A stretch of 64,000 bases of DNA from a bacterium F11. GTDB lineage: Bacteria; Elusimicrobiota; Elusimicrobia; F11. The first letter of the stretch is position 1. Every line of letters starts with the position of its first letter. The notes under the pieces were generated by a model that was not told the origin of the DNA, made no database searches, and saw only the letters and a list, made by a program, of their open reading frames with translations. Location: positions 52,208 to 116,207 of the forward strand of contig MSYE01000111.1 in assembly GCA_002176905.1 (NCBI GenBank), written 5' to 3'. Both the position numbers and the translations under genes were made by a program. Below, piece after piece: positions 1 through 64,000 of this stretch.

Positions 1-686
1 TTGATGATGATCGACCCACCATCCGAAAGATTCGCGTGATCGCCGGACAACAACAAATCGTTAGGGTTGATTTTGAGAAAAAAGATCGATTGTCATCAAG
101 TTTGCTTCGCCAATTAAGAGCCACCATAAAAGATCAAGCCTCCCTCAACCGTGCCGTCATTATTTCAGATTATGGGAAGGGTGTTATTTCGGTGCCGGTT
201 ATCAAACAAGTTTTAAAAGAAGCGAAGAGAAGAAAAATGGTGGTCACTGTTGATCCGAAGGTTGAGCATTTTCAGAATTATCGCAGCGTGGATTGCATAA
301 CGCCAAATGTGAAAGAGGCCATTGAGGGAATGCGTGTTCATCCTCCGAAAAACGAGGAAGGATTTTTGGATTTGGGAAAAAGAATCATAAAAAAGTTAAA
401 AACCCAATCCCTTTTGATGACCCGAGGGGAAAAGGGTATTCTTCTTTTTCGTAAGAATGCTCCCTCCGTTTCGATCCCCGCCCAAGCCCGGGAAGTATTT
501 GATGTGACGGGTGCGGGGGATACCGTGGTTTCGGTTTTTACGCTTGCGCGGGCTGTTGGGGCTCCCTATGAGGAGGCAGCCCAAATTGCCAATTTTGCTG
601 CGGGAATCGTGGTGGGAAAATTGGGAACGGCCTGTGTGACCCGCAAGGAGCTCCATCAAACGATTCGGCAATACAGGGGAGAGTAA
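1..686 (+). CDS. rfaE1: D-glycero-beta-D-manno-heptose-7-phosphate kinase (PfkB family), 5' partial
   Basis: This is the C-terminal part of a PfkB-family sugar kinase. The frame stays open to the left edge of the window (codons from position 3 read DDDRPTIRKIRV), so the gene starts upstream and the GTG at 36 is not the true start. The segment IRKIRVIAGQQQIVRVD matches the region of RfaE/HldE kinases that precedes the hinge, and VTGAGDTVVS carries the PfkB GAGD anion-hole and catalytic Asp motif. The protein stops right after the kinase domain, so the cytidylyltransferase half of HldE is absent and this is the RfaE1-type single-domain enzyme. It would phosphorylate heptose-7-phosphate at C1 for ADP-heptose, which fits the Kdo and Lpt genes directly downstream (kdsB starts 4 nt later). 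Another PfkB sugar kinase is possible but less likely here. Confidence 0.85.
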   Translation, partial: DDDRPTIRKIRVIAGQQQIVRVDFEKKDRLSSSLLRQLRATIKDQASLNRAVIISDYGKGVISVPVIKQVLKEAKRRKMVVTVDPKVEHFQNYRSVDCITPNVKEAIEGMRVHPPKNEEGFLDLGKRIIKKLKTQSLLMTRGEKGILLFRKNAPSVSIPAQAREVFDVTGAGDTVVSVFTLARAVGAPYEEAAQIANFAAGIVVGKLGTACVTRKELHQTIRQYRGE

Positions 687-690
687 TAGT

Positions 691-1425
691 GTGATTTCCT
701 CTTCTTCTGTTCTAGGTGTCATTCCGGCTCGATACGGTTCAACCCGGTTTCCAGGAAAACCGCTGGCCCCCTTGCTTGGGCGACCGATGATCGCATGGGT
801 TTTTCAGCAAGCGAAAAAGGTTTTACGTCATGTCGTTGTTGCAACAGATGACAAAAGAATTCAACGTGCGGTGCAACAATTTGGAGGCGTGGCCATTATG
901 ACACCGAGGTCTTGTCAGAGTGGGACAGACCGCATGTACCATGTTTCAAAAAAGATGAAGGCCCGTTATTATGCCAATATTCAAGGTGATGAGCCTCTTC
1001 TTCATCCGAGAACAATAGAAAAAACTGTGGCGCTTGCACTCAAGCGAAAGAAAATCTCAACTGCCGCCACCCATTTGACATCAAGAGACTTAATGGACCC
1101 TCATGTTGTAAAAGTCGTTACCAATCAAGACGGAGAAGCTCTTTATTTTTCGAGGACAACGCCGGTTACACGCTCAAAAGGTGCCATCCCACCGGGTTTG
1201 TATAAACATCTTGGGATTTATGTTTATCCAAAAGAGGATCTTGGTAAGTTTGTTCGTTATCCTATTGCCCCGTTGGAGAAGTCCGAACGCTTGGAGCAAA
1301 TGAGGGCTCTTCATTATGGGTTGCCGATTTGTGTGGCTTTGACCAAATTCGATTCTGTCGGGGTCGATACCCCAAAAGACTTGAGGCAAACAGAGAAATG
1401 GTTAAAAAGGAAATTAAAGAAATGA
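691..1425 (+). CDS. kdsB: 3-deoxy-manno-octulosonate cytidylyltransferase (CMP-Kdo synthetase)
   Basis: KdsB activates Kdo with CTP to give CMP-Kdo for transfer to lipid A. The N-terminus has the family nucleotide-binding signature [20 protein letters not shown] (about residue 51), NIQGDEPL (about residue 96) and [10 protein letters not shown] are also typical. The length of 244 residues is normal for KdsB. The start is GTG, 4 nt after the heptose kinase stop, with GGGGAGAG just upstream as ribosome binding site. It is followed by CTP synthase, which makes its co-substrate, and by kdsA and kdsC, so the cluster holds most of the cytoplasmic Kdo pathway. Confidence 0.95.
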
Positions 1426-1444
1426 TAATCGGAGAAAAGATTTT

Positions 1445-3043
1445 ATGACAACAAAATTTATTTTTGTTACGGGTGGTGTTGTTTCCTCTCTCGGAAAGGG
1501 GATCACAGCCGCGTCATTGGGTCGGCTTTTAAAATCAGGAAATCTTAAAGTAACCATGATGAAGCTGGACCCGTATTTGAATGTTGATCCTGGGACCATG
1601 AATCCCTATCAACATGGAGAGGTTTTTGTCACAGCGGATGGAGCCGAAACCGATTTGGATTTGGGGCATTATGAACGTTTTCTCGACCAGAATATGTTTC
1701 GTGAAAACAATTGCACCGCTGGGCAAATTTACGACACCATTCTCAGTCAGGAAAGGAAGGGGGAATTTCTTGGGAAAACAGTTCAAGTCATTCCTCATGT
1801 CACAACCGAGATAAAAAATCGTATTCGTCAAGCCGCAGAAGACTTTAACATCATTATTGTGGAGGTGGGGGGGACTGTTGGCGATATTGAATCTCTTCCC
1901 TTCTTAGAGGCCATCCGTCAGATTCGTCTCGACGTGGGGAGGGACAATGTCCTTTATGTTCATGTTACCCTCATCCCTTATATCAAAGCCTCTGAAGAAC
2001 TAAAAACAAAGCCGACCCAGCATTCCGTCGGAAAATTGAGAGAAATTGGAATTGAGCCGGACATCTTGGTTTGTCGAACAGACCGGGAGTTAAATCGGGA
2101 GCTCAAAGAAAAACTGGCCCTATTCTGTTCTGTGCCCAAAGAGGCCGTCATTGAGGCCCATGATGTTAAAAGTATTTACGAGGTTCCTTTGATGTTTCAG
2201 CGCCAGGGTTTGGAGGAACAAGTTTTGATGCTGTTGCGACAGCGGAGTTCGCATCGTGATTTGGATGATTGGCGGAATCTGGTGGAGAGGCAGAACTCTC
2301 CACAGGCTCATGTCACCATTGCTGTCGCAGGGAAATATGTCGAGGTACGAGATGCCTATAAATCCATATCTGAAGCCATTTTGCATGGTGCGATTGCCAA
2401 TCGCGCCAAAGTTGAAATTCGATATATTGATGTGGATAGCCCTGGTCTAGAGGAACAGCTATCGTCGGTTCATGGTATTCTCATTCCCGGAGGTTTTGGA
2501 ACGCGGGGAATTGAAGGGAAAGTGAATGCTGTTCGAATTGCCCGTGAGAATAAGATTCCCTTTTTTGGAATTTGTTTGGGGATGCAGTGTGCTGTCATCG
2601 AGAGTGCACGTAACGTTGCCAAATTAAAACGGGCCAATTCAACGGAATTTGATAAGAAATCCCCGTATCCGGTGATCAGTCTCTTGGAAGAGCAAAAGAA
2701 AGTGAAAAATATTGGGGGGACCATGCGGCTAGGCGCGTATCCTTGTCAAATAAAGAGGGGATCAAAGTCCTATTCTCTTTATGGAAAAGTGCGTATTCAA
2801 GAGCGACACCGACATCGTTTTGAATTTAATGTTCATTATCGAAAAAAATTGGAAAAAGCTGGACTTTATGTTGTGGGAGAATGCCCATCCAATCGCCTTC
2901 CTGAGATCATTGAGTTAAAGGACCATCCCTTCTTTATCGGTGTTCAGTTTCATCCAGAGTTCCAATCAAGGCCTTTAAGTCCCCATCCCCTCTTTAAAGG
3001 GTTTATTGCAGCCAGTCTAAAGAGGAGTATGAAGGAATTATGA
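1445..3043 (+). CDS. pyrG: CTP synthase (glutamine-hydrolysing)
   Basis: PyrG aminates UTP to CTP using glutamine and ATP. The 532-residue protein has the complete two-domain layout: an N-terminal synthase domain opening with [14 protein letters not shown] (P-loop) and the [12 protein letters not shown] and [20 protein letters not shown] blocks, and a C-terminal class I glutamine amidotransferase domain with the nucleophile motif GICLGMQ (about residue 377) and the FHPEF His-Glu pair near the end. The ATG is preceded by GGAGAAAAG. The stop overlaps the kdsA start in an ATGA junction, so the two genes are probably translationally coupled. Linking CTP supply to CMP-Kdo synthesis in one operon is common in Gram-negative genomes. 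Confidence 0.97.
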
Positions 3044-3879
3044 AACCAAGAACGCTTCGTATCAAAAACATTTCTATTGGAAACAATCGACCTTTGACCT
3101 TAATTGGTGGGCCTTGTGTCATTGAATCCGAAAGGAATGTTTTTCATGTTGCTTCCACTCTCAAAAGAACCACATCCAATCTGAAAATCCCATATATTTT
3201 TAAAAGTTCCTATGATAAGGCCAATCGGTCATCACTGTCCTCGTTTCGGGGACCTGGTCTTTATGATGGACTAAAAATTCTTGCCAAGGTTAAACAACGT
3301 TTTCAAATTCCGGTGCTCACCGATGTCCATTCTCCTGAGGAGGCATTTGAAGCTGCCAAGGTTGTGGATATTATTCAGATTCCTGCTTTTCTATGTCGGC
3401 AAACAGATTTGTTGTTGGCAGCAGGTCGGACGGGATGTGTTGTGAATATTAAAAAAGGGCAATTTGCGTCTCCCTGGGAGATGAGAAACGCTTTAAAGAA
3501 GGTTGAATCGACAGGCAATAGGAATATTCTCTTAACCGAAAGAGGGGTATCCTTTGGATATAACAATTTGATTGTTGATATGCGGTCGCTGGAGATTATG
3601 AAATCGTTTGGATATCCTGTCGTCTACGATGCAACGCATTCGGTACAGTTACCTGGGGGATTGGGAACAGCAAGTGGGGGGCAGCGTGAATATGTTTGGC
3701 CTTTGGTACGTGCCGCAGTCGGGTTGGGTGTGGCTTCTTTGTTTATGGAAATCCATCCTCAACCAGCAAAGGCTCTTTCCGATGGGCCCAATTCCGTTCA
3801 CCTCAAGGATATCCGTGAAGGGATGAAAATTGTTTGTAAATTGGATAAGATTTCAAAAAACAATAGGATGACCTCATGA
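3040..3879 (+). CDS. kdsA: 3-deoxy-8-phosphooctulonate synthase (Kdo-8-P synthase)
   Basis: KdsA condenses arabinose-5-phosphate with phosphoenolpyruvate. The 279-residue TIM-barrel protein has the family blocks [78 protein letters not shown] and [11 protein letters not shown]. Cys26 in GGPCVIES marks the metal-dependent class (as in Aquifex); the metal-independent E. coli enzyme has Asn at this position. The gene overlaps pyrG by 4 nt and the next small gene by 4 nt (ATGA), so translation is likely coupled through this stretch. Confidence 0.96.
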
Positions 3880-4124
3880 TAAAATGCTTGGCTTGCCAAA
3901 CCGAAAACAAAGACGGGGCAAAAATATGCAAGAAATGTAGTGTGGACTTAAGTATTGAACCTTTGTGGCGCCCAACGTGGCGATGGCATTTGAAAGTTTT
4001 GGGCACAATCTATGTTTTGTTGATCATCGCATACTTTGTCATTTCTCACTTTCTGTCAACATTCCCAGAACCTTACCGAACAAGAGACGTTCCAGAAGAA
4101 GTTACTCCTTGGCTCAATAAATAA
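3876..4124 (+). CDS. Small membrane protein with N-terminal zinc ribbon, function unknown
   Basis: An 82-residue protein. Residues 4-22 hold a zinc-ribbon pattern of two CxxC pairs (CLAC and CKKC separated by 11 residues). One hydrophobic helix follows at about residues 39-62 ([20 protein letters not shown]), then a short tail ending TPWLNK. The ribbon would therefore be cytoplasmic and the tail outside the inner membrane. It overlaps kdsA by 4 nt, and kdsC begins at the base after its stop, so it is a real operon member placed between Kdo-8-P synthase and Kdo-8-P phosphatase. I do not recognise a named family. A role in tethering or regulating Kdo/LPS enzymes at the membrane is only a guess from position. 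Confidence 0.75.
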
Positions 4125-4667
4125 ATGTCTAAAAAGTTAAATGAGTTGACCAAACGCGCTCGATCCATTCGTCTTATTGGGATGGATGTCGATGGTGTTT
4201 TGACCAGCGGTGAGATCGTTGTACTGCAGACAGGGGAAGAAATAAAATTTTGGAATGCAAAAGATCGCCTGTTGTTGGCCCATCTCGGTAAAACTGATAT
4301 CCCATTGAGGTGTGCATGGATTACCGGGCGCGCTTCAAAAGCAGTGACCTCGGCGGCCAAGGATTTGAAGATTAAATATGTGGTCCAAAAGAGTCACGAT
4401 AAGAAAGGAGCCTTTGATAAGATTTTAAAAAAGGAAAAGTTGTCTTATGCCCAGGCAGCTTTTATTGGGGATGATCTGATCGATCTTGGTTTGCTCAGAC
4501 GGGTCGGATTGTCTGTCTGTCCCAGGGATGCGGCGTCGGATGTAAAAAAAATCGTTCATTATGTCTCTCCTTATAAAGGGGGACGCGGTGTGGTTCGAGA
4601 TGTTTTGGAACTAATTTTAAAGGCGCAAAACAAATGGGATTCCATCACACGTCATTATTTGGCCTAA
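4125..4667 (+). CDS. kdsC: 3-deoxy-D-manno-octulosonate 8-phosphate phosphatase
   Basis: KdsC removes the phosphate from Kdo-8-P. It is a C0-type HAD phosphatase of 180 residues. GMDVDGVLTSGE carries the DxD nucleophile and acid, followed by FWNAKD, AWITGRAS (motif II), a conserved Lys region (VVQKSHDKKGAF), and GDDLIDLGLL (motif III/IV with the metal-binding DD). The C-terminal GGRGVVRDVLELIL corresponds to the KdsC tail that closes over the neighbouring subunit in the tetramer. It has no clear Shine-Dalgarno and starts right after the previous stop, so it probably depends on coupling. Its last 34 nt overlap lptC. Confidence 0.93.
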   Translation: MSKKLNELTKRARSIRLIGMDVDGVLTSGEIVVLQTGEEIKFWNAKDRLLLAHLGKTDIPLRCAWITGRASKAVTSAAKDLKIKYVVQKSHDKKGAFDKILKKEKLSYAQAAFIGDDLIDLGLLRRVGLSVCPRDAASDVKKIVHYVSPYKGGRGVVRDVLELILKAQNKWDSITRHYLA

Positions 4668-5260
4668 CTTTTTTATTCTTTCTGATAAGTTGTCAGACCC
4701 CGCCTGGTGATAAAGAGTCAAAACATCCCTTTCACCCTCCATCTCAAGGTAATCCAGAGTTGCAAATGAAGAAAATTCATTTGATATCGTATGACGGTGA
4801 TATGAAAATTTGGGAGATGACCTCGCCAGATGCGGAAGGCTTTACCACAAAGAATTTCCTCCGAGGAAGGGACCTCGATGTGACACTCTTTGAAGAAGGG
4901 GAGAAATCCAGTGACATCACATCTGAATATGGGATTCTCCTTACCGAAAAAGCGGGAGCCTTATCGTCGATGAAGATAGATCCAAAAGAAACGGATGGAC
5001 ACAAGCTTGATCCAGGAGATATGTATCTCAAAGGTCATGTGGTTGTGATTTCAACCGACGGAACCAAATTGGAAACAGATTGGTTGTGGTTTCATCGAAA
5101 ACAGGGTTTAATAACATCGACAGCACCGGTGAAAGTGACCCGATCGGATTCAATAACCAAGGGGATTGGCATGGAAGCAACGGCCGATTTATCAGCAGTA
5201 ACTATTTTTAACCAAACTCTCATTATCAAAAGCACAGATACGTCAAATGAAGAAATTTAG
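4634..5260 (+). CDS. lptC: LPS export protein LptC-like lipoprotein
   Basis: LptC is the inner-membrane-anchored periplasmic link between LptB2FG and LptA. This 208-residue protein begins with a hydrophobic segment ending in FLISC, a lipobox, so it is probably a lipoprotein rather than a transmembrane protein as in E. coli. The body shows the LptC/LptA beta-jellyroll style: MWEMTSPDAEGF-type strands, then GDMYLKGHVVVISTDGTKLETDWLWF, which is characteristic of the family. The ATG at 4634 lies inside kdsC with AAGG about 10 nt upstream. Placement between kdsC and lptA/lptB matches the classic kdsC-lptC-lptA-lptB order and supports the call more than sequence alone does. Confidence 0.85.
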   Translation: MGFHHTSLFGLTFLFFLISCQTPPGDKESKHPFHPPSQGNPELQMKKIHLISYDGDMKIWEMTSPDAEGFTTKNFLRGRDLDVTLFEEGEKSSDITSEYGILLTEKAGALSSMKIDPKETDGHKLDPGDMYLKGHVVVISTDGTKLETDWLWFHRKQGLITSTAPVKVTRSDSITKGIGMEATADLSAVTIFNQTLIIKSTDTSNEEI

Positions 5261-5945
5261 CACCTTTCTTATCAGTCTCTTGTTGGTTCCCTCTTTATGG
5301 GCAGTTGAAACCACAATCAAGGGGGGCAAAATGGAGCTCCTCAATAAAGGGGAGGTCATTCTTTTTCAAAATGGGGTCAACATGAAAAGAGGTCGTGATT
5401 GGCTTAAAGCCGAAGAAATGGAGACAACAAAAAACCGTAAGAAGGTTAAAGCCAAAGGTTCGGTCCAGCTTCTTCGCCGGATCAGCGATGAAGAGAAACT
5501 TCATGGATTCGGAGATCGCGGATATTACAACACCCAACATGGAAAAGGATATCTCATCGGAGACTCAAAAAAGGCCCATCTTATCTATCATCAGATTCTT
5601 TCTTCTACCCAAACCCGACGAATTGATCTCTATGCGAAGCGAATTGATTTTGAAAAAGAAAAATCGAAAGCGATTGCCAAGACAAAGGTATATGGAAATA
5701 CCATTGATCCCGATTCGGGAGACAAATATGAGTTTTGGGCGGATCAAGCAGAATATTTCAGCCTGGAAAAGAAGATAGTCCTAACGGGCCGTCCCTATCC
5801 AAAGGTATTTCAGACAGGCGCCAATGAAGAAAAGCGGATTTCAGGGAAAACCATTACTTATTATGTTGGCGATCAACGATTTGTCGCAGAAGGGGATGCA
5901 AAAGCCATTTTCTTTGATTCGGAGGGAAGCCCAAAAGCACAATGA
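5247..5945 (+). CDS. lptA: LPS transport periplasmic protein LptA-like (OstA domain)
   Basis: LptA forms the periplasmic bridge that carries LPS to the outer membrane. The protein has a cleavable signal peptide (MKKFSTFLISLLLVPSLWA) and repeated OstA-type strands: GKMELLNKGEVILFQNGV, NRKKVKAKGSVQLL, DKYEFWADQAEYFSLEKKIVLTG, GKTITYYVGDQRFVAEGDAKA. With 232 residues it is longer than E. coli LptA (185), as expected for one or two more beta-jellyroll turns. It overlaps lptC by 14 nt, and its own stop overlaps the lptB start by 4 nt. Confidence 0.88.
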   Translation: MKKFSTFLISLLLVPSLWAVETTIKGGKMELLNKGEVILFQNGVNMKRGRDWLKAEEMETTKNRKKVKAKGSVQLLRRISDEEKLHGFGDRGYYNTQHGKGYLIGDSKKAHLIYHQILSSTQTRRIDLYAKRIDFEKEKSKAIAKTKVYGNTIDPDSGDKYEFWADQAEYFSLEKKIVLTGRPYPKVFQTGANEEKRISGKTITYYVGDQRFVAEGDAKAIFFDSEGSPKAQ

Positions 5946-6661
5946 GTTTAAAAGGATCGGGTTTAAAAAAGAAATACGGACACCGAAAAGTGGTTGATGG
6001 GATTTCAATTGAGGTCGCCAAAGGAGAGATTGTGGGATTGTTGGGACCCAATGGCGCCGGTAAGACAACCACCTTTTACATGTTGGTGGGGCTTATCCCT
6101 GCTGATGGGGGGAAGGTGATTCTTGATGGCAAGGATGTGACCCATTTGGCCATGTTTAAAAGGGCGAGGGAAGGTTTGGGGTATCTTTCTCAAGAACCTT
6201 CCATTTTTCGGAATCTGACAGTTGAAGACAACTTGTGGGCCATTTTGGAGCATGCCCCTGGAGCAAAGGAACAAAAACGACAGAAAGTGGAATCTTTGCT
6301 GGAGGAGTTGGGTTTGGGTCATTTGCGCAAGCAATTGGCAAGGACTCTTTCTGGTGGCGAGAAAAGGCGATGTGAAATCGCTCGCGCTTTAACAACGAAT
6401 CCACAAATTTTGTTACTTGATGAACCTTTTGTTGGAATCGATCCCATAACCGTGGCCGACATTCAAGGTATTCTTCAGATCCTTAAGAAAAAAGGATTGG
6501 GAATCCTTGTGACCGATCACAATGTGCAAGCAACGTTGGAGATTGTTGATCGAGCCAGTATCGTTTACGAAGGGAAAATATTAACGTCGGGACCATCTCA
6601 AAAATTGCTAACCGATTCGGAGGCCAGGCGGGTATATTTGGGAGAGAATTTTAAGATATAA
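5942..6661 (+). CDS. lptB: LPS export ABC transporter ATP-binding protein
   Basis: LptB is the cytoplasmic ATPase that drives LPS extraction through LptFG. The 239-residue protein has Walker A GPNGAGKTT, the Q-loop region YLSQEPSIFRNLTVEDN (diagnostic of LptB), signature LSGGEKRRCEIARAL, Walker B ILLLDEPFVGIDP and the H-loop VTDHNV. It starts in an ATGA overlap with lptA. Unlike the classic proteobacterial locus, no rpoN or hpf gene follows; ptsN comes next, after its own promoter. Confidence 0.96.
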   Translation: MSLKGSGLKKKYGHRKVVDGISIEVAKGEIVGLLGPNGAGKTTTFYMLVGLIPADGGKVILDGKDVTHLAMFKRAREGLGYLSQEPSIFRNLTVEDNLWAILEHAPGAKEQKRQKVESLLEELGLGHLRKQLARTLSGGEKRRCEIARALTTNPQILLLDEPFVGIDPITVADIQGILQILKKKGLGILVTDHNVQATLEIVDRASIVYEGKILTSGPSQKLLTDSEARRVYLGENFKI

Positions 6662-6694
6662 GGGTTCGTTTTTGATTTGGTAAAAAGGTTCGAT

Positions 6695-6723
6695 TTGACA
6701 GGGTTTCGCACATTTCATAGCAT
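6695..6723 (+). promoter_or_regulatory. Sigma-70 type promoter upstream of ptsN
   Basis: TTGACA (6695-6700) and TAGCAT (6718-6723) are separated by exactly 17 nt. The predicted transcription start near 6730 leaves a leader of about 45 nt before the ptsN ATG. This splits the PTS regulatory cluster from the LPS operon. Confidence 0.65.
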
Positions 6724-6776
6724 CCCTAAAAGTTCGTGGTAGTTAATGGCAACAATCCAATCTTTAAGGCAACTCC

Positions 6777-7235
6777 ATGAAAGTATTAGATTTTCTTGAA
6801 CTAGATTCAGTACAGTTGGATCTTCAAAGCCCCACCAAAGAAGAAGCCATTGTTGAGCTTTGTCGACTTCTTGAAACCAAATCAAAAATTAAAAAGTCAG
6901 ATGCGGTCATCACCTCCCTCATGGAACGTGAGAGACTTGGTTCAACTGGTATTGGCCAAGGCGTGGCCATTCCCCACGGAAAATCGGATTCGGTTGACAA
7001 GTTGGTAGCGGCCCTTGGCGTTTCCAAGAAAGGAGTTAATTTTGAGGCGCTGGATGGGGAGCCGGTACACCTTATTTTTCTTCTCGTTGCCCCTCCCGAT
7101 TCCTCTGGAACCCATCTTAAGGCCCTGGCCCGAATTTCACGACTCCTTAAGGACAAATTCTTTCGTCAAGCTTTGAAGGAAGCCAAAACAAGAGAAGAAG
7201 TTCAAAGAATTATCCAAGAAGAGGACGATTACTAA
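6777..7235 (+). CDS. ptsN: PTS EIIA component of the nitrogen/fructose type
   Basis: A 152-residue EIIA-Ntr-like phosphocarrier. The phosphorylated histidine is H67 in GQGVAIPHGK, the active-site motif of the PTS_EIIA_2 family, preceded by RERLGSTGIG. These proteins usually regulate rather than transport, accepting phosphate from HPr/NPr and acting on other proteins. Its neighbours hprK, rapZ, a second EIIA, HPr and EI, with no EIIB or EIIC, support a regulatory role. AAGG about 8 nt upstream serves the ATG; the ATG at 6746 is out of frame. Confidence 0.92.
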   Translation: MKVLDFLELDSVQLDLQSPTKEEAIVELCRLLETKSKIKKSDAVITSLMERERLGSTGIGQGVAIPHGKSDSVDKLVAALGVSKKGVNFEALDGEPVHLIFLLVAPPDSSGTHLKALARISRLLKDKFFRQALKEAKTREEVQRIIQEEDDY

Positions 7236-7367
7236 TCCAAATCTTTTACCCCTTCCTCCATACCAAACCGCTTCAAACTCCTAATTTTTTCCTAAAATAT
7301 AAGTCGTCCACCTTCGCCGGAGACCATTGGCTCTGTCTGAGGGGAGCTTTAAATATCGAGGTATAAT

Positions 7368-8324
7368 TTGAATACATTAAACATTCATGAACTATTTGAG
7401 TCCTGTAAAAAGGAATTGAACCTTGAATGGGTGGCCGGTCACGATGGCGGGGATCGTGAGGTTAAGGTGATTGAGGTTAATCGTCCGGGACTGTCGCTCG
7501 CAGGCTACTTCGAATATTTTAGAGCAGAACGGATTCAGATCGTGGGGCTTGGCGAGTTTGCCTATCTTCAAACGCTGGATATTGCAAGGCGGTTGGAGAT
7601 GACAGGAAACCTGTTTGGTTTTAAGGAACTTCCGTGCGTTATCATTACGCATGGAAAAGAGGTACCTCCTGAAATGTTGGAGGAGGGAAATCGAAATAAT
7701 GTTCCTGTTTTTCGGACCAATTTTGGGACCGCTCATCTGATTCGGGAAATGACGGCCTATTTAGAAAATCGTTTGGCCCCCATGAAGGTTGTGCATGGTG
7801 TTTTAACCGTTGTGTATGGTCTCGGCCTTATGATTATTGGCGATTCGGGATCGGGGAAATCGGAATGCGGCCTAGAACTTGTTAAACGGGGTCATATGCT
7901 TGTCTCAGATGACTATGTTGAAGTCCGTCATCATCCCGGAGATGTTTTGATCGGATCAACGGGACCAAATGTGAAACATTTTATTGAAGTCAGAGGTTTG
8001 GGTTTGATCGATGTGAAACATGTGTTCGGAATTGGAGCCGTAAAAGATTCAACGAAAATTGAACTGATAGTTCGTTTGACTGTTGACAAAGAAAAAGAAT
8101 CCTTTGATCGGATTGGACTTGAAAACCGGACATTTGAAATTTTGGGAGTTCATCTTCCGGAAGTGGTCCTTCCTCTGCGGCCCGGTCGAAACGTTGCTGT
8201 CCTAATGGAAGTTGCGGCGCTTAATCACCGATTGAAACAGTCGGGAATTTTCCCTGCCAGAGAGTTGAACGAAAAACTCATTCACAAAATGGCGCAGGGT
8301 GGAGACGTTGAATCAAAAATTTGA
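7368..8324 (+). CDS. hprK: HPr kinase/phosphorylase
   Basis: HprK phosphorylates Ser46 of HPr with ATP or pyrophosphate and also dephosphorylates it. The 318-residue protein has the N-terminal DRTGG-like domain (about 1-130) and a C-terminal kinase domain with P-loop IIGDSGSGKS near residue 160, LVSDDYVEVR, and the HprK signature EVRGLGLIDVKHVFGIGAV. The start is TTG with GAGG 6 nt upstream; no better in-frame start exists nearby. HPr encoded at 9591 keeps the target serine (GKSIMGLL), so kinase and substrate are both present. Confidence 0.93.
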   Translation: MNTLNIHELFESCKKELNLEWVAGHDGGDREVKVIEVNRPGLSLAGYFEYFRAERIQIVGLGEFAYLQTLDIARRLEMTGNLFGFKELPCVIITHGKEVPPEMLEEGNRNNVPVFRTNFGTAHLIREMTAYLENRLAPMKVVHGVLTVVYGLGLMIIGDSGSGKSECGLELVKRGHMLVSDDYVEVRHHPGDVLIGSTGPNVKHFIEVRGLGLIDVKHVFGIGAVKDSTKIELIVRLTVDKEKESFDRIGLENRTFEILGVHLPEVVLPLRPGRNVAVLMEVAALNHRLKQSGIFPARELNEKLIHKMAQGGDVESKI

Positions 8325-9178
8325 AGCCATCCTTTCATTGCATCATAATTACAGGAATGTCAGGCGCTGGAAAGAGTGTCGCGTTAAATGCGCTAGAAGA
8401 TTTGGGCTTTTACAGCGTTGATAATCTTCCTCTTCAACTTTTGCCGAAGCTCGCAGATTTGTATCACGATACGGGTATAAATCTAACTCGAATTGCGGTT
8501 GGAGTTGATGTTCGTGTTGGTGCGTTATTGGATGAATTCACGAAGTCTTTGCAAGATTTGTCACAGAGAGGCATTACGTATCAAATTATGTTTTTGGAAG
8601 CCCGTGACCTGGTTCTCATTCGGCGGTTTTCAGAAACCAGAAGACGCCATCCTTTGGGACGAACGGTAAGGGGTGGGATTGGGGAGGAAAGGAAACGCTT
8701 AAAGGTCATCCGGCAGTTGTCTGATGCCATTATTGATACCTCACGCGCCAATCCCAACGAGCTAAAAGGAATTTTATCACGGTCTTTAAAATTACAGAGA
8801 TCACGATCCATGGCGGTTACGGTTATTTCTTTTGGATACAAATTTGGTATTCCCATTGATGCGGATGTTATATTTGATGCCAGGTTTTTACCCAACCCCA
8901 ATTATGTTCCCAAATTAAAGAAACTCAATGGACTAAACAAAAAGGTGTCCAGATATGTTCTTTCCAATCCATTAACAAAAAAATATTTAAAATCCGTGAA
9001 ACGACAATTGAGTTTAACCGTGCCTTATTATGTTCGGGAAGGAAAAAGCTATTTAACTGTGGGCATGGGGTGTACAGGAGGCAAGCACAGAAGCGTCGCT
9101 TTAGCTGAAATTTTGAAAGACTATTTAACCAGCAAGAAATTGCCCACTCGAATTATTCATCGAGATATTCATTCATAA
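8321..9178 (+). CDS. rapZ: RNase adapter RapZ / P-loop nucleotide-binding protein (YvcJ family)
   Basis: The 285-residue protein has the RapZ layout: Walker A GMSGAGKS at residues 12-19 followed by ALEDLGFYSVDNLP, the FLEARD block, then RRRHPLG in the middle, and a C-terminal domain with SFGYKFGIP, DVIFDARFLPNP and the GCTGGKHRSV signature. In E. coli RapZ binds the sRNA GlmZ and controls GlmS; in Gram-positives YvcJ binds UDP-sugar-related ligands, so the exact role here is open. The start is a TTG overlapping the hprK stop (TTGA). Starting later would remove the first strand of the P-loop, so the TTG is favoured. Confidence 0.92.
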   Translation: MKPSFHCIIITGMSGAGKSVALNALEDLGFYSVDNLPLQLLPKLADLYHDTGINLTRIAVGVDVRVGALLDEFTKSLQDLSQRGITYQIMFLEARDLVLIRRFSETRRRHPLGRTVRGGIGEERKRLKVIRQLSDAIIDTSRANPNELKGILSRSLKLQRSRSMAVTVISFGYKFGIPIDADVIFDARFLPNPNYVPKLKKLNGLNKKVSRYVLSNPLTKKYLKSVKRQLSLTVPYYVREGKSYLTVGMGCTGGKHRSVALAEILKDYLTSKKLPTRIIHRDIHS

Positions 9179-9189
9179 AGGACATATAC

Positions 9190-9579
9190 ATGATTGGGGT
9201 TCTAATTGTTACTCACGGTCAGTTCGGTGAGGATTTGTTAAAAACAGCTTGTGCCATAATGAAAGAGACAGAAAATGTCGCCGCGCTAAATCTTTCAAGG
9301 AGATTGGAATTTTCAACTTTGAGGCAAAGGGTCGTCGAAGAAGTTAATCGGCTAGACAGGTCTTCGGGTGTAATCGTCCTGACCGATACCTTTGGAGGAA
9401 CCTCTTATAATACATGTATTCCCCTGTTAAAAGATTTTAACTTGGTTTTGATAACAGGTGTGAATTTGCCGATGCTTTTGTCAGCTTTTACTAATAGAAA
9501 AAGGCTTTCGTTAAAGGATTTGGCCAGAAAAATATCTGATGATGCCAAGAAAACCATTTCCATCATTTCGGAATCGTAA
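9190..9579 (+). CDS. PTS EIIA component, mannose/sorbose type
   Basis: A 129-residue single-domain EIIA-Man protein. It opens with GVLIVTHGQFGEDLL, where H9 is the expected phosphorylation site, and has VIVLTDTFGGTSYNTC and LITGVNLPMLLSAF, the typical Man-EIIA blocks. No IIB, IIC or IID partner lies in the window, so it is more likely a regulatory phosphocarrier than part of a transporter. It sits 11 nt after rapZ and 11 nt before the HPr gene. Confidence 0.88.
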   Translation: MIGVLIVTHGQFGEDLLKTACAIMKETENVAALNLSRRLEFSTLRQRVVEEVNRLDRSSGVIVLTDTFGGTSYNTCIPLLKDFNLVLITGVNLPMLLSAFTNRKRLSLKDLARKISDDAKKTISIISES

Positions 9580-9590
9580 TTTACCCCGTC

Positions 9591-9860
9591 ATGATTGAAA
9601 AAGAATACACAGTCAGTAACAAATTGGGGCTACATGCAAGACCAGCATCGATGTTTGTCACCACGACGGGTCGGTTTCAATGTCAGGTCAAAGTTCTTAA
9701 AGATGGGCAGGAGATTGATGGGAAGAGCATCATGGGCCTTCTCATGTTGGCCGCTGGTCCGGGTTCCAAACTCTTCATCAGAGCCGATGGCGTAGATGAG
9801 AATGATGCCATTTTGGCTTTGGATGATTTGTTTGCCCGGCGATTTGATGATGAGGATTAA
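9591..9860 (+). CDS. ptsH: Phosphocarrier protein HPr
   Basis: An 89-residue HPr. H15 in GLHARPAS is the site phosphorylated by EI, and S46 in GKSIMGLLMLA is the HprK regulatory site. The rest (GPGSKLFIRADGVDENDAILAL) is typical. Having both residues means the protein can be both phosphoryl carrier and HprK substrate. It lies directly before ptsI. Confidence 0.95.
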   Translation: MIEKEYTVSNKLGLHARPASMFVTTTGRFQCQVKVLKDGQEIDGKSIMGLLMLAAGPGSKLFIRADGVDENDAILALDDLFARRFDDED

Positions 9861-9869
9861 GAGTAATAA

Positions 9870-11651
9870 ATGAGCACGATCAAAAAAGATTCCCTTATAT
9901 TAAGAGGTGTGGCAGCGTCCGATGGGATTGCTATCGGTCCGGCCTTTGTCTTAGAAGATGAAGAAGTTGCCATTCCTCAATGGGATGTTCCCAAAGATCG
10001 TGTAAAAAGCGAGGTTGCTAGATTTCGCTATGCTTTGGCGCGTACCAAAGAGGAAATGGCGGCCATTCATAACAAAGCGTTAAAATATTTTGGTAAATCC
10101 CATGCCAAATTAATGGATGCCTACCTTCTTATCCTGAATGATCCTTTCCTCAATAAAGATGTCATCAAAATTATTGATACCAATCGTGTTAATGCGGAAT
10201 ATGCTTTAACCCAGGTCATTGATCGAACCATCAAAGTGATGGAAAAGTTCGATGATGAATATTTCCGTGATCGGAAATACGACATCTTGGATATCGGCCA
10301 TAAAGTTTTGCGCCATTTGATGGGACATGTAAAAAAGACACTGCAGTCCATAAGTGAACCCTCCATTGTGATTGCCCATAACTTAACCCCCACAGATACC
10401 ATGCATCTGAAAGACAACAAGGCCGTTGCCTTTGCGACCAATATCGGAGGAAAAACCGCACATGCTGCCCTTTTGGCACAATCCATGACCATCCCTGCGG
10501 TGGTTGGAATGAGGGATGTGACCAGCCATGTTCGAACCGGAGACCTCATTATTGTCGATGGGGAAGAAGGGATTGTGGTTGTTCGTCCCAATGCCACTCT
10601 TTTGGCCAAATACAGAAAAGAACAAGAACGACGCCTGGGAGAACAAAAACGTCTTGAAAAATTAAGAGACCTTCCTGCTCAAACTCTTGATGGGAGACGC
10701 ATTATTTTGGCCGCCAATATCGAAACATCCGAAGATGTTGCGGTTGCCCTTGCACATGGAGCCCAAGGTATAGGTCTTTATCGTACGGAATTTCTTTTTA
10801 TCGATCAGAAGTCAGCCCCAACAGAGGATCAACATTATCAGAGTTATAAGAAAGCGGTTCGGGCCGCTTATCCTCAACCGGTGATTATTCGGACCATGGA
10901 TATTGGTGGAGACAAACTTCTCTCTCTCGGATTGGGTGGGATTTCGCCAGAAAACAATCCCTTCTTGGGCTTGAGAGGTATTCGTTTGTGTTTGAAGTTT
11001 CCGGAAATTTTTAAAACACAGTTAAAAGCCATCCTTCGAGCTTCTACCGAAGGGAAATTGAAAATTATGTATCCCATGGTGTCTGGTATTGATGAACTTC
11101 GGGCTGCCAATGCCTACCTTCAAGAAGTCAAAAGTGAATTGAGGTCCAGTCAGACTCCTTTTGATGAATCCATTGAAGTGGGAATGATGGTCGAAGTTCC
11201 TTCGGCCGCCCTGATGGTGGATATTTTGGCGCGCGAAGTGGATTTCTTTTCAATTGGAACCAATGATTTGATCCAATATGCCTTGGCGGTGGATCGGGTG
11301 AATGAAAATGTGGCGAGTTTGTATCAACCTTTACACCTTTCTGTTCTTCGGTTGATTGATCAGACAGTTAAGGCGGGTCATAATATTGGGAATAAATGGG
11401 TTGGCGTCTGCGGCGAAATGGCATCCGAACCAGAGCTTGTGCCTATTTTGTTGGGATTGGATGTTGATGAATTGTCAGTTGCCCCAAGTTCTGTCCCCAA
11501 AGTCAAAGAGATGATACGCTCCACGTCTTATTCTGAATGTGTCAAACTCGTCCATGAAGTCATGAATTCGTCCAGTCTGGAATCGGCACAAAGAATTCTT
11601 CATCTTTTTGCCACACAATTGGCAGCTTCCAAAGTGCCTTCTCTAAAATGA
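9870..11651 (+). CDS. ptsI: Phosphoenolpyruvate-protein phosphotransferase (enzyme I)
   Basis: Enzyme I transfers phosphate from PEP to HPr. The 593-residue protein has the HPr-binding and swivelling domain with the active-site His198 in GGKTAHAALLA, then the PEP-binding TIM barrel with GIGLYRTEFLF, IIRTMDIGGDK, NPFLGLRGIR, MVEVPSAALMVD, FFSIGTNDLIQYALAVDR and the catalytic Cys motif VCGEMASEP. All expected motifs are intact. It ends the PTS block; a 161-nt gap with palindromes separates it from lepA. Confidence 0.96.
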   Translation: MSTIKKDSLILRGVAASDGIAIGPAFVLEDEEVAIPQWDVPKDRVKSEVARFRYALARTKEEMAAIHNKALKYFGKSHAKLMDAYLLILNDPFLNKDVIKIIDTNRVNAEYALTQVIDRTIKVMEKFDDEYFRDRKYDILDIGHKVLRHLMGHVKKTLQSISEPSIVIAHNLTPTDTMHLKDNKAVAFATNIGGKTAHAALLAQSMTIPAVVGMRDVTSHVRTGDLIIVDGEEGIVVVRPNATLLAKYRKEQERRLGEQKRLEKLRDLPAQTLDGRRIILAANIETSEDVAVALAHGAQGIGLYRTEFLFIDQKSAPTEDQHYQSYKKAVRAAYPQPVIIRTMDIGGDKLLSLGLGGISPENNPFLGLRGIRLCLKFPEIFKTQLKAILRASTEGKLKIMYPMVSGIDELRAANAYLQEVKSELRSSQTPFDESIEVGMMVEVPSAALMVDILAREVDFFSIGTNDLIQYALAVDRVNENVASLYQPLHLSVLRLIDQTVKAGHNIGNKWVGVCGEMASEPELVPILLGLDVDELSVAPSSVPKVKEMIRSTSYSECVKLVHEVMNSSSLESAQRILHLFATQLAASKVPSLK

Positions 11652-11686
11652 AACTTCCTGAGCTTACCTCGACTACCATAATAAAT

Positions 11687-11790
11687 ACCCGGCTTCGCCT
11701 TCGGCTACGCCGTGGTTATCCTCCAGGTTCCATGGGTTTCATCTCGGCGAAGCCCATTTGGCATGCAACCACGGGTTTACCCGGGGTAAT
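11687..11790. repeat. GC-rich palindromic element between ptsI and lepA
   Basis: The gap holds two interleaved perfect inverted repeats: GGCTTCGCC (11691-11699) with GGCGAAGCC (11746-11754), and CCGTGGTT (11710-11717) with AACCACGG (11767-11774). A small CGGGT/ACCCG hairpin lies at 11772-11783. The crossed order of the two long repeats would give a pseudoknot-like fold if transcribed. It may be a dispersed repeat or a structured leader of lepA; no reading frame of note lies in it. Confidence 0.45.
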
Positions 11791-11812
11791 CTGCGAAGTC
11801 GGATAAAATCCT

Positions 11813-13597
11813 ATGTCCCAACATATTCGAAATTTTTGCATTATCGCTCACATTGATCATGGTAAGTCCACCCTTGCGGATCGTCTTTTGGAAATAACCG
11901 AGACCGTTCCCAAGCGCCAAATGAGAGGCCAGATCTTAGACGGAATGGAGTTGGAACGAGAGCGTGGAATCACCATCAAGGCCAAAGCCGTCCGAATGAA
12001 ATACAAAGGACGGACTCTGAACCTAATTGACACCCCAGGTCATGTTGACTTCACTTATGAGGTTTCAAAGGCCCTGCAAGCCTGTGAGGGAGCTCTTCTT
12101 GTGGTGGATGCTGCTCAAGGGGTTGAAGCCCAAACCATGGCCAATGCCCAATTGGCATTTGATGCGGGATTAAAGGTGATACCCGTGATCAATAAAATTG
12201 ACTTACCAGCAGCCAATCCGGAAAAAGTTCACGAGGAAATATTTGAAATCTTATCCATTGTTGATGATCCCATTTATATTAGCGCGAAAACGGGACAGGG
12301 AGTTGAAAAAGTATTGGATGTCTTAATCGAAAATGTCCCAACCCCAAAGGGATCAAAAGACAATCCTCTTAAAGCCCTTGTCTTTGATTCCTTTTTTGAT
12401 GTTTTTCGTGGTGTGGTTATCTTTATTCGAATGGTGGAAGGCCATGTTAAGAAAGGAGACAAGGTTCGGTTTATGGCGACCGGAGAAGAATTTGAAGTGG
12501 AAGAATTGGGGTATATGACCATGAAGCGAGAATCCGCTCCTCACTTAAGCGCCGGAGCAGTGGGGTATTTCATTTTGGGGATTCGCGATGCGGGCCAAGT
12601 CCACATAGGGGATACGGTGACGTCTCATGAGCGACCCGCCAAAGAACCCCTGCCAGGATATTCAGAAGTGAAACCTTTTGTTTTTTGTGGTATGTTTCCG
12701 ATTAATTCAAAAGATTATGAAATCTTGAAGGCGGCTCTCGAAAAGTTACATCTCACCGATTCCTCATTCAAATTTGAACCCGAAACCTCAACTGCTCTTG
12801 GTTTTGGATTTCGATGTGGATTTCTCGGTCTTCTCCATATGGATATTATTCGTCAACGGTTGGAGCGAGAATTTGATCTGAATTTGATTATCACCGCTCC
12901 AAACGTTGTTTTTCATCTTATCGACAACAATGGAAACGAGACTGAGTTGGACAATCCCTCTCACTTTCCAGCAACAACCCGTGATTTTGAGGTTTTGGAA
13001 CCGTATGTAAAAGCCACTATCCTCACTCCCTCTGATTTTACGGGGCCCATAATGCAACTCTGTCAGGATCGTAGGGGTATTATGTTGGATATGAAATACA
13101 TCACCACCACGCGCGTACGATTTCAATATGAATTACCATTAGCGGAAATCGTTGTTAATTTTTATGATCAGTTAAAATCCATTTCAAAAGGGTATGCTTC
13201 TTTTGACTACGAACCAATTGAGACACGTCGCGGTGACCTCGTTAAATTGGAGATGATGGTCGCCGGAGAGACTTTGGATGCGCTCTCTTATGTTGTTCAT
13301 AAAGACAGAGCCTATTCTTGGGGAAGACGAATGGCAGGAAAATTGAGAGAGCTTATTCCCAGACAACTTTTTGAAATTCCTGTTCAGGCAAAAGTCGAAG
13401 GGCGTATTATTGCACGAGAAAGCATTCGGGCCATGAGAAAGGACGTATTGGCAAAATGTTATGGCGGTGACGTCTCGCGAAAAAGGAAACTTCTGGAAAA
13501 ACAAAAAAAAGGCAAAAAAAGAATGAAACAATTTGGAACTGTTGAAATTCCGCAAGAGGCCTTTCTGGCTGCTTTGCAATTATCGGAGGACGATTAA
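11813..13597 (+). CDS. lepA: Elongation factor 4 (LepA), back-translocating GTPase
   Basis: LepA is a ribosome-binding translational GTPase. The 594-residue protein has G1 AHIDHGKST, the switch I region with RGITIKAK, G3 DTPGHVDF, G4 NKIDLPAA and G5 SAKTGQG, followed by EF-G-like domains and the LepA-specific C-terminal domain (DVLAKCYGGDVSRKRKLLEKQKKGKKRMK). The length is normal. lepB follows 4 nt after its stop, with GGAGGA inside the lepA end serving as ribosome binding site, so lepA-lepB is an operon as in E. coli. Confidence 0.97.
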   Translation: MSQHIRNFCIIAHIDHGKSTLADRLLEITETVPKRQMRGQILDGMELERERGITIKAKAVRMKYKGRTLNLIDTPGHVDFTYEVSKALQACEGALLVVDAAQGVEAQTMANAQLAFDAGLKVIPVINKIDLPAANPEKVHEEIFEILSIVDDPIYISAKTGQGVEKVLDVLIENVPTPKGSKDNPLKALVFDSFFDVFRGVVIFIRMVEGHVKKGDKVRFMATGEEFEVEELGYMTMKRESAPHLSAGAVGYFILGIRDAGQVHIGDTVTSHERPAKEPLPGYSEVKPFVFCGMFPINSKDYEILKAALEKLHLTDSSFKFEPETSTALGFGFRCGFLGLLHMDIIRQRLEREFDLNLIITAPNVVFHLIDNNGNETELDNPSHFPATTRDFEVLEPYVKATILTPSDFTGPIMQLCQDRRGIMLDMKYITTTRVRFQYELPLAEIVVNFYDQLKSISKGYASFDYEPIETRRGDLVKLEMMVAGETLDALSYVVHKDRAYSWGRRMAGKLRELIPRQLFEIPVQAKVEGRIIARESIRAMRKDVLAKCYGGDVSRKRKLLEKQKKGKKRMKQFGTVEIPQEAFLAALQLSEDD

Positions 13598-13601
13598 TAT
13601 T

Positions 13602-14543
13602 ATGGAAGCCCGACTGTTTTTTATTTCAATGTGGTGTGGAGTCTATGGTCTTCTTCTTCGGCAACTTTTTCAGAAATTCCAATCGTACAAGAACGTCTAT
13701 ACCACCATCTTCTTTAATAGCCTATTTTGGGGTACCGTGGGATTTGTATTGGGTATGTTAAGGGCCAGTTATCTCACAGAAGCAGAATACCAACTCAAAT
13801 ATTCGATTTTCTATGCGGTGATAGGAATGCTATTTGGGGCGGGTCTGGGTTATTGGCGTGGTCGAGATAAAGAAAGAAGAGAAAAGCTGCTTCATGATAA
13901 TTTGGAATGGGCAGATACCGGATTCTCAGCGATATTGCTGGCTTCTCTGGTGATGTTTTTTATTATTCAGGCTTTTAAAATCCCATCAGGATCGATGAGA
14001 ATGACTTTTGTCGAGGGTGATCACTTGTTTGTTAACAAGTTTATTTATGGGGTTCCCGTCCCGTTTACAAATAAAAAATTCTTTAAATTTAAAAAAGTGA
14101 AAAGTGGAGAGATTGTTATCTTTCGTTTTCCGTCAAAGGACAAAACCAATCCTCACTATGGAAAAGATTTCATCAAACGTGTTGTTGCGGTCGAAGGGCA
14201 GATCGTGGAAATCAAAAACAAAGTTCTCATCGTTGATGGAGTGGAGCAGGAAGAACCTTTCAAACAGCACAAAGACTCCAGGATTTACAACCCTTCCTTT
14301 AAATTGGATCCCAAGGATTTTCAGGAGCGATGGGAAACCGCCAATTTTTCTTCCATGGGAGGGAATGATATTCGGGACAATTTCGGTCCTGTTGTTATTC
14401 CATCGGGGCGAATCATGGTCATGGGAGACAACCGAGACCGATCCTTCGACTCTCGCTATTGGGGGCCCCTTCCTTTGTCGGCCATAAAGGGCAAAGCCCT
14501 TCTCCTTTATTGGCCTTTGCGCCGGTTTCGCATGATTCATTAA
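13602..14543 (+). CDS. lepB: Signal peptidase I
   Basis: Signal peptidase I cleaves signal peptides of exported proteins. The protein has several N-terminal membrane segments, then the catalytic serine motif IPSGSM, the lysine motif DFIKRVVAVEGQ and the C-terminal GDNRDRSFDSRYWGPLP box. The usual PSGSMxPTL is altered to PSGSMRMTF, a small departure next to the catalytic Ser. An in-frame start at 13533 exists, but the ATG at 13602 has GGAGGA 11 nt upstream and gives a sensible N-terminus (MEARLFFISMW), so it is preferred (313 residues). It ends in a TAATG overlap with hemW. Confidence 0.94.
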   Translation: MEARLFFISMWCGVYGLLLRQLFQKFQSYKNVYTTIFFNSLFWGTVGFVLGMLRASYLTEAEYQLKYSIFYAVIGMLFGAGLGYWRGRDKERREKLLHDNLEWADTGFSAILLASLVMFFIIQAFKIPSGSMRMTFVEGDHLFVNKFIYGVPVPFTNKKFFKFKKVKSGEIVIFRFPSKDKTNPHYGKDFIKRVVAVEGQIVEIKNKVLIVDGVEQEEPFKQHKDSRIYNPSFKLDPKDFQERWETANFSSMGGNDIRDNFGPVVIPSGRIMVMGDNRDRSFDSRYWGPLPLSAIKGKALLLYWPLRRFRMIH

Positions 14544-15622
14544 TGGGTATAGGTCTCTATATTCACATTCCTTTTTGCCAATCCCGTTGTGGATATTGTG
14601 ATTTTGCTACTTATACATACCAGGAAGATCATCTCGATCGGTATTGTAAAGCCCTTTCTTATGAAATGAATCAAGTTCCTTCCAAAGTGATAGATACCCT
14701 TTTTTTGGGAGGGGGAACGCCCACCGTGTTGTCAGTGAAACAAATTGAGTCCCTTTTCTCCAATTTAAGATCTCATCACAAATGGGATGGGCTATCCGAA
14801 GCCACTGTTGAAGCCAATCCGGAAAGTGCGACAGAAGAGAGACTTTTGGCTTTTCAGCGTGAGGGGATCAACCGATTGAGCTTTGGTATTCAAGATTCTC
14901 ATGACCGATTGTTGAAATCAATGGATCGTCTTCATTCTTGGGATCAAGGTCGAGAGGTCTTCCAAAAGGCGCGATCACTCAACTTTAACAATATTAACCT
15001 GGATCTCATCTTTGGATTGCCAGGCCAATCGCTGTCTGATTGGGACCAAACCCTCATCGATGTTATGGGATTGGGGCCAGAGCACATATCCCTCTATGCT
15101 CTGAAAATTGAATCAGGAACACCCTTTGATAAAGCAGGCATTACCGTTGATCAAGACCTTCAAGCCGATATGTATATACGGGCATCGGAGATATTAACAA
15201 GGGAAGGATATGACCATTATGAGATCTCCAACTTCGCCAAACCGGGTTTTGCCTGCCAACACAATTTAAAATATTGGAAAAACGAAGAGACCATGGGATT
15301 GGGACTTTCAGCTGCCAGCTTTTTGGATGGGGAACGCCGAACAAATCCCCGTGGCCTGTGGGAATATATCGAAGGAATGGAGCCTCAGGGCGATCTGAAT
15401 CCATCCCTGGTTCGGTTATCTCCTGAAGATCGAGAAAAAGAGGATGTGATGTTGGGGCTTCGCCTTAAAGAAGGGGTTCCTTATCACCAAATTGAGAAGA
15501 TGTGTCTCCCCATTTTCCAATCATTTATCGATCAGAAGTTGGCCTTTATCCAGGATGATCGATATGTGCTCAATCCGAAGGGATGGCTATTGTCCAATCA
15601 ATTGTTTCAATTCTTGATTTAA
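14543..15622 (+). CDS. hemW: Heme chaperone HemW (radical SAM, coproporphyrinogen oxidase-like)
   Basis: A 359-residue radical SAM protein. The cluster motif is C12-QSR-C16-GY-C19 within YIHIPFC, followed by LFLGGGTPTVL, EANPESATEE, NRLSFGIQD and NLDLIFGLPGQS, all typical of HemN/HemW. The C-terminal ILNPKGWLLSNQLF resembles the HemW winged-helix end. HemW lacks the extra residues of true coproporphyrinogen III dehydrogenase and is thought to deliver heme. The frame extends upstream to 14459, but the ATG at 14543 overlaps the lepB stop and begins the conserved sequence. Confidence 0.9.
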   Translation: MGIGLYIHIPFCQSRCGYCDFATYTYQEDHLDRYCKALSYEMNQVPSKVIDTLFLGGGTPTVLSVKQIESLFSNLRSHHKWDGLSEATVEANPESATEERLLAFQREGINRLSFGIQDSHDRLLKSMDRLHSWDQGREVFQKARSLNFNNINLDLIFGLPGQSLSDWDQTLIDVMGLGPEHISLYALKIESGTPFDKAGITVDQDLQADMYIRASEILTREGYDHYEISNFAKPGFACQHNLKYWKNEETMGLGLSAASFLDGERRTNPRGLWEYIEGMEPQGDLNPSLVRLSPEDREKEDVMLGLRLKEGVPYHQIEKMCLPIFQSFIDQKLAFIQDDRYVLNPKGWLLSNQLFQFLI

Positions 15623-15654
15623 ACGCGTTATTTGAATTCAAAACTCCCCAATTG

Positions 15655-15708
15655 TTACAACTAATTTACAGATCCTTAAGGAAATCTTAAGACCCCTTCA
15701 GCTAGAAT
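15655..15708 (+). promoter_or_regulatory. Four-repeat operator and -10 upstream of giant gene 1 (PhoB/OmpR-like)
   Basis: Half-sites TTAC (15655), TTAC (15666), TTAA (15676) and TTAA (15687) are spaced 11, 10 and 11 bp. A -10-like TAGAAT lies at 15703-15708, 16 bp after the last half-site, and no -35 hexamer is visible. The same 37-bp pattern occurs at 40110 and 46833. Direct repeats of about 11 bp in place of the -35 are the hallmark of PhoB/OmpR-family activated promoters. Just after it, ATTATCTT/AAGATAAT (15709-15730) can form a hairpin in the leader. Confidence 0.7.
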
Positions 15709-15760
15709 ATTATCTTGATGAAAAGATAATTAAACCAGCTGATTTAGAGGGAGTTTTGTC

Positions 15761-18700
15761 TTGCCGAGAAGATCTTATCTTAAGTTGCCCGCCATCCTTT
15801 TGTCATTGTTGTTTTTTGCGACGAATTGCGTCTTTGCGAACGTGGCCGAATCCAACTTTTGGAAGGAAAGGAAAAAGGCCATAAAACTAACCCGCTTGCC
15901 AAGCCCCCACCTTGGCGGTAGTGGCTCTCTCTTTATTGATAAATTTCCTCAGCTCAAACCCCCTTCTTCTATAAAAGCATTACCCAAGCGTATCCAGGAA
16001 GGTCTACCTTCCAAAATTGATCCCGCCTTGAAATCGTTGTTAACCGATATTCCCTATCAGTATGGATCCATTCGCAAGGTGAATATTCCAAAGAATCCAA
16101 ACGGAAAAATCATTTTGCAAATTCAAGATGTGCATATGAATCACGAAGCCCAAACCAACATCGGTAACATGGTCGAGGAATTAATTAAAAAAGATCAATT
16201 GGATCTTATTGCTCTTGAGGGGCATCATGGGGATTTCAAGTTAAAACCTTTTCAGCATTATTCCAACAAGGCCGTTGTTAAAAAAGTGGCCAATTTCCTA
16301 ATTCAGTCAAACAAAATCACCGGTCCCATATATGTTGGCCTCACCAGCCAATATAATACGCCCCCCATTATCGGAGTTGACGATCCTCTTCACTATGGGG
16401 CTAATATTGAAGCCTATCGCAAATCTTCGATGCACATGGATGCCTACCAAAAACAAGGTATTGAGACAGAAAAAGAGTTGGAAAAGGAGAAAAACGATGT
16501 TTTCAATTCCAATCTGAAAGAATTTGATAAGAGAGTGGGGGAATACCGTAATGGATTGCTGTCCCTTGGGCGTTTCGTCCAGCTCATCGCTCAATCAAGT
16601 TCTTTAGATGAATACCCGGCAGCTAAGATATTCGTTGAAGCCTTTACGCTTGAATCAAGGATGGATTTTCGGAAGTTGGAATTGGAGAGATCTCGACTCA
16701 TAACAAAATTGGTTGAAAACCTAGATGAAAAAACCCTATCTGAATTGACCGCCAACAGCATCGCTTACCGAACCAATCAAATGCATCATGCTGATTTTTA
16801 CCGATACCTACAAAAAATATGTCTCCAAAATAAGGTTTCTTTGGATCAATTTAAGAATATGAACAGCTACATTCGTTATGTTCTCCTTTCTGCGCAGATT
16901 GATCCGCAGAAGCTTTTTGCAGAACTGCGTCACCTTGAGGAAAGAAAATACGCTGAAAAAATTCAAAATTTGCATGAAAGAACCCTGGTTCACAAAAGCC
17001 GACAATTGCATTTGACGAAGAAGTTGATTGATTTCTCGCTCACCAGGGAAGAATGGGCGGAATATTCAAAGGGAGAGAATAGCTCGGCATTTGATCATCA
17101 GCAGATGTCTTTAGCCTCTTTTGAAAAATTTTATGAAGAGGCCATTCTTCGAGATAAGGCCATCTCCGAAAATCTCGTTGAACTTATGAAGAAGGGGGAA
17201 TCTCGGATTGCTGTGTTGGTAACGGGGGGGTTCCATTCAAAAGGAATTGAAGAACATCTCGATGAAAGGGGCTTTACCTCCATTCAATTTGCACCACGAA
17301 TTGAGAGAGTAAATACCGAAAAAGGAACTGCTTATCTGTCTGTGTTTACCCAAGAAAAAACCCCAATTGAGAAACTTTTTGGTGGTCAGAAACTGTTTCT
17401 AACTTACAATCCGTTCAGTCCCGTTATCCGGTTTGAAACCGCCGGAACCATTCCTGCCGAAGAGCTGTGGTCGGCACCAGACAGAGAGAGGATCTCTCAA
17501 ATATTTGCAAAGTTGGCTCCCGGATTTGCCGATCAGATAAGGGTGGTAAAGGTAAGCGGGGGTGGTTTGGATTCCGTTGTTGAGATTTCTTTTATAAAGA
17601 ACAATGAGGACGTCGTTGAGCCCATTCAGTTGAGGATTCAGAAAGATAGAAGGGGAGATATTGCTTCTATCCAACAAGTTGAAGAAGGAGCGGAGGCCTA
17701 CGAGCCTCATGCTTGGCAATTGGTTTTGGTCGCCCTTTATAGGCAAATATACCGAATCAAATGGTTGGGTTTCGTGGCTCCTGTCTTGGAATGGCCATTA
17801 TACCGGCTTCTGCCAAAAAACGGGCAATCTTATCTCTTTTGGTTATTGGTGTTGCATCCCAATCAAACTCTTAATGATGTTCTAAAGCACTGGATTGGTT
17901 TGCATGTTATTTCTCACGCAACGTTAAAAGCGGGCCAAAAACATGTTAACCGATTTCTCTCATGGTTGGACTCGGAGTGGGCCAATATGTTGGCGCATTG
18001 GGAAATCAATCGAATTTTACCAGAAGCCCCCCAGCAGATTACGGGCTTATTAAACGAAAATGAAACCCAGGTATATGTAGAAGACCAGGACGTTGTTATC
18101 TCAGTTGAACAGAGAAAGTTTGAACACAGCCAAGCCATGAGTGATGTGTCCACCTTGCGAATGTCATCTCGGAATACCCGGATGCGGGTAATGCCAATGG
18201 AAGAGGCTATGAACCGATTGAGCATCTACAATCGATCTCATGGTAATACGCGTCAATGGAGAACGGGACAAGGCGCAGATGAGGTTATTACAGATAGCAG
18301 TGAAATTCGGTCACAATTTCGATCCTATCAGGCTTATATTGATGATGTGATTGATCAAGAGTCAGAAGCCGGTTGGGAGTTTTTTACTCTTTTTGACAAC
18401 AGCAACACATTCGGAAACCCGAACTATATCGCCTTTGTAGACGGCCTTATCTATCACGGAACCGGTATGGAAGGGCAGGATGAGTTTGTTCAAGATTTTG
18501 ATAAGCCTTTCCTTTCCTTGGTTCAATATCCTGATGGCCATGTTGAAATGGATGAAATTTATTATGAGATTGATGAAGAAGAAAGCGGTTGGACTGAAAA
18601 TTATATTTACCAAAAACGGGCAAAAGCCTATAAAGTCGACCGCATAAGTCCCGATGTTTGGACAACAGGAGAGGAGCTAAAAGGGATTCAGGCTTTTAAT

Positions 18701-21700
18701 GGTGTTCCGGTTTTGCGGGACGGGGAATCCCTGGATATGAAAAGGATAATTCGATCGGGGTACTTTTCTGATTTTCGGCATGTGGTTCATGTTCATGCGT
18801 TAAAACCGGATGGTTTGGATTTTATATCAGATAGACAAAGGAGAGAAAAAATTGAGGCCGCTCTTAAGACCGTAAAGGCAGGTCTATATTTTGGGAGTGA
18901 TCAACTTAATGACAATAGTTTCAGGAAATTGGCAGAAGCCATTGACAGCCCTGTCACTCTTAAAAATCATTTGATGGTTTCAGTTAATGGTACTTCTGAG
19001 AAGGTCCCTCTTACGCGGGCCGAGGTCAAAGAATTGTTTGAGAGAGAAGATTATCAAGAGGTCACGCACGAGCCCCAAAAGCCAGGAGAGTTTCGATTGG
19101 TGGGGTTGGACAGCGTGGATGTCTTTTTTAAGCCCAATCCCTATCCCATGCTCTTATATGGTGAAACCAATACGGGTGAGATCGTCATATCGGCTCAAGC
19201 CATTGGTGGGGCCTCAGGTCAAACCGGAATTACGCTTAGAGAAATACCAGCTTGGGCAGAAGAACACAACATTCAGACGTTGTTTATTGGCTCACAAGGG
19301 ACAGGCTCTTTATCCAATTATGCACCCCAAGGACATCGAACAAAGGGTAGCTTAAAATTGGAGTCCGTTGTAAAGGGGAGCGAAATCGCCCCCGGTTCTC
19401 AGAAAGAAAGAAGAACAACATCGTGTGCCATATGCTTTTTGGTTAAGAGAGATCCCGCCAAGCTTTATAACAAGGTTAGAGATCAATTGGCCGAAATGGA
19501 ATTCGAGGAAGAAGGATTTGGGGCTGTCCGCGAGAAGTTGGTTGAGGGTATTGGTCAATCCTATCACCTCTTTTTTACGCGGGTTGCCGACTTTTTATAT
19601 GACGTTCATAAAGCGTTGGGTTCTCTGGTGCACCGTGGACCGGACCATCATGAAGAGGTGGAAAAAACGTACCAACATTCGCTTGATGTCATTGCGAGTG
19701 TGGCGCAACTATTTTCTGTTGTTGAAGGGAAAAATCCCCCCGCTGAGAAAAAAGGATTGGGTCGGTTATCGCTCGCACATGAGGAACAGGCTTCCACCAG
19801 CTTTGACAATCTTCGCAGACTCATGGATTCCTTGAGCGATGATGCCAAACCAGAAGCAATGAATTATTTGCTTGAAACCGCTCTTTTGCATGATACTGCC
19901 AAGTATGGTGAATTATTAAATCCATCCAAACCCCATGAAATATACGCCTATGAGGTTCTCAAGGAGAGAGAATATGACGTTTCAAGAATGGTGAATGAAA
20001 TTATTCGGTTACACGTCCATTTTGGTATTACCTATAACGGTGAATTCAATCCACAGATTCTCATTGATGAAATCAATCATCTTTGGAATGAAGGTTGGAA
20101 AGAAGGAGAAATAAAAACGCTGATGACATTGACCGCTGTTTTTACGCTGGCTGATGTGACGGCTTATGGCTATGTTACCAACACAATGGTTGATCAGTTA
20201 ACGGAGATGGTTCTTGGAAATCATGATCAATCAGGCCTCTCTTTTATTATCGAAACTCTGAATCAGCCGAGCGTTTGTCAGAATTTGTCTTCAAAATTTG
20301 TGGATGTGTACGCGGCACAAATGCAGGTTGGTTTGTTGCGATTCGGAGATTTGGAGGTTGATAACTATCCTCGTGATCATTTTGAAAGAGAAATAGAAAG
20401 GGCAAAGCAGGAAACAACATCGGGAACCAACTGGAAAGTAGATACCGATGATTGGAAAGTTTTGGAAAGAATTGGAGAAATATTTGAATTTCGATATGTA
20501 AACAATCTTATCAAAGCCATCAGATTGACGAGTATTCCGGCTGCCATTAATTTTATGCGGTTGATAGTCAAAGCCGCACTTCTTCTGAAACAATCACGCG
20601 TTGTTTTTGTCGGGGCACACGGTCAACCTATCAACAAGGTTGGCGATTTGACCATTTTCTTGCGCAATCTGATCCGGCATTTGCCATATGCAACAGATAT
20701 TCGCTCGGATGATCATCGCACCTATTACCTTGTTGGGAGCGATAAAAGGCGATTGCCGGATTCTCCCTCCATTATGGTTACAAAGGTTCAGGAAAAGGAC
20801 ACCATGGTTGTTCGGTTTCCATTCTTTATATCGAAAAAAATTAAAGATGTTGTTGATTTGGGGGGAGACATTGAGGTAACGCCTTCCCTTCGAGAAAGAT
20901 ATCTTGTCAATTTGACATCGGACATCATGACTCCTTATGGGGTTACCATCCCCACAGATCCCTTAAACACCTACCAACAGACCTTTAATCCACTAACCTC
21001 CATGGTGATTGCTCAATCTATCGTTAATGTTCGCAAGCCAAAAAGGGTTATTGTCACAGCAGACAGCAGCGTCTGGGCAAAAGAACATGCCCGTTATATC
21101 TCAGGTGTATTGGCGGGTAATGATGTTGAGGTTGTGCTTTTCTCCCGGACCATGCCGTTGGGGGTACCCGCTGGGCTTATTCAGCAACAACCTGGATTGG
21201 CCGATATGGTTCTTCATCTGAATGCCGGAGCAGGGGGGCGAAATTTTGGCTTCGGGATATACACAAAAGACGGGTCATTGTCTTCAGGTGAGCTTCGGTC
21301 CATTTTTGCGGCGGATGGGGGAATCGGTGATTATCTAAGTGGAAAGGAAAATGAGCTTCACCTTAGGCCTTCGTCAATGCCAACAAAAAAATCATCGAGG
21401 AAAATTGATGCTTTTAATTATTTGTTGCCGGAAATAGATTTGGGAAAAACGCAGTCCACAACACTTTGGTTTAGTGATCCTGAAATAATGGATTCAATGG
21501 AAGATTCCTTTGAAGCGGCGTATGGGTCTGATTGGTGGCACAAATTAAATGTGGGAGTGGTTCATGAACAGAGCCCCATTGGACCCTTTGATAACAGTTC
21601 ATACCTAAATGATGACAAACGGGCCTTTTCATCTACTTTGCAAAACCGTCCCGATACCACTGCAATTATGTTAAACGCCAATGGCTCCCGATTTGGATTG

Positions 21701-24700
21701 GCGGAGAAAGTACCCACATCAGTGGGGGAACAATTGGAAGCGCTGGGAGCAGAAATTATCCGTGATGATACTTATCCCGATACGGTGATAGTCCATTATC
21801 CTCCGTTTCTCATTTGGACAATGATTGCGGCTTTGTACGCCGATGAGCACGAGAAGAATGGAGATAACAAGGCTTTTGCTGGGACTTTTCCGACCTCGGA
21901 AAATGTTAGACGAATTGCTCAGGCCAGAAGATTAGAATATTTGCCCTCTGATATTGGGGAGCCGGCTTTAAAGGCGGTGATTAATGATTATGAGGGAAGG
22001 GATGACCATAACCGGACATTGATTTCATTTGAGTCCAGCGGTAATGGCAATGGTTGGTTATCCAATAGGGAGGTTGACCGGATTGAGCGGCAGAACAATC
22101 CCTTTGCCATGGCCATGATGCTGCTTCACTTTGATCCCGCTGTTAAGGCCGATTATCACTCCTTTGGCGAATACCTTTTATCCGTACCAACCGAATTTAA
22201 CATTAATTTGTCACAGGTGAGACAAACCAATGTTTTAGAAAGTCAGGTGTCGGATGGGGCTCGGCTTCTTCAGGAAATTGAGGAGGGCCAATCGCTTGGG
22301 GATTTTAAAGTTGAACGCATTGAACAGTACTCGGAAGTAACCCGCGGTCGACGAATTTATTTGGACAAGGGAGCTGTTGTGTCTTTTTACTTTTCCTATA
22401 AGAGCAAAACAGCAGAAGATCCCACAATTCGCATCTTTGTTGATGCGCCCAACCAAGAAGTCATAAGCCAGGTTGAATCTGCGATTGGGTTGTCGTCTAA
22501 TGGGGTGGGTTTGGGGTTGGGTGTCATCCCATTTGTAAAAAATATTATTTTGAGAAATTTCCCTGTGCTTGAGAGAAACTACGATACAGACACAGCTCCT
22601 TTGATTGAAGAGATTCTTTTGCCCACATTTTTTATCCTTGCCGTATTTTTAGGCGCTTTTGGTATGGACATGTTCATGGGGACAGGCCTAATTCGATTTT
22701 TAACTTCCAATTCACCTGGCTCAATTGTTGTTCTCAATGCCCTTTACCGTGTGGGATTTATTTTAGCCCACCCGAAAAGCGAACGCGGCCCGCCCCTTAT
22801 TGCCTTTATGAACTTTGTTGTTACTTCCCTTCCTGTTTATATTGGTCTTCTCCTTAGTTTGCCAACCGTGACAATTATCCTTTTAACGATGATTTCTGTC
22901 CTGCTCGCCACAATCCTGCATGTCGATTGGAATTTAAGAGAAAAGGCTCGAGAAATGGGCCTTGTCAAAACGGACGAACCTTCAAGCGAGCCTTACCTCA
23001 TTTCTCCCGGTTTATTCGGTATGAGTCCGACTGGTGGAAGTCGGACCAAAGGACCAGGAAAATATTTATTTGGTCTTCGAAACCTTTTGGGGCGAATGGC
23101 CATGGTGTGGATGGTGCCTTCAGGCTCGACTGACACGCCTGAGAAAGCGGACAGAGGAGACGACGTTGGCTCCATTTCCCTTCCTGAGCTCTATAAAAAG
23201 GTATATGACCCTTTAACCGATATTCAATTTGATGATTGGGATTTTCAATCCATCCGGCAAAAGTTGGTTGATACGATTGGTGAATCCTATCTCGCCCTAT
23301 TTAATGCCACGGCTCAAGTTCAATATCAGGCCTTTCGTGATCAGGGAGGACAGAAGGAATGGAATGACGACCATCAGGAAAAAGTGGTCAAAGAATACAA
23401 TCATTCGCTGGATGTCCTTGCCACCGTTGTTCAATTTAAAGCCATTATGGATGGAACAGATTATGAGCCGGGTGAGAAAGGATTTGGTTTGTTGGCCACC
23501 CGACATGAGCGGCGTTCAAAGGAAAGCTTTCAGCATATTCGGACCCTTCTTAATCGTCTTTCTCCTAATGTTGATGTGAGTTTGGATTATATGTTGCAGA
23601 CATGCATTCTCCATGATGTTGCCAAATACGGAGAATACCTAAACCCGGCTAAGGGACACGAAGAAAACGGACATAAGCTCATTGTTGCCGAACGTATCGA
23701 TATTCCCGACATCTCAAAAGAGATGGTTCGTCTGCATGTCCATTTTGGAATCACCTATAACGGAGAGTTTCATCCTCAGAAATTGGTTGATGAGGTTCTA
23801 TACTTCCATAAAAAGCCTTGGGAAAAGGAAGATATCAAAACCCTTATGGCCCTGACGGCCCTCTTTACCATAGCGGATGTGACAGCCTATTCCCCTGTAA
23901 CTAATACGCAAGTCGAAAAGTTGGTAGAAATGGCTTCGGGGAATGATGAACATGGTGGTCTTTTTGAGATCATCGATGTTGTGGATAAACCATTAGAGAG
24001 GCGAGGTTTAATTCGAAAATTCAATAAACGGTTTTCGGATCAGACAATTATTGGATTGCTAAGGTTTGGGAATAAGGAAGTCGATGGATATGATGAGGAT
24101 CATTATCCTAGATTGATAAAGGGAGCCATGGAAACCGTTACCAATCGGACAGACGGAATTGTCGGAAAAAAAGAATGGGGCCTTTTAAAAGCCATTTCTG
24201 ATCTTCGTGATCTTCGCCAGGCCAATTATCTCATTAAGTCCATGCGCTTAAAGCCGGAGAATATCCCAGGAACCCTGAATTTCATCCGGTTGGTCATCAA
24301 AACAGCTCTTACAACCCAACAAACAAACCTTGTTTTTGTCAGTGCAGAAGGGCGGCCCATTCCATCGGCGGGTGATCTTACGGAGTTATTGAAAGATCTT
24401 ATCAATGATTTGCCTTTGGCGACCGACATCCAATCTGATGACCATCAAAGCTATTATCTTGTTGATAGCGCCAATAATCGGCTTCCGGACTCGCCTCTTA
24501 TGTTTGTTCGAGACGTTGAAGGGCAAAATACTCTGGTTGTTCGGTTTCCTCACTTTATTGATCCCAAACTCAAAGAAGCTTTGGAGTACGGTGGAAAAAT
24601 TACGTTGTCTCAAGAAATTCGGGAACAATATCTAGCTCCCTTGTCTGATTCCATCGTTACGCCTTACAACCTGACTATTCCACTCGGTGTAAATTTATTC

Positions 24701-27700
24701 GAACAACCTTTTAATCCGTTAACAACATTGGCGATCACGCAATCCGTTGTGAATGTTCGGGAACCAGTGAAAGTCACTGTGGCAGGGGATAGTAGCTCCT
24801 GGGCAACCGAACACAAACGCTATATTGCGGGTGTCTTAGAAGGAAATGGGATTAAGGTTAAAAATATAGAAGGCGCTGTTCCAGCAGGGAAGGCCCCATC
24901 CCATCTGAACCGCAAATCTGATCCACGGGAATTGGTCATTTATGTTAGTGAGGGGATGGGAAGTCCCAATTTTCGGGTTGAAATTTATGATAAGTTCGGA
25001 CCCTTATCGAGAGAGAAACTGGAAGATCTCTATCATAATGATGGTGGTATTAAAAGTTTTGTCGACGGCCATTCGGATACAATTCTATATACCACTCCAT
25101 CTCCTCCTGAATCTGTGGCCTATCATTTGCCGGAGATTCGAATCAGGGATAGGGATTCAACCGCGATTTGGTTTGCAGATGATCGGTTGATTGGATCTCT
25201 CCATCAATCCTTGGCCAAAGCCTATGATGAAGAATGGTGGAAGGTTCTTCGCATTGGAACCGTTCACCGAGACCGACAGTTTAATTCGTTTGGGAGCGGG
25301 TCTTATTTAACGGAAGGAAAACGTCCTTTTTCGAAAACCCTCCTCAGTCGTCCTGAGACAACATTTATTATGCTAAATGCTCCAGGATCGAGATTTGGAC
25401 TGGCTGAGAAGATTCCTTCCCAGTATGCATCTCAATTGGAAGATTTGGGTGCTGTTGTGGTTGATCAAGATCGGTCAAGGGAATCCGTTATTGTCCATTA
25501 TCCACCCCACCTGATATGGACAATATTGGCGGCATTGTACGCTGATCAGTATGCTTTTGAGGCACAGGGGAAAACTTTTGTTGGTTCTTTCCCAGTATCA
25601 TCGAACATTGAAAGGTTGGGTAGAAAACGAGGAATTCCCTATATCTCAACCGATGTGGGTGAACATCATATCGCTAAAGCGGTATCCATTCATGAGCTGA
25701 GTAGTAAAAACAAAACTTTGCTTTTCTGTGAACCAAATGGAAAGGGAAATGTATTTATGATGGATCCAGCGGTTCCCCATATTAATAAACAAGATGTTCC
25801 TTTTGATGTTGCCATGATGTTGTTTCATTTCAGCCAAACGATTAAACCCAAACATAAATCTCTGGCGGAATACCTTCTTTCGATTCCCTCCTCCTTCAGT
25901 ACCAAGCTCTATCAATACGAAGAAGTCAACAGGAAAGCCGATGAAGTGGATTCCCAAGTTAAAGGGTTTCAAGGCTTAGAAGAAGGAGCAATGGTTGGCC
26001 GTTTTACCGTTAAATCTGTGGAAAAATATTCCGCTGTCACAAACGGCCAAAAAGCAACTTTTTCAGATGGCCTTACCATTTCAATGTACTTCTCCTACAA
26101 GGGATCGAAAGAACCCACCGTTCGGTTTTATTTTGATGCCCCGACGAAGGAGATGATTGAAGAAGCGAAACAAGAGTTGGGTTTGAAAACACAGAAGACC
26201 AAGAAGCGACGTACAGATAAGGCAGTCATACCGGTGGTAAAAGAGTGGGTGACGGAATTTTACCCAAGCTTAGAAAAAAACTACGACACAAGGACCGGCC
26301 CTGTTTTAGAAGAAATTATCTTGCCAATGCTTTTTACGTTTATGATCTTTTTGATTGGCGCTGATGTAGCTTCTCTTCAATTTCTATTATCTTCAACTCC
26401 CATTCTTTGGGAAACCTTTGCCAATTGGCTTGTTACCAGCCCCGGGGTATCCTATTCGGTTATAAATACTCTCTACCGAATCGTGTTCGTTAAGGTGCAT
26501 CCCAAAGGTGACCGTCGTCCACTCCTGGTGGCATTGGTTAACTTTATCATCACATCCCTGCCTGTGTTGGTTGGGGAATATTTAAATTGGTCCATCTTCG
26601 CCATTCTTTCCCTAACAATAGGGGCTGTTGTATTGGCAACCTTATTTCATGCTGCCCTAAATCCAAGGCAGGAGGCGCAAGAAATTGGTTTTCATCTGGC
26701 GGCGGGTGGCTTACCTCGTCCAGGTTATCCTGTTGGTGCAAATCTTGGTAGCCGTTTGGTAAGAGACCTTAATAAACTAAGACCGATTGATTGGGGGAGC
26801 GATCTGCATCGGCACCTGTTGTGGATAATTAAAGCCGGATGGCTACGCGGGGGGCAATGGAGTCTTCATCTCAACCAACCTACCAATAATATTATTGAGT
26901 TTTTAACCAAAAATGAATTTGAAGAGGATGAATATTATTCTCTTATCGTTGTCTTGGGTCATATTAAAGAGGCCTTTCCTGAAAGCAAGAGTTACGGTTC
27001 GGATAAATATCGTGGGGATGACTATTTGTATCAAATTGATCGGCTTCTCTCGGTCGTTATTTACAAGGTGGGAAAAGGGCTTCTCCCACATGATCGACAA
27101 AAGAAGTTCAGGGAATTAACCGACCGGCTTGGACTGATATCGGACAGAAGGGTGAGAAAAAATCTCAGCGCCTTGAGCGACATGGATGCATGGGAGCGCC
27201 ATTTTGGTCATGGCTGGCATCACGCCAGCAAATTTGAAGATCACCAATCTGGTGAATTGGCAGAAACCACCAATTATGTTTACCAGAGAATAATGGAACT
27301 AAAAGATTGGCTGATCAGGCTTAAGGTAGGCCAGACCAAGTTGTGGGATGATCCACTCTCGTTATTTGACCAAAAAGGTGACGAGCTAAAAGAAGCCGGG
27401 ATTAATTTCGTTCCTGAAACCTTGCGCGATGAAGACCTTTTGCAATTTCAGCTGGCCTTCCTGGAAAAAGCAGCAAAGGAAGGTTTCAACGACATTTTGG
27501 TGTTTAATGCACATAAATATCTTGGTTTACCCTATCGGGATCTTCGGAATGCAATTGGACAGCTAACCTTAAGTAGAGTCGAGGAATTTGTTTCTAAGTC
27601 TATTCCGGATAGAGCAAATGATGGGGACCTTTTAAAAGAGCTCAGGGAGTTAATTCGGTACAAAGAACCAAAGCTAACTGAATTCGGGCACCCGAGAGAT

Positions 27701-30700
27701 TCAAAAGAAGAAGAGTTGAATCATAAATTTATCGTTGGTCTTCGTAAAATCAAGTCAAGATATGGTGCAAATATTCAATTTTCAATGGGACTCGATAAGG
27801 CCAATAATGGTGGTGATCAACATCTGCTCAGGTCTGTATTGGATAAATCTCAGGTTGTGGCCTTCGGTCGTCTCCCTTCAAATTATATGGATTGGAGATA
27901 CCCCAATCGGAAAAGGTTTGTGGAAGTTCACCATCGCCAACTTGCCAACAAAGATCAAGGCGTATATGACTATCACGATCAAGAACGAGCTGTGTTGTCG
28001 GTTCTCAATCACCATGTTCATGTGGATCAAGTGGATGTCCCAGGACCTTTAAGAACGCTGGGGCTTTCCATAAAAGAAAATGATGAACTCCTTGGTATGT
28101 TCGAAAACTCTCCCACGAGGTACAACCATCCCAATCCTCTTAAGAATATGGATTATATGATGGTGACCTTGGAAAAAAAGGGAGCAATCGATGGAAGGTT
28201 AGCGGCATCAGGTGGTTATCTAACGGCCCATCTTTTTTCGATCAAATCCCCTTATCTCCGATGGCTGGTTGCTGTTTTTGGCCTCATTTGGGTTTATAAG
28301 ATTGAAGCGCCCCTAATTTCTTCTTTCATTCCTCTATCCCTTGGTTGGGTTGTTTTCGGTTTTTGTTTTGTCGCATTCCATTTGGTTTTGAAGAAATTCA
28401 GTAAAGATGACGGAATTCGTGGGTCCCCTGTCGGAGAAAGTGTTCTTGGTTATGTTGCCGTGCTCAGCCTCTATATGTTGTTTCATCAGCTCGGCCATCC
28501 TTCCCTGGCTGTTCTTTCCCACCTCTTTTACGATGCCTATCTGATGAGAAAAGATTTGTTAAGACCCTTCATGGCCTTGCTTGATTATCTTCATCGGAAA
28601 ACGGGTGGATTAGAAGGTGTTATTTTCGGGTGGCCGATGATACCAATGATGAGTTATGCCCTAATAGATGGTGCCGTCAACTTGCATACCGAATGGAATG
28701 CAGAAGAGGAGTTGGGGGATGGATCTTACCTTCTTCCGAGGCGTCTTGTTAGCAAAAGTCGGTTCAAAGGACCGGAGAAATATCTTTATGGCCTACGAGA
28801 CCTTTTGCGGCGCCTGTCTGTAGCTTGGATGGTCTCTCCGGATACAACAATGGATGGGGGGGAAGAAGAAGGAGAACCGAAAATAGCCTCCCTTACTCTT
28901 CCACCAGACGTTACCGCAGAGCCCACTGTTATTGATGTCCCGTACCATGTGAAGGGGGAAGTTGATTACATTGAGGTAATGATGAATCCCTCCTTTGAGG
29001 CGCGGCAAACGGGTCCCTTTGCGAATCAGATGAGAGTGGAATTTAAGCGAATCCTGGAACGACGCCAACAGGCCAATGAACTGGGGGATCATTTTGACGC
29101 TCTTATGAAACTGGTGGACTGGAACGGGGGGACCGATTATCAGCGCGTTCATAATCTTATCGAGATCCTAAGCCGCCAACAGTTTGAAGAGGATTTTTAT
29201 TTTTATCTGATTGTGCGCTTAAGTCTCTTTAAATCCATTGTCTTAATGAGAGACTATGATGCTGGTTCGGCTTATATAAAGGATGAATTCATCGGTTACC
29301 TGAATAACATCCTTTCCGCCGTTATATATCATGTAGGTAAGGGATGTGTGAAGTTTGATCGGCAACAATCGTTCACTCGATTAATGGAACGGCTGGCTCC
29401 CCTTTCATCCCAGCTCGAACAGTGGGGTTTGCACACCCAGTTTGAGGCCTTACAAGATATGGAAACCTGGGAAAAGCATTTTGGTCAGGGTTGGCAGATG
29501 GTTGTCAAATATGAGGATCCGAATTCCAGCGTCCTTCACGTAGCAACGAATTATGTTTATCAAAAGATAATGGAAGTAAAAGAGGCGATTTTTCCCCACA
29601 GCAACGATCAGCAGAAACTTTGGGATGATCCCCTTTCAGTGTTTGAATTACAAAAACAAGAGTTAGGCGAAGCCGGGATTAATTTCATTCCTGACTCTCT
29701 CACCGATTATGATCCGCTTCAGTTTCAATTGGCCTTTTTGGAACGCGCGGCCAAAGAAGGATTTGAGGATATCTTGATCATTTCGGCTAGTCGCTATCTT
29801 GGTCTTCCCCGGAGGAGCCTTGCAAGTGCGATTGGACATTTGGCTCTGAGAAAAGTGAAAGAATTTATAGAGACACCCCTTCCGGATGATGCCAGTGATG
29901 ATGATCTTTTAAGTGAGCTTCAGAATTTAATCGGGTACGAAGAGCCAGAGATAAGTACGGTCGATTCAGGTCGATCGATGGTGAATAAAATTCTCACCCA
30001 AAGACCCGATCCGATCGAGCAGGAATTGAACCACCGGTTCCTTGTCGGCCTCCGGAAGTTGCGATCAAAATACCCCATTCGTTTCCAATTTTCCTATCGA
30101 CATGATGCGGCTTCACCCGGAGAAGAACAAAATCAACTGGGATCTGTTTCGGATAAGAAAAAGGTCGTGGTTTTCGGTCGTCTGTCATCAGCTTATATGG
30201 ACTGGGGTGTTCGGGAAAAGAAATTCATTAGAATTGAACACCGGCATCTCCTAAGACAAGATCAGGATGTTTATGATTATACAAATCAATTTCGGGCGGT
30301 TGTTTCTGGGGTTGGTCATATCGTTAAAGTGGATCGGGTCGCGGTTCCGGAAGTAGCCAAAACGGTCGGCGTACCCATAAAGGACAACTCTGATCTTCAC
30401 ACACTTTTTCTTAAAACCCCGACAAAATATACGGATTCTGGTCTCTTGAAGGACACGGATTATATGATGGTGACGATTCAGAAAAAAAGATCCGATCCCA
30501 AAGATGAAGAAGTTTCGCCAAATGACCCAAAAGGATTTGTATCTCCTCCCAATCCTTATCGATTTGTTCCCGATCCTTCAAGTCCGGCGATGGTATCTTC
30601 TGCTGGTTATCTGATCGCTCACCTCTTTCCGGTTCGGTCACCTGTTCAGCGGTGGATGGTGGCGGTCCTTGGAATGTTATGGGTTTATAGGATAGAAGCC

Positions 30701-33700
30701 TCCTATGTTTCTTCTTTTATTCCCTTTACTCTGGGGTGGGGGATGATTGCTGTTGGATTTATTGCCTTCCATCTGATATTGCAAAGCCTTAGCCAAGATG
30801 ATGGCATTCGAGGCTCACCCCTTTTCCCCAGCCTTTTTCAGCATACTTTAGTTCTGAGCTTCTATGTGGTTTTCCATTATCTTGATCAACCTTCTCTTGC
30901 TGTTTACTTACACCTTCTTGTCGATGCTTACCGAATGAGAAAAGATTTGTTAATCCCCTTGATGGCCCTGCGTGATGATGGTCGTTGGAAAACTGGGGAT
31001 TCTGACCCGGCTTCTTCCTATACGAGTTTGAATCCAGCGGTAAGTTATGCCATGACAGATGGGGATGTTAACTTGCCACCATTATTGCAAATTGAATCGG
31101 ATCCGGATTCTGTCGATGTTATTTTATCGGATGGAGATTTAAAAAAATTCAAAAAGTTTTTAGAGAAGATAGGAAAACCAATAGACAAAAACCTGCGAAC
31201 ATACAAGGGACGAACCGAAATTGTTCGTAAGATTTTTCCACTGCTGCACCCCGAGGGGGACCGGTTCTTGATTGACCAATTAGCAGGAATTCTACATTTG
31301 AGTTTCATTAATGAAGATTTTCGATTGCGAGCTATAAAGGATGTGATTGGAAATACCATAAAGCAAGGAGGAATTGTTTATAGAACGGGCAAGTTAAGTG
31401 GTGAGAATAAAGACCACTCCCCCCATTCGGCCTGGTATCCGGTTCCTGATGGAACAATTTTTATGACGAGCCAACGGTATCGCCGAAGAAAAATAGTGGA
31501 GACGGCACCTGCTACCCCTACCAATGTACCCCAGGAAAAGGCTGCAACAGTTTCGGTTACCGTTGATCAGGAAGGTCCAACTGATCCGGATGGATTAGAT
31601 TGGAGTATCTTTGGCAATGCATTGAAATTCCTTGCCATGCAGGCAGATGAAGTTGCCGCCATCAAAAGGCGAACTTTTTGTGGTTTTATGGCATTGTTTG
31701 CCCTCCTCACTGGAATGAATCCGGCTGTGAATATGGCCGCTGGGACAGCCCTCCCCACATCGGTTGGTGAACTTTTGGATAAATACGTCATATTGGCTGA
31801 CCTGGATAGATCAGAAGATCATGATTGGACCGCGAATGATAAGTCAGAAACTCTTTCTCAGATCCGATCAAGAATATTTTTAGGGAAGGAAGATCCTGCA
31901 GAGATTGATCGCTCGTTGGATCACCTTGTCAAGTCAACCGAGAGGGAAATTAAATATGGAAAAAAAGTTATGGAAAGGACTCATTTTGAATTGAGACGTT
32001 CCCTTCGTCCCTCGGAGGATAGGAATAAACAATTGGGGGATATTATGGAGCATCAATGGGACCGTACTTTTTGGAGGAAAAAAGAAAGAAATCCATTTCA
32101 TCGAACTGAGATGGATGACAACCGGTTCGATTTCTTATTTGAATTTTTAACACAAGGAGAGGTTACTCTTGAAAGCGGTGAGAAGGTTCTCATTACGGAT
32201 GAACACCAAACAGAAGCGGCTGTTCGATTTCATAACGTTATTATGGGGCAATACCAGGAATGGTTGAAAGATGAACTCCCAGTTATTATTAGAAGTTTGA
32301 GAAAGATTGAAATGGTTCGATATCAGGCGATGGTGTTGAGAAGTTACTTAGCAAGGAGGAGTACTCGCAAGGAAGATGATTCTTCATTGCCCGAATTGCC
32401 AACAATCCTCATTGACTCAGACTATAAAAATGCTCTGGAATTGGGATTTGAGAAGTTGTCGACAATATGGGATTCGAAATCGCCCTCTAAGCCTGCCAGA
32501 TTTCAATCTGTTGAGGATGTTAGAAATTCCCTGCGTTCGGTATTGGCAGCGGAGCGGTTGATTCATGAAATGGCGCACCGACCCATTCGGGTGAAAACAG
32601 ATACCGATGAAGCCAAGCTTCGCGAGATGCGAAAAGAAGAAGAGCGTATCATGGAAATTGAAGCTATGGCAAACAAAGCGGCTGTTGGATTGTTTTCTGT
32701 TAATGGAGTGAAATTGAAATCTGATGGAGGAGGTAGTCGCAATCTCATCGAAATGGCTTTGGAAGAGATCGAGGAAACTGATGTGGAACTCTACACGAGA
32801 ATTCACGCCAATCGTCGGTTTGGCACTCTACATGATCACAATCGAGCAACGGGAAAAAGTGCGGGTGTTAGAAATTTCATAAGAGAATTTGTTGATGAGA
32901 CTTATGCATCCATCTCCAATGGCTTGGCATTCTCTGATAACAAGGATAGAACCAGCAAAGGTATCATCAAACCGGTGAAAAGGTTAATTGTTGGTCTTTT
33001 TCCACAACTGAGAACGCATTACGATACGAGAACCGGCCCGGGAGTTGAAGAAGGTGTTCTGCCGATTTTTTTTTCGGGAATGGTGTTTGCTGGGGGATTG
33101 GGGATTACTCTCCTTGTGGGATTCCTTTTGTCGTCACCGGTCTCCTTGTCATCTTATAGCCAGATTTATCTGTTCAATCCCGTGGTGACCTTTTTGGTCA
33201 TGAATGCCTTATACCGAATTGGATTCGTTGGAGCCCACCCCAAAAACCAGCGTGCGCCACCTTTCATAGCCTTGGTCAACTTTGTTTTAACCTCCCTTCC
33301 TGTTGTTTTGGGTACCCTTTTCCATTGGTCAACCTCTATCACCGTTTTATCAGCTCTTGGTGCTGTACTTGTGGCTACTCAATTTCATTCTTCTTGGAAT
33401 GTGAGAGAGCAGGCAAGGGAGGATGCGATTACAGCGGTCGCAATAATAAGGATGGAGAGAAATTCTCGCTTCAATAATTGGCGGGAATTGCTTTTGCCAA
33501 GGATCGAGGCCTTCTCTTTGGACGCCTCATTAGATGATGTGGCGCTAAGGCGACAATGGACTTCTGGGGTGGCTGATCGAACCCGGTCGGATTTTGTTTA
33601 TCGGCATCAATTTCGGAAGACATTCCAGGAAGAGTGGATGAAACACAACAACTCCTATCAAAAAGAAGATGTGTTGAAAGCAATATGTGAGATGAGTGGA

Positions 33701-34213
33701 ATTCATGTTATTGCGGTTTCACCCATACAAACCAATCCATCACCCCCCATGCAGGTTATGGAATTTGTTGTTGGTCCCGCTGATCTGGAAAATATCCGGC
33801 AAACCGTTGGTTCGATCCAAGCCATTAATAAGGAGAAGAACGTTCCCATTCAGGTTCGGCTCATACCAGGGAATCAATCTGATCCATTGTTAATAAAGAC
33901 GCTTGAGCAAATTCAAGCAAATGATGCCAATGTCTATATAGAAAGAACGCTCTTGAGGACGACGAATTCAAGTCAGGCTTTGGATGCCCGTACAATGGAA
34001 TGGGCCTTTCGAAATTGGGCCCAAAAACCCGCTCTTCGTGGTCGATCACTGCAGCTGGTCATGGCTGTTTCAGAGGATGTAACCATCCTTGGTCAGAATG
34101 AACTGGAAGAAAACTCCTTTTATGCCCAAGCTCTGAAAGCAGCGCTCACCGTTAAGCTAATCGATATCAAAAACATATTAGAGATCTTTGCCGTTGTCGC
34201 CCGACACGCGTAA
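15761..34213 (+). CDS. Giant modular envelope protein (6150 aa) with HD, degenerate phosphohexomutase and CPBP-like membrane modules
   Basis: One uninterrupted frame of 6150 codons. The start is TTG with AGGGAG 7 nt upstream (an in-frame stop lies at 15740), giving a signal peptide (PRRSYLKL, then a hydrophobic core ending VFA). Modules by residue: about 100-550, a domain shared with giant protein 2 (QDVHMNHEAQ, IALEG, IGVDD, VTGGFHSKGI), perhaps of the TIKI/TraB/ChaN type; 550-1230, unrecognised; about 1232-2400 and 2475-3645, two tandem units each with an HD domain, a four-domain phosphohexomutase fold and a membrane module; about 3667-4284 and 4424-5080, two repeats of unknown fold ending in a related membrane module; 5100-5880, a region with HEMAH (5602-5606) and Glu5634, then a third full membrane module (EE5763, FxxxH 5822-5826, HxxxN 5876-5880); then a C-terminal domain. 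The HD residues (H1306, H1377-D1378, RLHVHFG, ADVTAY) look intact, while the mutase motifs are degraded. It is probably a polytopic cell-envelope protein; its function is unknown. Confidence 0.85.
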   Translation: MPRRSYLKLPAILLSLLFFATNCVFANVAESNFWKERKKAIKLTRLPSPHLGGSGSLFIDKFPQLKPPSSIKALPKRIQEGLPSKIDPALKSLLTDIPYQYGSIRKVNIPKNPNGKIILQIQDVHMNHEAQTNIGNMVEELIKKDQLDLIALEGHHGDFKLKPFQHYSNKAVVKKVANFLIQSNKITGPIYVGLTSQYNTPPIIGVDDPLHYGANIEAYRKSSMHMDAYQKQGIETEKELEKEKNDVFNSNLKEFDKRVGEYRNGLLSLGRFVQLIAQSSSLDEYPAAKIFVEAFTLESRMDFRKLELERSRLITKLVENLDEKTLSELTANSIAYRTNQMHHADFYRYLQKICLQNKVSLDQFKNMNSYIRYVLLSAQIDPQKLFAELRHLEERKYAEKIQNLHERTLVHKSRQLHLTKKLIDFSLTREEWAEYSKGENSSAFDHQQMSLASFEKFYEEAILRDKAISENLVELMKKGESRIAVLVTGGFHSKGIEEHLDERGFTSIQFAPRIERVNTEKGTAYLSVFTQEKTPIEKLFGGQKLFLTYNPFSPVIRFETAGTIPAEELWSAPDRERISQIFAKLAPGFADQIRVVKVSGGGLDSVVEISFIKNNEDVVEPIQLRIQKDRRGDIASIQQVEEGAEAYEPHAWQLVLVALYRQIYRIKWLGFVAPVLEWPLYRLLPKNGQSYLFWLLVLHPNQTLNDVLKHWIGLHVISHATLKAGQKHVNRFLSWLDSEWANMLAHWEINRILPEAPQQITGLLNENETQVYVEDQDVVISVEQRKFEHSQAMSDVSTLRMSSRNTRMRVMPMEEAMNRLSIYNRSHGNTRQWRTGQGADEVITDSSEIRSQFRSYQAYIDDVIDQESEAGWEFFTLFDNSNTFGNPNYIAFVDGLIYHGTGMEGQDEFVQDFDKPFLSLVQYPDGHVEMDEIYYEIDEEESGWTENYIYQKRAKAYKVDRISPDVWTTGEELKGIQAFNGVPVLRDGESLDMKRIIRSGYFSDFRHVVHVHALKPDGLDFISDRQRREKIEAALKTVKAGLYFGSDQLNDNSFRKLAEAIDSPVTLKNHLMVSVNGTSEKVPLTRAEVKELFEREDYQEVTHEPQKPGEFRLVGLDSVDVFFKPNPYPMLLYGETNTGEIVISAQAIGGASGQTGITLREIPAWAEEHNIQTLFIGSQGTGSLSNYAPQGHRTKGSLKLESVVKGSEIAPGSQKERRTTSCAICFLVKRDPAKLYNKVRDQLAEMEFEEEGFGAVREKLVEGIGQSYHLFFTRVADFLYDVHKALGSLVHRGPDHHEEVEKTYQHSLDVIASVAQLFSVVEGKNPPAEKKGLGRLSLAHEEQASTSFDNLRRLMDSLSDDAKPEAMNYLLETALLHDTAKYGELLNPSKPHEIYAYEVLKEREYDVSRMVNEIIRLHVHFGITYNGEFNPQILIDEINHLWNEGWKEGEIKTLMTLTAVFTLADVTAYGYVTNTMVDQLTEMVLGNHDQSGLSFIIETLNQPSVCQNLSSKFVDVYAAQMQVGLLRFGDLEVDNYPRDHFEREIERAKQETTSGTNWKVDTDDWKVLERIGEIFEFRYVNNLIKAIRLTSIPAAINFMRLIVKAALLLKQSRVVFVGAHGQPINKVGDLTIFLRNLIRHLPYATDIRSDDHRTYYLVGSDKRRLPDSPSIMVTKVQEKDTMVVRFPFFISKKIKDVVDLGGDIEVTPSLRERYLVNLTSDIMTPYGVTIPTDPLNTYQQTFNPLTSMVIAQSIVNVRKPKRVIVTADSSVWAKEHARYISGVLAGNDVEVVLFSRTMPLGVPAGLIQQQPGLADMVLHLNAGAGGRNFGFGIYTKDGSLSSGELRSIFAADGGIGDYLSGKENELHLRPSSMPTKKSSRKIDAFNYLLPEIDLGKTQSTTLWFSDPEIMDSMEDSFEAAYGSDWWHKLNVGVVHEQSPIGPFDNSSYLNDDKRAFSSTLQNRPDTTAIMLNANGSRFGLAEKVPTSVGEQLEALGAEIIRDDTYPDTVIVHYPPFLIWTMIAALYADEHEKNGDNKAFAGTFPTSENVRRIAQARRLEYLPSDIGEPALKAVINDYEGRDDHNRTLISFESSGNGNGWLSNREVDRIERQNNPFAMAMMLLHFDPAVKADYHSFGEYLLSVPTEFNINLSQVRQTNVLESQVSDGARLLQEIEEGQSLGDFKVERIEQYSEVTRGRRIYLDKGAVVSFYFSYKSKTAEDPTIRIFVDAPNQEVISQVESAIGLSSNGVGLGLGVIPFVKNIILRNFPVLERNYDTDTAPLIEEILLPTFFILAVFLGAFGMDMFMGTGLIRFLTSNSPGSIVVLNALYRVGFILAHPKSERGPPLIAFMNFVVTSLPVYIGLLLSLPTVTIILLTMISVLLATILHVDWNLREKAREMGLVKTDEPSSEPYLISPGLFGMSPTGGSRTKGPGKYLFGLRNLLGRMAMVWMVPSGSTDTPEKADRGDDVGSISLPELYKKVYDPLTDIQFDDWDFQSIRQKLVDTIGESYLALFNATAQVQYQAFRDQGGQKEWNDDHQEKVVKEYNHSLDVLATVVQFKAIMDGTDYEPGEKGFGLLATRHERRSKESFQHIRTLLNRLSPNVDVSLDYMLQTCILHDVAKYGEYLNPAKGHEENGHKLIVAERIDIPDISKEMVRLHVHFGITYNGEFHPQKLVDEVLYFHKKPWEKEDIKTLMALTALFTIADVTAYSPVTNTQVEKLVEMASGNDEHGGLFEIIDVVDKPLERRGLIRKFNKRFSDQTIIGLLRFGNKEVDGYDEDHYPRLIKGAMETVTNRTDGIVGKKEWGLLKAISDLRDLRQANYLIKSMRLKPENIPGTLNFIRLVIKTALTTQQTNLVFVSAEGRPIPSAGDLTELLKDLINDLPLATDIQSDDHQSYYLVDSANNRLPDSPLMFVRDVEGQNTLVVRFPHFIDPKLKEALEYGGKITLSQEIREQYLAPLSDSIVTPYNLTIPLGVNLFEQPFNPLTTLAITQSVVNVREPVKVTVAGDSSSWATEHKRYIAGVLEGNGIKVKNIEGAVPAGKAPSHLNRKSDPRELVIYVSEGMGSPNFRVEIYDKFGPLSREKLEDLYHNDGGIKSFVDGHSDTILYTTPSPPESVAYHLPEIRIRDRDSTAIWFADDRLIGSLHQSLAKAYDEEWWKVLRIGTVHRDRQFNSFGSGSYLTEGKRPFSKTLLSRPETTFIMLNAPGSRFGLAEKIPSQYASQLEDLGAVVVDQDRSRESVIVHYPPHLIWTILAALYADQYAFEAQGKTFVGSFPVSSNIERLGRKRGIPYISTDVGEHHIAKAVSIHELSSKNKTLLFCEPNGKGNVFMMDPAVPHINKQDVPFDVAMMLFHFSQTIKPKHKSLAEYLLSIPSSFSTKLYQYEEVNRKADEVDSQVKGFQGLEEGAMVGRFTVKSVEKYSAVTNGQKATFSDGLTISMYFSYKGSKEPTVRFYFDAPTKEMIEEAKQELGLKTQKTKKRRTDKAVIPVVKEWVTEFYPSLEKNYDTRTGPVLEEIILPMLFTFMIFLIGADVASLQFLLSSTPILWETFANWLVTSPGVSYSVINTLYRIVFVKVHPKGDRRPLLVALVNFIITSLPVLVGEYLNWSIFAILSLTIGAVVLATLFHAALNPRQEAQEIGFHLAAGGLPRPGYPVGANLGSRLVRDLNKLRPIDWGSDLHRHLLWIIKAGWLRGGQWSLHLNQPTNNIIEFLTKNEFEEDEYYSLIVVLGHIKEAFPESKSYGSDKYRGDDYLYQIDRLLSVVIYKVGKGLLPHDRQKKFRELTDRLGLISDRRVRKNLSALSDMDAWERHFGHGWHHASKFEDHQSGELAETTNYVYQRIMELKDWLIRLKVGQTKLWDDPLSLFDQKGDELKEAGINFVPETLRDEDLLQFQLAFLEKAAKEGFNDILVFNAHKYLGLPYRDLRNAIGQLTLSRVEEFVSKSIPDRANDGDLLKELRELIRYKEPKLTEFGHPRDSKEEELNHKFIVGLRKIKSRYGANIQFSMGLDKANNGGDQHLLRSVLDKSQVVAFGRLPSNYMDWRYPNRKRFVEVHHRQLANKDQGVYDYHDQERAVLSVLNHHVHVDQVDVPGPLRTLGLSIKENDELLGMFENSPTRYNHPNPLKNMDYMMVTLEKKGAIDGRLAASGGYLTAHLFSIKSPYLRWLVAVFGLIWVYKIEAPLISSFIPLSLGWVVFGFCFVAFHLVLKKFSKDDGIRGSPVGESVLGYVAVLSLYMLFHQLGHPSLAVLSHLFYDAYLMRKDLLRPFMALLDYLHRKTGGLEGVIFGWPMIPMMSYALIDGAVNLHTEWNAEEELGDGSYLLPRRLVSKSRFKGPEKYLYGLRDLLRRLSVAWMVSPDTTMDGGEEEGEPKIASLTLPPDVTAEPTVIDVPYHVKGEVDYIEVMMNPSFEARQTGPFANQMRVEFKRILERRQQANELGDHFDALMKLVDWNGGTDYQRVHNLIEILSRQQFEEDFYFYLIVRLSLFKSIVLMRDYDAGSAYIKDEFIGYLNNILSAVIYHVGKGCVKFDRQQSFTRLMERLAPLSSQLEQWGLHTQFEALQDMETWEKHFGQGWQMVVKYEDPNSSVLHVATNYVYQKIMEVKEAIFPHSNDQQKLWDDPLSVFELQKQELGEAGINFIPDSLTDYDPLQFQLAFLERAAKEGFEDILIISASRYLGLPRRSLASAIGHLALRKVKEFIETPLPDDASDDDLLSELQNLIGYEEPEISTVDSGRSMVNKILTQRPDPIEQELNHRFLVGLRKLRSKYPIRFQFSYRHDAASPGEEQNQLGSVSDKKKVVVFGRLSSAYMDWGVREKKFIRIEHRHLLRQDQDVYDYTNQFRAVVSGVGHIVKVDRVAVPEVAKTVGVPIKDNSDLHTLFLKTPTKYTDSGLLKDTDYMMVTIQKKRSDPKDEEVSPNDPKGFVSPPNPYRFVPDPSSPAMVSSAGYLIAHLFPVRSPVQRWMVAVLGMLWVYRIEASYVSSFIPFTLGWGMIAVGFIAFHLILQSLSQDDGIRGSPLFPSLFQHTLVLSFYVVFHYLDQPSLAVYLHLLVDAYRMRKDLLIPLMALRDDGRWKTGDSDPASSYTSLNPAVSYAMTDGDVNLPPLLQIESDPDSVDVILSDGDLKKFKKFLEKIGKPIDKNLRTYKGRTEIVRKIFPLLHPEGDRFLIDQLAGILHLSFINEDFRLRAIKDVIGNTIKQGGIVYRTGKLSGENKDHSPHSAWYPVPDGTIFMTSQRYRRRKIVETAPATPTNVPQEKAATVSVTVDQEGPTDPDGLDWSIFGNALKFLAMQADEVAAIKRRTFCGFMALFALLTGMNPAVNMAAGTALPTSVGELLDKYVILADLDRSEDHDWTANDKSETLSQIRSRIFLGKEDPAEIDRSLDHLVKSTEREIKYGKKVMERTHFELRRSLRPSEDRNKQLGDIMEHQWDRTFWRKKERNPFHRTEMDDNRFDFLFEFLTQGEVTLESGEKVLITDEHQTEAAVRFHNVIMGQYQEWLKDELPVIIRSLRKIEMVRYQAMVLRSYLARRSTRKEDDSSLPELPTILIDSDYKNALELGFEKLSTIWDSKSPSKPARFQSVEDVRNSLRSVLAAERLIHEMAHRPIRVKTDTDEAKLREMRKEEERIMEIEAMANKAAVGLFSVNGVKLKSDGGGSRNLIEMALEEIEETDVELYTRIHANRRFGTLHDHNRATGKSAGVRNFIREFVDETYASISNGLAFSDNKDRTSKGIIKPVKRLIVGLFPQLRTHYDTRTGPGVEEGVLPIFFSGMVFAGGLGITLLVGFLLSSPVSLSSYSQIYLFNPVVTFLVMNALYRIGFVGAHPKNQRAPPFIALVNFVLTSLPVVLGTLFHWSTSITVLSALGAVLVATQFHSSWNVREQAREDAITAVAIIRMERNSRFNNWRELLLPRIEAFSLDASLDDVALRRQWTSGVADRTRSDFVYRHQFRKTFQEEWMKHNNSYQKEDVLKAICEMSGIHVIAVSPIQTNPSPPMQVMEFVVGPADLENIRQTVGSIQAINKEKNVPIQVRLIPGNQSDPLLIKTLEQIQANDANVYIERTLLRTTNSSQALDARTMEWAFRNWAQKPALRGRSLQLVMAVSEDVTILGQNELEENSFYAQALKAALTVKLIDIKNILEIFAVVARHA
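19454..22960 (+). repeat. Giant protein 1, tandem unit A (HD + phosphohexomutase-like + CPBP-like)
   Basis: Residues about 1232-2400. Order: helical lead (LYNKVRDQL), HD domain (LLHDTAKYGE with H1377/D1378, RLHVHFGITYNGE, ADVTAY), phosphohexomutase-like region (VIVTADSSVWAKEHARYISG; IYTKDGSLSSGEL; LNANGSRFGLAEK at 1971; FESSGNGNG; PTIRIFVDAP), then membrane helices with E2283-E2284, F2333xxxH2337 and H2387xxxN2391. The matching positions of unit B lie 3723-3726 nt downstream. Confidence 0.8.
23183..26693 (+). repeat. Giant protein 1, tandem unit B (HD + phosphohexomutase-like + CPBP-like)
   Basis: Residues about 2475-3645, a second copy of unit A. HD motif CILHDVAKYGE (H2618), RLHVHFGITYNGE, ADVTAY; mutase region with IYDKFGPLSREKL, LNAPGSRFGLAEK (3205), FCEPNGKGN and KGSKEPTVRFYFDAP (about 3447-3461); membrane motifs E3517-E3518, F3576xxxH3580 and H3630xxxN3634. 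The protein similarity to unit A is clear throughout but the DNA has diverged, so the duplication is old. Confidence 0.8.
26757..28611 (+). repeat. Giant protein 1, repeat unit C (unknown fold + degenerate CPBP-like membrane module)
   Basis: Residues about 3667-4284. Shared landmarks with unit D: FEEDEYYSLIV, LLSVVIYKVGKG, ALSDMDAWERHFGHGW, TTNYVYQRIME, LWDDPLS, FQLAFLEKAAKEGF and DYMMVT. The unit ends in membrane helices with KIEAPLISSFIP, F4203xxxH4207 and H4254xxxD4258, then MRKDLL. I do not recognise the soluble part. A linker (FKGPEKYLYGLRDLL, nt about 28760-28850) follows and resembles the linker after unit A (nt about 23035-23125). Confidence 0.75.
29029..30999 (+). repeat. Giant protein 1, repeat unit D (unknown fold + degenerate CPBP-like membrane module)
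   Basis: Residues about 4424-5080, a second copy of unit C: FEEDFYFYLIV, ILSAVIYHVGKG, ALQDMETWEKHFGQGW, TNYVYQKIME, LWDDPLS, FQLAFLERAAKEGF, DYMMVT. The terminal membrane module has F5000xxxH5004 and H5051xxxD5055, with the same 47-residue His-to-His spacing as unit C. The LWDDPLS codons are about 2277 nt apart between the two units. Confidence 0.75.
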
Positions 34214-34254
34214 AGACTTTGCATTAGTTTAGCCGATTGAGTTCCGCACTGAGG

Positions 34255-34432
34255 TCGTCATCCCCGCGAAGGCGGGGATCCAGGCCGTGAACCTTAATTC
34301 AAATGTGTTTCATCTGAGAGACAAGGTTTTATAAAGGTCTTCCCAATTGGGATTTCTATCTTCGATTAATCGCAATTTCCATTTTATGAGGAAGGTTTAC
34401 ATCCTGGATTCCCGCCTTCGCGGGAATGACGA
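34255..34432. mobile_element. 178-bp MITE-like element with 30-bp terminal inverted repeats
   Basis: The ends 34255-34284 and 34403-34432 are inverted copies matching at 28 of 30 positions (core CCCGCGAAGGCGGG, flanked by TCGTCAT and ATCCAGG). Each end is itself a hairpin, ATCCCCGC-GAAG-GCGGGGAT on the left and ATTCCCGC-CTTC-GCGGGAAT on the right; the two differences between ends are on paired bases, so both hairpins stay perfect. The 118-bp middle has no reading frame. Similar GTCATTCCCGCGAAGGCGGGAA-type palindromes are dispersed in many bacterial genomes. No clear target-site duplication is visible. Confidence 0.6.
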
Positions 34433-34521
34433 TTCTGTTTGGCTCAACACACTAAAGTAATACAGGACTTTTCTGTATATAAACCGCTGATAATCAGTAA
34501 ATTAGCAATCCCCTGTCTCCC

Positions 34522-34550
34522 TTGACAAAAATAAATCATGCTGTTATAAT
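34522..34550 (+). promoter_or_regulatory. Sigma-70 promoter of the hrcA-grpE-dnaK-dnaJ operon
   Basis: Consensus hexamers TTGACA (34522-34527) and TATAAT (34545-34550) with a 17-nt spacer. The CIRCE element starts at the next base, so it covers the transcription start. Confidence 0.9.
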
Positions 34551-34577
34551 TTAGCACTCCTAATTAAGGAGTGCTAA
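34551..34577 (+). promoter_or_regulatory. CIRCE operator (HrcA binding site)
   Basis: Perfect CIRCE inverted repeat: TTAGCACTC (34551-34559), 9-nt spacer, GAGTGCTAA (34569-34577). It lies directly downstream of the -10 box and about 30 nt before hrcA, so HrcA would repress its own operon and release it on heat shock. Confidence 0.95.
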
Positions 34578-34608
34578 AAGTAGGAATACCTTTATAAGCC
34601 TGAATGAA

Positions 34609-35691
34609 ATGAGAATTCTCCCTGAAGACGAACATCAAATTCGTAAAGAGAAAATTTTACAAGCAGTTATTCATCTCTTTATAAAAACAGGAAAGCCAGT
34701 TGGGTCGACGAGCATTGTCAGTCGATTCCATATGGGGCTTTCACCCGCTAGCATTCGTCATGTTTTGGCGGATTTAGAGAAAGAGGGGTTTTTAACTCAC
34801 CCTCATACCTCAGCCGGTCGGGTACCAACAGATATTGGGTATCGGTTTTACGTTAATTCGATTGTAAAGATTCAACGGTTGGCGGAGGAAGAAGAAAAGC
34901 GAATTCGTCATCAATATACACAGCGCATGCAGGAGATCGAGGAATTGATGAAACAAACCACCCAAATCCTGTCCTCTCTTTCCCATTGTACGGGATTTGC
35001 CATTAAGCCGCGGTTGATTGAGGAACGGTTGCGACGGATTGAGCTGGTTCCGGTTAGTCAAAATCAAGTTTTGGGTGTTCTTGTGTCGGATTCAGGGATG
35101 GTTCGCAACCAAATGATCAGTTTGAATCAAAGTCCCAATGATGAGGCGCTGCGGTTTGCCTCTCGGTTTCTAACGGATCAATTGAAGGGGCTCAATATTA
35201 ATGATGCCCATGAGCGGTTTATTTCTGAGCTTCAAAAATTTCAGGCTCAACAAATGGCACAAAGAGATTTTCTTGAAACCCTATCCCAGCATCTATTTGA
35301 TGCTTCAGGTCAATCATCAGTTTATGTAGAGGGAACCAGCAATATATTGAATTTTCCGGAATTTCAAGATTTGGACAGTCTTCGCAGTTTTGCTTATTTG
35401 GTTGATAAAAAAGAAGCCCTTGCTGAAGTATTTAATCAGGAGCTGGATCGAAAAGGTCTCCAGGTTCGCATTGGAAAAGAGGCCTCTCCGGAACTCAAAG
35501 ATTTTAGTGTTGTTTCATCAAGTTATCGTTTTCGGGGGCGACCTGTGGGGGTGTTGGGAATCTTGGGACCCAAACGAATGGAATATCAACGCATGATGTC
35601 GATTGTCTCAACCGTAACCGAGCTTGTTAACCGATTTCTCCATCAGCATGACAGAGATCTTTTAGAGGAGCTTCATCAAGATGATGACTGA
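34609..35691 (+). CDS. hrcA: Heat-inducible transcription repressor HrcA
   Basis: HrcA binds CIRCE and represses chaperone genes. The 360-residue protein has an N-terminal winged helix (RKEKILQAVIHLFIKTGKPVGSTSIV, SPASIRHVLADLEKEGFLTHPHTSAGRVPTDIGYRFYV, the family signature), then a GAF-like dimerisation and regulatory domain ending YRFRGRPVGVLGILGPKRMEYQRMMSIV. It is the first gene of its own CIRCE-controlled operon and overlaps grpE by 11 nt. Confidence 0.96.
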   Translation: MRILPEDEHQIRKEKILQAVIHLFIKTGKPVGSTSIVSRFHMGLSPASIRHVLADLEKEGFLTHPHTSAGRVPTDIGYRFYVNSIVKIQRLAEEEEKRIRHQYTQRMQEIEELMKQTTQILSSLSHCTGFAIKPRLIEERLRRIELVPVSQNQVLGVLVSDSGMVRNQMISLNQSPNDEALRFASRFLTDQLKGLNINDAHERFISELQKFQAQQMAQRDFLETLSQHLFDASGQSSVYVEGTSNILNFPEFQDLDSLRSFAYLVDKKEALAEVFNQELDRKGLQVRIGKEASPELKDFSVVSSSYRFRGRPVGVLGILGPKRMEYQRMMSIVSTVTELVNRFLHQHDRDLLEELHQDDD

Positions 35692-36253
35692 AAACGAGAA
35701 GGATAGACAAGAAATCTCTTCTCCTCTTGATCGTCCGGATCTAGAAGAGAAATTAACGGAACTCGAGATTTTGCGTCAATCTTTGGAAGAAAAGAGTTCG
35801 AAATTGAAGGAAACAAACGATCAGTTTCTGCGTTTGGGGGCTGACTTTCAAAACTATCGAAAAAGGGCTGAGGCCAGAGTGGTTCAATCCCGACAATTCG
35901 GAAAAGAAGAGGTTTTGCTGCAAATATTATCTCTTTCAGATTCTCTTCTTCATGCTGTTGACGCCAGTGAAAAAGCCACTGATTTGGATGCCCTGAAAAA
36001 AGGATTGGCATTGGTCAATCAGCAATTTGAGAAGTTTTTAAAAGATCATGGTGTTCGTTCCATTCCAACAGAGGGTGAGAAATTGGATCCCCATAAGCAC
36101 GAGGCTTTGGCACAAGAAGAGAACGAATCCGTTGAAGATGGAATTATTGTGGGGGAGATTCAACGTGGATTTATGATGGGGGATCAAGTGCTTCGAACAG
36201 CAAAGGTTCGGGTGGCAACGAAGAAGAACCAAGAGGCTGAGAAAGGAATTTAA
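35681..36253 (+). CDS. grpE: Nucleotide exchange factor GrpE
   Basis: GrpE releases ADP from DnaK. The 190-residue protein has the usual acidic N-terminus and long coiled coil (about 20-70), then [16 protein letters not shown] and, in the beta-wing domain, [26 protein letters not shown] and [25 protein letters not shown], which is the GrpE signature. The ATG at 35681 lies inside hrcA with GAGGAG about 9 nt upstream. Confidence 0.96.
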
Positions 36254-36264
36254 CAAAATAGAAG

Positions 36265-36292
36265 AAAAATTTTGCCTAGAGGCAAAATTTTT
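36265..36292 (+). promoter_or_regulatory. Perfect hairpin between grpE and dnaK
   Basis: AAAAATTTTGCC (36265-36276), loop TAGA, and GGCAAAATTTTT (36281-36292) form a 12-bp perfect stem ending 1 nt before the strong Shine-Dalgarno AGGAGG (36294-36299) of dnaK. It could protect the 5' end of a processed dnaK message or partly terminate transcription (the 3' arm ends in five Ts). It resembles the hairpins around the tRNA genes at 55382, 55481 and 56104. Confidence 0.6.
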
Positions 36293-36308
36293 AGGAGGAA
36301 CCAAAAAC

Positions 36309-38207
36309 ATGTCAAAAATAATTGGAATCGATCTTGGAACATCCAATTCCGCTGCTGCTGTAATGGAGGGGGGGAAACCCGCTATTATTCCATCGGCCGA
36401 AGGATCAACTTTAGGGGGAAAAGCGTTTCCCTCGTATGTCGCTTTTACAAAGGGAATGGATTCCCAACTGTTGGTGGGGGAACCCGCCAGGCGTCAAGCT
36501 GTGTCAAATCCGGACGGGACAGTGACCAGTTTTAAACGGAAAATGGGAACGGATTTTAAATACAAAATCCAAGATAAAGAGTTTACCCCCCAACAGCTTT
36601 CTGCGTTTATCTTGCAAAAGGTCAAAAGGGATGCAGAGGCCTATTTGGGAGACAAGGTGGAAAAGGCCGTGATCACGGTTCCGGCGTATTTCGACGATAA
36701 CCAACGGCAGGCCACAAAAGATGCGGGGACCATTGCGGGTCTTGAAGTGGTCCGAATTGTGAACGAACCCACAGCGGCCTGTTTGGCTTATGGTATCGAC
36801 AAAAAAGGCAAAAATGAAAAGATCATGATTTTTGACTTAGGAGGCGGAACCCTCGATGTCACGATCATGGATTTTGGAGACAGCGTTTTCCAAGTTCTCT
36901 CCACCTCAGGTGATACCCAGCTCGGTGGAACGGATATGGATAAGATCCTTATTGATCACATTGCCGAAGAATTCAAAAGAGAGACGGGCATGGATGTTCG
37001 TAACGACGCCATGGCCACCCAGCGACTCAAAGAAGCGGGAGAAAAAGCCAAAATTGAACTATCAACTGTTTTGGAGACAGATATCAATCTCCCCTTCATT
37101 ACAGCGGATGCTTCCGGCCCCAAACATCTCACCCAAAAGTTGTCTCGATCAAAGTTGGAACAATTGGTTTCGCCTATTGTGGATCGGTGCCGCAAACCCA
37201 TTGACCGGGCGTTGGCCGATGCCAAGCTCGAACCCAATCAGGTGACCAAAATTATTTTGGTCGGAGGTCCAACCCGGATGCCGGTTGTTCATAAATTTGT
37301 GGAAGAGGCGGTTGGTCGAAAAGTGGAAAGAGGCATTGATCCAATGGAATGTGTGGCCATGGGGGCTGCTGTTCAAGCTGCGGTATTGACAGGAGAAGTT
37401 AAGGATGTTCTTCTTCTCGATGTCACTCCTCTCTCACTTGGTCTTGAGACATTGGGAAACGTGTCAACGAAGCTCATTGACCGGAATACCACCATTCCTG
37501 TGCGAAAGTCTCAGGTGTTCTCAACAGCAGCGGACAACCAACCTGCTGTTACCATTCATGTTCTCCAAGGAGAGCGAGGAATGGCCAAGGACAATATATC
37601 CCTTGGAAACTTTGATTTGACGGGTATTCCGCCAGCACCAAGAGGGATTCCTCAGATTGAGGTGACCTTTGATCTGGATGCCAATGGAATTCTGAATGTG
37701 TCTGCAAAGGATTTGGCAACGAACAAAACTCAGAATATTACCGTTACAGCCTCAACGAAGATGAAAAAAGACGATGTGGAAAAAGCCGTCAAAGAGGCTG
37801 AACAGTATGCTGACCAAGACAAGAAAACCAAGGAAAAGGTTGAAGTTCGCAATGAGGCCGACAACATTGTTTATAACGTTGAGAAAATGTTGAAAGAATC
37901 TGGGGATAAAGTCTCCAAAGAAGAAAAAGAAAAAATAGAGAAGGCTGCTGGAGAAGTCAAAGAGGCCCTGAAAGAAGACGATGTTGAAAAAATTAAAACC
38001 AAAAAAGAGGAACTCTTGAAAACCTCACATAAGTTGGCCGAGGAGATGTATAAGGCAGCAGCAGCCAAACAGCAGGCCGAACAAGGCAAGTCTTCAAATG
38101 GAAAAGAGCAGGCTGGTCCTGGCGAAGAGAAAACAGGGAACGGGTCCAAAGAAGAGGCCAAGGTTGTTGATGCTGAAGTTGTCGATGAAGAGAAGAAACA
38201 ACAATAA
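36309..38207 (+). CDS. dnaK: Chaperone protein DnaK (Hsp70)
   Basis: The 632-residue Hsp70 has the ATPase motifs [14 protein letters not shown] (phosphate 1), [11 protein letters not shown] (phosphate 2), [10 protein letters not shown] (adenosine) and the connect region [12 protein letters not shown], then the substrate-binding domain with [13 protein letters not shown] linker and GERGMAKDN, and an acidic Gln/Glu-rich tail ending EEKKQQ. The ATG is preceded by AGGAGG. It acts with DnaJ and GrpE encoded on either side. All motifs are intact. Confidence 0.98.
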
Positions 38208-38212
38208 AAAAA

Positions 38213-39331
38213 ATGGCAAAACAAGATTACTACGAAACTCTGGGATTGCACCGAAACGCCTCGGTAGACGAAATCAAAGCTGCCTATCGGAAAAAGGCTT
38301 TGCAATTCCATCCCGACCGGAATCAGGGGAACAAAGACGCTGAAGAGAAATTCAAGAATGCCAATGAAGCCTATAGCGTTTTAAGTGATTCTGAAAAAAG
38401 AAAGGCCTATGACCAGTTTGGTCATGCGGGTGTTCAAGGGGGAGCTGCGGGCGGCGGTCCGGGTTTTGGGGGTTTTGATTTTGGGAATATGGGGGATATC
38501 TTTGGAGATATCTTTGAGGAAGCTTTTGGATCGATTGGCGGTAGAAAAAGACGCCGCCGGGCTCGCTCGGGTCGTGATCTGCGGGTGGATCATGAGGTAT
38601 CCATTCTTGATGTCTTAAATGGAAAAGAAGTGACCCTTACCGTTCCAAAGTATGATTCCTGTGAGGTTTGTAAGGGGTCTGGAGCCAAAGAGGGAAGTGG
38701 ATACCGAACGTGTGCAGATTGTCGGGGCCATGGGCAAGTTCGCATTTCCCAAGGATTTTTTACCATGGCCCAAACCTGTGGACGGTGCCAGGGGTATGGA
38801 CAGATTATTGAAAAACCGTGTACCACTTGTTCGGGATCTGGCCGCGTGGAACAGCGAAAACAGGTTCGGGTTCGAATTCCACCGGGTGTTGAAGATGGAA
38901 CAACCCTTCGGATTTCAGGCGGGGGAGAAGCCGGTGAAAGAGGAGCAGAACCGGGTGATTTGTATGTGGTTATTCAGGTCCAGTTGGATAAACGCTTTGA
39001 GAGACAAGGAGCCGATTTGTTTGTGAATGTTGTCTCCTCTTTTCCTTTGGCCGCCCTTGGTGGGGAAATGGAAGTTCCCTCTTTGGATGGAACCGTACGT
39101 TTGAAAATTCCCGCAGGAACGCAACCCGGTGTTCGCTTTCGTGTTTCGGAAAGAGGATTGCCCCATCTGAAGGCACGTGGGAGAGGAGATCTTTATGTCA
39201 ATGTCCAAGTTGAGGTCCCCAAAAAGCTTAAGAAAGAAGAGAAGAAATTAATCCAAGACCTTGCCAATAAATTAGGTGAGAAAAGAATCTCTAAAGACGA
39301 TAACGTTTTTCGAAAAGTCTTTGGAGGATAA
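38213..39331 (+). CDS. dnaJ: Chaperone protein DnaJ (type I Hsp40)
   Basis: A full type I J-protein of 372 residues: J domain with HPD (KALQFHPDRNQGN), Gly/Phe-rich linker (residues about 75-105), four CxxCxGxG zinc motifs (CEVCKGSG, CADCRGHG, CGRCQGYG, CTTCSGSG) and the C-terminal beta-sandwich substrate domains. It stimulates DnaK ATPase and delivers clients. It begins 5 nt after the dnaK stop. Confidence 0.97.
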   Translation: MAKQDYYETLGLHRNASVDEIKAAYRKKALQFHPDRNQGNKDAEEKFKNANEAYSVLSDSEKRKAYDQFGHAGVQGGAAGGGPGFGGFDFGNMGDIFGDIFEEAFGSIGGRKRRRRARSGRDLRVDHEVSILDVLNGKEVTLTVPKYDSCEVCKGSGAKEGSGYRTCADCRGHGQVRISQGFFTMAQTCGRCQGYGQIIEKPCTTCSGSGRVEQRKQVRVRIPPGVEDGTTLRISGGGEAGERGAEPGDLYVVIQVQLDKRFERQGADLFVNVVSSFPLAALGGEMEVPSLDGTVRLKIPAGTQPGVRFRVSERGLPHLKARGRGDLYVNVQVEVPKKLKKEEKKLIQDLANKLGEKRISKDDNVFRKVFGG

Positions 39332-39336
39332 TATCC

Positions 39337-40074
39337 TTGCCCCAGTTCATCATTAAATCCCAAGACCTATCCGGTTCCTTCTTCGCTGTTTCTGGTGAAG
39401 AAGCGCATCATCTCATTCGCACCCTTCGGAAAGGTGTTAATGATGAGATTGATTTTTCTGACGGTCAGGGGAACCAATACCGTGGTGTGATAACCCAAAT
39501 TGATCAGAATGCGCTCACAGCAAAGGGACGTGTTTTGCTTAAGCACCATTCTCCAGAGAACCCATTTCGTATTCATCTTTATCAAGGCCTTCCCAAATCT
39601 TCAAAATTTGATTTTGTTGTTGAAAAAGCCACTGAGTTGGGCGCCACCTCCATTTGTCCTTTTCTCAGTCAAAAAAATATCATCAAAAGTGATGATAGAA
39701 GGGGACAGACCAAACAAGAAAGATGGGCTCGTCTTGCCAAAGCGGCTTGCAAACAAAGCGGTCGAACCCGTTTTCCACGGGTTGAGGCCCCGCGACCCTT
39801 AGCGGATTATAGAGACCAATTTCAACAATTTCCCACGTTGATACTGGATCCCGGAGAGGGGGGGATGACATTGGCTGAGGTCCTTAAGGATCGGGCCCTT
39901 CTCTCAGGAGATATCAATGTTGTCATAGGGCCTGAATCAGGTTTTCACCGTAAGGAGATTGAATGGCTCCAAGAAGGGGGGGGAACCGTGGTTAAGATGG
40001 AGGGTCTGATATTAAGGGCGGAAACAGCTGGCTTGGTTATTCTATCCATCCTAAATTACGAAAATAGCAGATAA
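39337..40074 (+). CDS. rsmE: 16S rRNA (uracil-1498-N3)-methyltransferase
   Basis: RsmE methylates U1498 of 16S rRNA. The 245-residue SPOUT protein has the N-terminal PUA-like part (EEAHHLIRTLRKG) and the SPOUT knot with FVVEKATELGATSI, KAACKQSGRTRFP, VIGPESGFHRKEIEWL and LILRAETAGLVILSIL, all diagnostic. The start is TTG with GGAGG (end of dnaJ) upstream. A dnaJ-rsmE pairing is common in bacteria (dnaJ-prmA-rsmE order in Firmicutes; prmA is missing here). Confidence 0.95.
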   Translation: MPQFIIKSQDLSGSFFAVSGEEAHHLIRTLRKGVNDEIDFSDGQGNQYRGVITQIDQNALTAKGRVLLKHHSPENPFRIHLYQGLPKSSKFDFVVEKATELGATSICPFLSQKNIIKSDDRRGQTKQERWARLAKAACKQSGRTRFPRVEAPRPLADYRDQFQQFPTLILDPGEGGMTLAEVLKDRALLSGDINVVIGPESGFHRKEIEWLQEGGGTVVKMEGLILRAETAGLVILSILNYENSR

Positions 40075-40109
40075 TCAATGATAAATGCTAATTTTGGGAC
40101 CTGCAAAAT

Positions 40110-40163
40110 TTACAACTTATTTACAAAAACTTAAGGCGATCTTAAGATGACACCAGGTATATA
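40110..40163 (+). promoter_or_regulatory. Four-repeat operator and -10 upstream of mtaB (PhoB/OmpR-like)
   Basis: Half-sites TTAC (40110), TTAC (40121), TTAA (40131) and TTAA (40142), spaced 11, 10 and 11 bp exactly as at 15655 and 46833. A -10-like TATATA is at 40158-40163, 16 bp after the last half-site. The mtaB ATG is at 40173, so transcription from this -10 would begin almost at the start codon. Confidence 0.65.
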
Positions 40164-40172
40164 CGAGGACAG

Positions 40173-41417
40173 ATGAAAATTTGGTCTTTCACATTTGGCT
40201 GCAAAGTGAATCAATATGAGACGGAACTGTTGCGGCACCGTCTCCTGGGATCGGATGACTCATCCGTGTCCCATCCTCAAGAAGCGGATCTTTGTCTTAT
40301 CAACACCTGTACGGTAACGGCTTTTGCAGATAAAGAATGTCGCCAGTTGATTCGGCGCATAACCCGAATCAATCCCATGGCCCGTTTGATTGTAACGGGG
40401 TGTTACGCAACCCGAGCGCGGGAGGAGATTCAGAATCTCTCGCCACAAGTTGAGGTTTATACCAACGAGGAAAAGGATGATCTTCCTTCTTGCTTGGGAT
40501 TTGAAGTGTCTGAAAAACCTCTTGGAATACATCAGTTTGCGGGACGGACAAGGGCTTTCTTGAAGATTCAAGATGGATGTCAGGCTCCTTGTAGTTATTG
40601 CATCATCCCGACCATCCGTCCCAATATGGTGAGCAAACCTGTTGAGCGGGTAATATCCGAAATTCAGGCCCTTTTGAAAAACGGGTATCGGGAGATTGTT
40701 TTAACAGGGATTCGGTTGGGCCTTTATCGTGGGCTGGATACCTCAGGAAACAAACACAATTTGATTCAGTTGCTTAAAAAAGTCGTGACATTGGAAGGAC
40801 AATTTCGTGTTCGACTCTCCTCTCTGGAAGTGACCGAAGTGACAGATTCTTTGATTGATTTTGTTGCCGCTCACTCAAAAATATGTCGACACTTACATAT
40901 TCCTTTGCAATCTGGTGACAGCCAAGTATTAAAAGACATGAAGAGATGGTATGGAGCTAATATCTACCGTGACAGGGTGAAAACCCTTCGCCAAACCATA
41001 CCGGATTGTGGAGTCACAGCGGATGTGATGGTGGGGTATCCCACTGAAACGGATTTGATGTTTGAAAACACAAGTGAGCTGATAAAAGAAGTTGGTCTTT
41101 CTGGATTGCATGTTTTCCGATATTCAGCCCGAACTGGTACAAAGGCTTCAATCTTAAAGCCTTTGGATCCCAAGGTGATTGCGCATCGAGCCCAAATGCT
41201 GGGAACCTTGGATCAGCAGTTACGAGGTGATTTTTACGAACGATTTCGGGGGCATCTCCGAGAAGTCCTGCCAGAGCCTTTAGGAGAAGGGTGGTCGGAC
41301 AACTATATCAGGGTCGACGTGCCCAAATCAAAACGTCATTTGGATCTTTCTCATATGCCTATCTGGTCCTCCTATTGGGAGGGGAAAAGGAGTCAGGGAA
41401 TCCCCCAAATTGTATAA
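40173..41417 (+). CDS. mtaB: tRNA t6A37 methylthiotransferase MtaB
   Basis: MtaB converts t6A37 to ms2t6A37 in tRNAs reading ANN codons. The 414-residue protein has the UPF0004 domain with TFGCKVNQYETE (typical of MtaB rather than MiaB), NTCTVTAFADKE and VTGCYATR, then the radical SAM domain with GCQAPCSYCIIP, IVLTGIRLGLY, LHIPLQSGDSQVLKDMKR and DVMVGYPTET. The C-terminal part after about residue 350 is short and the TRAM domain is weak or missing. Its upstream region carries the same four-repeat operator as the two giant genes, which is unexpected for a tRNA modification gene. Confidence 0.93.
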   Translation: MKIWSFTFGCKVNQYETELLRHRLLGSDDSSVSHPQEADLCLINTCTVTAFADKECRQLIRRITRINPMARLIVTGCYATRAREEIQNLSPQVEVYTNEEKDDLPSCLGFEVSEKPLGIHQFAGRTRAFLKIQDGCQAPCSYCIIPTIRPNMVSKPVERVISEIQALLKNGYREIVLTGIRLGLYRGLDTSGNKHNLIQLLKKVVTLEGQFRVRLSSLEVTEVTDSLIDFVAAHSKICRHLHIPLQSGDSQVLKDMKRWYGANIYRDRVKTLRQTIPDCGVTADVMVGYPTETDLMFENTSELIKEVGLSGLHVFRYSARTGTKASILKPLDPKVIAHRAQMLGTLDQQLRGDFYERFRGHLREVLPEPLGEGWSDNYIRVDVPKSKRHLDLSHMPIWSSYWEGKRSQGIPQIV

Positions 41418-41582
41418 CGGGGAGGAAAAATTGACCCGGGTCGTCGAGAATGAAGAAAATTATGTTAAAATCACATGATTAAAATCCTTCTTCTCTTTTC
41501 GATCCTCATTTTTCCTGAAAATTGACGAAGGATATTTTATTCTCAAATGACTCATTCCATTATTAAAGGTGGTGTTTAGCGA

Positions 41583-41786
41583 GTGGTATCAATCAAAGTT
41601 AGAGAGGGTGAATCCATTGAAGATGCGCTCCGGCGGTTTAAGCGGGAATGCGAACGAAATGGGATCATGCAAGAGATCAAACGGCGAGAGTATTACGAAT
41701 CGCCCTCGATCCGTCGAAAAAGAAAAATGGCGGAGTCTCGTCGAAAGTTGAAACGTCGTATCATGCGGCAAAAGAAGCGTCGGTAA
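41583..41786 (+). CDS. rpsU: 30S ribosomal protein S21
   Basis: A 67-residue S21: [37 protein letters not shown] followed by the Lys/Arg-rich tail [24 protein letters not shown]. The start is GTG with AGGTGG upstream. It is the first gene of the rpsU-dnaG-rpoD macromolecular synthesis operon. TTGACG at 41522-41527 may be a -35, but no convincing -10 follows. Confidence 0.96.
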
Positions 41787-41835
41787 AGACTCACCAATCC
41801 CCTTCCAAAAAAACAAAAAAGAACAAGGTTAAAAG

Positions 41836-41859
41836 AAGGAAGCCCATGCCTCCTTCCTT
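41836..41859 (+). promoter_or_regulatory. Possible attenuating hairpin between rpsU and dnaG
   Basis: AAGGAAG (41836-41842) and CTTCCTT (41853-41859) form a 7-bp stem followed by a T-containing stretch. In E. coli a partial terminator lies between rpsU and dnaG and limits primase synthesis; this could serve the same role, but the stem is short. Confidence 0.35.
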
Positions 41860-41909
41860 TGTGCCATATTTTTTGAATGGAAGGTGTAACGAGGGGCGAT
41901 CCAGTACCT

Positions 41910-43718
41910 ATGTATAGTCGTGATCAGATACAACAAGTGCGTTCCGCTTTGGACATCGTGGAGGTGATCAGAGACTATGTACCCTCCCTCAAAGCAGCGG
42001 GTCGTTCCATTCGTGGCCTTTGTCCGTTTCATCAAGAAAAAACACCATCCTTCCATGTTCACCAAGAAAAAGGATTTTATAAGTGTTTTGGATGCGGGGA
42101 ATCGGGAGATGTGATTCATTTCTTCTCCCAAATTGAGCAGATTGGTTTTTCTGAGGCTATTGAAAAATTGGCAGGTCGGGTGGGGATTGCTCTTAAAAAA
42201 GAGGTCTCCTCAGCGAAACGAGAAGAGGAGTCTGTAAAAGAGAAACTTTACCGTCTCCTCGAAGTGGCTCTTTCATTTTATGAGGAACAACTTCAATCGG
42301 ATCGCGTTGGTTTGCCAGCCCGATCGTATTTAAAAGAAAGGGGAATTAAAGAAGAAACAGTTCATCAATTTCGATTGGGTTATGCTCCTCCCACAGGATT
42401 TAGCTGTTTTGAGTTTTTGGTTAAAAAAGGATTTTCAATTGATCTTTGTCATAAAGCCGGCGTGGTCAGTCGTTCCCAAACGGGTCGTTATTATGATCCT
42501 TTGTATGGTCGATTGATTTTTCCCATCTTTGATCATTTTGGTCACGGAGTGGGGTTTGGGGGTCGGATTCTTCCTTCTACGAAGAAACCTCTTCTTGGAG
42601 AAGAAGCCGATACCGATACCGGGGCACCCAAATACATCAACTCTCCAGATACACCTCTGTTTTCCAAAGGAAGACTTCTTTATGGTCTTCTGCAGGCCAA
42701 GTCACATGTGATGGCTGATCGGCGGGTATTGATTTTAGAGGGTTATATGGATGTTATTGGGGCTCACCAAGGGGGATTCCCTCTTGCAGTGGCAACCCTG
42801 GGAACAGCGCTCACACGGGATCACGCCAAGATGATCAAGCGATATGCTGATGAAGTGGTGGCCTTTTTTGATCCGGATGAGGCTGGTCAGAGAGCCGCTT
42901 TAAGAGGGCTGGAACCACTTCTTCAGGAATCTCTTTTTCCGAGACTGGTTCAATCAGAAGAAGCCCTTGATCCGGATGAGGTGATACTTCAGAAGGGAAA
43001 AGAAGCCTTTCATGGCTTGATTGAGAATGCCTCTGATTTTGTGGAGCATTTGTTACGGATGGGGATGAAGAAAGGATCTTTGTCCCTGCAAGAGAAATCG
43101 AAATTGGCCCAGCAGATTTTGCAGATTGTGAGTCATTCGTCGAATGAGGTACTTAAGAGTGAATGGACCCATCGTGTGGCTCAAGCTTTGACATTGGACC
43201 CATCGGCCTTGGAATCGGAAAGAAAAAAGGTCCGTGGTTTGGCCCCAAAAGAGACGGTACCAGGGGGCCCTGGTAAGAAAAGAGAGATAAGGCTTCGATT
43301 GCCAACAGCCGAAGAGGAATGTCTCCAGCTGTTGATGAATGTCCCTGAGGCATGGAACGATTTGAGCTTAGATGCTGTTGATTTTAAAGAGGAGCGATTG
43401 AGGGTTGTCTTTGGGTTGTTAGAAAAGCAGATGGCGAATAAAGGGAAAGTAGAACCGCCGGCCATCTATGACGCGCTCCCCGTGGAAGAGAAAGAATGGT
43501 TTTTGCAGCTCTCCACTGAAGAAATAGATTTTGAGGATCCCCTCCAACGAAGGGATCAATTAATTCGAGATATTCGAATAATGCAGGAAAAAAAGAAGCT
43601 GGCGGTTCTCAGTGCTCAAGTGGCAAGAGGCGAGGCCAGTTCGCAACAAAGAGAGGAATACCGGTATTTGCTGCGTCAAATCAAGGGTTCCCCTCGCACC
43701 GTCGTCACAAAAAATTAA
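41910..43718 (+). CDS. dnaG: DNA primase
   Basis: DnaG makes RNA primers at the fork. The N-terminal zinc finger is C-x2-H-x17-C-x2-C (CPFHQEKTPSF to KCFGCGESGD). The RNA polymerase domain follows (YLKERGI, FRLGYAP, GRLIFPIFD, GGRIL, KYINSPDTPLFSKGRLLYGL), then the TOPRIM segment with LILEGYMDVIGAH and FFDPDEAGQRA (the common FDGDxAG is FDPDEAG), and a C-terminal DnaB-interacting region. The frame opens at 41877, but the ATG at 41910 (602 residues) begins the conserved MYSRDQIQQVR and has GAGGGG upstream, so it is preferred. Confidence 0.95.
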   Translation: MYSRDQIQQVRSALDIVEVIRDYVPSLKAAGRSIRGLCPFHQEKTPSFHVHQEKGFYKCFGCGESGDVIHFFSQIEQIGFSEAIEKLAGRVGIALKKEVSSAKREEESVKEKLYRLLEVALSFYEEQLQSDRVGLPARSYLKERGIKEETVHQFRLGYAPPTGFSCFEFLVKKGFSIDLCHKAGVVSRSQTGRYYDPLYGRLIFPIFDHFGHGVGFGGRILPSTKKPLLGEEADTDTGAPKYINSPDTPLFSKGRLLYGLLQAKSHVMADRRVLILEGYMDVIGAHQGGFPLAVATLGTALTRDHAKMIKRYADEVVAFFDPDEAGQRAALRGLEPLLQESLFPRLVQSEEALDPDEVILQKGKEAFHGLIENASDFVEHLLRMGMKKGSLSLQEKSKLAQQILQIVSHSSNEVLKSEWTHRVAQALTLDPSALESERKKVRGLAPKETVPGGPGKKREIRLRLPTAEEECLQLLMNVPEAWNDLSLDAVDFKEERLRVVFGLLEKQMANKGKVEPPAIYDALPVEEKEWFLQLSTEEIDFEDPLQRRDQLIRDIRIMQEKKKLAVLSAQVARGEASSQQREEYRYLLRQIKGSPRTVVTKN

Positions 43719-43740
43719 AACGAGGTTATGGTAAACGAAT

Positions 43741-45474
43741 ATGATCGGAAGACAACGAAACTCTCTTATAGATAACAATGTGTTAATTCAAGCCCTTATC
43801 CATCAGGGTAAAGAATCCGGATATATTACGTATGAAGAAATCATGCGTCGGCTTCCAGAAAACACAACTCCTGAAGATTTGGATAACTTTTTTGGAAAGC
43901 TAGAAGAAATTGGTATCCAGGTTCTTGAAACCGAAGATTCAAAATCGGATGTATTGGGGACGGAAGGAGCCCCTGCACCCGAAGTTGAACTCGACACCCA
44001 AAATTCCATCCGGATGTATTTGTCTGAAATGGGACGGGTGCCCCTATTAAAACGAGAAGAAGAGGTTTCTCTTTCAAGAAGCATCAAGGAACACGAAAAA
44101 GAACTTCGGCTTCTTGTTTTACAATCGCCCATCACGCTTCGTGAAATCAGCAATTGGGAAACTCTTTTGGAACAAGATGAAATGACTCCCAAAGAGCTCA
44201 TGCCCAGGGGACGGAAAACCCAGGCTGAACTCTCTCGGATGCGACAAAAAGTGAAGGTTGTGGCGAGGTCTATTTCTAAGAGTGAAAAGAAAATAAAAAC
44301 TTTAGAGCTAAAGATAGCTGATCCCAAGATAACTTTTCGCCAGAAGGCCAAAATCCAATTGAAAATTGATGCGGAGAAGAAAGACATTGTGGCCCGTATC
44401 ATAAGTCTCAACCTCAATCAGGATAAGATTAAAAGGCTCACCAACAAAATCAAGACGCTCGCAGCCAAAATCCGTGAGTGTGAAGATGAGCTGATGCGGT
44501 ATGAGAAACGTCTCAATATGCCGCATGTGGAGGCTCTTAAAATATACCAACGGGTTTTGGATAAAAAGATCAGTCAGGCGGCATTTAAGAAGTTGACAGG
44601 TTACACCATGACCGCCATTGAATCGACCATGGTCAATATGCGGAATGTGTCGAGTCGCCGAAACCGTATTCTTCAAGTTCTTCCGGTCACACGCGATAAT
44701 TTGATGGATTTGGATGCCAAAATCCGAGATCTTGAAGAGAAAATTCTTAAAAACAAACTGAAGCTCATTCGCGCCAATCTCCGGCTTGTGGTTTCTATCG
44801 CAAAGAAACATGTGGGTGCATCCAATCTGGAATTGCCGGATCTGATTCAAGAGGGAGGCCTTGGTCTTATCAAGGCGGTTGAAAAATTTGAATGGAGACG
44901 GGGTTTTAAGTTCTCAACATACGCAACGTGGTGGATTCGTCAATCCATTAACAGGGCCATTGCTGATCAGGCTCGAACGATTCGGATTCCGGTGCATATG
45001 AAAGAGATCATCTCCAAATTAACCAAAGTGGCTCGAAAATATCGACAAGAACATGGTCGGGAACCCACATTGGAAGAATATTCCAAAGCCCTTCGTCTCT
45101 CTATTGAGAAAGTGAGGGGTATCCTGAGAATTATGCAGGATCCGGTTTCCCTCTCAACCCCGGTTGGAGAAGATGAGGATTCCTATTTAGAAGACTTTAT
45201 TGAAGATGAAGGCGGAGCCGAGCCTTTTGAGGGGGCACAAGATTTCCTTCGGCACCGAGAAGTGGAGCGGGCTCTTTCCACCTTGAGTGAAAGAGAGGCG
45301 CAAATAATTCGTCTGCGGTTTGGCATTGGGACAGGATATCCCCGGACCTTAGAAGAATTGGGTCGCATCTTTAATGTGACCCGAGAACGGGTGCGTCAGA
45401 TTGAGGCCAAGGCTATTCGAAAGCTCCGGCACCCTTCCCGCAGTCGGGTTTTGAAGGAGTATATGGACGCCTAA
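43741..45474 (+). CDS. rpoD: RNA polymerase primary sigma factor (sigma-70)
   Basis: The 577-residue primary sigma factor has region 1.1-like N-terminus, region 1.2 ([21 protein letters not shown]), a long charged coiled-coil non-conserved region (about 150-330), region 2 ([55 protein letters not shown]), region 3, and region 4 with [27 protein letters not shown]. It is the last gene of rpsU-dnaG-rpoD. Consensus TTGACA/TATAAT-type promoters elsewhere in the window fit this sigma. Confidence 0.97.
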
Positions 45475-45495
45475 TATCAAATTCTCAAATCCATT

Positions 45496-45533
45496 AAGCC
45501 CCTCTTCTCTTTATTGAGGAGAGGGGCTTTTTT
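45496..45533 (+). terminator. Rho-independent terminator after rpoD
   Basis: The stem AAGCCCCTCTTCTC (45496-45509) pairs with GAGGAGAGGGGCTT (45516-45529) with one G-U wobble and a 6-nt loop, followed by a run of T to 45533. It closes the rpsU-dnaG-rpoD operon. Confidence 0.92.
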
Positions 45534-45867
45534 ATTGGGGGCAAAGTGTATATTCTGAGCTATTTTAAGCGACAACTTAAAATTAATAATAACAATGGCA
45601 TGAATTTCCCTAAAATTGAGTATAATAATGGGTCGAAAAAAAGTTTCATCCATCCAATTCCTTTAATGAAGAGAAAAGAGGGGTAGTGTGGGGCGAATCT
45701 TTAGGAATTTTCTGTAGCAGTTTGTCTATCGGGGTAATTCCTTTTTTTTCTTCAGCTTTTTGACTAAGAGTAATCCAATATTGACTGATTCTGTCGTTTA
45801 AGTCTTTTTTTTATAATTTATTCGAAAAGAACAATTTATGCCGAGATCAACCAAGTTGGAGGGCTTT
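45534..45867. other. Intergenic region between rpoD terminator and the LMTE-repeat gene
   Basis: About 330 nt without a gene. It contains a perfect inverted repeat ATTTTAAG/CTTAAAAT (45562-45583), a TATAAT hexamer at 45621-45626 without a good -35, GGAATT/AATTCC arms near 45707 and 45757, and a second TATAAT at 45812-45817. The latter is the likeliest -10 for the following gene, although the TTGACT at 45781 is 25 nt away, too far for a normal promoter. Confidence 0.4.
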
Positions 45868-46617
45868 ATGAATAATGTCATTCAAAGAAATTTGAATGTC
45901 GTTTTGCTGGTGTTCCTTTCTGTTTCTCTCCTTGTTATGCCTGGTCCCTCCCGATCTTGGGGGGAAGATTCCAAAAAACTCAATTTAAAGAATTTGGATG
46001 TTCACCAATTGCCTGTTTATCCTATTAATTGGCAGGATATCGAGAACAGTTGGGTGTGGATCTTTGGCGGTCATCTTATGACCGAGAATGAGAAATCGGA
46101 CTACATTGAAAAGTATCAAGAATTGGATACACGATCTGAACGGGCGGCCTACAAGAATGTGCATAGAAAGAAGATGATGGTCCGGATGCGCAGGTTGGAT
46201 CCTGATACCTGGGAAAGATATTACGGTCCTATTAAACCAAGGAAGGAAAAGCGTGGAAAAAAGAACAAAATAAGAATTGCCTATCCACTTGGGAATTCAG
46301 CTTATGAGCAGGAAGAAATCGCTCTGGAAGATTGGAAGAGATATTTCAATAAATTGCGCCATATCAAAAATGATTCTCAATTCATTTTTGGGGCTCATCT
46401 GATGACCGAAGAAGAGAAGAGAAGGTATTTCCAGAACTATTACGTTCTTGAAACTGTTGAGCAGCGTTTTGATTTCCGGGATCTCCATCGTTCCATGATT
46501 TTAGAAAGAGCCAAAATATTGGACCCAAGAATGTGGGAACGATATGAATCCATGAGAGCGGCCAACCAAGAAAAAATGTTTTTCGAAGATGACTTTTTCG
46601 GCAGGTTCAGTCTGTAA
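45868..46617 (+). CDS. Secreted protein with two LMTE-motif repeats, function unknown
   Basis: A 249-residue protein with a signal peptide (VVLLVFLSVSLLVMPGPSRSWG). Two copies of a roughly 60-residue motif occur at about residues 63-120 and 169-228: FGGHLMTENEKSDYIEKY then RKKMMVRMRRLDPDTWERY, and FGAHLMTEEEKRRYFQNY then HRSMILERAKILDPRMWERY. The pattern (FGxHLMTExEKxxY ... HRxxM ... R ... LDPxxWERY) recalls a short LMTxxE...H...M..RA motif common in uncharacterised periplasmic proteins of proteobacteria. A basic linker (PRKEKRGKKNK) separates the copies. The ATG at 45868 with GGAGGG just upstream is preferred over the one at 45838. No function can be assigned. Confidence 0.75.
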   Translation: MNNVIQRNLNVVLLVFLSVSLLVMPGPSRSWGEDSKKLNLKNLDVHQLPVYPINWQDIENSWVWIFGGHLMTENEKSDYIEKYQELDTRSERAAYKNVHRKKMMVRMRRLDPDTWERYYGPIKPRKEKRGKKNKIRIAYPLGNSAYEQEEIALEDWKRYFNKLRHIKNDSQFIFGAHLMTEEEKRRYFQNYYVLETVEQRFDFRDLHRSMILERAKILDPRMWERYESMRAANQEKMFFEDDFFGRFSL

Positions 46618-46832
46618 AAAATACATTCGTCCACCTTGAATTCCTTCCAAAAGAAATAATTTTCATTTCTTTTCCCCGATCGCTTCCTGTTGCCAAAATT
46701 TGTCTATTTTCTTCATTTTTTTTGTTCCCTGGGCTTATCGAGAAGCCATTTTAACCCTCCTCATCATTATCAGGGAAATTTCGTCAAATTCCTTCAAATT
46801 CTTCTCTTTTACGGTATTTTCTGCCCCAATTT
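46618..46832. other. Intergenic region before giant gene 2
   Basis: No gene is seen. An AT-rich perfect stem AAAAGAAAT/ATTTCTTTT (46649-46657, 46665-46673) with a T-rich end could be a weak terminator for the preceding gene. The rest, up to the operator at 46833, is T-rich and featureless. Confidence 0.35.
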
Positions 46833-46885
46833 TTACAACTCGTTTACACAGCCTTAAGGAGATTTTAAGGTCCCATCAGTAGAAT
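46833..46885 (+). promoter_or_regulatory. Four-repeat operator and -10 upstream of giant gene 2 (PhoB/OmpR-like)
   Basis: Half-sites TTAC (46833), TTAC (46844), TTAA (46854) and TTAA (46865), spaced 11, 10 and 11 bp. The -10-like TAGAAT is at 46880-46885, 15 bp after the last half-site and identical to that of giant gene 1. The predicted start near 46892 gives a leader of about 45 nt. Confidence 0.7.
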
Positions 46886-46937
46886 ATAGGAAGACTCAAT
46901 CCCATCTGAATTTTCGCGAAAATCAACAGGATATAAA

Positions 46938-49900
46938 GTGAATCGATCCGCCCATTTGAAGGTTTTTTCTATTTTTTTGGCTTTGATGGTTTTTTCCACC
47001 AACAGCCTCTTGGCGCACGCCCCGGAAGCCAACCGTGGACGCCGGCCTGCCCGTCCGGCAGGTGGGCAGGCAGGTTTTTGGAAAGAAAGACAAAAACAAA
47101 TCCAGATGGCAGCGCTTCGATTGCCTTCTCCCACATACCAGCAGAATCCTTCCTTTCCGTCTCCTTCCATTCCCTCTCCTGTGTCAAAAAGGAAAATTCA
47201 GAAATGGCTAAAGAACAAACCAAGTGAAGGCCGTTTAAAAGATGTCCTCAGCATCCTGTCTGGCCCTCGTGGTACCATTCGCGACATTTCTTTTCCGAAA
47301 GACAAAACGGCCGATCCTATTGTTATCCACATACAAGATATTCATATGAACCAAGAGGCCCAAAAAAATATTGGGGCCCTTCTTCAAGATCTTTTAAATA
47401 AAAACCTATTGGATTTCCTGGCTCTGGAGGGAGCTTTCAAGCCAATTGATTTGGGTCCGTTTCGGAACTTTCCTCATCAAGGAACAGTCCACAAAGTGGC
47501 AGATTACTTGTTACAGGAAAATAAAATTTCAGGGCCTCTTCACACGGCCTTAACCAGTGCGGATGCGATACCTGCCATTATTGGTGTAGATGATCTTGTT
47601 CATTACAGGGCCAATGTCCAGGCTGTAAAAGAGTCTTATCCCTTAAAAGAAAAGCTGAAAAAGGCCGTGCTCGAGCGTGAACATGAGCTCGAACTCGAAA
47701 AACACAGGATTTTTACAGGGGATCTGTTGGATTTTGATCAAAAGGTTCAAGCCTATCGAAAGGGGACAATAAAGATGGGTGACTATGCTAACCATTTGGC
47801 AAGGTATCGTGCTGATCTTCACCCGACGGTTTCCTCCTTTCTTGAAGCTTTGCGGCTTGAGGAATCCCTTCATTTCGCACAAGTAGAAAAAGAAAGATCT
47901 CTTCTCCTGTCTCAGCTGATCAAAAGAATTAACAAGGAGAGTCTCTCTCTTCTTATCAATGCCACAGTTGCTTTTCGAATGGGTCAAATGAACCACGCTG
48001 ATTTCTATAAATATTTATATGATCTGTGTAAAGCCAATTCGATTGATCTCGGTCAATTTAAAGTCTTGAACAAATATCTCCAATATATTTTGTTGGCTGA
48101 GAGCCTTAATGCCGAAGAGTTGATACAGCAATTGAGGAGATTGGAAGATTCTACTTATGAGCGGTTGGCCAATACGGAGAAGAAAAAGATCCTTGTCCGT
48201 CAATCACGAGAGGCCTATTTGGTCGCAAAGCTTATTGATTTTTCTCTGACAAAGGAAGAATGGGATGGATACAAAAAAATCTCACCCAAAATATCTTTCA
48301 TGGAGGATTTGGTCTCATTCGAAAACTTCTACAAAGAAGCCGAAATTCGTGATCAACAAATCTCAGGGAACCTATTGACTCACACCAACACCCTCGGTTC
48401 AAAAGTGTCCGTTTTGGTCACAGGGGGATTCCATTCAAAAGGGATACGGGATCATTTGAGAGGGAAAGAGATTACAACAATAACGTGGGTTCCCAAAATA
48501 ACAAAAGTGAACGCAAGCAATGGGTCAGCCTACTTAAGTGTTTTCACACAAGAAAAAACACCTCTTGAAAAGCTCTTTGGAGGAGAAAAGCTTTTTTTAT
48601 CCCAACCCCAATTTCCACAAATGCAGAGACATGAAACCGGCCTTCACATTTCAGGTCAAAGCCCGCTTGCCATACTCGATACCATAGATTGGGCAGAAAC
48701 CTCTATGGAATGGGAGGATGTTTCTATCACACTCGAGCCCAATGGAAATAGAAACATTTCAGGAGTTTATATTGGAGATGATGAAGTCAAATATCCTTTC
48801 TCTGTTGGTTACCAAAATTGGAAAATCCAACCCAATTCGTCCAAAAAACAAAAAGCCGACTGGAGATCTATTGGGGTTGCTCTCTTAAAAGACGGTAGAA
48901 CAATCCCACTTCTCATCCTTGGTATCTTCTTAACCCTTCTTCTGGACATTGATGCTGCCATTGCCCTTTTTTCTGGAGTGGGTTCCCAAATGACAGATAT
49001 GGCCGTTGCAGGCGTAGGGTTGGCTGGATTGCCAGAAGGTTCCAAGGTCAGCGTTTTCGTTCCCAAGCCAGGGGGAGGTGAAGTTGAAGTCAAAGTGGAA
49101 CCGAAGGCCAAAGATATCATTGAAGAGTTTTATGTTGGAGACATGGAAAAACCACGAGAGACATTGGGCCCTCTTGGGTTTGATGATTATTATGAGGATT
49201 TTTCTGCTGGGGAATATAAAGGCGAAAAATTATCTATTTCGGATGGTGTGTTTCCTTATCTCGTTTGGTTATGGAGGAATGGGGTGCGCGAAGTAAATGG
49301 CGATAATCCTGTTAAACAATTCGCTTTCGATACATCGAAGGTCTTTCTTGAGAAATTTCCCAATTCATTTGGAGATGCAGAATCGACCATTCAATCGCGA
49401 CTTCAAGAGCTTGGTTCTCTTGCACAGGCGGATTTTCTGAAATTCTTCTTTGTGCACCTTCTCCTCCTTGATTACGAGACAAAGGGTAAAAGCGATTCCG
49501 AACCTCTCCGAAAATTGGTTTTCAGGCGAATGTATGAAACCGTTCTCCGGTCTCTTAAAGCCACGCTGATGAACCAACAAAATCCCAAACATTATCTTGA
49601 AAATGATCTTTTTGATTGGGCCATTGGACATTCTGATTTGGGGCCCTTTGTTTCTGATGTTCATCCAAGGGTACTTGAGTGGGCGGGACTAACAGCAGAA
49701 GGAGATCGAGACCACGTCCAAATGTCGAATTTGGAAATGGCTGAAGTCCTTCTCAGCTTGGGAGAGGTCGGGGTACTCAATGATATATATGGGAGAAATG
49801 CGAGAGTCGAAGAGCAGACGGGGGATTTGGAAAGACTAATTGATCCCTTTGATCAGGCCGAATCTGGAGTTGATGGCACAGAAAGTTATGATGATTGGAT

Positions 49901-52900
49901 CGATCCCATAGCAGCCGGGCTCGAGGCGGCAGGTGGCTACAATACAGTTCAAATAGCGGGGGATCATGTTCATCCCAATGATCTTTCCAATCAGAAATTC
50001 CCACTCTCGTTGGAACACCAATTGCGCTTGTTTGAAGCTTTGGGAGAAGAGTTGGAATTTAAAACCTGGGTTCTCCTTTATCCTATGGAAGTTATTGATC
50101 CTCTTCTTAAAGAGGCCGATCCTTCGGTCCCAGGGGATTTTTATCAAGGTTTATTAGACTATCTTAATCAACCTGATCCGGATACGTTACTGACTCGCTT
50201 GGGATTAAATGGGGGGCAAGACCTGGGATTTGCTGCTGCCAACTGTATTCATTTCTGGAAACGTTTTCACGCCCTTAAGTTTCGCAAATCCATTTCCGCC
50301 TCTGTCCACGTCATTATTCAAAACTTTAATGAGGAGGAACTCAGGGAACCCTTCGGAAAGATTAAGACAAACAAAACTCTGTTTCGGGCGCTCTCCTCCC
50401 ACATGGATGGTGGGGAGTTGATAAGAATGCCCCTTCCTGTAAGGTATCTTCTGATTCAACATCTTGTGACAATAAATGAATTGACGGGAAAAAAAATCAT
50501 TCCCTCTCATGTGCTTGGGATTGCTGCACGAAATGTCGGATTGGCCAACAATTTTGGACCCAATCAAACCGTGGCCATTAATCGAAAGATATATCCCAGA
50601 ATAAAATCATTTTTTGATGCTCAGGATAATATGCTGGATAAAAATTGGGCAGAAACATACCTCTCTTTGGATGAAGATACTCTGATTTTTGTCACTGAAA
50701 ACAACATACGAAAAGGAGGAGAGGGAAGTTTGGATGCTGAAAATAGTCCCACTCCTTCCGATGCGGTGGATCCCAACCAAGATGATCCCGATCTTGTTCC
50801 TGTTAATGGAGATAATGATGTGGGAGATCCCGAGACGCCCCGCTTTCCCAGCTTTTCCTCTCGGATGGTGAGCCTAGCGAATAAATTGGTAAAAAGGGCT
50901 GCGGTTTTTGGAATCGGATTTTTGCTCATCAATTTGGGTCTGGCCTTGGTCGGTGTCTCTGACACAAATCTTGTTTCCGCTTTTGGCTTGGGGGTCACGG
51001 AGATGTCTCTGGCCAGCACGGGTGTGGCCGGGATGCCCGAGGGATCTCGGTCCATTGTATTCATCCCCCGATCCGATGGTCGAAAGATTGAGGTCCGGGT
51101 GGATTCGGAAGCCAAACAAATCATTGATGAATTCATCCAGGGCGACATTGAAAACCCTCGAGAGACATTGGGTCCTTTTGGTTTCGATGCGTATGCTGCG
51201 GATTTTAAAAATGGGGGTTATAAAGGGGACGGGGTTCCTTTTTCGGATGGCCTGTTTCCCTATCTCCTTTGGTTGTGGCGGAATCTCCTTCCTTTAGAAG
51301 ACCTCAATTCAAAAGTGGTTCGTTTTGCGGATTTGATGACCGACACCTTTTTTGGTGATTATCCGAATAGGTTCAAGGCTTCCCAACGCCAAACTGCCAA
51401 GCGTATTCAGGGGTTGGGGCCTGTTGCCCAGGCTGATATTCTCAAATTCTTTTTTGTTCATACCCTTCTTATGGAATTTGAATCTCAAGAATCACGCGCA
51501 GGAGGGCCCCTGCGAGGTGTGGTCATTCGTAAGATGTACAAATTGCTTCTGGGAGCCATGGCCGCGACGCTTATGAAATACAGCAATCCCAGAGATTATT
51601 TGGAAAACGAATTGTTTGATTGGGCCATTGATCACCCAGACTTGGGGCCTCTCGTTTCAAAGATTCATCCTGAGATCTTGAATCAGGCTGGCCTCACCGA
51701 TCAAAGCAATTTGGATCAAGTCGCATCCCACAATATCAATGTAATTGGGACATTGGTGGAAATCTTAGGGGGAGTAGGGGGGGGTATTCTGGAAGATGTG
51801 TTTGGGGACCTTCCCAAAATCCACCTCCAAATTAGAAACATCGCGAGACTTGTATCGCCTTTTCAATCTGGCGGCAACGTTCCGATTGCGGGTGCGAGTT
51901 TGGATGATTGGAACAATCCGCTTGATGTCAGTGTTGCTGCCGCCCAAAAATATAGCCATGTTGTTTTAGGGGGACGTCATGTTGTTGATTCGGATATGGC
52001 TCAAGAATCTTTTCCCTTTTCATTGGAATACCAACTCCGTCTTTTTGAAAAGATGGGAACACAGGAATATACCGGCTGGGTTTTGTTTGCTCCGATGGAA
52101 GTGATTGATCCACTTTACAAAGAAGCAGACCCTCCCGTCCCAGCTGATTTTTATCAGGGATTGCTCAACTATCTTGACCAAAACGATTCCGAAACCATCC
52201 TCACGCATTTGGGGCTAAATGGAAAATCAAAACTTGATCCCCCTGCGGCCCATTCGGTTCAATTTTGGAGAAGGCTACACCAATTGAAGTCGAGGAAAGA
52301 CCATCCGGCCCTTGTCCATGTTGTTATTCCCAATTTTAATGTTACGGATATGGGCGGTATCCTTGAGAAGATGGATATGCGCAAAATACTTTTTCGGACT
52401 CCTTCCTCAGGCATGTACGATGGGAAGCTTACTCGGATCCCCATACCCATTAAACATTTGTATATCCAACATGTTGTTGTGCATAAGAGATTTCCTGGAA
52501 GTCCGCTTAATCCCGCCCGGGAATTGGGTGCGGCAGTAAAAGAGGTGGCGAACGACAACCATTACGGTCCGAACCAAACCGTGGCGATTAGCCGAAACGT
52601 TTATCCCCAACTGGAAGCCTACTTTGACCAGCAAGACAATTTGATATCGGGGGACTGGAAAAAAGAGAATATCTCCCTTGATCAGGATTCCCTGCTCATC
52701 GTCACCAATAACAAATTTCGAAAAGGAGGCGAAGGTCAAGTTGAAGCCGAATCCGATCCGGATCCGGCGGATTCGGTGGATCCCACTCAAGAGGATCCGG
52801 AACTACTCCCTGTCAATGGGGGGGACGATTCCAATGATTTTACCCCAGGAGACAATCCCGCGATTTTTAACCAACTGGTTCGGCTTACAAAACGGATAAG

Positions 52901-55262
52901 TCGTTGGGCTGCTGTTTTTGGTTTGGTGGTAGCATTGTCGTATTCCCTTGGCATTTCATTGGAAATTGTCGAAGCGAAATTCGGTGTGCCATTGGCCTTA
53001 ACTCCAATGGCTGTATCTCCTGATCCGACTGTTGTCCATGCTGGTTTTATCGGAACCTTACCTTTGGGAATTGTTTCGTGGTTAATTGCGGGATGGCTCA
53101 TCATCCGATGGATTCGTAAGTGGATTCATGGAATCATGTTGTTACCGGGAGGCGAGCTATTTGAATCAGAGATGCAAGAGCTTAAATCTACTGCAAAGTA
53201 CATCTCTAATATCGCCAGTTCCATGTTAGAGATTGATTCGGAGGAAATAGTATTTCACCAAATTGCAATTAACCTCCAACCAGCAATTGTTTTTTTAAAT
53301 CATCGGTTGCAAAATATTGCCGCTGTCATGCCCCCGGTATTGTCTGGTGATTTGCGTGATGTGGCCATACGCATACATTGGGCAACTCTTGGGGTTTACC
53401 CCGACGGTCTTGAGAAGGTCAAAACCGATTTCTTGATTGTTGAATCCGAATTGCTCGAGATCATGTCGCGTGAATTGGAGAGGCCTGAGGCTTCGCCTTA
53501 TAAACTGAAAGGATTTTTGTTAAGGATAATTCCAGCTATTGTTGTTGGGTGTGAAATAATCTATCACGCCGGATATTTCGTGGCGGGACTTATCGCCTTG
53601 CTCGTAGGAATCGGAATTAATTTTGGTTCATATCGTCAACGTCTTGAGAGTTTTTCCGCTAACCATCTCTTGTTAGTAATGAGGTCTCTTGTGGGTGAGG
53701 CTAGGGAAATTTCTCAATTAGCGGAGGATATGAGAGGAGAATTGGATAAATCTTCATCTTCTTTAACTTTGCGCGCCAAATCAAGATTCCATAGAAAAGT
53801 CTGGTCTTTCGAAGGTACCATAAAGAATACAGCTCGCGCATTCCCCGGTATGTGGCGTCAGATTGAAGACATGCTCCATTCCTCAGGTCACTTAAAGGAA
53901 GAATGGAAAGGGGGAATACCGATGGATTTGGAGGGGCTTTCACAGGTTCGAGATGCTTTCTTTAATATCGCCTCATCACTCGAGACTATTATCCAGCAAT
54001 ATGCGGATGATAGGTTTGGTAAGGACGAACTGGTTTCTGATCCAGAAGAACCAAATCCTGACAATCCCCCTATGTTATCCATTCAAGCTTTAACTCTTTC
54101 GCTCTTTGCTTTCGTCACTGGGATTTTTGCAGAAGAATTTGCTTTGGGTTTGGTGTCAGCCCTTCTTATTATTGTTTTGCATGAGTTCGTGGCTCATCCA
54201 TTGGGGATGGTACTTACTGGTCAAAAACTTCGTCTTGCGCTCCATGGCGGCGTGACAACGGGTGTTCGCTCTATTAAAGGCCGTTATGACCATGACACCC
54301 ATAGAATAACAGTAGCATTAAGTTCACTTCTTCCTTTTCTGGTCGGGATCTTCATGGTAATGTTAGCTTCCCATTTCGGCCTGGCCACGATATCCTCATT
54401 TGAAACATTTTTCTTGATTAATACCCTCACCACTTTGGTCGGGACAATAATATTGTTAACGCCCACCCAGCGGCTGGGATTGTCACGGGAAGCCTCCGAT
54501 GCGGATATCGCCCTCGACCATCAATTGGCGAGAGATCTCCTTTTTATTCTTAATAACACAGAAGTGGAGCTTGGTCTTTATAATCAAACGGTTCGGAAAG
54601 CCACTAAGAGGATTGATCAGCGATCTTTTGTTAGCGCTTTTTCTCAAGAGCGATTTCTCCAGGGCCTTCTCCTTTCTGAGGAAGAAATTATTGCGCGATT
54701 ACTTGAAGCCTCCTCTTTGCTAAGCCAAGAGGAAAGACTGACGGATGTTCGGGCCTTGCCAAGCCAGATTACGAGAAACAAAGCAAATTTGATGATGGTA
54801 GATCAACGGGATGTGCCGGATACAAATCAATTCCTGTTTGAAACCGCTTCTTATCTTGGTAAAAATGGAAGAGCCATAGTATTGGCCACTTCAGAAGTTT
54901 TTTATAAGAGTCTTCTTAAACAAAACATCAATCACCGAATAGAAGTTTTGAATGGACAGATGAGTGAGGCATTTGAAACAGACCGAACTCGGTTGGATAA
55001 ACTTGAGTCCTACTTTCTTGAATCAGGGGAGGCTCCTCCTCATTTAAGGCCGATTTTCGAGCCAAGAAGATCCCTAAATGTCATACGGTCACAGAGTGTC
55101 CCTCGTGAAAGTTTTGAGGGATTAAAGCCCAATTCTGTTTTTCGTAGCAACGGAACCATTTTTATGCTGATTGATGAGTTGTTGAACCTCCTCTCCGCTG
55201 TTCGGGCACCAACGTACCGTGATATCATGGTGATAGGTCGAAAAATAGCAATTTCAGCGTAA
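46938..55262 (+). CDS. Giant modular envelope protein 2 (2774 aa), paralogous N-terminus to giant protein 1
   Basis: One open frame of 2774 codons. The start is GTG with AGGA about 7 nt upstream; a signal peptide follows (HLKVFSIFLALMVFSTNSLLA). Residues about 110-560 are homologous to the N-terminal domain of giant protein 1: QDIHMNQEAQ (D134, H136), FLALEGA, IGVDD, VTGGFHSKGI (H499), AYLSVFTQEKTPLEKLFGG. Two tandem repeats of 668 residues follow (nt about 48870-50840 and 50875-52830), each with a hydrophobic start, PRETLGP, SDGVFPYLVWLWRN, FPLSLEHQLRLFE, FGPNQTVAI and a Pro/Asp-rich linker ending VPVNG; a third repeat begins (RWAAVFGLVV) and then diverges. Near the C-terminus lie membrane helices with HEFVAH (H2415), resembling an M50-type intramembrane protease, and a final domain of about 250 residues. 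Residues 33-46 come from an inserted palindrome. Function unknown. Confidence 0.85.
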   Translation: MNRSAHLKVFSIFLALMVFSTNSLLAHAPEANRGRRPARPAGGQAGFWKERQKQIQMAALRLPSPTYQQNPSFPSPSIPSPVSKRKIQKWLKNKPSEGRLKDVLSILSGPRGTIRDISFPKDKTADPIVIHIQDIHMNQEAQKNIGALLQDLLNKNLLDFLALEGAFKPIDLGPFRNFPHQGTVHKVADYLLQENKISGPLHTALTSADAIPAIIGVDDLVHYRANVQAVKESYPLKEKLKKAVLEREHELELEKHRIFTGDLLDFDQKVQAYRKGTIKMGDYANHLARYRADLHPTVSSFLEALRLEESLHFAQVEKERSLLLSQLIKRINKESLSLLINATVAFRMGQMNHADFYKYLYDLCKANSIDLGQFKVLNKYLQYILLAESLNAEELIQQLRRLEDSTYERLANTEKKKILVRQSREAYLVAKLIDFSLTKEEWDGYKKISPKISFMEDLVSFENFYKEAEIRDQQISGNLLTHTNTLGSKVSVLVTGGFHSKGIRDHLRGKEITTITWVPKITKVNASNGSAYLSVFTQEKTPLEKLFGGEKLFLSQPQFPQMQRHETGLHISGQSPLAILDTIDWAETSMEWEDVSITLEPNGNRNISGVYIGDDEVKYPFSVGYQNWKIQPNSSKKQKADWRSIGVALLKDGRTIPLLILGIFLTLLLDIDAAIALFSGVGSQMTDMAVAGVGLAGLPEGSKVSVFVPKPGGGEVEVKVEPKAKDIIEEFYVGDMEKPRETLGPLGFDDYYEDFSAGEYKGEKLSISDGVFPYLVWLWRNGVREVNGDNPVKQFAFDTSKVFLEKFPNSFGDAESTIQSRLQELGSLAQADFLKFFFVHLLLLDYETKGKSDSEPLRKLVFRRMYETVLRSLKATLMNQQNPKHYLENDLFDWAIGHSDLGPFVSDVHPRVLEWAGLTAEGDRDHVQMSNLEMAEVLLSLGEVGVLNDIYGRNARVEEQTGDLERLIDPFDQAESGVDGTESYDDWIDPIAAGLEAAGGYNTVQIAGDHVHPNDLSNQKFPLSLEHQLRLFEALGEELEFKTWVLLYPMEVIDPLLKEADPSVPGDFYQGLLDYLNQPDPDTLLTRLGLNGGQDLGFAAANCIHFWKRFHALKFRKSISASVHVIIQNFNEEELREPFGKIKTNKTLFRALSSHMDGGELIRMPLPVRYLLIQHLVTINELTGKKIIPSHVLGIAARNVGLANNFGPNQTVAINRKIYPRIKSFFDAQDNMLDKNWAETYLSLDEDTLIFVTENNIRKGGEGSLDAENSPTPSDAVDPNQDDPDLVPVNGDNDVGDPETPRFPSFSSRMVSLANKLVKRAAVFGIGFLLINLGLALVGVSDTNLVSAFGLGVTEMSLASTGVAGMPEGSRSIVFIPRSDGRKIEVRVDSEAKQIIDEFIQGDIENPRETLGPFGFDAYAADFKNGGYKGDGVPFSDGLFPYLLWLWRNLLPLEDLNSKVVRFADLMTDTFFGDYPNRFKASQRQTAKRIQGLGPVAQADILKFFFVHTLLMEFESQESRAGGPLRGVVIRKMYKLLLGAMAATLMKYSNPRDYLENELFDWAIDHPDLGPLVSKIHPEILNQAGLTDQSNLDQVASHNINVIGTLVEILGGVGGGILEDVFGDLPKIHLQIRNIARLVSPFQSGGNVPIAGASLDDWNNPLDVSVAAAQKYSHVVLGGRHVVDSDMAQESFPFSLEYQLRLFEKMGTQEYTGWVLFAPMEVIDPLYKEADPPVPADFYQGLLNYLDQNDSETILTHLGLNGKSKLDPPAAHSVQFWRRLHQLKSRKDHPALVHVVIPNFNVTDMGGILEKMDMRKILFRTPSSGMYDGKLTRIPIPIKHLYIQHVVVHKRFPGSPLNPARELGAAVKEVANDNHYGPNQTVAISRNVYPQLEAYFDQQDNLISGDWKKENISLDQDSLLIVTNNKFRKGGEGQVEAESDPDPADSVDPTQEDPELLPVNGGDDSNDFTPGDNPAIFNQLVRLTKRISRWAAVFGLVVALSYSLGISLEIVEAKFGVPLALTPMAVSPDPTVVHAGFIGTLPLGIVSWLIAGWLIIRWIRKWIHGIMLLPGGELFESEMQELKSTAKYISNIASSMLEIDSEEIVFHQIAINLQPAIVFLNHRLQNIAAVMPPVLSGDLRDVAIRIHWATLGVYPDGLEKVKTDFLIVESELLEIMSRELERPEASPYKLKGFLLRIIPAIVVGCEIIYHAGYFVAGLIALLVGIGINFGSYRQRLESFSANHLLLVMRSLVGEAREISQLAEDMRGELDKSSSSLTLRAKSRFHRKVWSFEGTIKNTARAFPGMWRQIEDMLHSSGHLKEEWKGGIPMDLEGLSQVRDAFFNIASSLETIIQQYADDRFGKDELVSDPEEPNPDNPPMLSIQALTLSLFAFVTGIFAEEFALGLVSALLIIVLHEFVAHPLGMVLTGQKLRLALHGGVTTGVRSIKGRYDHDTHRITVALSSLLPFLVGIFMVMLASHFGLATISSFETFFLINTLTTLVGTIILLTPTQRLGLSREASDADIALDHQLARDLLFILNNTEVELGLYNQTVRKATKRIDQRSFVSAFSQERFLQGLLLSEEEIIARLLEASSLLSQEERLTDVRALPSQITRNKANLMMVDQRDVPDTNQFLFETASYLGKNGRAIVLATSEVFYKSLLKQNINHRIEVLNGQMSEAFETDRTRLDKLESYFLESGEAPPHLRPIFEPRRSLNVIRSQSVPRESFEGLKPNSVFRSNGTIFMLIDELLNLLSAVRAPTYRDIMVIGRKIAISA
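47034..47075. repeat. GC-rich palindromic repeat inserted in frame in giant gene 2
   Basis: These 42 nt encode RGRRPARPAGGQAG and sit between EAN and FWKER. The aligned region of giant protein 1 reads AESN-FWKER with nothing between. The insert contains the perfect inverted repeat GCCTGCCC (47045-47052) and GGGCAGGC (47064-47071), and its GC-richness contrasts with the flanks. It keeps the frame (14 codons) and falls just after the signal peptide, where extra residues would be tolerated. Confidence 0.75.
48870..50840 (+). repeat. Giant protein 2, repeat 1
   Basis: First copy of the 668-residue unit: hydrophobic start with LLILGIFLTLLLDIDAAIALF, AGLPEGSKVSVFVPK, PRETLGPLGFD, GVFPYLVWLWRN, HYLENDLFDWAIGH, MEVIDPLLKEADPSVPGDFYQG and the acidic linker DPDLVPVNG. 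I do not recognise the fold. Confidence 0.75.
50875..52830 (+). repeat. Giant protein 2, repeat 2
   Basis: Second copy: AAVFGIGFLLINLGLALVG, AGMPEGSRSIVFIPR, PRETLGPFGFD, GLFPYLLWLWRN, DYLENELFDWAIDH, MEVIDPLYKEADPPVPADFYQG, DPELLPVNG. The RETLGP codons of the two copies are exactly 2004 nt apart. Confidence 0.75.
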
Positions 55263-55317
55263 GGCAAAGTATAGGATTAGCATCTGAAAATGGGTCTCCC
55301 AAGGGCCTTTTGAGAAC

Positions 55318-55333
55318 TGCTATACTACGGGTT
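55318..55333 (+). promoter_or_regulatory. Extended -10 promoter of tRNA-Val
   Basis: CTGCTATACTACGGGT contains TGC-TATACT (TATACT 55321-55326), an extended -10. No -35 is seen. The same 16 nt with one change occur at 56042-56057 before the second tRNA gene, at nearly the same distance (about 80 nt) from the tRNA. Confidence 0.65.
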
Positions 55334-55354
55334 TCCGAAATCAGTTCGAAATGT

Positions 55355-55406
55355 TTCGAGCTCGAGTTCGAGCTCGAGCTCAAAAATTCGCCGCAGGCGA
55401 ATTTTT
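55355..55406 (+). repeat. GAGCTC array and perfect hairpin preceding tRNA-Val
   Basis: A self-complementary hexamer array of GAGCTC-type units (55355-55381, one unit being GAGTTC) is followed by the perfect stem AAAAATTCGCC-GCA-GGCGAATTTTT (55382-55406). The hairpin ends 1 nt before the first base of the tRNA. Confidence 0.85.
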
Positions 55407-55407
55407 C

Positions 55408-55479
55408 GGGCAGTTAGCTCAGCGGGAGAGCGTTCGCTTCACACGCGAAAGGTCATAGGTTCAATCCCTATACTGCCCA
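55408..55479 (+). tRNA. tRNA-Val (anticodon CAC)
   Basis: Cloverleaf: acceptor GGGCAGT (55408-55414) pairs with ACTGCCC (55472-55478), discriminator A55479. The anticodon loop TTCACAC gives anticodon CAC, reading GUG (Val). The T arm is ATAGG-TTCAATC-CCTAT. CCA is not encoded (CAA follows). The gene is embedded between hairpins on both sides. Confidence 0.92.
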
Positions 55480-55480
55480 C

Positions 55481-55539
55481 AAAATTCGTCCGCCGTCGGC
55501 GGACGAATTTTCGAGCTCGAACTCGAGCTCGAGCTCGAA
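55481..55539 (+). repeat. Perfect hairpin and GAGCTC array following tRNA-Val
   Basis: AAAATTCGTCCGCC-GTC-GGCGGACGAATTTT (55481-55511) is a perfect 14-bp stem that begins 1 nt after the tRNA and could act as its terminator. It runs into a second GAGCTC-type array (55510-55539, one unit GAACTC). The array is largely complementary to the one upstream of the tRNA. Confidence 0.85.
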
Positions 55540-55634
55540 AATCCCCAAATCCCTTCATTCGAGTTCAATAAAGTAGAAAGTTTGTTTAAACCCTCTTTCC
55601 TTAAAACCCCTCAAAAAATAAAGCGAGGTGTTTT

Positions 55635-56012
55635 ATGCCATTCCCATTCGAAAAACTTGATGTTTATCATCGAGCTTTAAGTCTTGTTGATGAGGCCAAC
55701 AAATTAAGCCTAACGCTAAAAAATAACGTACCCTTCTCAATGCTCGATCAAATGAATCGAGCAGCCCTGTCGGTCCCTTTAAATATATCAGAAGGATGTG
55801 GACGGTGGGGGGCCAAAGATCATATCCATTTCTTTCGTATTTCACGGGGTTTGGTATTTGAGTTGGTGCCCTTGATTCAAATTTTACAGAAAGGTGGTTT
55901 TATTAACAGTATCACCTACCAGAAAATTTATGGCGATTTGCAAGCAATTGCACAAATGTTCACGGGCCTAATAAATTCTCTTGAGAGGAAACTCCCTGTT
56001 CATGCAACTTAG
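55635..56012 (+). CDS. Four-helix bundle protein (S23/IVP family)
   Basis: A 125-residue protein of the family first seen as 23S rRNA intervening-sequence proteins: FEKLDVYHRALSLVDE, LDQMNRAALSVPLNISEG (typical QxxRAAxSIPxNIAEG), FFRISRGLVFELVPLIQIL and helix 4 FTGLINSLERKL. These proteins form pentameric four-helix bundles, are related to the DGR accessory protein Avd, and often sit in mobile or repeat-rich places; their function is mostly unknown. Here the gene stands alone between two tRNA genes, not inside an rRNA. The start ATG has GAGGTG upstream. Confidence 0.9.
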   Translation: MPFPFEKLDVYHRALSLVDEANKLSLTLKNNVPFSMLDQMNRAALSVPLNISEGCGRWGAKDHIHFFRISRGLVFELVPLIQILQKGGFINSITYQKIYGDLQAIAQMFTGLINSLERKLPVHAT

Positions 56013-56041
56013 AGAGGTATTTTCGATCGTTTATAGAGATC

Positions 56042-56057
56042 TGCTATACTACAGGTC
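56042..56057 (+). promoter_or_regulatory. Extended -10 promoter of tRNA-Ile2
   Basis: CTGCTATACTACAGGT with TATACT at 56045-56050 preceded by TGC. It is a one-mismatch duplicate of the tRNA-Val promoter core at 55318-55333. Confidence 0.65.
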
Positions 56058-56074
56058 AGCTTTATTTTGAGTCG

Positions 56075-56126
56075 TTTCGAGCTCGAGCTCGAGCTCGAGC
56101 TCGAAAATTCGCCTGCGGCGAATTTT
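56075..56126 (+). repeat. GAGCTC array and perfect hairpin preceding tRNA-Ile2
   Basis: Four GAGCTC units (56075-56107) followed by the stem AAAATTCGCC-TGC-GGCGAATTTT (56104-56126) ending 2 nt before the tRNA. The arrangement duplicates the leader of tRNA-Val. Confidence 0.85.
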
Positions 56127-56128
56127 TT

Positions 56129-56202
56129 GGGCCCTTAGCTCAGTTGGTTAGAGCACTCCGCTCATAACGGAATGGTCGTAGGTTCAAGTCCTACAGGGCC
56201 CA
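56129..56202 (+). tRNA. tRNA-Ile2 (anticodon CAT, lysidine-type)
   Basis: Acceptor GGGCCCT (56129-56135) pairs with AGGGCCC (56195-56201), discriminator A56202; anticodon loop CTCATAA gives CAT. The pairs C4-G69 and C5-G68 are those recognised by TilS in tRNA-Ile2, and the sequence around CTCATAAC and GGTCGTAGGTTC is like bacterial Ile2 rather than elongator Met. TilS would convert C34 to lysidine so that it reads AUA. CCA is not encoded. Elongator tRNA-Met remains possible. Confidence 0.8.
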
Positions 56203-56301
56203 GTAAATTTATCCAACGAGGAAATATTTTCTTTCGGTTCTCGGCTATCGATATAATATTTATCCTACCCACGTCCGTCGATTTTTAGAATAATATCCTC
56301 C

Positions 56302-57060
56302 ATGACAACGGACCTCCAATACCTTATTCAACTCCAACAGCATGATAATGCAGTGCGCGATCTTGAGGCCAAAGCGAACGCCTTTGTTCCTCAGATTCAA
56401 GATCGAAATAAAAATCTGGAGACCATAAAAAACGCCCTTAAGGAAGCCAAGGAAAAATCCAAGTCGTTGCAATTGAAAAAGAAGGGACTTGAATCCAATG
56501 CTGCTGAAAAGGAGAATTTGATCCGGAAACATCAGGGGGAGCTGAATTCACTTAAAAGCAATGATGCCTATAAAGCCATGTTGGCGGAAATTCAAACTGC
56601 GAAAAACGATTTGTCTCAGATTGAGGATGATATCCTAAATCTGATGGAAGAAATGGATCAAGCTGATGTGAGCTATAAGAAACAAGATCAGGACATACAG
56701 CAAAAAGAAAAAGGTATTAAAGAAGAAATTAAATCATTCGAAGATCAAAAAAAACAATTTTTGGATCAAGCCCAAACCAAAAAACAGGAGAGAGACCAAT
56801 TCGCTACCACCATTCCTGATTCTGTTCGGTCCCATTACGAAAATCTGCGTGAGCGCCGAGGGGGGGTTGCCATTGTTCCTGTTGCGGATAATGCTTGCAG
56901 CGAATGCCGAATGAATCTTACGCAAAGCAAATTAAATGATGTAAAGAAGTTGAAAGACATGATTGTTTGTGAATCTTGTTCCCGTATCCTTTATTTTCCA
57001 CTACCCAAAGAAAAACCCCCGGTGGATACCCAATCCACCAATTCCGTATCAACCTCCTAA
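56302..57060 (+). CDS. Coiled-coil protein with C-terminal C4 zinc ribbon (COG1579 family)
   Basis: A 252-residue protein. Residues about 1-175 form a long charged coiled coil (KNLETIKNALKEAKEKSKSL and beyond). ERRGGVAIVPV follows, then a C4 zinc ribbon with CSEC and CESC pairs (CSECRMNLT ... IVCESCSRILYF). This is the layout of the COG1579/zf-RING_7 family, thought to bind nucleic acid; its role is not established. It lies just after tRNA-Ile2 and before the division cluster promoter. Confidence 0.85.
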   Translation: MTTDLQYLIQLQQHDNAVRDLEAKANAFVPQIQDRNKNLETIKNALKEAKEKSKSLQLKKKGLESNAAEKENLIRKHQGELNSLKSNDAYKAMLAEIQTAKNDLSQIEDDILNLMEEMDQADVSYKKQDQDIQQKEKGIKEEIKSFEDQKKQFLDQAQTKKQERDQFATTIPDSVRSHYENLRERRGGVAIVPVADNACSECRMNLTQSKLNDVKKLKDMIVCESCSRILYFPLPKEKPPVDTQSTNSVSTS

Positions 57061-57213
57061 TTCAATAGCTCCTTATTATTTCCCAGTCTAATCGAGCGCA
57101 TTCCTCTGCATAATTTTTCTTGGTTTTCAGGTTCGTTGAAATCAGCCTCATTCCCTCATCGCCTCCTCCTGGTACTGAAGGATCTTTTTTGATTAAAAAA
57201 AACCAATTTCATG

Positions 57214-57242
57214 TTGACAGGGACTCTCCGGGGTATTAGACT
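57214..57242 (+). promoter_or_regulatory. Sigma-70 promoter of the mraZ division/cell-wall operon
   Basis: TTGACA (57214-57219), 17-nt spacer, TAGACT (57237-57242). Predicted start about 57249, just before the GTGG boxes. Confidence 0.8.
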
Positions 57243-57254
57243 TTGTGCATAATT

Positions 57255-57299
57255 GTGGTGAAAAGTGGGGATATGTGGATAACAATGTGGATAGTGTGG
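57255..57299 (+). promoter_or_regulatory. MraZ operator boxes (GTGG repeats)
   Basis: GTGG occurs at 57255, 57265, 57275, 57287 and 57296, mostly as GTGGGGA or GTGGATA, at about 10-bp steps. MraZ is known to bind tandem TGGGA/GTGG-type repeats upstream of its own gene, so these are probably autoregulatory sites placed just after the promoter. Confidence 0.8.
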
Positions 57300-57318
57300 A
57301 TAACCGGAGAAAGGAAAG

Positions 57319-57756
57319 ATGTTTTTAGGAACATATGATTACTCCATTGATTCCAAAGGACGGCTTTTTATACCAGCGAAGCTTCGAGAAGGAAAAGCGC
57401 TTCGCCAGGGAAAATTTATTGTTACCAAAGGCCTAGAGGGATGTTTGTATCTTTATGACTCTGAAAATTTTCGAAATATTGTTCTTTCTCGATTGGAAAA
57501 TATGCCTGTTAAAAATCAACAAGATGCGCGGGCGTTTAAACGGCTCTTGTTATCAGGGGCTCAAGATATTGAGCTTGATGATAATGGGCGTATTCGGATT
57601 CCGAGATCATTAATGGATTTTGCCGGACTTAAGAAGAATGTGACCATATTGGGCGTTGGGCAACGAATCGAATTGTGGTCTTCAACAAAATGGGAGGCCT
57701 ATGATAGAAAAGCCGCCTCCGCCTTCCAACGACTCGGAAAACAGCTCGAGATTTAG
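57319..57756 (+). CDS. mraZ: Transcriptional regulator MraZ
   Basis: The 145-residue protein has two AbrB-like (SpoVT) halves: FLGTYDYSIDSKGRLFIPAKLRE and AQDIELDDNGRIRIPRSLMDFAGL, with VTKGLEGCLYLY and ILGVGQRIELWS, the family hallmarks. MraZ is the first gene of the dcw cluster and represses it by binding GTGG boxes, five of which are present upstream. AAAGGAAAG precedes the ATG. Confidence 0.97.
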   Translation: MFLGTYDYSIDSKGRLFIPAKLREGKALRQGKFIVTKGLEGCLYLYDSENFRNIVLSRLENMPVKNQQDARAFKRLLLSGAQDIELDDNGRIRIPRSLMDFAGLKKNVTILGVGQRIELWSSTKWEAYDRKAASAFQRLGKQLEI

Positions 57757-57763
57757 ACGGGTG

Positions 57764-58654
57764 ATGCATGAGCCCGTCCTCTTAAAGGAGGTTTTGCAGT
57801 ATCTCGAAATTAAGCAAAACGGGAGGTACGTTGACGGGACCTTGGGATTGGGCGGTCATGCAGAGGCCATTTTAAGGCAGCTCGGTCCCAAGGGGGAAGT
57901 GCTGGGACTCGATGTAGATGCGGAAACGTTGGCACAAGCGGAGGATCGCTTGCAACCCTTCGAAGATCAGACTATCACTCGGCGAGTCAATTTTCGGGGG
58001 TTGCAAGGGGTTCTCCAAGAGCTAGGTTGGACAGGCGTTGATGGCATGTTGTTCGATCTGGGTGTCTCTAGTGTCCAATTGAATGATCCTAAGAGGGGAA
58101 TTTCATTTCAATCGGAAGGGCCCTTGGATATGAGGTTGGACACAGAGGCTCCTCACAATGCCCTCACCCTCCTCAAGCAGATGAAAGAGGACGAGCTGGC
58201 CGAGGTTTTTTATGAATTTGGAGTTAGACGGAATCCTCGCCGGATAAGTCGATACCTTCTTCATGATGTTCGAGAAGGGAAAATAACAACAACCACAGAC
58301 CTCGCGGGTTTTTGTGATCGGGTTGTTGGGCGAAGAGGGCGCATCCATCCTGCCACCAAAATCTTTTTGGCTCTTCGATCTTTGGTTAATAATGAGCAGC
58401 AGGTGTTAAAAGACCTCTTGCAAGTGGCTCCTCTCTTTTTAAATCAAGGGGGACGTTTGGCCATTATTTCGTTCCATTCTGTTGAAGACAGAATTGTTAA
58501 AAATGAATTTCGGTCGTGGTCTCAGGATGGAAAAGAAACTTCTTTCTGTTTTGCCAGAGCGACGAGAAAACCGATTCAGCCCAGCGCAGAAGAAGTTCAG
58601 GCGAATCCGCGATCACGAAGTGCGAAATTGCGAGTGTTGGAGAGAATTCAATGA
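57764..58654 (+). CDS. rsmH: 16S rRNA (cytosine-1402-N4)-methyltransferase
   Basis: RsmH (MraW) methylates C1402 of 16S rRNA. Conserved blocks: MHEPVLLKEVLQYL, YVDGTLGLGGHAEAIL (SAM site), GLDVDAETL, FDLGVSSVQLNDPKRGISFQ, GPLDMRLD, TKIFLALRSLVNNE and IISFHSVEDRIVKNEF. The family start corresponds to the ATG at 57764 (or GTG 57761), 5-8 nt after the mraZ stop. An ATG at 57701 with GGGAGG 3 nt upstream would add 21 Pro/Ser-rich residues by reading the mraZ end out of frame; I cannot exclude it. The stop overlaps the ftsL start (ATGA). Confidence 0.94.
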   Translation: MHEPVLLKEVLQYLEIKQNGRYVDGTLGLGGHAEAILRQLGPKGEVLGLDVDAETLAQAEDRLQPFEDQTITRRVNFRGLQGVLQELGWTGVDGMLFDLGVSSVQLNDPKRGISFQSEGPLDMRLDTEAPHNALTLLKQMKEDELAEVFYEFGVRRNPRRISRYLLHDVREGKITTTTDLAGFCDRVVGRRGRIHPATKIFLALRSLVNNEQQVLKDLLQVAPLFLNQGGRLAIISFHSVEDRIVKNEFRSWSQDGKETSFCFARATRKPIQPSAEEVQANPRSRSAKLRVLERIQ

Positions 58655-58947
58655 AACCGCGGCGACATAAAAAGAGAACCTTGGGACAGCTGATGATTCT
58701 TGTTGCGATGTTTATTTCTGTCGGGGTTTTGTTATTTTTGTACGCATGGTTTCCTGTCCAAGCTCAGCGAAAACTTAAGGAACTTCAGCATTGGGAAGCC
58801 AAGGTTTCCAGAGAAAAAACCCTCCTTCAGAATCTCTCCCATAAATATGGAAAGAAAACATCTCTCTTGGTTCTTGATCAATGGGCATCATCCAACGGTT
58901 CTTGGAGAAGTCCAAGTCGTAACGATGTGATTGTTATTCATGAATAA
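58651..58947 (+). CDS. ftsL: FtsL-like cell division protein
   Basis: A 98-residue protein with a basic N-terminus (MKPRRHKKR), one transmembrane helix (LMILVAMFISVGVLLFLYAWF) and a periplasmic coiled-coil segment (RKLKELQHWEAKVSREKTLL). Size, topology and position between rsmH and ftsI match FtsL, whose sequence is poorly conserved. It would act with FtsB/FtsQ to activate FtsWI at the septum. It overlaps rsmH by 4 nt and ftsI by 8 nt. Confidence 0.75.
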   Translation: MKPRRHKKRTLGQLMILVAMFISVGVLLFLYAWFPVQAQRKLKELQHWEAKVSREKTLLQNLSHKYGKKTSLLVLDQWASSNGSWRSPSRNDVIVIHE

Positions 58948-60568
58948 AAGTCGTCCTCGAAAAAGTCAATCGAGACGATTTCTCCTGGTTCGTGCATTCG
59001 TCGTGTTCCTGTTTGTCGTGTTGGGTGCCCGTCTGGTTTATGTTCAAGGGATTCAGCGCTCAATGCTGAAAAAAAGAGCCAACCGCCAAATACCAGCAAA
59101 AGGGGAAAGGGCTCCCTTTCGGTATTCCATCCTGGATCGAAACGGATTTTCTCTTGCCGAAACCATTCAAACTGCTTCATGTTACGTTGATCCAAAAATG
59201 ATCAAAGATTCAAATCGGGTTGCGTATGAATTAAGCCGGATCCTCGATTTGGATTCTTCCCATCTTTTGTCTCGTATCCAAAAGGCATCAGGTTCCTTTC
59301 TTTGGATAAAAAGAAATATTCCCGCTGATCTGGTGGACAAAATTAAGGCAAAGAAATTAAGTGGGGTGGATTTTAAAATTGAGGACCGACGGCACTATCC
59401 TTTTGGGGTGGTTTCGTCTCATCTGTTGGGTTTGGTGGGGATCGATGGGACCGGATTATCAGGGATCGAGCAACGATACGATAAAAAGTTGAGATCGAAA
59501 GAAAGTCCCTCTGGGCATGTTCAGCTTACAATTGATGGATTGATACAGCAGGTAGCCGAACGTGAGTTGGATTGGGGAGCCAAAAAAACAAAATCCAAAA
59601 AAGGAATGGTTGTGATTCAGGATCCGTGGACAGGACACATTCTGGCAATGGCTTCTTGGCCCCCCTTGTCTTTGAATCCAGATGATCCTCCTCCCTCAAA
59701 AGAATTGCGCATTCCACCCATTACCGATGTGTTTGAACCGGGTTCAACATTTAAGGTTGTGGTGGCCGCGGCTATCGTTGAAGAAAAGTTGGTAAAAGAA
59801 GGAGAGATTTTCAACGGAGAAAATGGGGCATGGCCTGTGTCGTCGATTACAATCCATGATCATGAAGCCAGAGATAAAATGAGTTTTGAAGATATTTTTG
59901 TTTATTCTTCCAATATCGGAACAGCCAAACTGGGGGATCGTTTGGGAACCAAAAGGATGTATCAATATGCGCGTTCCTTTGGTTTTGGGGTGTATCCTGG
60001 CTCGAACCTTCCAGGGGAAGTGAAGGGAATGTTGCGCCCCCCCGTTCGCTGGAGTGGGATTTCAAAGAATGTCATCTCATTTGGTCAGGAAGTGGGTGTG
60101 ACGGCTCTTCAAATGGCGGGGGCCTATTCGGCCATCGCCAACGGTGGACTCTTGATGGAGCCAAGAATTGTAAAAGCGATTGTATCTCGAAACAATGAAA
60201 GCACACTTTGGGAAAGTGAGCCCGCATCCGTTCGTCGCGTGATCTCAAAGGATACGTCCGAACAACTGAAAAAATTGCTTATTGAAGCAGTCAGGAAAGG
60301 GACTGGTCAAAACGCCCGGATTCATTGGCGACATGATTTTGTGGTGGCAGGAAAAACGGGGACGGCTCAGAAATTTGATTCCGCCAAAAATCAATATTGC
60401 AACGACCTAACATTGGTATCTTTTTGTGGTTTCTTTCCCGCTGGTAAACCCAAGTTGACCATGGTGGTGATTTTGGATGAGCCCTCCGGACGGAGTTGGG
60501 GGGGGGTTGATGCTGCGCCGATTTTTCGAAGAATTGCTGAGCAACTTTCAGCACAAATTCTTATGTAG
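58940..60568 (+). CDS. ftsI: Septal peptidoglycan transpeptidase (penicillin-binding protein, FtsI family)
   Basis: A class B PBP of about 542 residues: cytoplasmic basic end, one transmembrane helix (LLVRAFVVFLFVVLGARLVY), PBP dimerisation domain (RYSILDRNGFSLAETI, YPFGVVSSHLLG), and transpeptidase domain with SxxK in FEPGSTFKVV, SxN in YSSNIGTAKL and KTG in VAGKTGTAQKF. No PASTA repeats follow. It cross-links septal peptidoglycan. The ATG at 58940 overlaps ftsL; a TTG at 58931 is also in frame. Confidence 0.94.
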   Translation: MNKSRPRKSQSRRFLLVRAFVVFLFVVLGARLVYVQGIQRSMLKKRANRQIPAKGERAPFRYSILDRNGFSLAETIQTASCYVDPKMIKDSNRVAYELSRILDLDSSHLLSRIQKASGSFLWIKRNIPADLVDKIKAKKLSGVDFKIEDRRHYPFGVVSSHLLGLVGIDGTGLSGIEQRYDKKLRSKESPSGHVQLTIDGLIQQVAERELDWGAKKTKSKKGMVVIQDPWTGHILAMASWPPLSLNPDDPPPSKELRIPPITDVFEPGSTFKVVVAAAIVEEKLVKEGEIFNGENGAWPVSSITIHDHEARDKMSFEDIFVYSSNIGTAKLGDRLGTKRMYQYARSFGFGVYPGSNLPGEVKGMLRPPVRWSGISKNVISFGQEVGVTALQMAGAYSAIANGGLLMEPRIVKAIVSRNNESTLWESEPASVRRVISKDTSEQLKKLLIEAVRKGTGQNARIHWRHDFVVAGKTGTAQKFDSAKNQYCNDLTLVSFCGFFPAGKPKLTMVVILDEPSGRSWGGVDAAPIFRRIAEQLSAQILM

Positions 60569-60598
60569 AACGTGCGAGATTCTATTAGGATAAAGGTA

Positions 60599-62059
60599 AT
60601 GAAGACAACTGTATCTCCAGTTCCGCTATCGGTTCTGTTGAAGGTCGCGAAAGAATCTGTGGACTTAAAAGAAGATCCGTTGATTCGTGGGCTATCCTAT
60701 GATTCTCGGAAAGTAAGAGAGGGGGATTTGTTTTTTGCCATGAAAGGGGCCCAATCGGACGCCCATGATCATCTCTCTGAGGTGATAAAGAAAGGAGGGG
60801 TGGCGGCGATTGTGGAAAGAGGTGTTTCTGCCTCTATTCCCTTGATTCAAACAACATCTGTTTTGAAAAAGATGTCGAAGATGGCAAGTCGGTTTTATCA
60901 GAACCCGACAAAAAAGGTAAAGGTCATTGGTGTGACCGGTACAAACGGAAAAACAACCATAACTTATATTCTTGAAAATATATTCAGATCCATTGGTGAA
61001 AAGTGTGGGGTATTGGGTACCATTAATTATCGTGTTGATGACCAGTCCTTCTTGGCTCCCAATACAACCCCGATGTCCATTGACATCCATCAATTTGCCC
61101 ATGGTCTTCACCAAAAAGGGATATCTCATCTGGTGATGGAGGTTTCCTCTCATGCGCTTGAGCTTCATCGCGTTGATGATGTTTCTTTTTTTTGTGGCAT
61201 CTTTACCAATTTGACACAGGATCATCTTGATTTTCATTCCACGATGGAAAATTATTTTCATGCCAAGCTGAAATTATTTGAACATTTACCCGATGAAAAA
61301 ATTGTGGTTAATATCGATGATCCATACGGAAAAAAGATAGCCCAGAAATACCCCAATTGCCTTCGGTTCGGACAAGGTTCCCAAGCGCAGATAAAAGCCT
61401 GTGAACCTCGGTGGGACTTGAAGGGTGTCCAATTTGATCTTCGGTTTCCATCTGGACAATCGTATCCAGTTAAGACCAATTTGATCGGTCGGCATAATAT
61501 TTCAAACTTATTGGCCTCTGCAGGGGGAGGGGTGGTATGTGGTCTAAATGAAAACCAGATTGTTGACGGACTTAACCAATCCCATACCATTCCGGGTCGA
61601 TTTGAGCGTGTGGAGGCAGGGCAACAATTTGTTGTTGTTATTGATTATGCGCATACACCGGATGCCTTGGGGAAAGCCCTTGATGCGTTGAGAGATGTGA
61701 ATCCGCAGCGTCTGATTTGCGTATTTGGAGCCGGAGGAGATCGCGACAAACGGAAGAGACCCTTAATGGGCAAGATTGCGACCCAAAAGGCAGATATGGT
61801 TATCTTGACATCTGACAATCCACGGACTGAGGACCCTTCTCAAATTCTCAAAGACATCGAAGCGGGAATAATAGAAGATGGGAAAAGCAATTATTCCATC
61901 ATGGAAAATAGGGAAAAAGCCATTTTTTATGGTATTGGGATGGCCAAAGAAAAAGATATTGTCCTCATAGCAGGAAAGGGCCATGAAAACTATCAGATTT
62001 ATGGAAAAGAAAAGACGACTTTTTCGGATCAGGAGGTTGCGCACCGCGCATTGGTGTAA
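60599..62059 (+). CDS. murE: UDP-MurNAc-L-Ala-D-Glu:meso-diaminopimelate ligase
   Basis: MurE adds the third residue of the stem peptide. The 486-residue Mur ligase has YDSRKVREGDLFFAMKG (UDP site), P-loop VTGTNGKTT, NTTPMSIDIH, NLTQDHLDFH (carbamylated-Lys region nearby), DYAHTPDALGKAL and GAGGDRDKRKRPLMG. The motif SDNPRTEDP contains DNPR, which marks the meso-diaminopimelate-specific enzymes rather than the lysine type. The ATG at 60599 with AGGA 8 nt upstream is preferred to the GTG at 60572. It ends in a TAATG overlap with murF. Confidence 0.96.
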   Translation: MKTTVSPVPLSVLLKVAKESVDLKEDPLIRGLSYDSRKVREGDLFFAMKGAQSDAHDHLSEVIKKGGVAAIVERGVSASIPLIQTTSVLKKMSKMASRFYQNPTKKVKVIGVTGTNGKTTITYILENIFRSIGEKCGVLGTINYRVDDQSFLAPNTTPMSIDIHQFAHGLHQKGISHLVMEVSSHALELHRVDDVSFFCGIFTNLTQDHLDFHSTMENYFHAKLKLFEHLPDEKIVVNIDDPYGKKIAQKYPNCLRFGQGSQAQIKACEPRWDLKGVQFDLRFPSGQSYPVKTNLIGRHNISNLLASAGGGVVCGLNENQIVDGLNQSHTIPGRFERVEAGQQFVVVIDYAHTPDALGKALDALRDVNPQRLICVFGAGGDRDKRKRPLMGKIATQKADMVILTSDNPRTEDPSQILKDIEAGIIEDGKSNYSIMENREKAIFYGIGMAKEKDIVLIAGKGHENYQIYGKEKTTFSDQEVAHRALV

Positions 62060-63435
62060 TGGATAATACAATTCGAGAGGTGACACGCGCCCTTAAAGGG
62101 GATCTTGTTTTGGGCGATCCCAGAAGTCGGGTATTGCGGGCTGCATGTGATTCCCGTTCGATAAAAAAGGGAGATTTGTTTTTTGCCCTTAAGGGGGAAA
62201 ACGAGGATGGGCATCATTATGCTCCTGTTGCTATTCGGGAAGGGGCAGGAGGGGTTGTTGTGTCTCACCTTGAATGGCTAAAACGGCAAGAAGAAATTCA
62301 AGGGGCGGTGATTCGAGTTGAAAATCCTCTTGAGTCTTTAAAAAAACTCGGGGGCTTCATTCGATCTTCATTTAAAGGATCTGTTGTAGGGGTAACGGGT
62401 TCAAATGGAAAAACAACCACCAAAGAGATGATAAAGAGCATCTTAAACTCTCTCGGGTCAGGGTTGGCTTCCCAAGGGAATTATAATAGTCAGGTTGGAA
62501 TGCCGCTTGTGTTGTCGGATGTGAGGAAAGAACACAAATGGATGGTCCTCGAAATGGGAGCAACCGAGCCTGGGCATATTCGAAATTTGTGTGAGATCGC
62601 AAGACCCAAGGTTGGGGTTTTGACAAGTATAGGGCCTTCCCATCTTCAAAGTTTTGGTTCACTGGATCGAATTGCAGAATCGAAGTGGGAATTGATGGAT
62701 GCCCTTCCAATGGATGGCTGTGCCATTTTGCCATGGGGTGTTCCCATTTTGGATGCCCATATTCGCCCTTTTAGAAAGCGAATTGTTTATTTTGGGGAAG
62801 ATTCATCTTGTGCTGTTCGGGCTTCGATGATTGATGTCGGAGAGAAAATACGATTTCGACTTCACGTCGGATCTCAAAGCAAATTGGTGACATTGCCAAT
62901 CTCGGGTCGGGTCAATGTAATGAATGCCCTGGCCAGTGCGGCTGTGGGGTGGATTCTCAACTGTTCGATTGATCAAATCGCACATGGTTTAAAATCATTT
63001 CAACCACCTCATATGAGGATGGAGGTCCTTTCTCATCAATCGGGGGCGGTCATCATTAACGATGCTTATAATGCCAATCCTTCGTCGATGTTGGAATCTG
63101 TCCGTACCTTGGTTGAAACATATCCTCATCAGCCTGCTGTTCTGGTGTTGGGGTCGATGCTGGAACTTGGAAAAGAATCGGAAAAATGGCATTTTCATGT
63201 AGGATCGGAAATTGGTCGGTTTGAGATGGAGAAAATCTTTTTGCTGGGAGAGGAAATGGAATCCTTCCTTCAAGGAGCTATAAGTGCCGGAGCCGATAAG
63301 GAAAGATTGTTACGGGTAAAGGATGTTACGGAATTGCCAGATGTCTTAAAGCCTTATTTGCGAAAGAATCGAATTCTCTTTTTCAAAGGTTCCAGAAATA
63401 TGGGTTTGGAGAGAGTTATTCAGGAATTGCGATAA
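62059..63435 (+). CDS. murF: UDP-MurNAc-tripeptide:D-alanyl-D-alanine ligase
   Basis: MurF adds D-Ala-D-Ala to the UDP-MurNAc tripeptide. The 458-residue ligase has DSRSIKKGDLFFALKGENEDGHHY, P-loop VTGSNGKTTTKEMI, QGNYNSQVGMPLVL, EMGATEPGHI and INDAYNANPSSM, the MurF hallmarks. The N-terminal UDP-binding block is closely similar in style to that of MurE. It overlaps murE by 1 nt. Confidence 0.96.
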   Translation: MDNTIREVTRALKGDLVLGDPRSRVLRAACDSRSIKKGDLFFALKGENEDGHHYAPVAIREGAGGVVVSHLEWLKRQEEIQGAVIRVENPLESLKKLGGFIRSSFKGSVVGVTGSNGKTTTKEMIKSILNSLGSGLASQGNYNSQVGMPLVLSDVRKEHKWMVLEMGATEPGHIRNLCEIARPKVGVLTSIGPSHLQSFGSLDRIAESKWELMDALPMDGCAILPWGVPILDAHIRPFRKRIVYFGEDSSCAVRASMIDVGEKIRFRLHVGSQSKLVTLPISGRVNVMNALASAAVGWILNCSIDQIAHGLKSFQPPHMRMEVLSHQSGAVIINDAYNANPSSMLESVRTLVETYPHQPAVLVLGSMLELGKESEKWHFHVGSEIGRFEMEKIFLLGEEMESFLQGAISAGADKERLLRVKDVTELPDVLKPYLRKNRILFFKGSRNMGLERVIQELR

Positions 63436-63465
63436 ATCCAATAAATTTGAGGTAAGATAACAAAC

Positions 63466-64000
63466 ATGTTTTATCATTTGTTCCAATATCGTGAACTTTG
63501 GTCCCCACTCAATGTTTTCCAATACATTACTTTTCGTTCAGGGGGCGCTTTTTTAACCGCCCTTCTTTTTGTTCTTATTTTCGGTGATTTTTTTATAAGG
63601 ATGATTAAAAAGTGGGAAGTCACCCAATCTATTCGTGAATATGGACCCGAAACCCATCTGATTAAATCCGGAACACCCACCATGGGGGGTGTGCTCATCC
63701 TGTGTTCATTGGTCATATCAACAATTTTATGGGCCCGGCTAGATAACCGATTCATTCACCTCACTCTTTTTTCGGTTCTCTTCTTGGGATTTCTCGGATT
63801 CATTGATGATTATCGGAAACTGATTCTGAAGCACCCCGCCAAAGGCCTTTCGCAATTGACAAAAATGGGATTTCAGATGTTGTGGGCTTTTGCGGTGGTA
63901 ACTTATTTATATATTGATCCACCCAATTCAAACTATCTTCATCATGTTCAGATTCCTTATCTGAAAAATGTCTTTGTTCCATTTGGAACATTGATCATCA
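63466..64000 (+). CDS. mraY: Phospho-N-acetylmuramoyl-pentapeptide-transferase, 3' partial
   Basis: MraY transfers phospho-MurNAc-pentapeptide to undecaprenyl phosphate (lipid I). The 178 codons present read MFYHLFQYRELWSPLNVFQY at the start, then SGTPTMGGVLIL and LGFIDDYRKL, the cytoplasmic-loop motifs with the metal-binding DD, between hydrophobic helices. The frame is open to the window edge. GAGG lies 12 nt upstream of the ATG. Confidence 0.95.
   Translation, partial: MFYHLFQYRELWSPLNVFQYITFRSGGAFLTALLFVLIFGDFFIRMIKKWEVTQSIREYGPETHLIKSGTPTMGGVLILCSLVISTILWARLDNRFIHLTLFSVLFLGFLGFIDDYRKLILKHPAKGLSQLTKMGFQMLWAFAVVTYLYIDPPNSNYLHHVQIPYLKNVFVPFGTLII

Follow-up and report, generated by a model that had tools for sequence, protein, structure and literature searches.

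In Escherichia coli, the Pho box is placed just upstream of the -10 hexamer, where it replaces the -35 element. The boxes of Bacillus PhoP and cyanobacterial SphR are built of TTAACA-like or CTTAAC-like tandem units about 11 bp apart, upstream of the -10. The CpxR consensus is GTAAA-N5-GTAAA, with TTTAC repeats as its reverse complement, and the consensus of the RstA box is TACATNTNGTTACA. On the protein side, the Tiki/ChaN/EreA superfamily has a conserved core of His, Glu and Arg residues with GxxH-like motifs. To our knowledge, giant bacterial proteins are known in number, while little is known of their function and control. In the relevant passage of PMC3978041 the Pho box is given as 22 bp composed of two 11-bp direct repeats, and passages of PMC11573180 and PMC12057145 describe Elusimicrobiota as enriched in huge proteins. 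Here, we describe a 37-bp element that occurs three times in a 64,000-nucleotide stretch of an Elusimicrobiota genome (contig MSYE01000111.1; hereafter the window). Neither this element and its regulon nor the N-terminal module shared by the giant proteins that it precedes turned up in our search of the open-access literature.

Results

Operator copies in the window

A sequence-only reading had placed the pattern TTAC-N7-TTAC-N6-TTAA-N7-TTAA upstream of two giant genes and of mtaB, and all three copies are indeed present (Table 1). The spacings of 11, 10 and 11 bp between half-sites are correct for each copy, and a recount reproduced the 29 identical columns among 37; outside the 16 pattern-defining letters, 13 of 21 columns are identical. 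At such spacings the half-sites lie on one face of the DNA. A position matrix whose training sites came from relatives only, the window copies not being used, scores the three copies at 57.7, 55.7 and 44.9, in the order of their positions, vs. 1.5 for the next best place in the window and 4.7 for the best of 10 mononucleotide shuffles. A 24-base longer form (≤3 mismatches) matches the window exactly three times and 100 dinucleotide shuffles not once. A chance repeat or an artefact is ruled out by these shuffles and the reversed-pattern controls given below.

Table 1 Features of the window discussed in the text (window coordinates)
Feature	Position	Strand	Remarks
Operator copy 1	15655..15691	+	TTACA-TTACA-TTAAG-TTAAG; upstream of giant gene 1; 0 mismatches to 16-base pattern
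-10 hexamer TAGAAT	15703..15708	+	Giant gene 1; predicted transcription start ~15715; offset as in relatives
Giant gene 1	15761..34213	+	6150 aa; signal-peptide-like start, FWKERK motif, N-terminal module
Tiki/ChaN-like core of N-terminal module, giant 1	16034..17449	+	
Operator copy 2	40110..40146	+	Upstream of mtaB; 0 mismatches to 16-base pattern
-10-like TATATA	40158..40163	+	mtaB; weaker, not TAnnnT
mtaB	40173..41417	+	UPF0004 + radical SAM
dnaG	41877-43718		
rpoD	43741-45474		
Operator copy 3	46833..46869	+	Upstream of giant gene 2; 0 mismatches to 16-base pattern
-10 hexamer TAGAAT	46880..46885	+	Giant gene 2; predicted transcription start ~46892; offset as in relatives
Giant gene 2	46938..55262	+	2774 aa; signal-peptide-like start, FWKERQ motif, N-terminal module as in giant 1
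N-terminal module core, giant 2	47244-48647	+	

Distribution across genomes

The element is restricted in its distribution. When the phylum was scanned with ≤2 mismatches, 10 of 340 Elusimicrobiota genomes contained at least four sites, with no match to the reversed pattern in those ten, and the majority of the 340 had no operator copy. One metagenome-assembled genome, G001, carries 46 copies vs. two of the reversed pattern, and nine further Elusimicrobiota genomes carry 11–25 copies each (≤3 mismatches). Random occurrence across the genome, named by the sequence-only reading as the counter-case, is not what the scan returned: reversed-pattern controls are near zero and matches concentrate before a single gene family. 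From the nine other genomes, 125 distinct sites of the 167 listed were analysed, comprising all 108 with ≤2 mismatches and 17 of the 59 with three; merging of five register-shifted duplicates reduced the overall set from 179 to 174 sites.

Genome sets were defined from handle order, common features and the regulator tree. In a third set that bears the giant family, the TTACA pair was present upstream of the module in none of four regions (G296, G313, G323 and G325; genes among the matches listed), nor was it seen by eye in the upstream region of G308, whose gene was likewise among the matches listed. Viral contigs searched for the operator core yielded no match. A wider search with a 20-base core placed 12 of 38 loci outside records titled Elusimicrobia or belonging to Obscuribacterium, namely seven in or near Oscillospiraceae, three in Paenibacillus, one in Chryseobacterium and one in Philodulcilactobacillus, and none of the 12 has a giant gene downstream. 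One of the seven Oscillospiraceae-type loci is titled just "uncultured bacterium". Loci L002, L014, L025 and L032 all lie at the same place relative to one divergent gene, some 100 bp from its start, and in Paenibacillus the three loci agree in position and in having a TATAAT; owing to these common positions (and the TATAAT in Paenibacillus), both groups may be sites of other systems. Loci L021 and L031 look like chance matches.

Giant genes and their N-terminal module

Placement of the element before one family was observed directly. Both window giants begin with a common secreted N-terminal module of about 500–600 residues, and 130 of the 174 sites lie upstream of giants with this module, counted with a family model that started from the two window giants and was extended with the very proteins it later counted, and with the downstream gene taken as the longest same-strand ORF starting within 450 bp, which is not always the first. 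This bears out the expectation that further sites would precede genes with a VTGGFHSKGI-type N-terminal module. The VTGGFHSKGI string itself is found in both giants, but near the end of the module, at about residue 490, and not at the N-terminus as had been claimed. The remaining sites comprise 41 that precede other ORFs or none that could be named, some of them inside ORFs, and three at contig ends. The non-giant targets are a minority and include PorV/UPF0164-like outer-membrane proteins, lone receiver-domain proteins, a glycosyltransferase, mtaB and others.

The phylum-wide module search took the best four candidates per genome, and the family was counted in full for G162 only. There, a site at ≤4 of 20 mismatches precedes 18 of the 27 family genes that could be read, the reversed pattern never doing better than six, and about a third have no recognisable site; of the 28 family genes, one lacks a readable start but does appear in the list of sites. 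In a 33-row alignment of the module, QDxH, E62, R373 and GGFH are invariant, which is consistent with the His/Glu/Arg core of the Tiki/ChaN/EreA superfamily. Giant 1 scores 23.0 bits against PF04187, below the curated cut-off of 27.7, and contains HD and PGM/PMM-like stretches beyond the module. Giant 2 gave no match to the Tiki/ChaN/EreA-type family profile at E 1, and in its whole length no Pfam family at E 0.001.

-10 hexamers and transcription starts

A distance of 15–16 bp to the -10 hexamer had been proposed; it holds only if measured from the first base of the last TTAA, and from the end of the last TTAAG the distance is 11, 11 and 10 bp. The accompanying statement that no -35 is present stands, as the window copies lack a TTGACA-like hexamer at that position. 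Although the -10 hexamer was not included in the operator search pattern, TAnnnT begins 9–12 bp downstream at 150 of 174 sites vs. 21 and 12 at control offsets. In the window and in the relatives alike, tandem direct half-sites about 10–11 bp apart are found, those of the relatives having been sought with that spacing, and they stand directly upstream of the -10, in the -35 position, as at OmpR/PhoB-type activated promoters. Counted from the first base of the -10, the first start codon comes 10–15 nt later in 37 of 107 genes, as if at +1. For mtaB, transcription is predicted to begin at about 40170, a position that would be 3 nt before the ATG.

The mtaB site

Downstream of mtaB follow an ORF that by eye, without a family search, appears S21-like, then dnaG and rpoD. 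Six relatives have a readable mtaB start (G003, G006 and G166, with no readable start, and G163, at a contig end, were left out of this comparison): the site is kept in G164 with three mismatches, decayed in G162 with six, and absent in G165, G168, G167 and G001. mtaB has a genuine site and counts among the minor members of the operator gene set. The earlier description of a regulon that links giant proteins to a tRNA modification gene was right in that a regulon-like set exists but too narrow in its membership, mtaB being one of the minority of targets that are not giants.

Candidate regulators

Judged from sequence, the best candidate for the regulator is a response-regulator lineage designated A/A', whose members have a receiver and a Trans_reg_C domain. 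Lineage A is recognised by scores of at least 381 bits in seven of 340 genomes, the next score being 271, and lineages A and A' form one clade with support of 97/96 in a response-regulator tree that leaves out G240 and G333. Two regulator copies in G240 score 270 and 266 bits, as high as A'. The lineage A regulator is encoded beside a histidine kinase; in G001 this pair adjoins an operator-bearing giant gene, and in G168 the distance to such a gene is about 1.9 kb, with two intervening ORFs. An exact TTACA pair occurs near the gene at six of six A' loci, vs. none of four group B and two of 13 other regulator loci, while two of the six A' loci (G008 and G009) also have one reversed-control pair each. 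Within the stretch examined, none of the seven lineage A loci has the exact pair. The lineage A locus of G001 has a TTACA pair with one mismatch. The anticipated co-occurrence of a PhoB-like regulator was found in part: lineage A/A' accompanies the element in some genomes, but it was not detected in the operator-bearing draft genomes G166 (17 sites) and G167 (4 sites), nor in four draft genomes that have the giant family, G002, G005, G010 and G169.

Another OmpR-type regulator, for example of group B, might read the operator instead. Group B is found in G166, G167, G169 and G003, genomes that yielded no intact lineage A, and its kinase gene in G168 is preceded by a site with two mismatches. 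However, the exact TTACA pair is absent from all four group B loci read, and among the matches listed no member could be placed for the operator-bearing G006, G008 and G009; we regard such a regulator as unlikely.

Discussion

We assign a probability of roughly 60% to the reading that the element is an activator-dependent promoter operator, probably served by an OmpR/PhoB-type regulator with lineage A/A' as the presumed one, and that it heads the giant family and a few other genes. The four half-sites occupy the place of the -35 directly before a sigma-70-type -10 hexamer, and an OmpR/PhoB-type response regulator probably binds there as two dimers in tandem and recruits RNA polymerase. We infer the binding by a response regulator, activation and not repression, and lineage A/A' as the regulator. 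In two Elusimicrobiota genome sets, this putative promoter heads a giant secreted family in which the same signal peptide and Tiki/ChaN-like module are combined with varied bodies, and it is also carried by a smaller number of other genes, including mtaB in the window's lineage. The arrangement suggests that the operator genes may all be turned on by a single signalling system. More tentatively, and somewhat against the odds, a dedicated two-component system with a Cache-domain sensor could run most of the giants via a duplicating cassette made up of the four-half-site operator, the -10, an often leaderless start, the signal peptide and the Tiki-like module. Any gene gaining this cassette would become a member; for the window's lineage, the cluster of mtaB, the S21-like ORF, dnaG and rpoD would have been captured in this way.

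Common descent certainly contributes to the pattern, since most sites (the 130 of 174 above) precede one paralogous family and the promoter adjoins the shared module. It could be argued that copying is the whole explanation, a strong promoter, unusual in what lies upstream of it, having been duplicated together with the module, with no common regulator today. Yet half-sites and spacing are kept across diverged copies while several linker columns in the 174 sites carry almost no information (the search for the relatives' sites used fixed 11/10/11 spacing and itself determines the half-site columns in part), the TTACA pair persists in variant sites of neighbouring genomes, and genes outside the family have the site as well, such as mtaB and those for PorV/UPF0164-like proteins, lone receivers and a glycosyltransferase. 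Copying as the sole cause is accordingly rather improbable. A repressor operator, where a protein bound in tandem would bar RNA polymerase from the -35 and so silence the costly giant genes, would agree with an element that spans the -35 region and keeps a constant distance to the -10, but no -35 hexamer is left to block and the strongly fixed 10–11 bp spacing would rather be a requirement of activation by polymerase contact, which makes repression very improbable. A phosphate box read by PhoB has hardly any probability left: although the Pho box passage describes two 11-bp direct repeats (PMC3978041) and phoU occurs in seven of ten operator genomes, the pst regions of G162, G168 and G001 are without the operator (best matrix scores of -7.0, -28.6 and -17.0), which rules out this box in these three genomes. 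Of the PhoB/OmpR-type activator originally proposed, the architecture of tandem repeats at fixed spacing from the -10 is retained, but not the PhoB function.

That so many giants have an operator in common suggests their deployment, 20 to 40 at a time in some Elusimicrobiota, as a single coordinated set. The operator is a sequence tag for finding the remaining members, and the analysis names a candidate sensor-regulator pair, so that the timing of, and the reason for, making proteins thousands of residues long can now be tested directly. Were the mtaB cluster truly captured, giant-protein production would be tied to core growth machinery.

Comparison with known systems

The enrichment of huge proteins in Elusimicrobiota, discussed along with those of Omnitrophota, has already been published (PMC11573180, PMC12057145), in passages that treat sizes, occurrence and domains and that do not extend to a shared N-terminal module, promoter or regulator. 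For the module of the giants, the closest known counterpart would be the Tiki/ChaN/erythromycin-esterase superfamily. Among regulatory elements, the enterobacterial CpxR and RstA boxes resemble the TTTACA pair, whereas the second pair, TTAAG, and the 11/10/11 layout fall outside them. The Bacillus PhoP and SphR boxes have a similar tandem layout of about 11 bp before the -10 but differ in their repeat units and in their targets, which are phosphate genes. The likeness to PhoB and its box lies in the 11-bp direct repeats upstream of the -10 and in the receiver and Trans_reg_C domains that the candidate regulator shares with PhoB. In contrast to the two like half-sites of the Pho box, however, the element described here has four of two kinds (TTACA and TTAAG), its targets are giant secreted proteins, and it is absent at the pst genes of the three genomes compared.

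An operator shared by the window and related genomes

The element TTAC-N7-TTAC-N6-TTAA-N7-TTAA (half-sites TTACA, TTACA, TTAAG and TTAAG), which the sequence-only reading had placed before two giant genes and mtaB, was confirmed at all three places by reading the sequence and by pattern search, as was the identity of 29 of 37 columns among the copies (13 of 21 once the letters that define the pattern are set aside). With as many as three mismatches allowed, a 24-base core retrieved just these three copies in the window and none in 100 shuffles. The -10-like hexamers described in the same reading are present, at 11, 11 and 10 bp past the last TTAAG; the spacing of 15–16 bp that it gave applies only if the count begins at the first base of the final TTAA.

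Coordinates of operator copies and associated features in the window
Feature	Position	Remark
Operator copy	15655	upstream of giant 1
Giant 1	15761–34213	
Operator copy	40110	upstream of mtaB
mtaB	40173–41417	
Terminator-like site	45496–45529	strong (simple scan); after rpoD
Operator copy	46833	upstream of giant 2
Giant 2	46938–55262	
ORF for 23S rRNA intervening-sequence-type protein (PF05635)	55635–56012	downstream of giant 2

Exact scanning of species genomes with a 20-base core returned 38 loci, 23 of them in one metagenome-assembled genome, Elusimicrobia bacterium PL23a_bin.39 (G001), three in Elusimicrobia RA.bin92, fen_1173 and 'Ca. Obscuribacterium magneticum', and 12 elsewhere. The last-named organism, for which our literature search found no paper, is presumably a magnetotactic member of the same phylum. 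The operator was also scanned genome-wide in relatives. Across 340 Elusimicrobiota genomes, 14 contained a match with at most two mismatches: four had one site each and ten had at least four (G001, 44; G163, 20; G166, 17; G162, 15; G168, 15; G164, 13; G165, 10; G006, 8; G003, 6; G167, 4). The reversed pattern, our control, gave no match in these ten genomes and five across all 340. With up to three mismatches, G001 held 46 operator sites versus 2 for the reversed pattern, which at three mismatches occurred once each in G165 and G006 in a scan of the nine other genomes. In these Elusimicrobiota relatives the operator is genome-wide. Among ten genomes searched, the MtaB of the window is nearest to those of G162 (66% identity), G165 (64%) and G164 (60%), a comparison that probably places the window close to this group.

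The 20-base core also occurs at corresponding places in several species, in Oscillospiraceae and kin (loci L002, L014, L025 and L032), beside one divergent gene, and in Paenibacillus (L003, L006 and L016), with TATAAT downstream; these are perhaps sites of other regulators with a like architecture. On contigs C49 and C82 of G164, identical sites and frames are present in duplicate, the two copies running in opposite directions on a single contig, a pattern suggestive of an inverted duplication or of an assembly artefact.

Genes downstream of the operator

We read 174 distinct sites, comprising all 46 of G001, 125 of the 167 listed in nine other genomes (including all 108 with at most two mismatches) and the three of the window, and took as the downstream gene the longest same-strand ORF starting within 450 bp. 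At 128 sites this ORF matches one protein model, and at two more when the site-spanning ORF is used; three sites lie at a contig edge, and the remaining 41 precede other ORFs or none, with a few sites inside ORFs. These proteins share a stretch resembling a signal peptide, a motif like FWxERR and a module in which QDxH, E, R and GGFH are invariant. VTGGFHSKGI, as found in both window giants, corresponds to the end of this N-terminal module that carries GGFH, and the expectation that operators would precede other genes of this type was borne out at 130 of 174 sites. In the opposite direction, G162 carries 28 family genes (29 matches, two being pieces of one gene); 18 of the 27 with a readable start have a site with at most 4 of 20 mismatches, and the reversed pattern never falls below six. 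The link between operator and family therefore holds in both directions, without being total.

Open frames of the family run to thousands of residues, with 10,906 in G009 and 12,118 in G164; on the contig of the latter this match recurs in the opposite direction. Parts of giant 1 match HD and PGM/PMM domains. Inspection by eye also shows two repeated blocks with an HD-like motif and several hydrophobic segments.

Non-giant targets include outer-membrane proteins of PorV/UPF0164/PorP-like type, for which the Pfam hits are weak or near threshold, as well as a lone receiver-domain protein, a glycosyltransferase, secreted proteins of fibronectin type and a small Cys-rich protein. A look-alike of the Cys-rich protein, judged by eye, stands directly before a giant gene in both G001 and G168. 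The mtaB operator is complete in the window, 26 bp before the ATG; in G164 it has three mismatches and lies 30 bp before the ATG, and in G162 six mismatches leave it decayed yet recognisable, with the TTAA pair intact. Upstream of mtaB no such site lies in G165, where little space separates the gene from the one before it, or in G168, G167 and G001, all with a readable mtaB start; G163 is cut before the start, and three genomes lack a readable one. An S21-like ORF, dnaG and rpoD come next after mtaB in the window. A simple scan found no plus-strand terminator-like site between mtaB and dnaG and a strong one after rpoD. Read-through from the operator promoter into the downstream genes is possible, though these may instead have a separate promoter.

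Promoter geometry and putative leaderless starts

Conservation of the half-sites is partly by construction, because the sites were found with that very pattern. Columns outside it are also conserved, namely the T before and the A after the second TTACA and most notably the -10 (T 0.76, A 0.71 and last T 0.81 in a plain alignment of the 174 sites); as the search did not fix these columns, they are an independent witness to the element. TAnnnT starts at offset 10 in 115 sites, 11 in 35 and 12 in 14, and is found at offsets 9–12 in 150 of 174 (control offsets, 21 and 12). This distribution places the half-sites at roughly -59, -48, -38 and -27, leaving no -35.

Among 107 family genes with a TAnnnT -10, the first start codon lies 12–13 nt past the -10 start in 26 and 10–15 nt past it in 37, the next three six-base bins holding 10, 7 and 6. 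Such a peak at the predicted +1 lends support to the -10 assignment and suggests that many giant genes are transcribed as leaderless messages. A Shine-Dalgarno-like stretch was seen in none of the 37 short-leader genes, where the inspected stretch overlaps the -10 and is thus biased, versus 22 of 50 longer-leader genes. Window mtaB fits the leaderless pattern, its ATG lying ~3 nt past the predicted start, with a weaker -10 (TATATA).

A candidate regulator

The operator architecture is of the OmpR/PhoB-family activator type. When OmpR-type regulators of eight genomes were surveyed and a tree was built, a candidate clade emerged, lineage A (G001 C97, G168 C12 and G162 C10). Its kinase-regulator pair adjoins an operator-bearing giant gene in G001; in G168 such a gene lies ~1.9 kb downstream, beyond two ORFs, one of them a lone receiver on the same intergenic region as the operator. 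No operator-bearing giant gene was found near the pair in G162. In G168 and G162, the kinases examined each combine a single Cache domain with HAMP and HisKA. Across the 340 genomes, the lineage A model scores at least 381 bits only in G001, G168, G162, G170, G164, G163 and G165, the next score being 271. Six of the next matches (A': G008, G009, G004, G007, G006 and G011) form one clade with lineage A (support 97/96); a G240 regulator scores like A' and has no place in the tree. By eye, lineage A also includes a copy broken near its C-terminus in G003 and one cut at a contig end in G012.

All six A' loci (2.5–3.7 kb around the regulator gene) carry an exact TTACA-N6-TTACA pair, just upstream of the regulator in five and, in G011, upstream of the neighbouring lone receiver gene. 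The pair occurs in none of four loci of another regulator group (B), none of seven lineage A loci and 2 of 13 other regulator loci; its reverse occurs in 2 of 30, both A'. The proposed co-occurrence with a PhoB-like regulator is partial for this candidate: lineage A/A' accompanies the operator in some genomes and went undetected in the drafts of G166 and G167 despite operator sites, as in those of G002, G005, G010 and G169 despite the giant family.

Convergent ORFs beside the kinase-regulator pair in G163, G164 and G165 (L356–L358) are interrelated (30–46% identity over parts), show no match to the window giants and could be terminal parts of larger genes.

Evolution of the element and known systems

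The N-terminal module occurs in 67 of 340 genomes. Upstream of giants in nearby genomes without the exact pattern (G005, G006, G008, G009, G012, G170 and one of three G169 genes), TTACA-N6-TTACA is kept, exactly or with one mismatch, and the TTAAG pair is altered. A third, more distant set of 47 genomes (G243–G328) has the same module on giant frames; four upstream regions there contained no TTACA pair, so control of these giants may differ. We infer from these comparisons that the TTACA pair is probably the older core, with the four-half-site form elaborated later.

The operator is not a phosphate box in the three genomes examined for this, G162, G168 and G001, whose pst regions contain no site. 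The likeness to the Pho box of PhoB, two 11-bp direct repeats according to an excerpt (PMC3978041), lies in those repeats; one difference is the lack of the operator at pst in these three genomes. Huge proteins are described as enriched in Elusimicrobiota in excerpts of two reports (PMC11573180, PMC12057145); our searches of the open-access literature yielded no account of a shared promoter element, regulon or module. The proposed mechanism is a variant of an already known type; its interest lies in the object seemingly controlled, much of the giant-protein set of one lineage.
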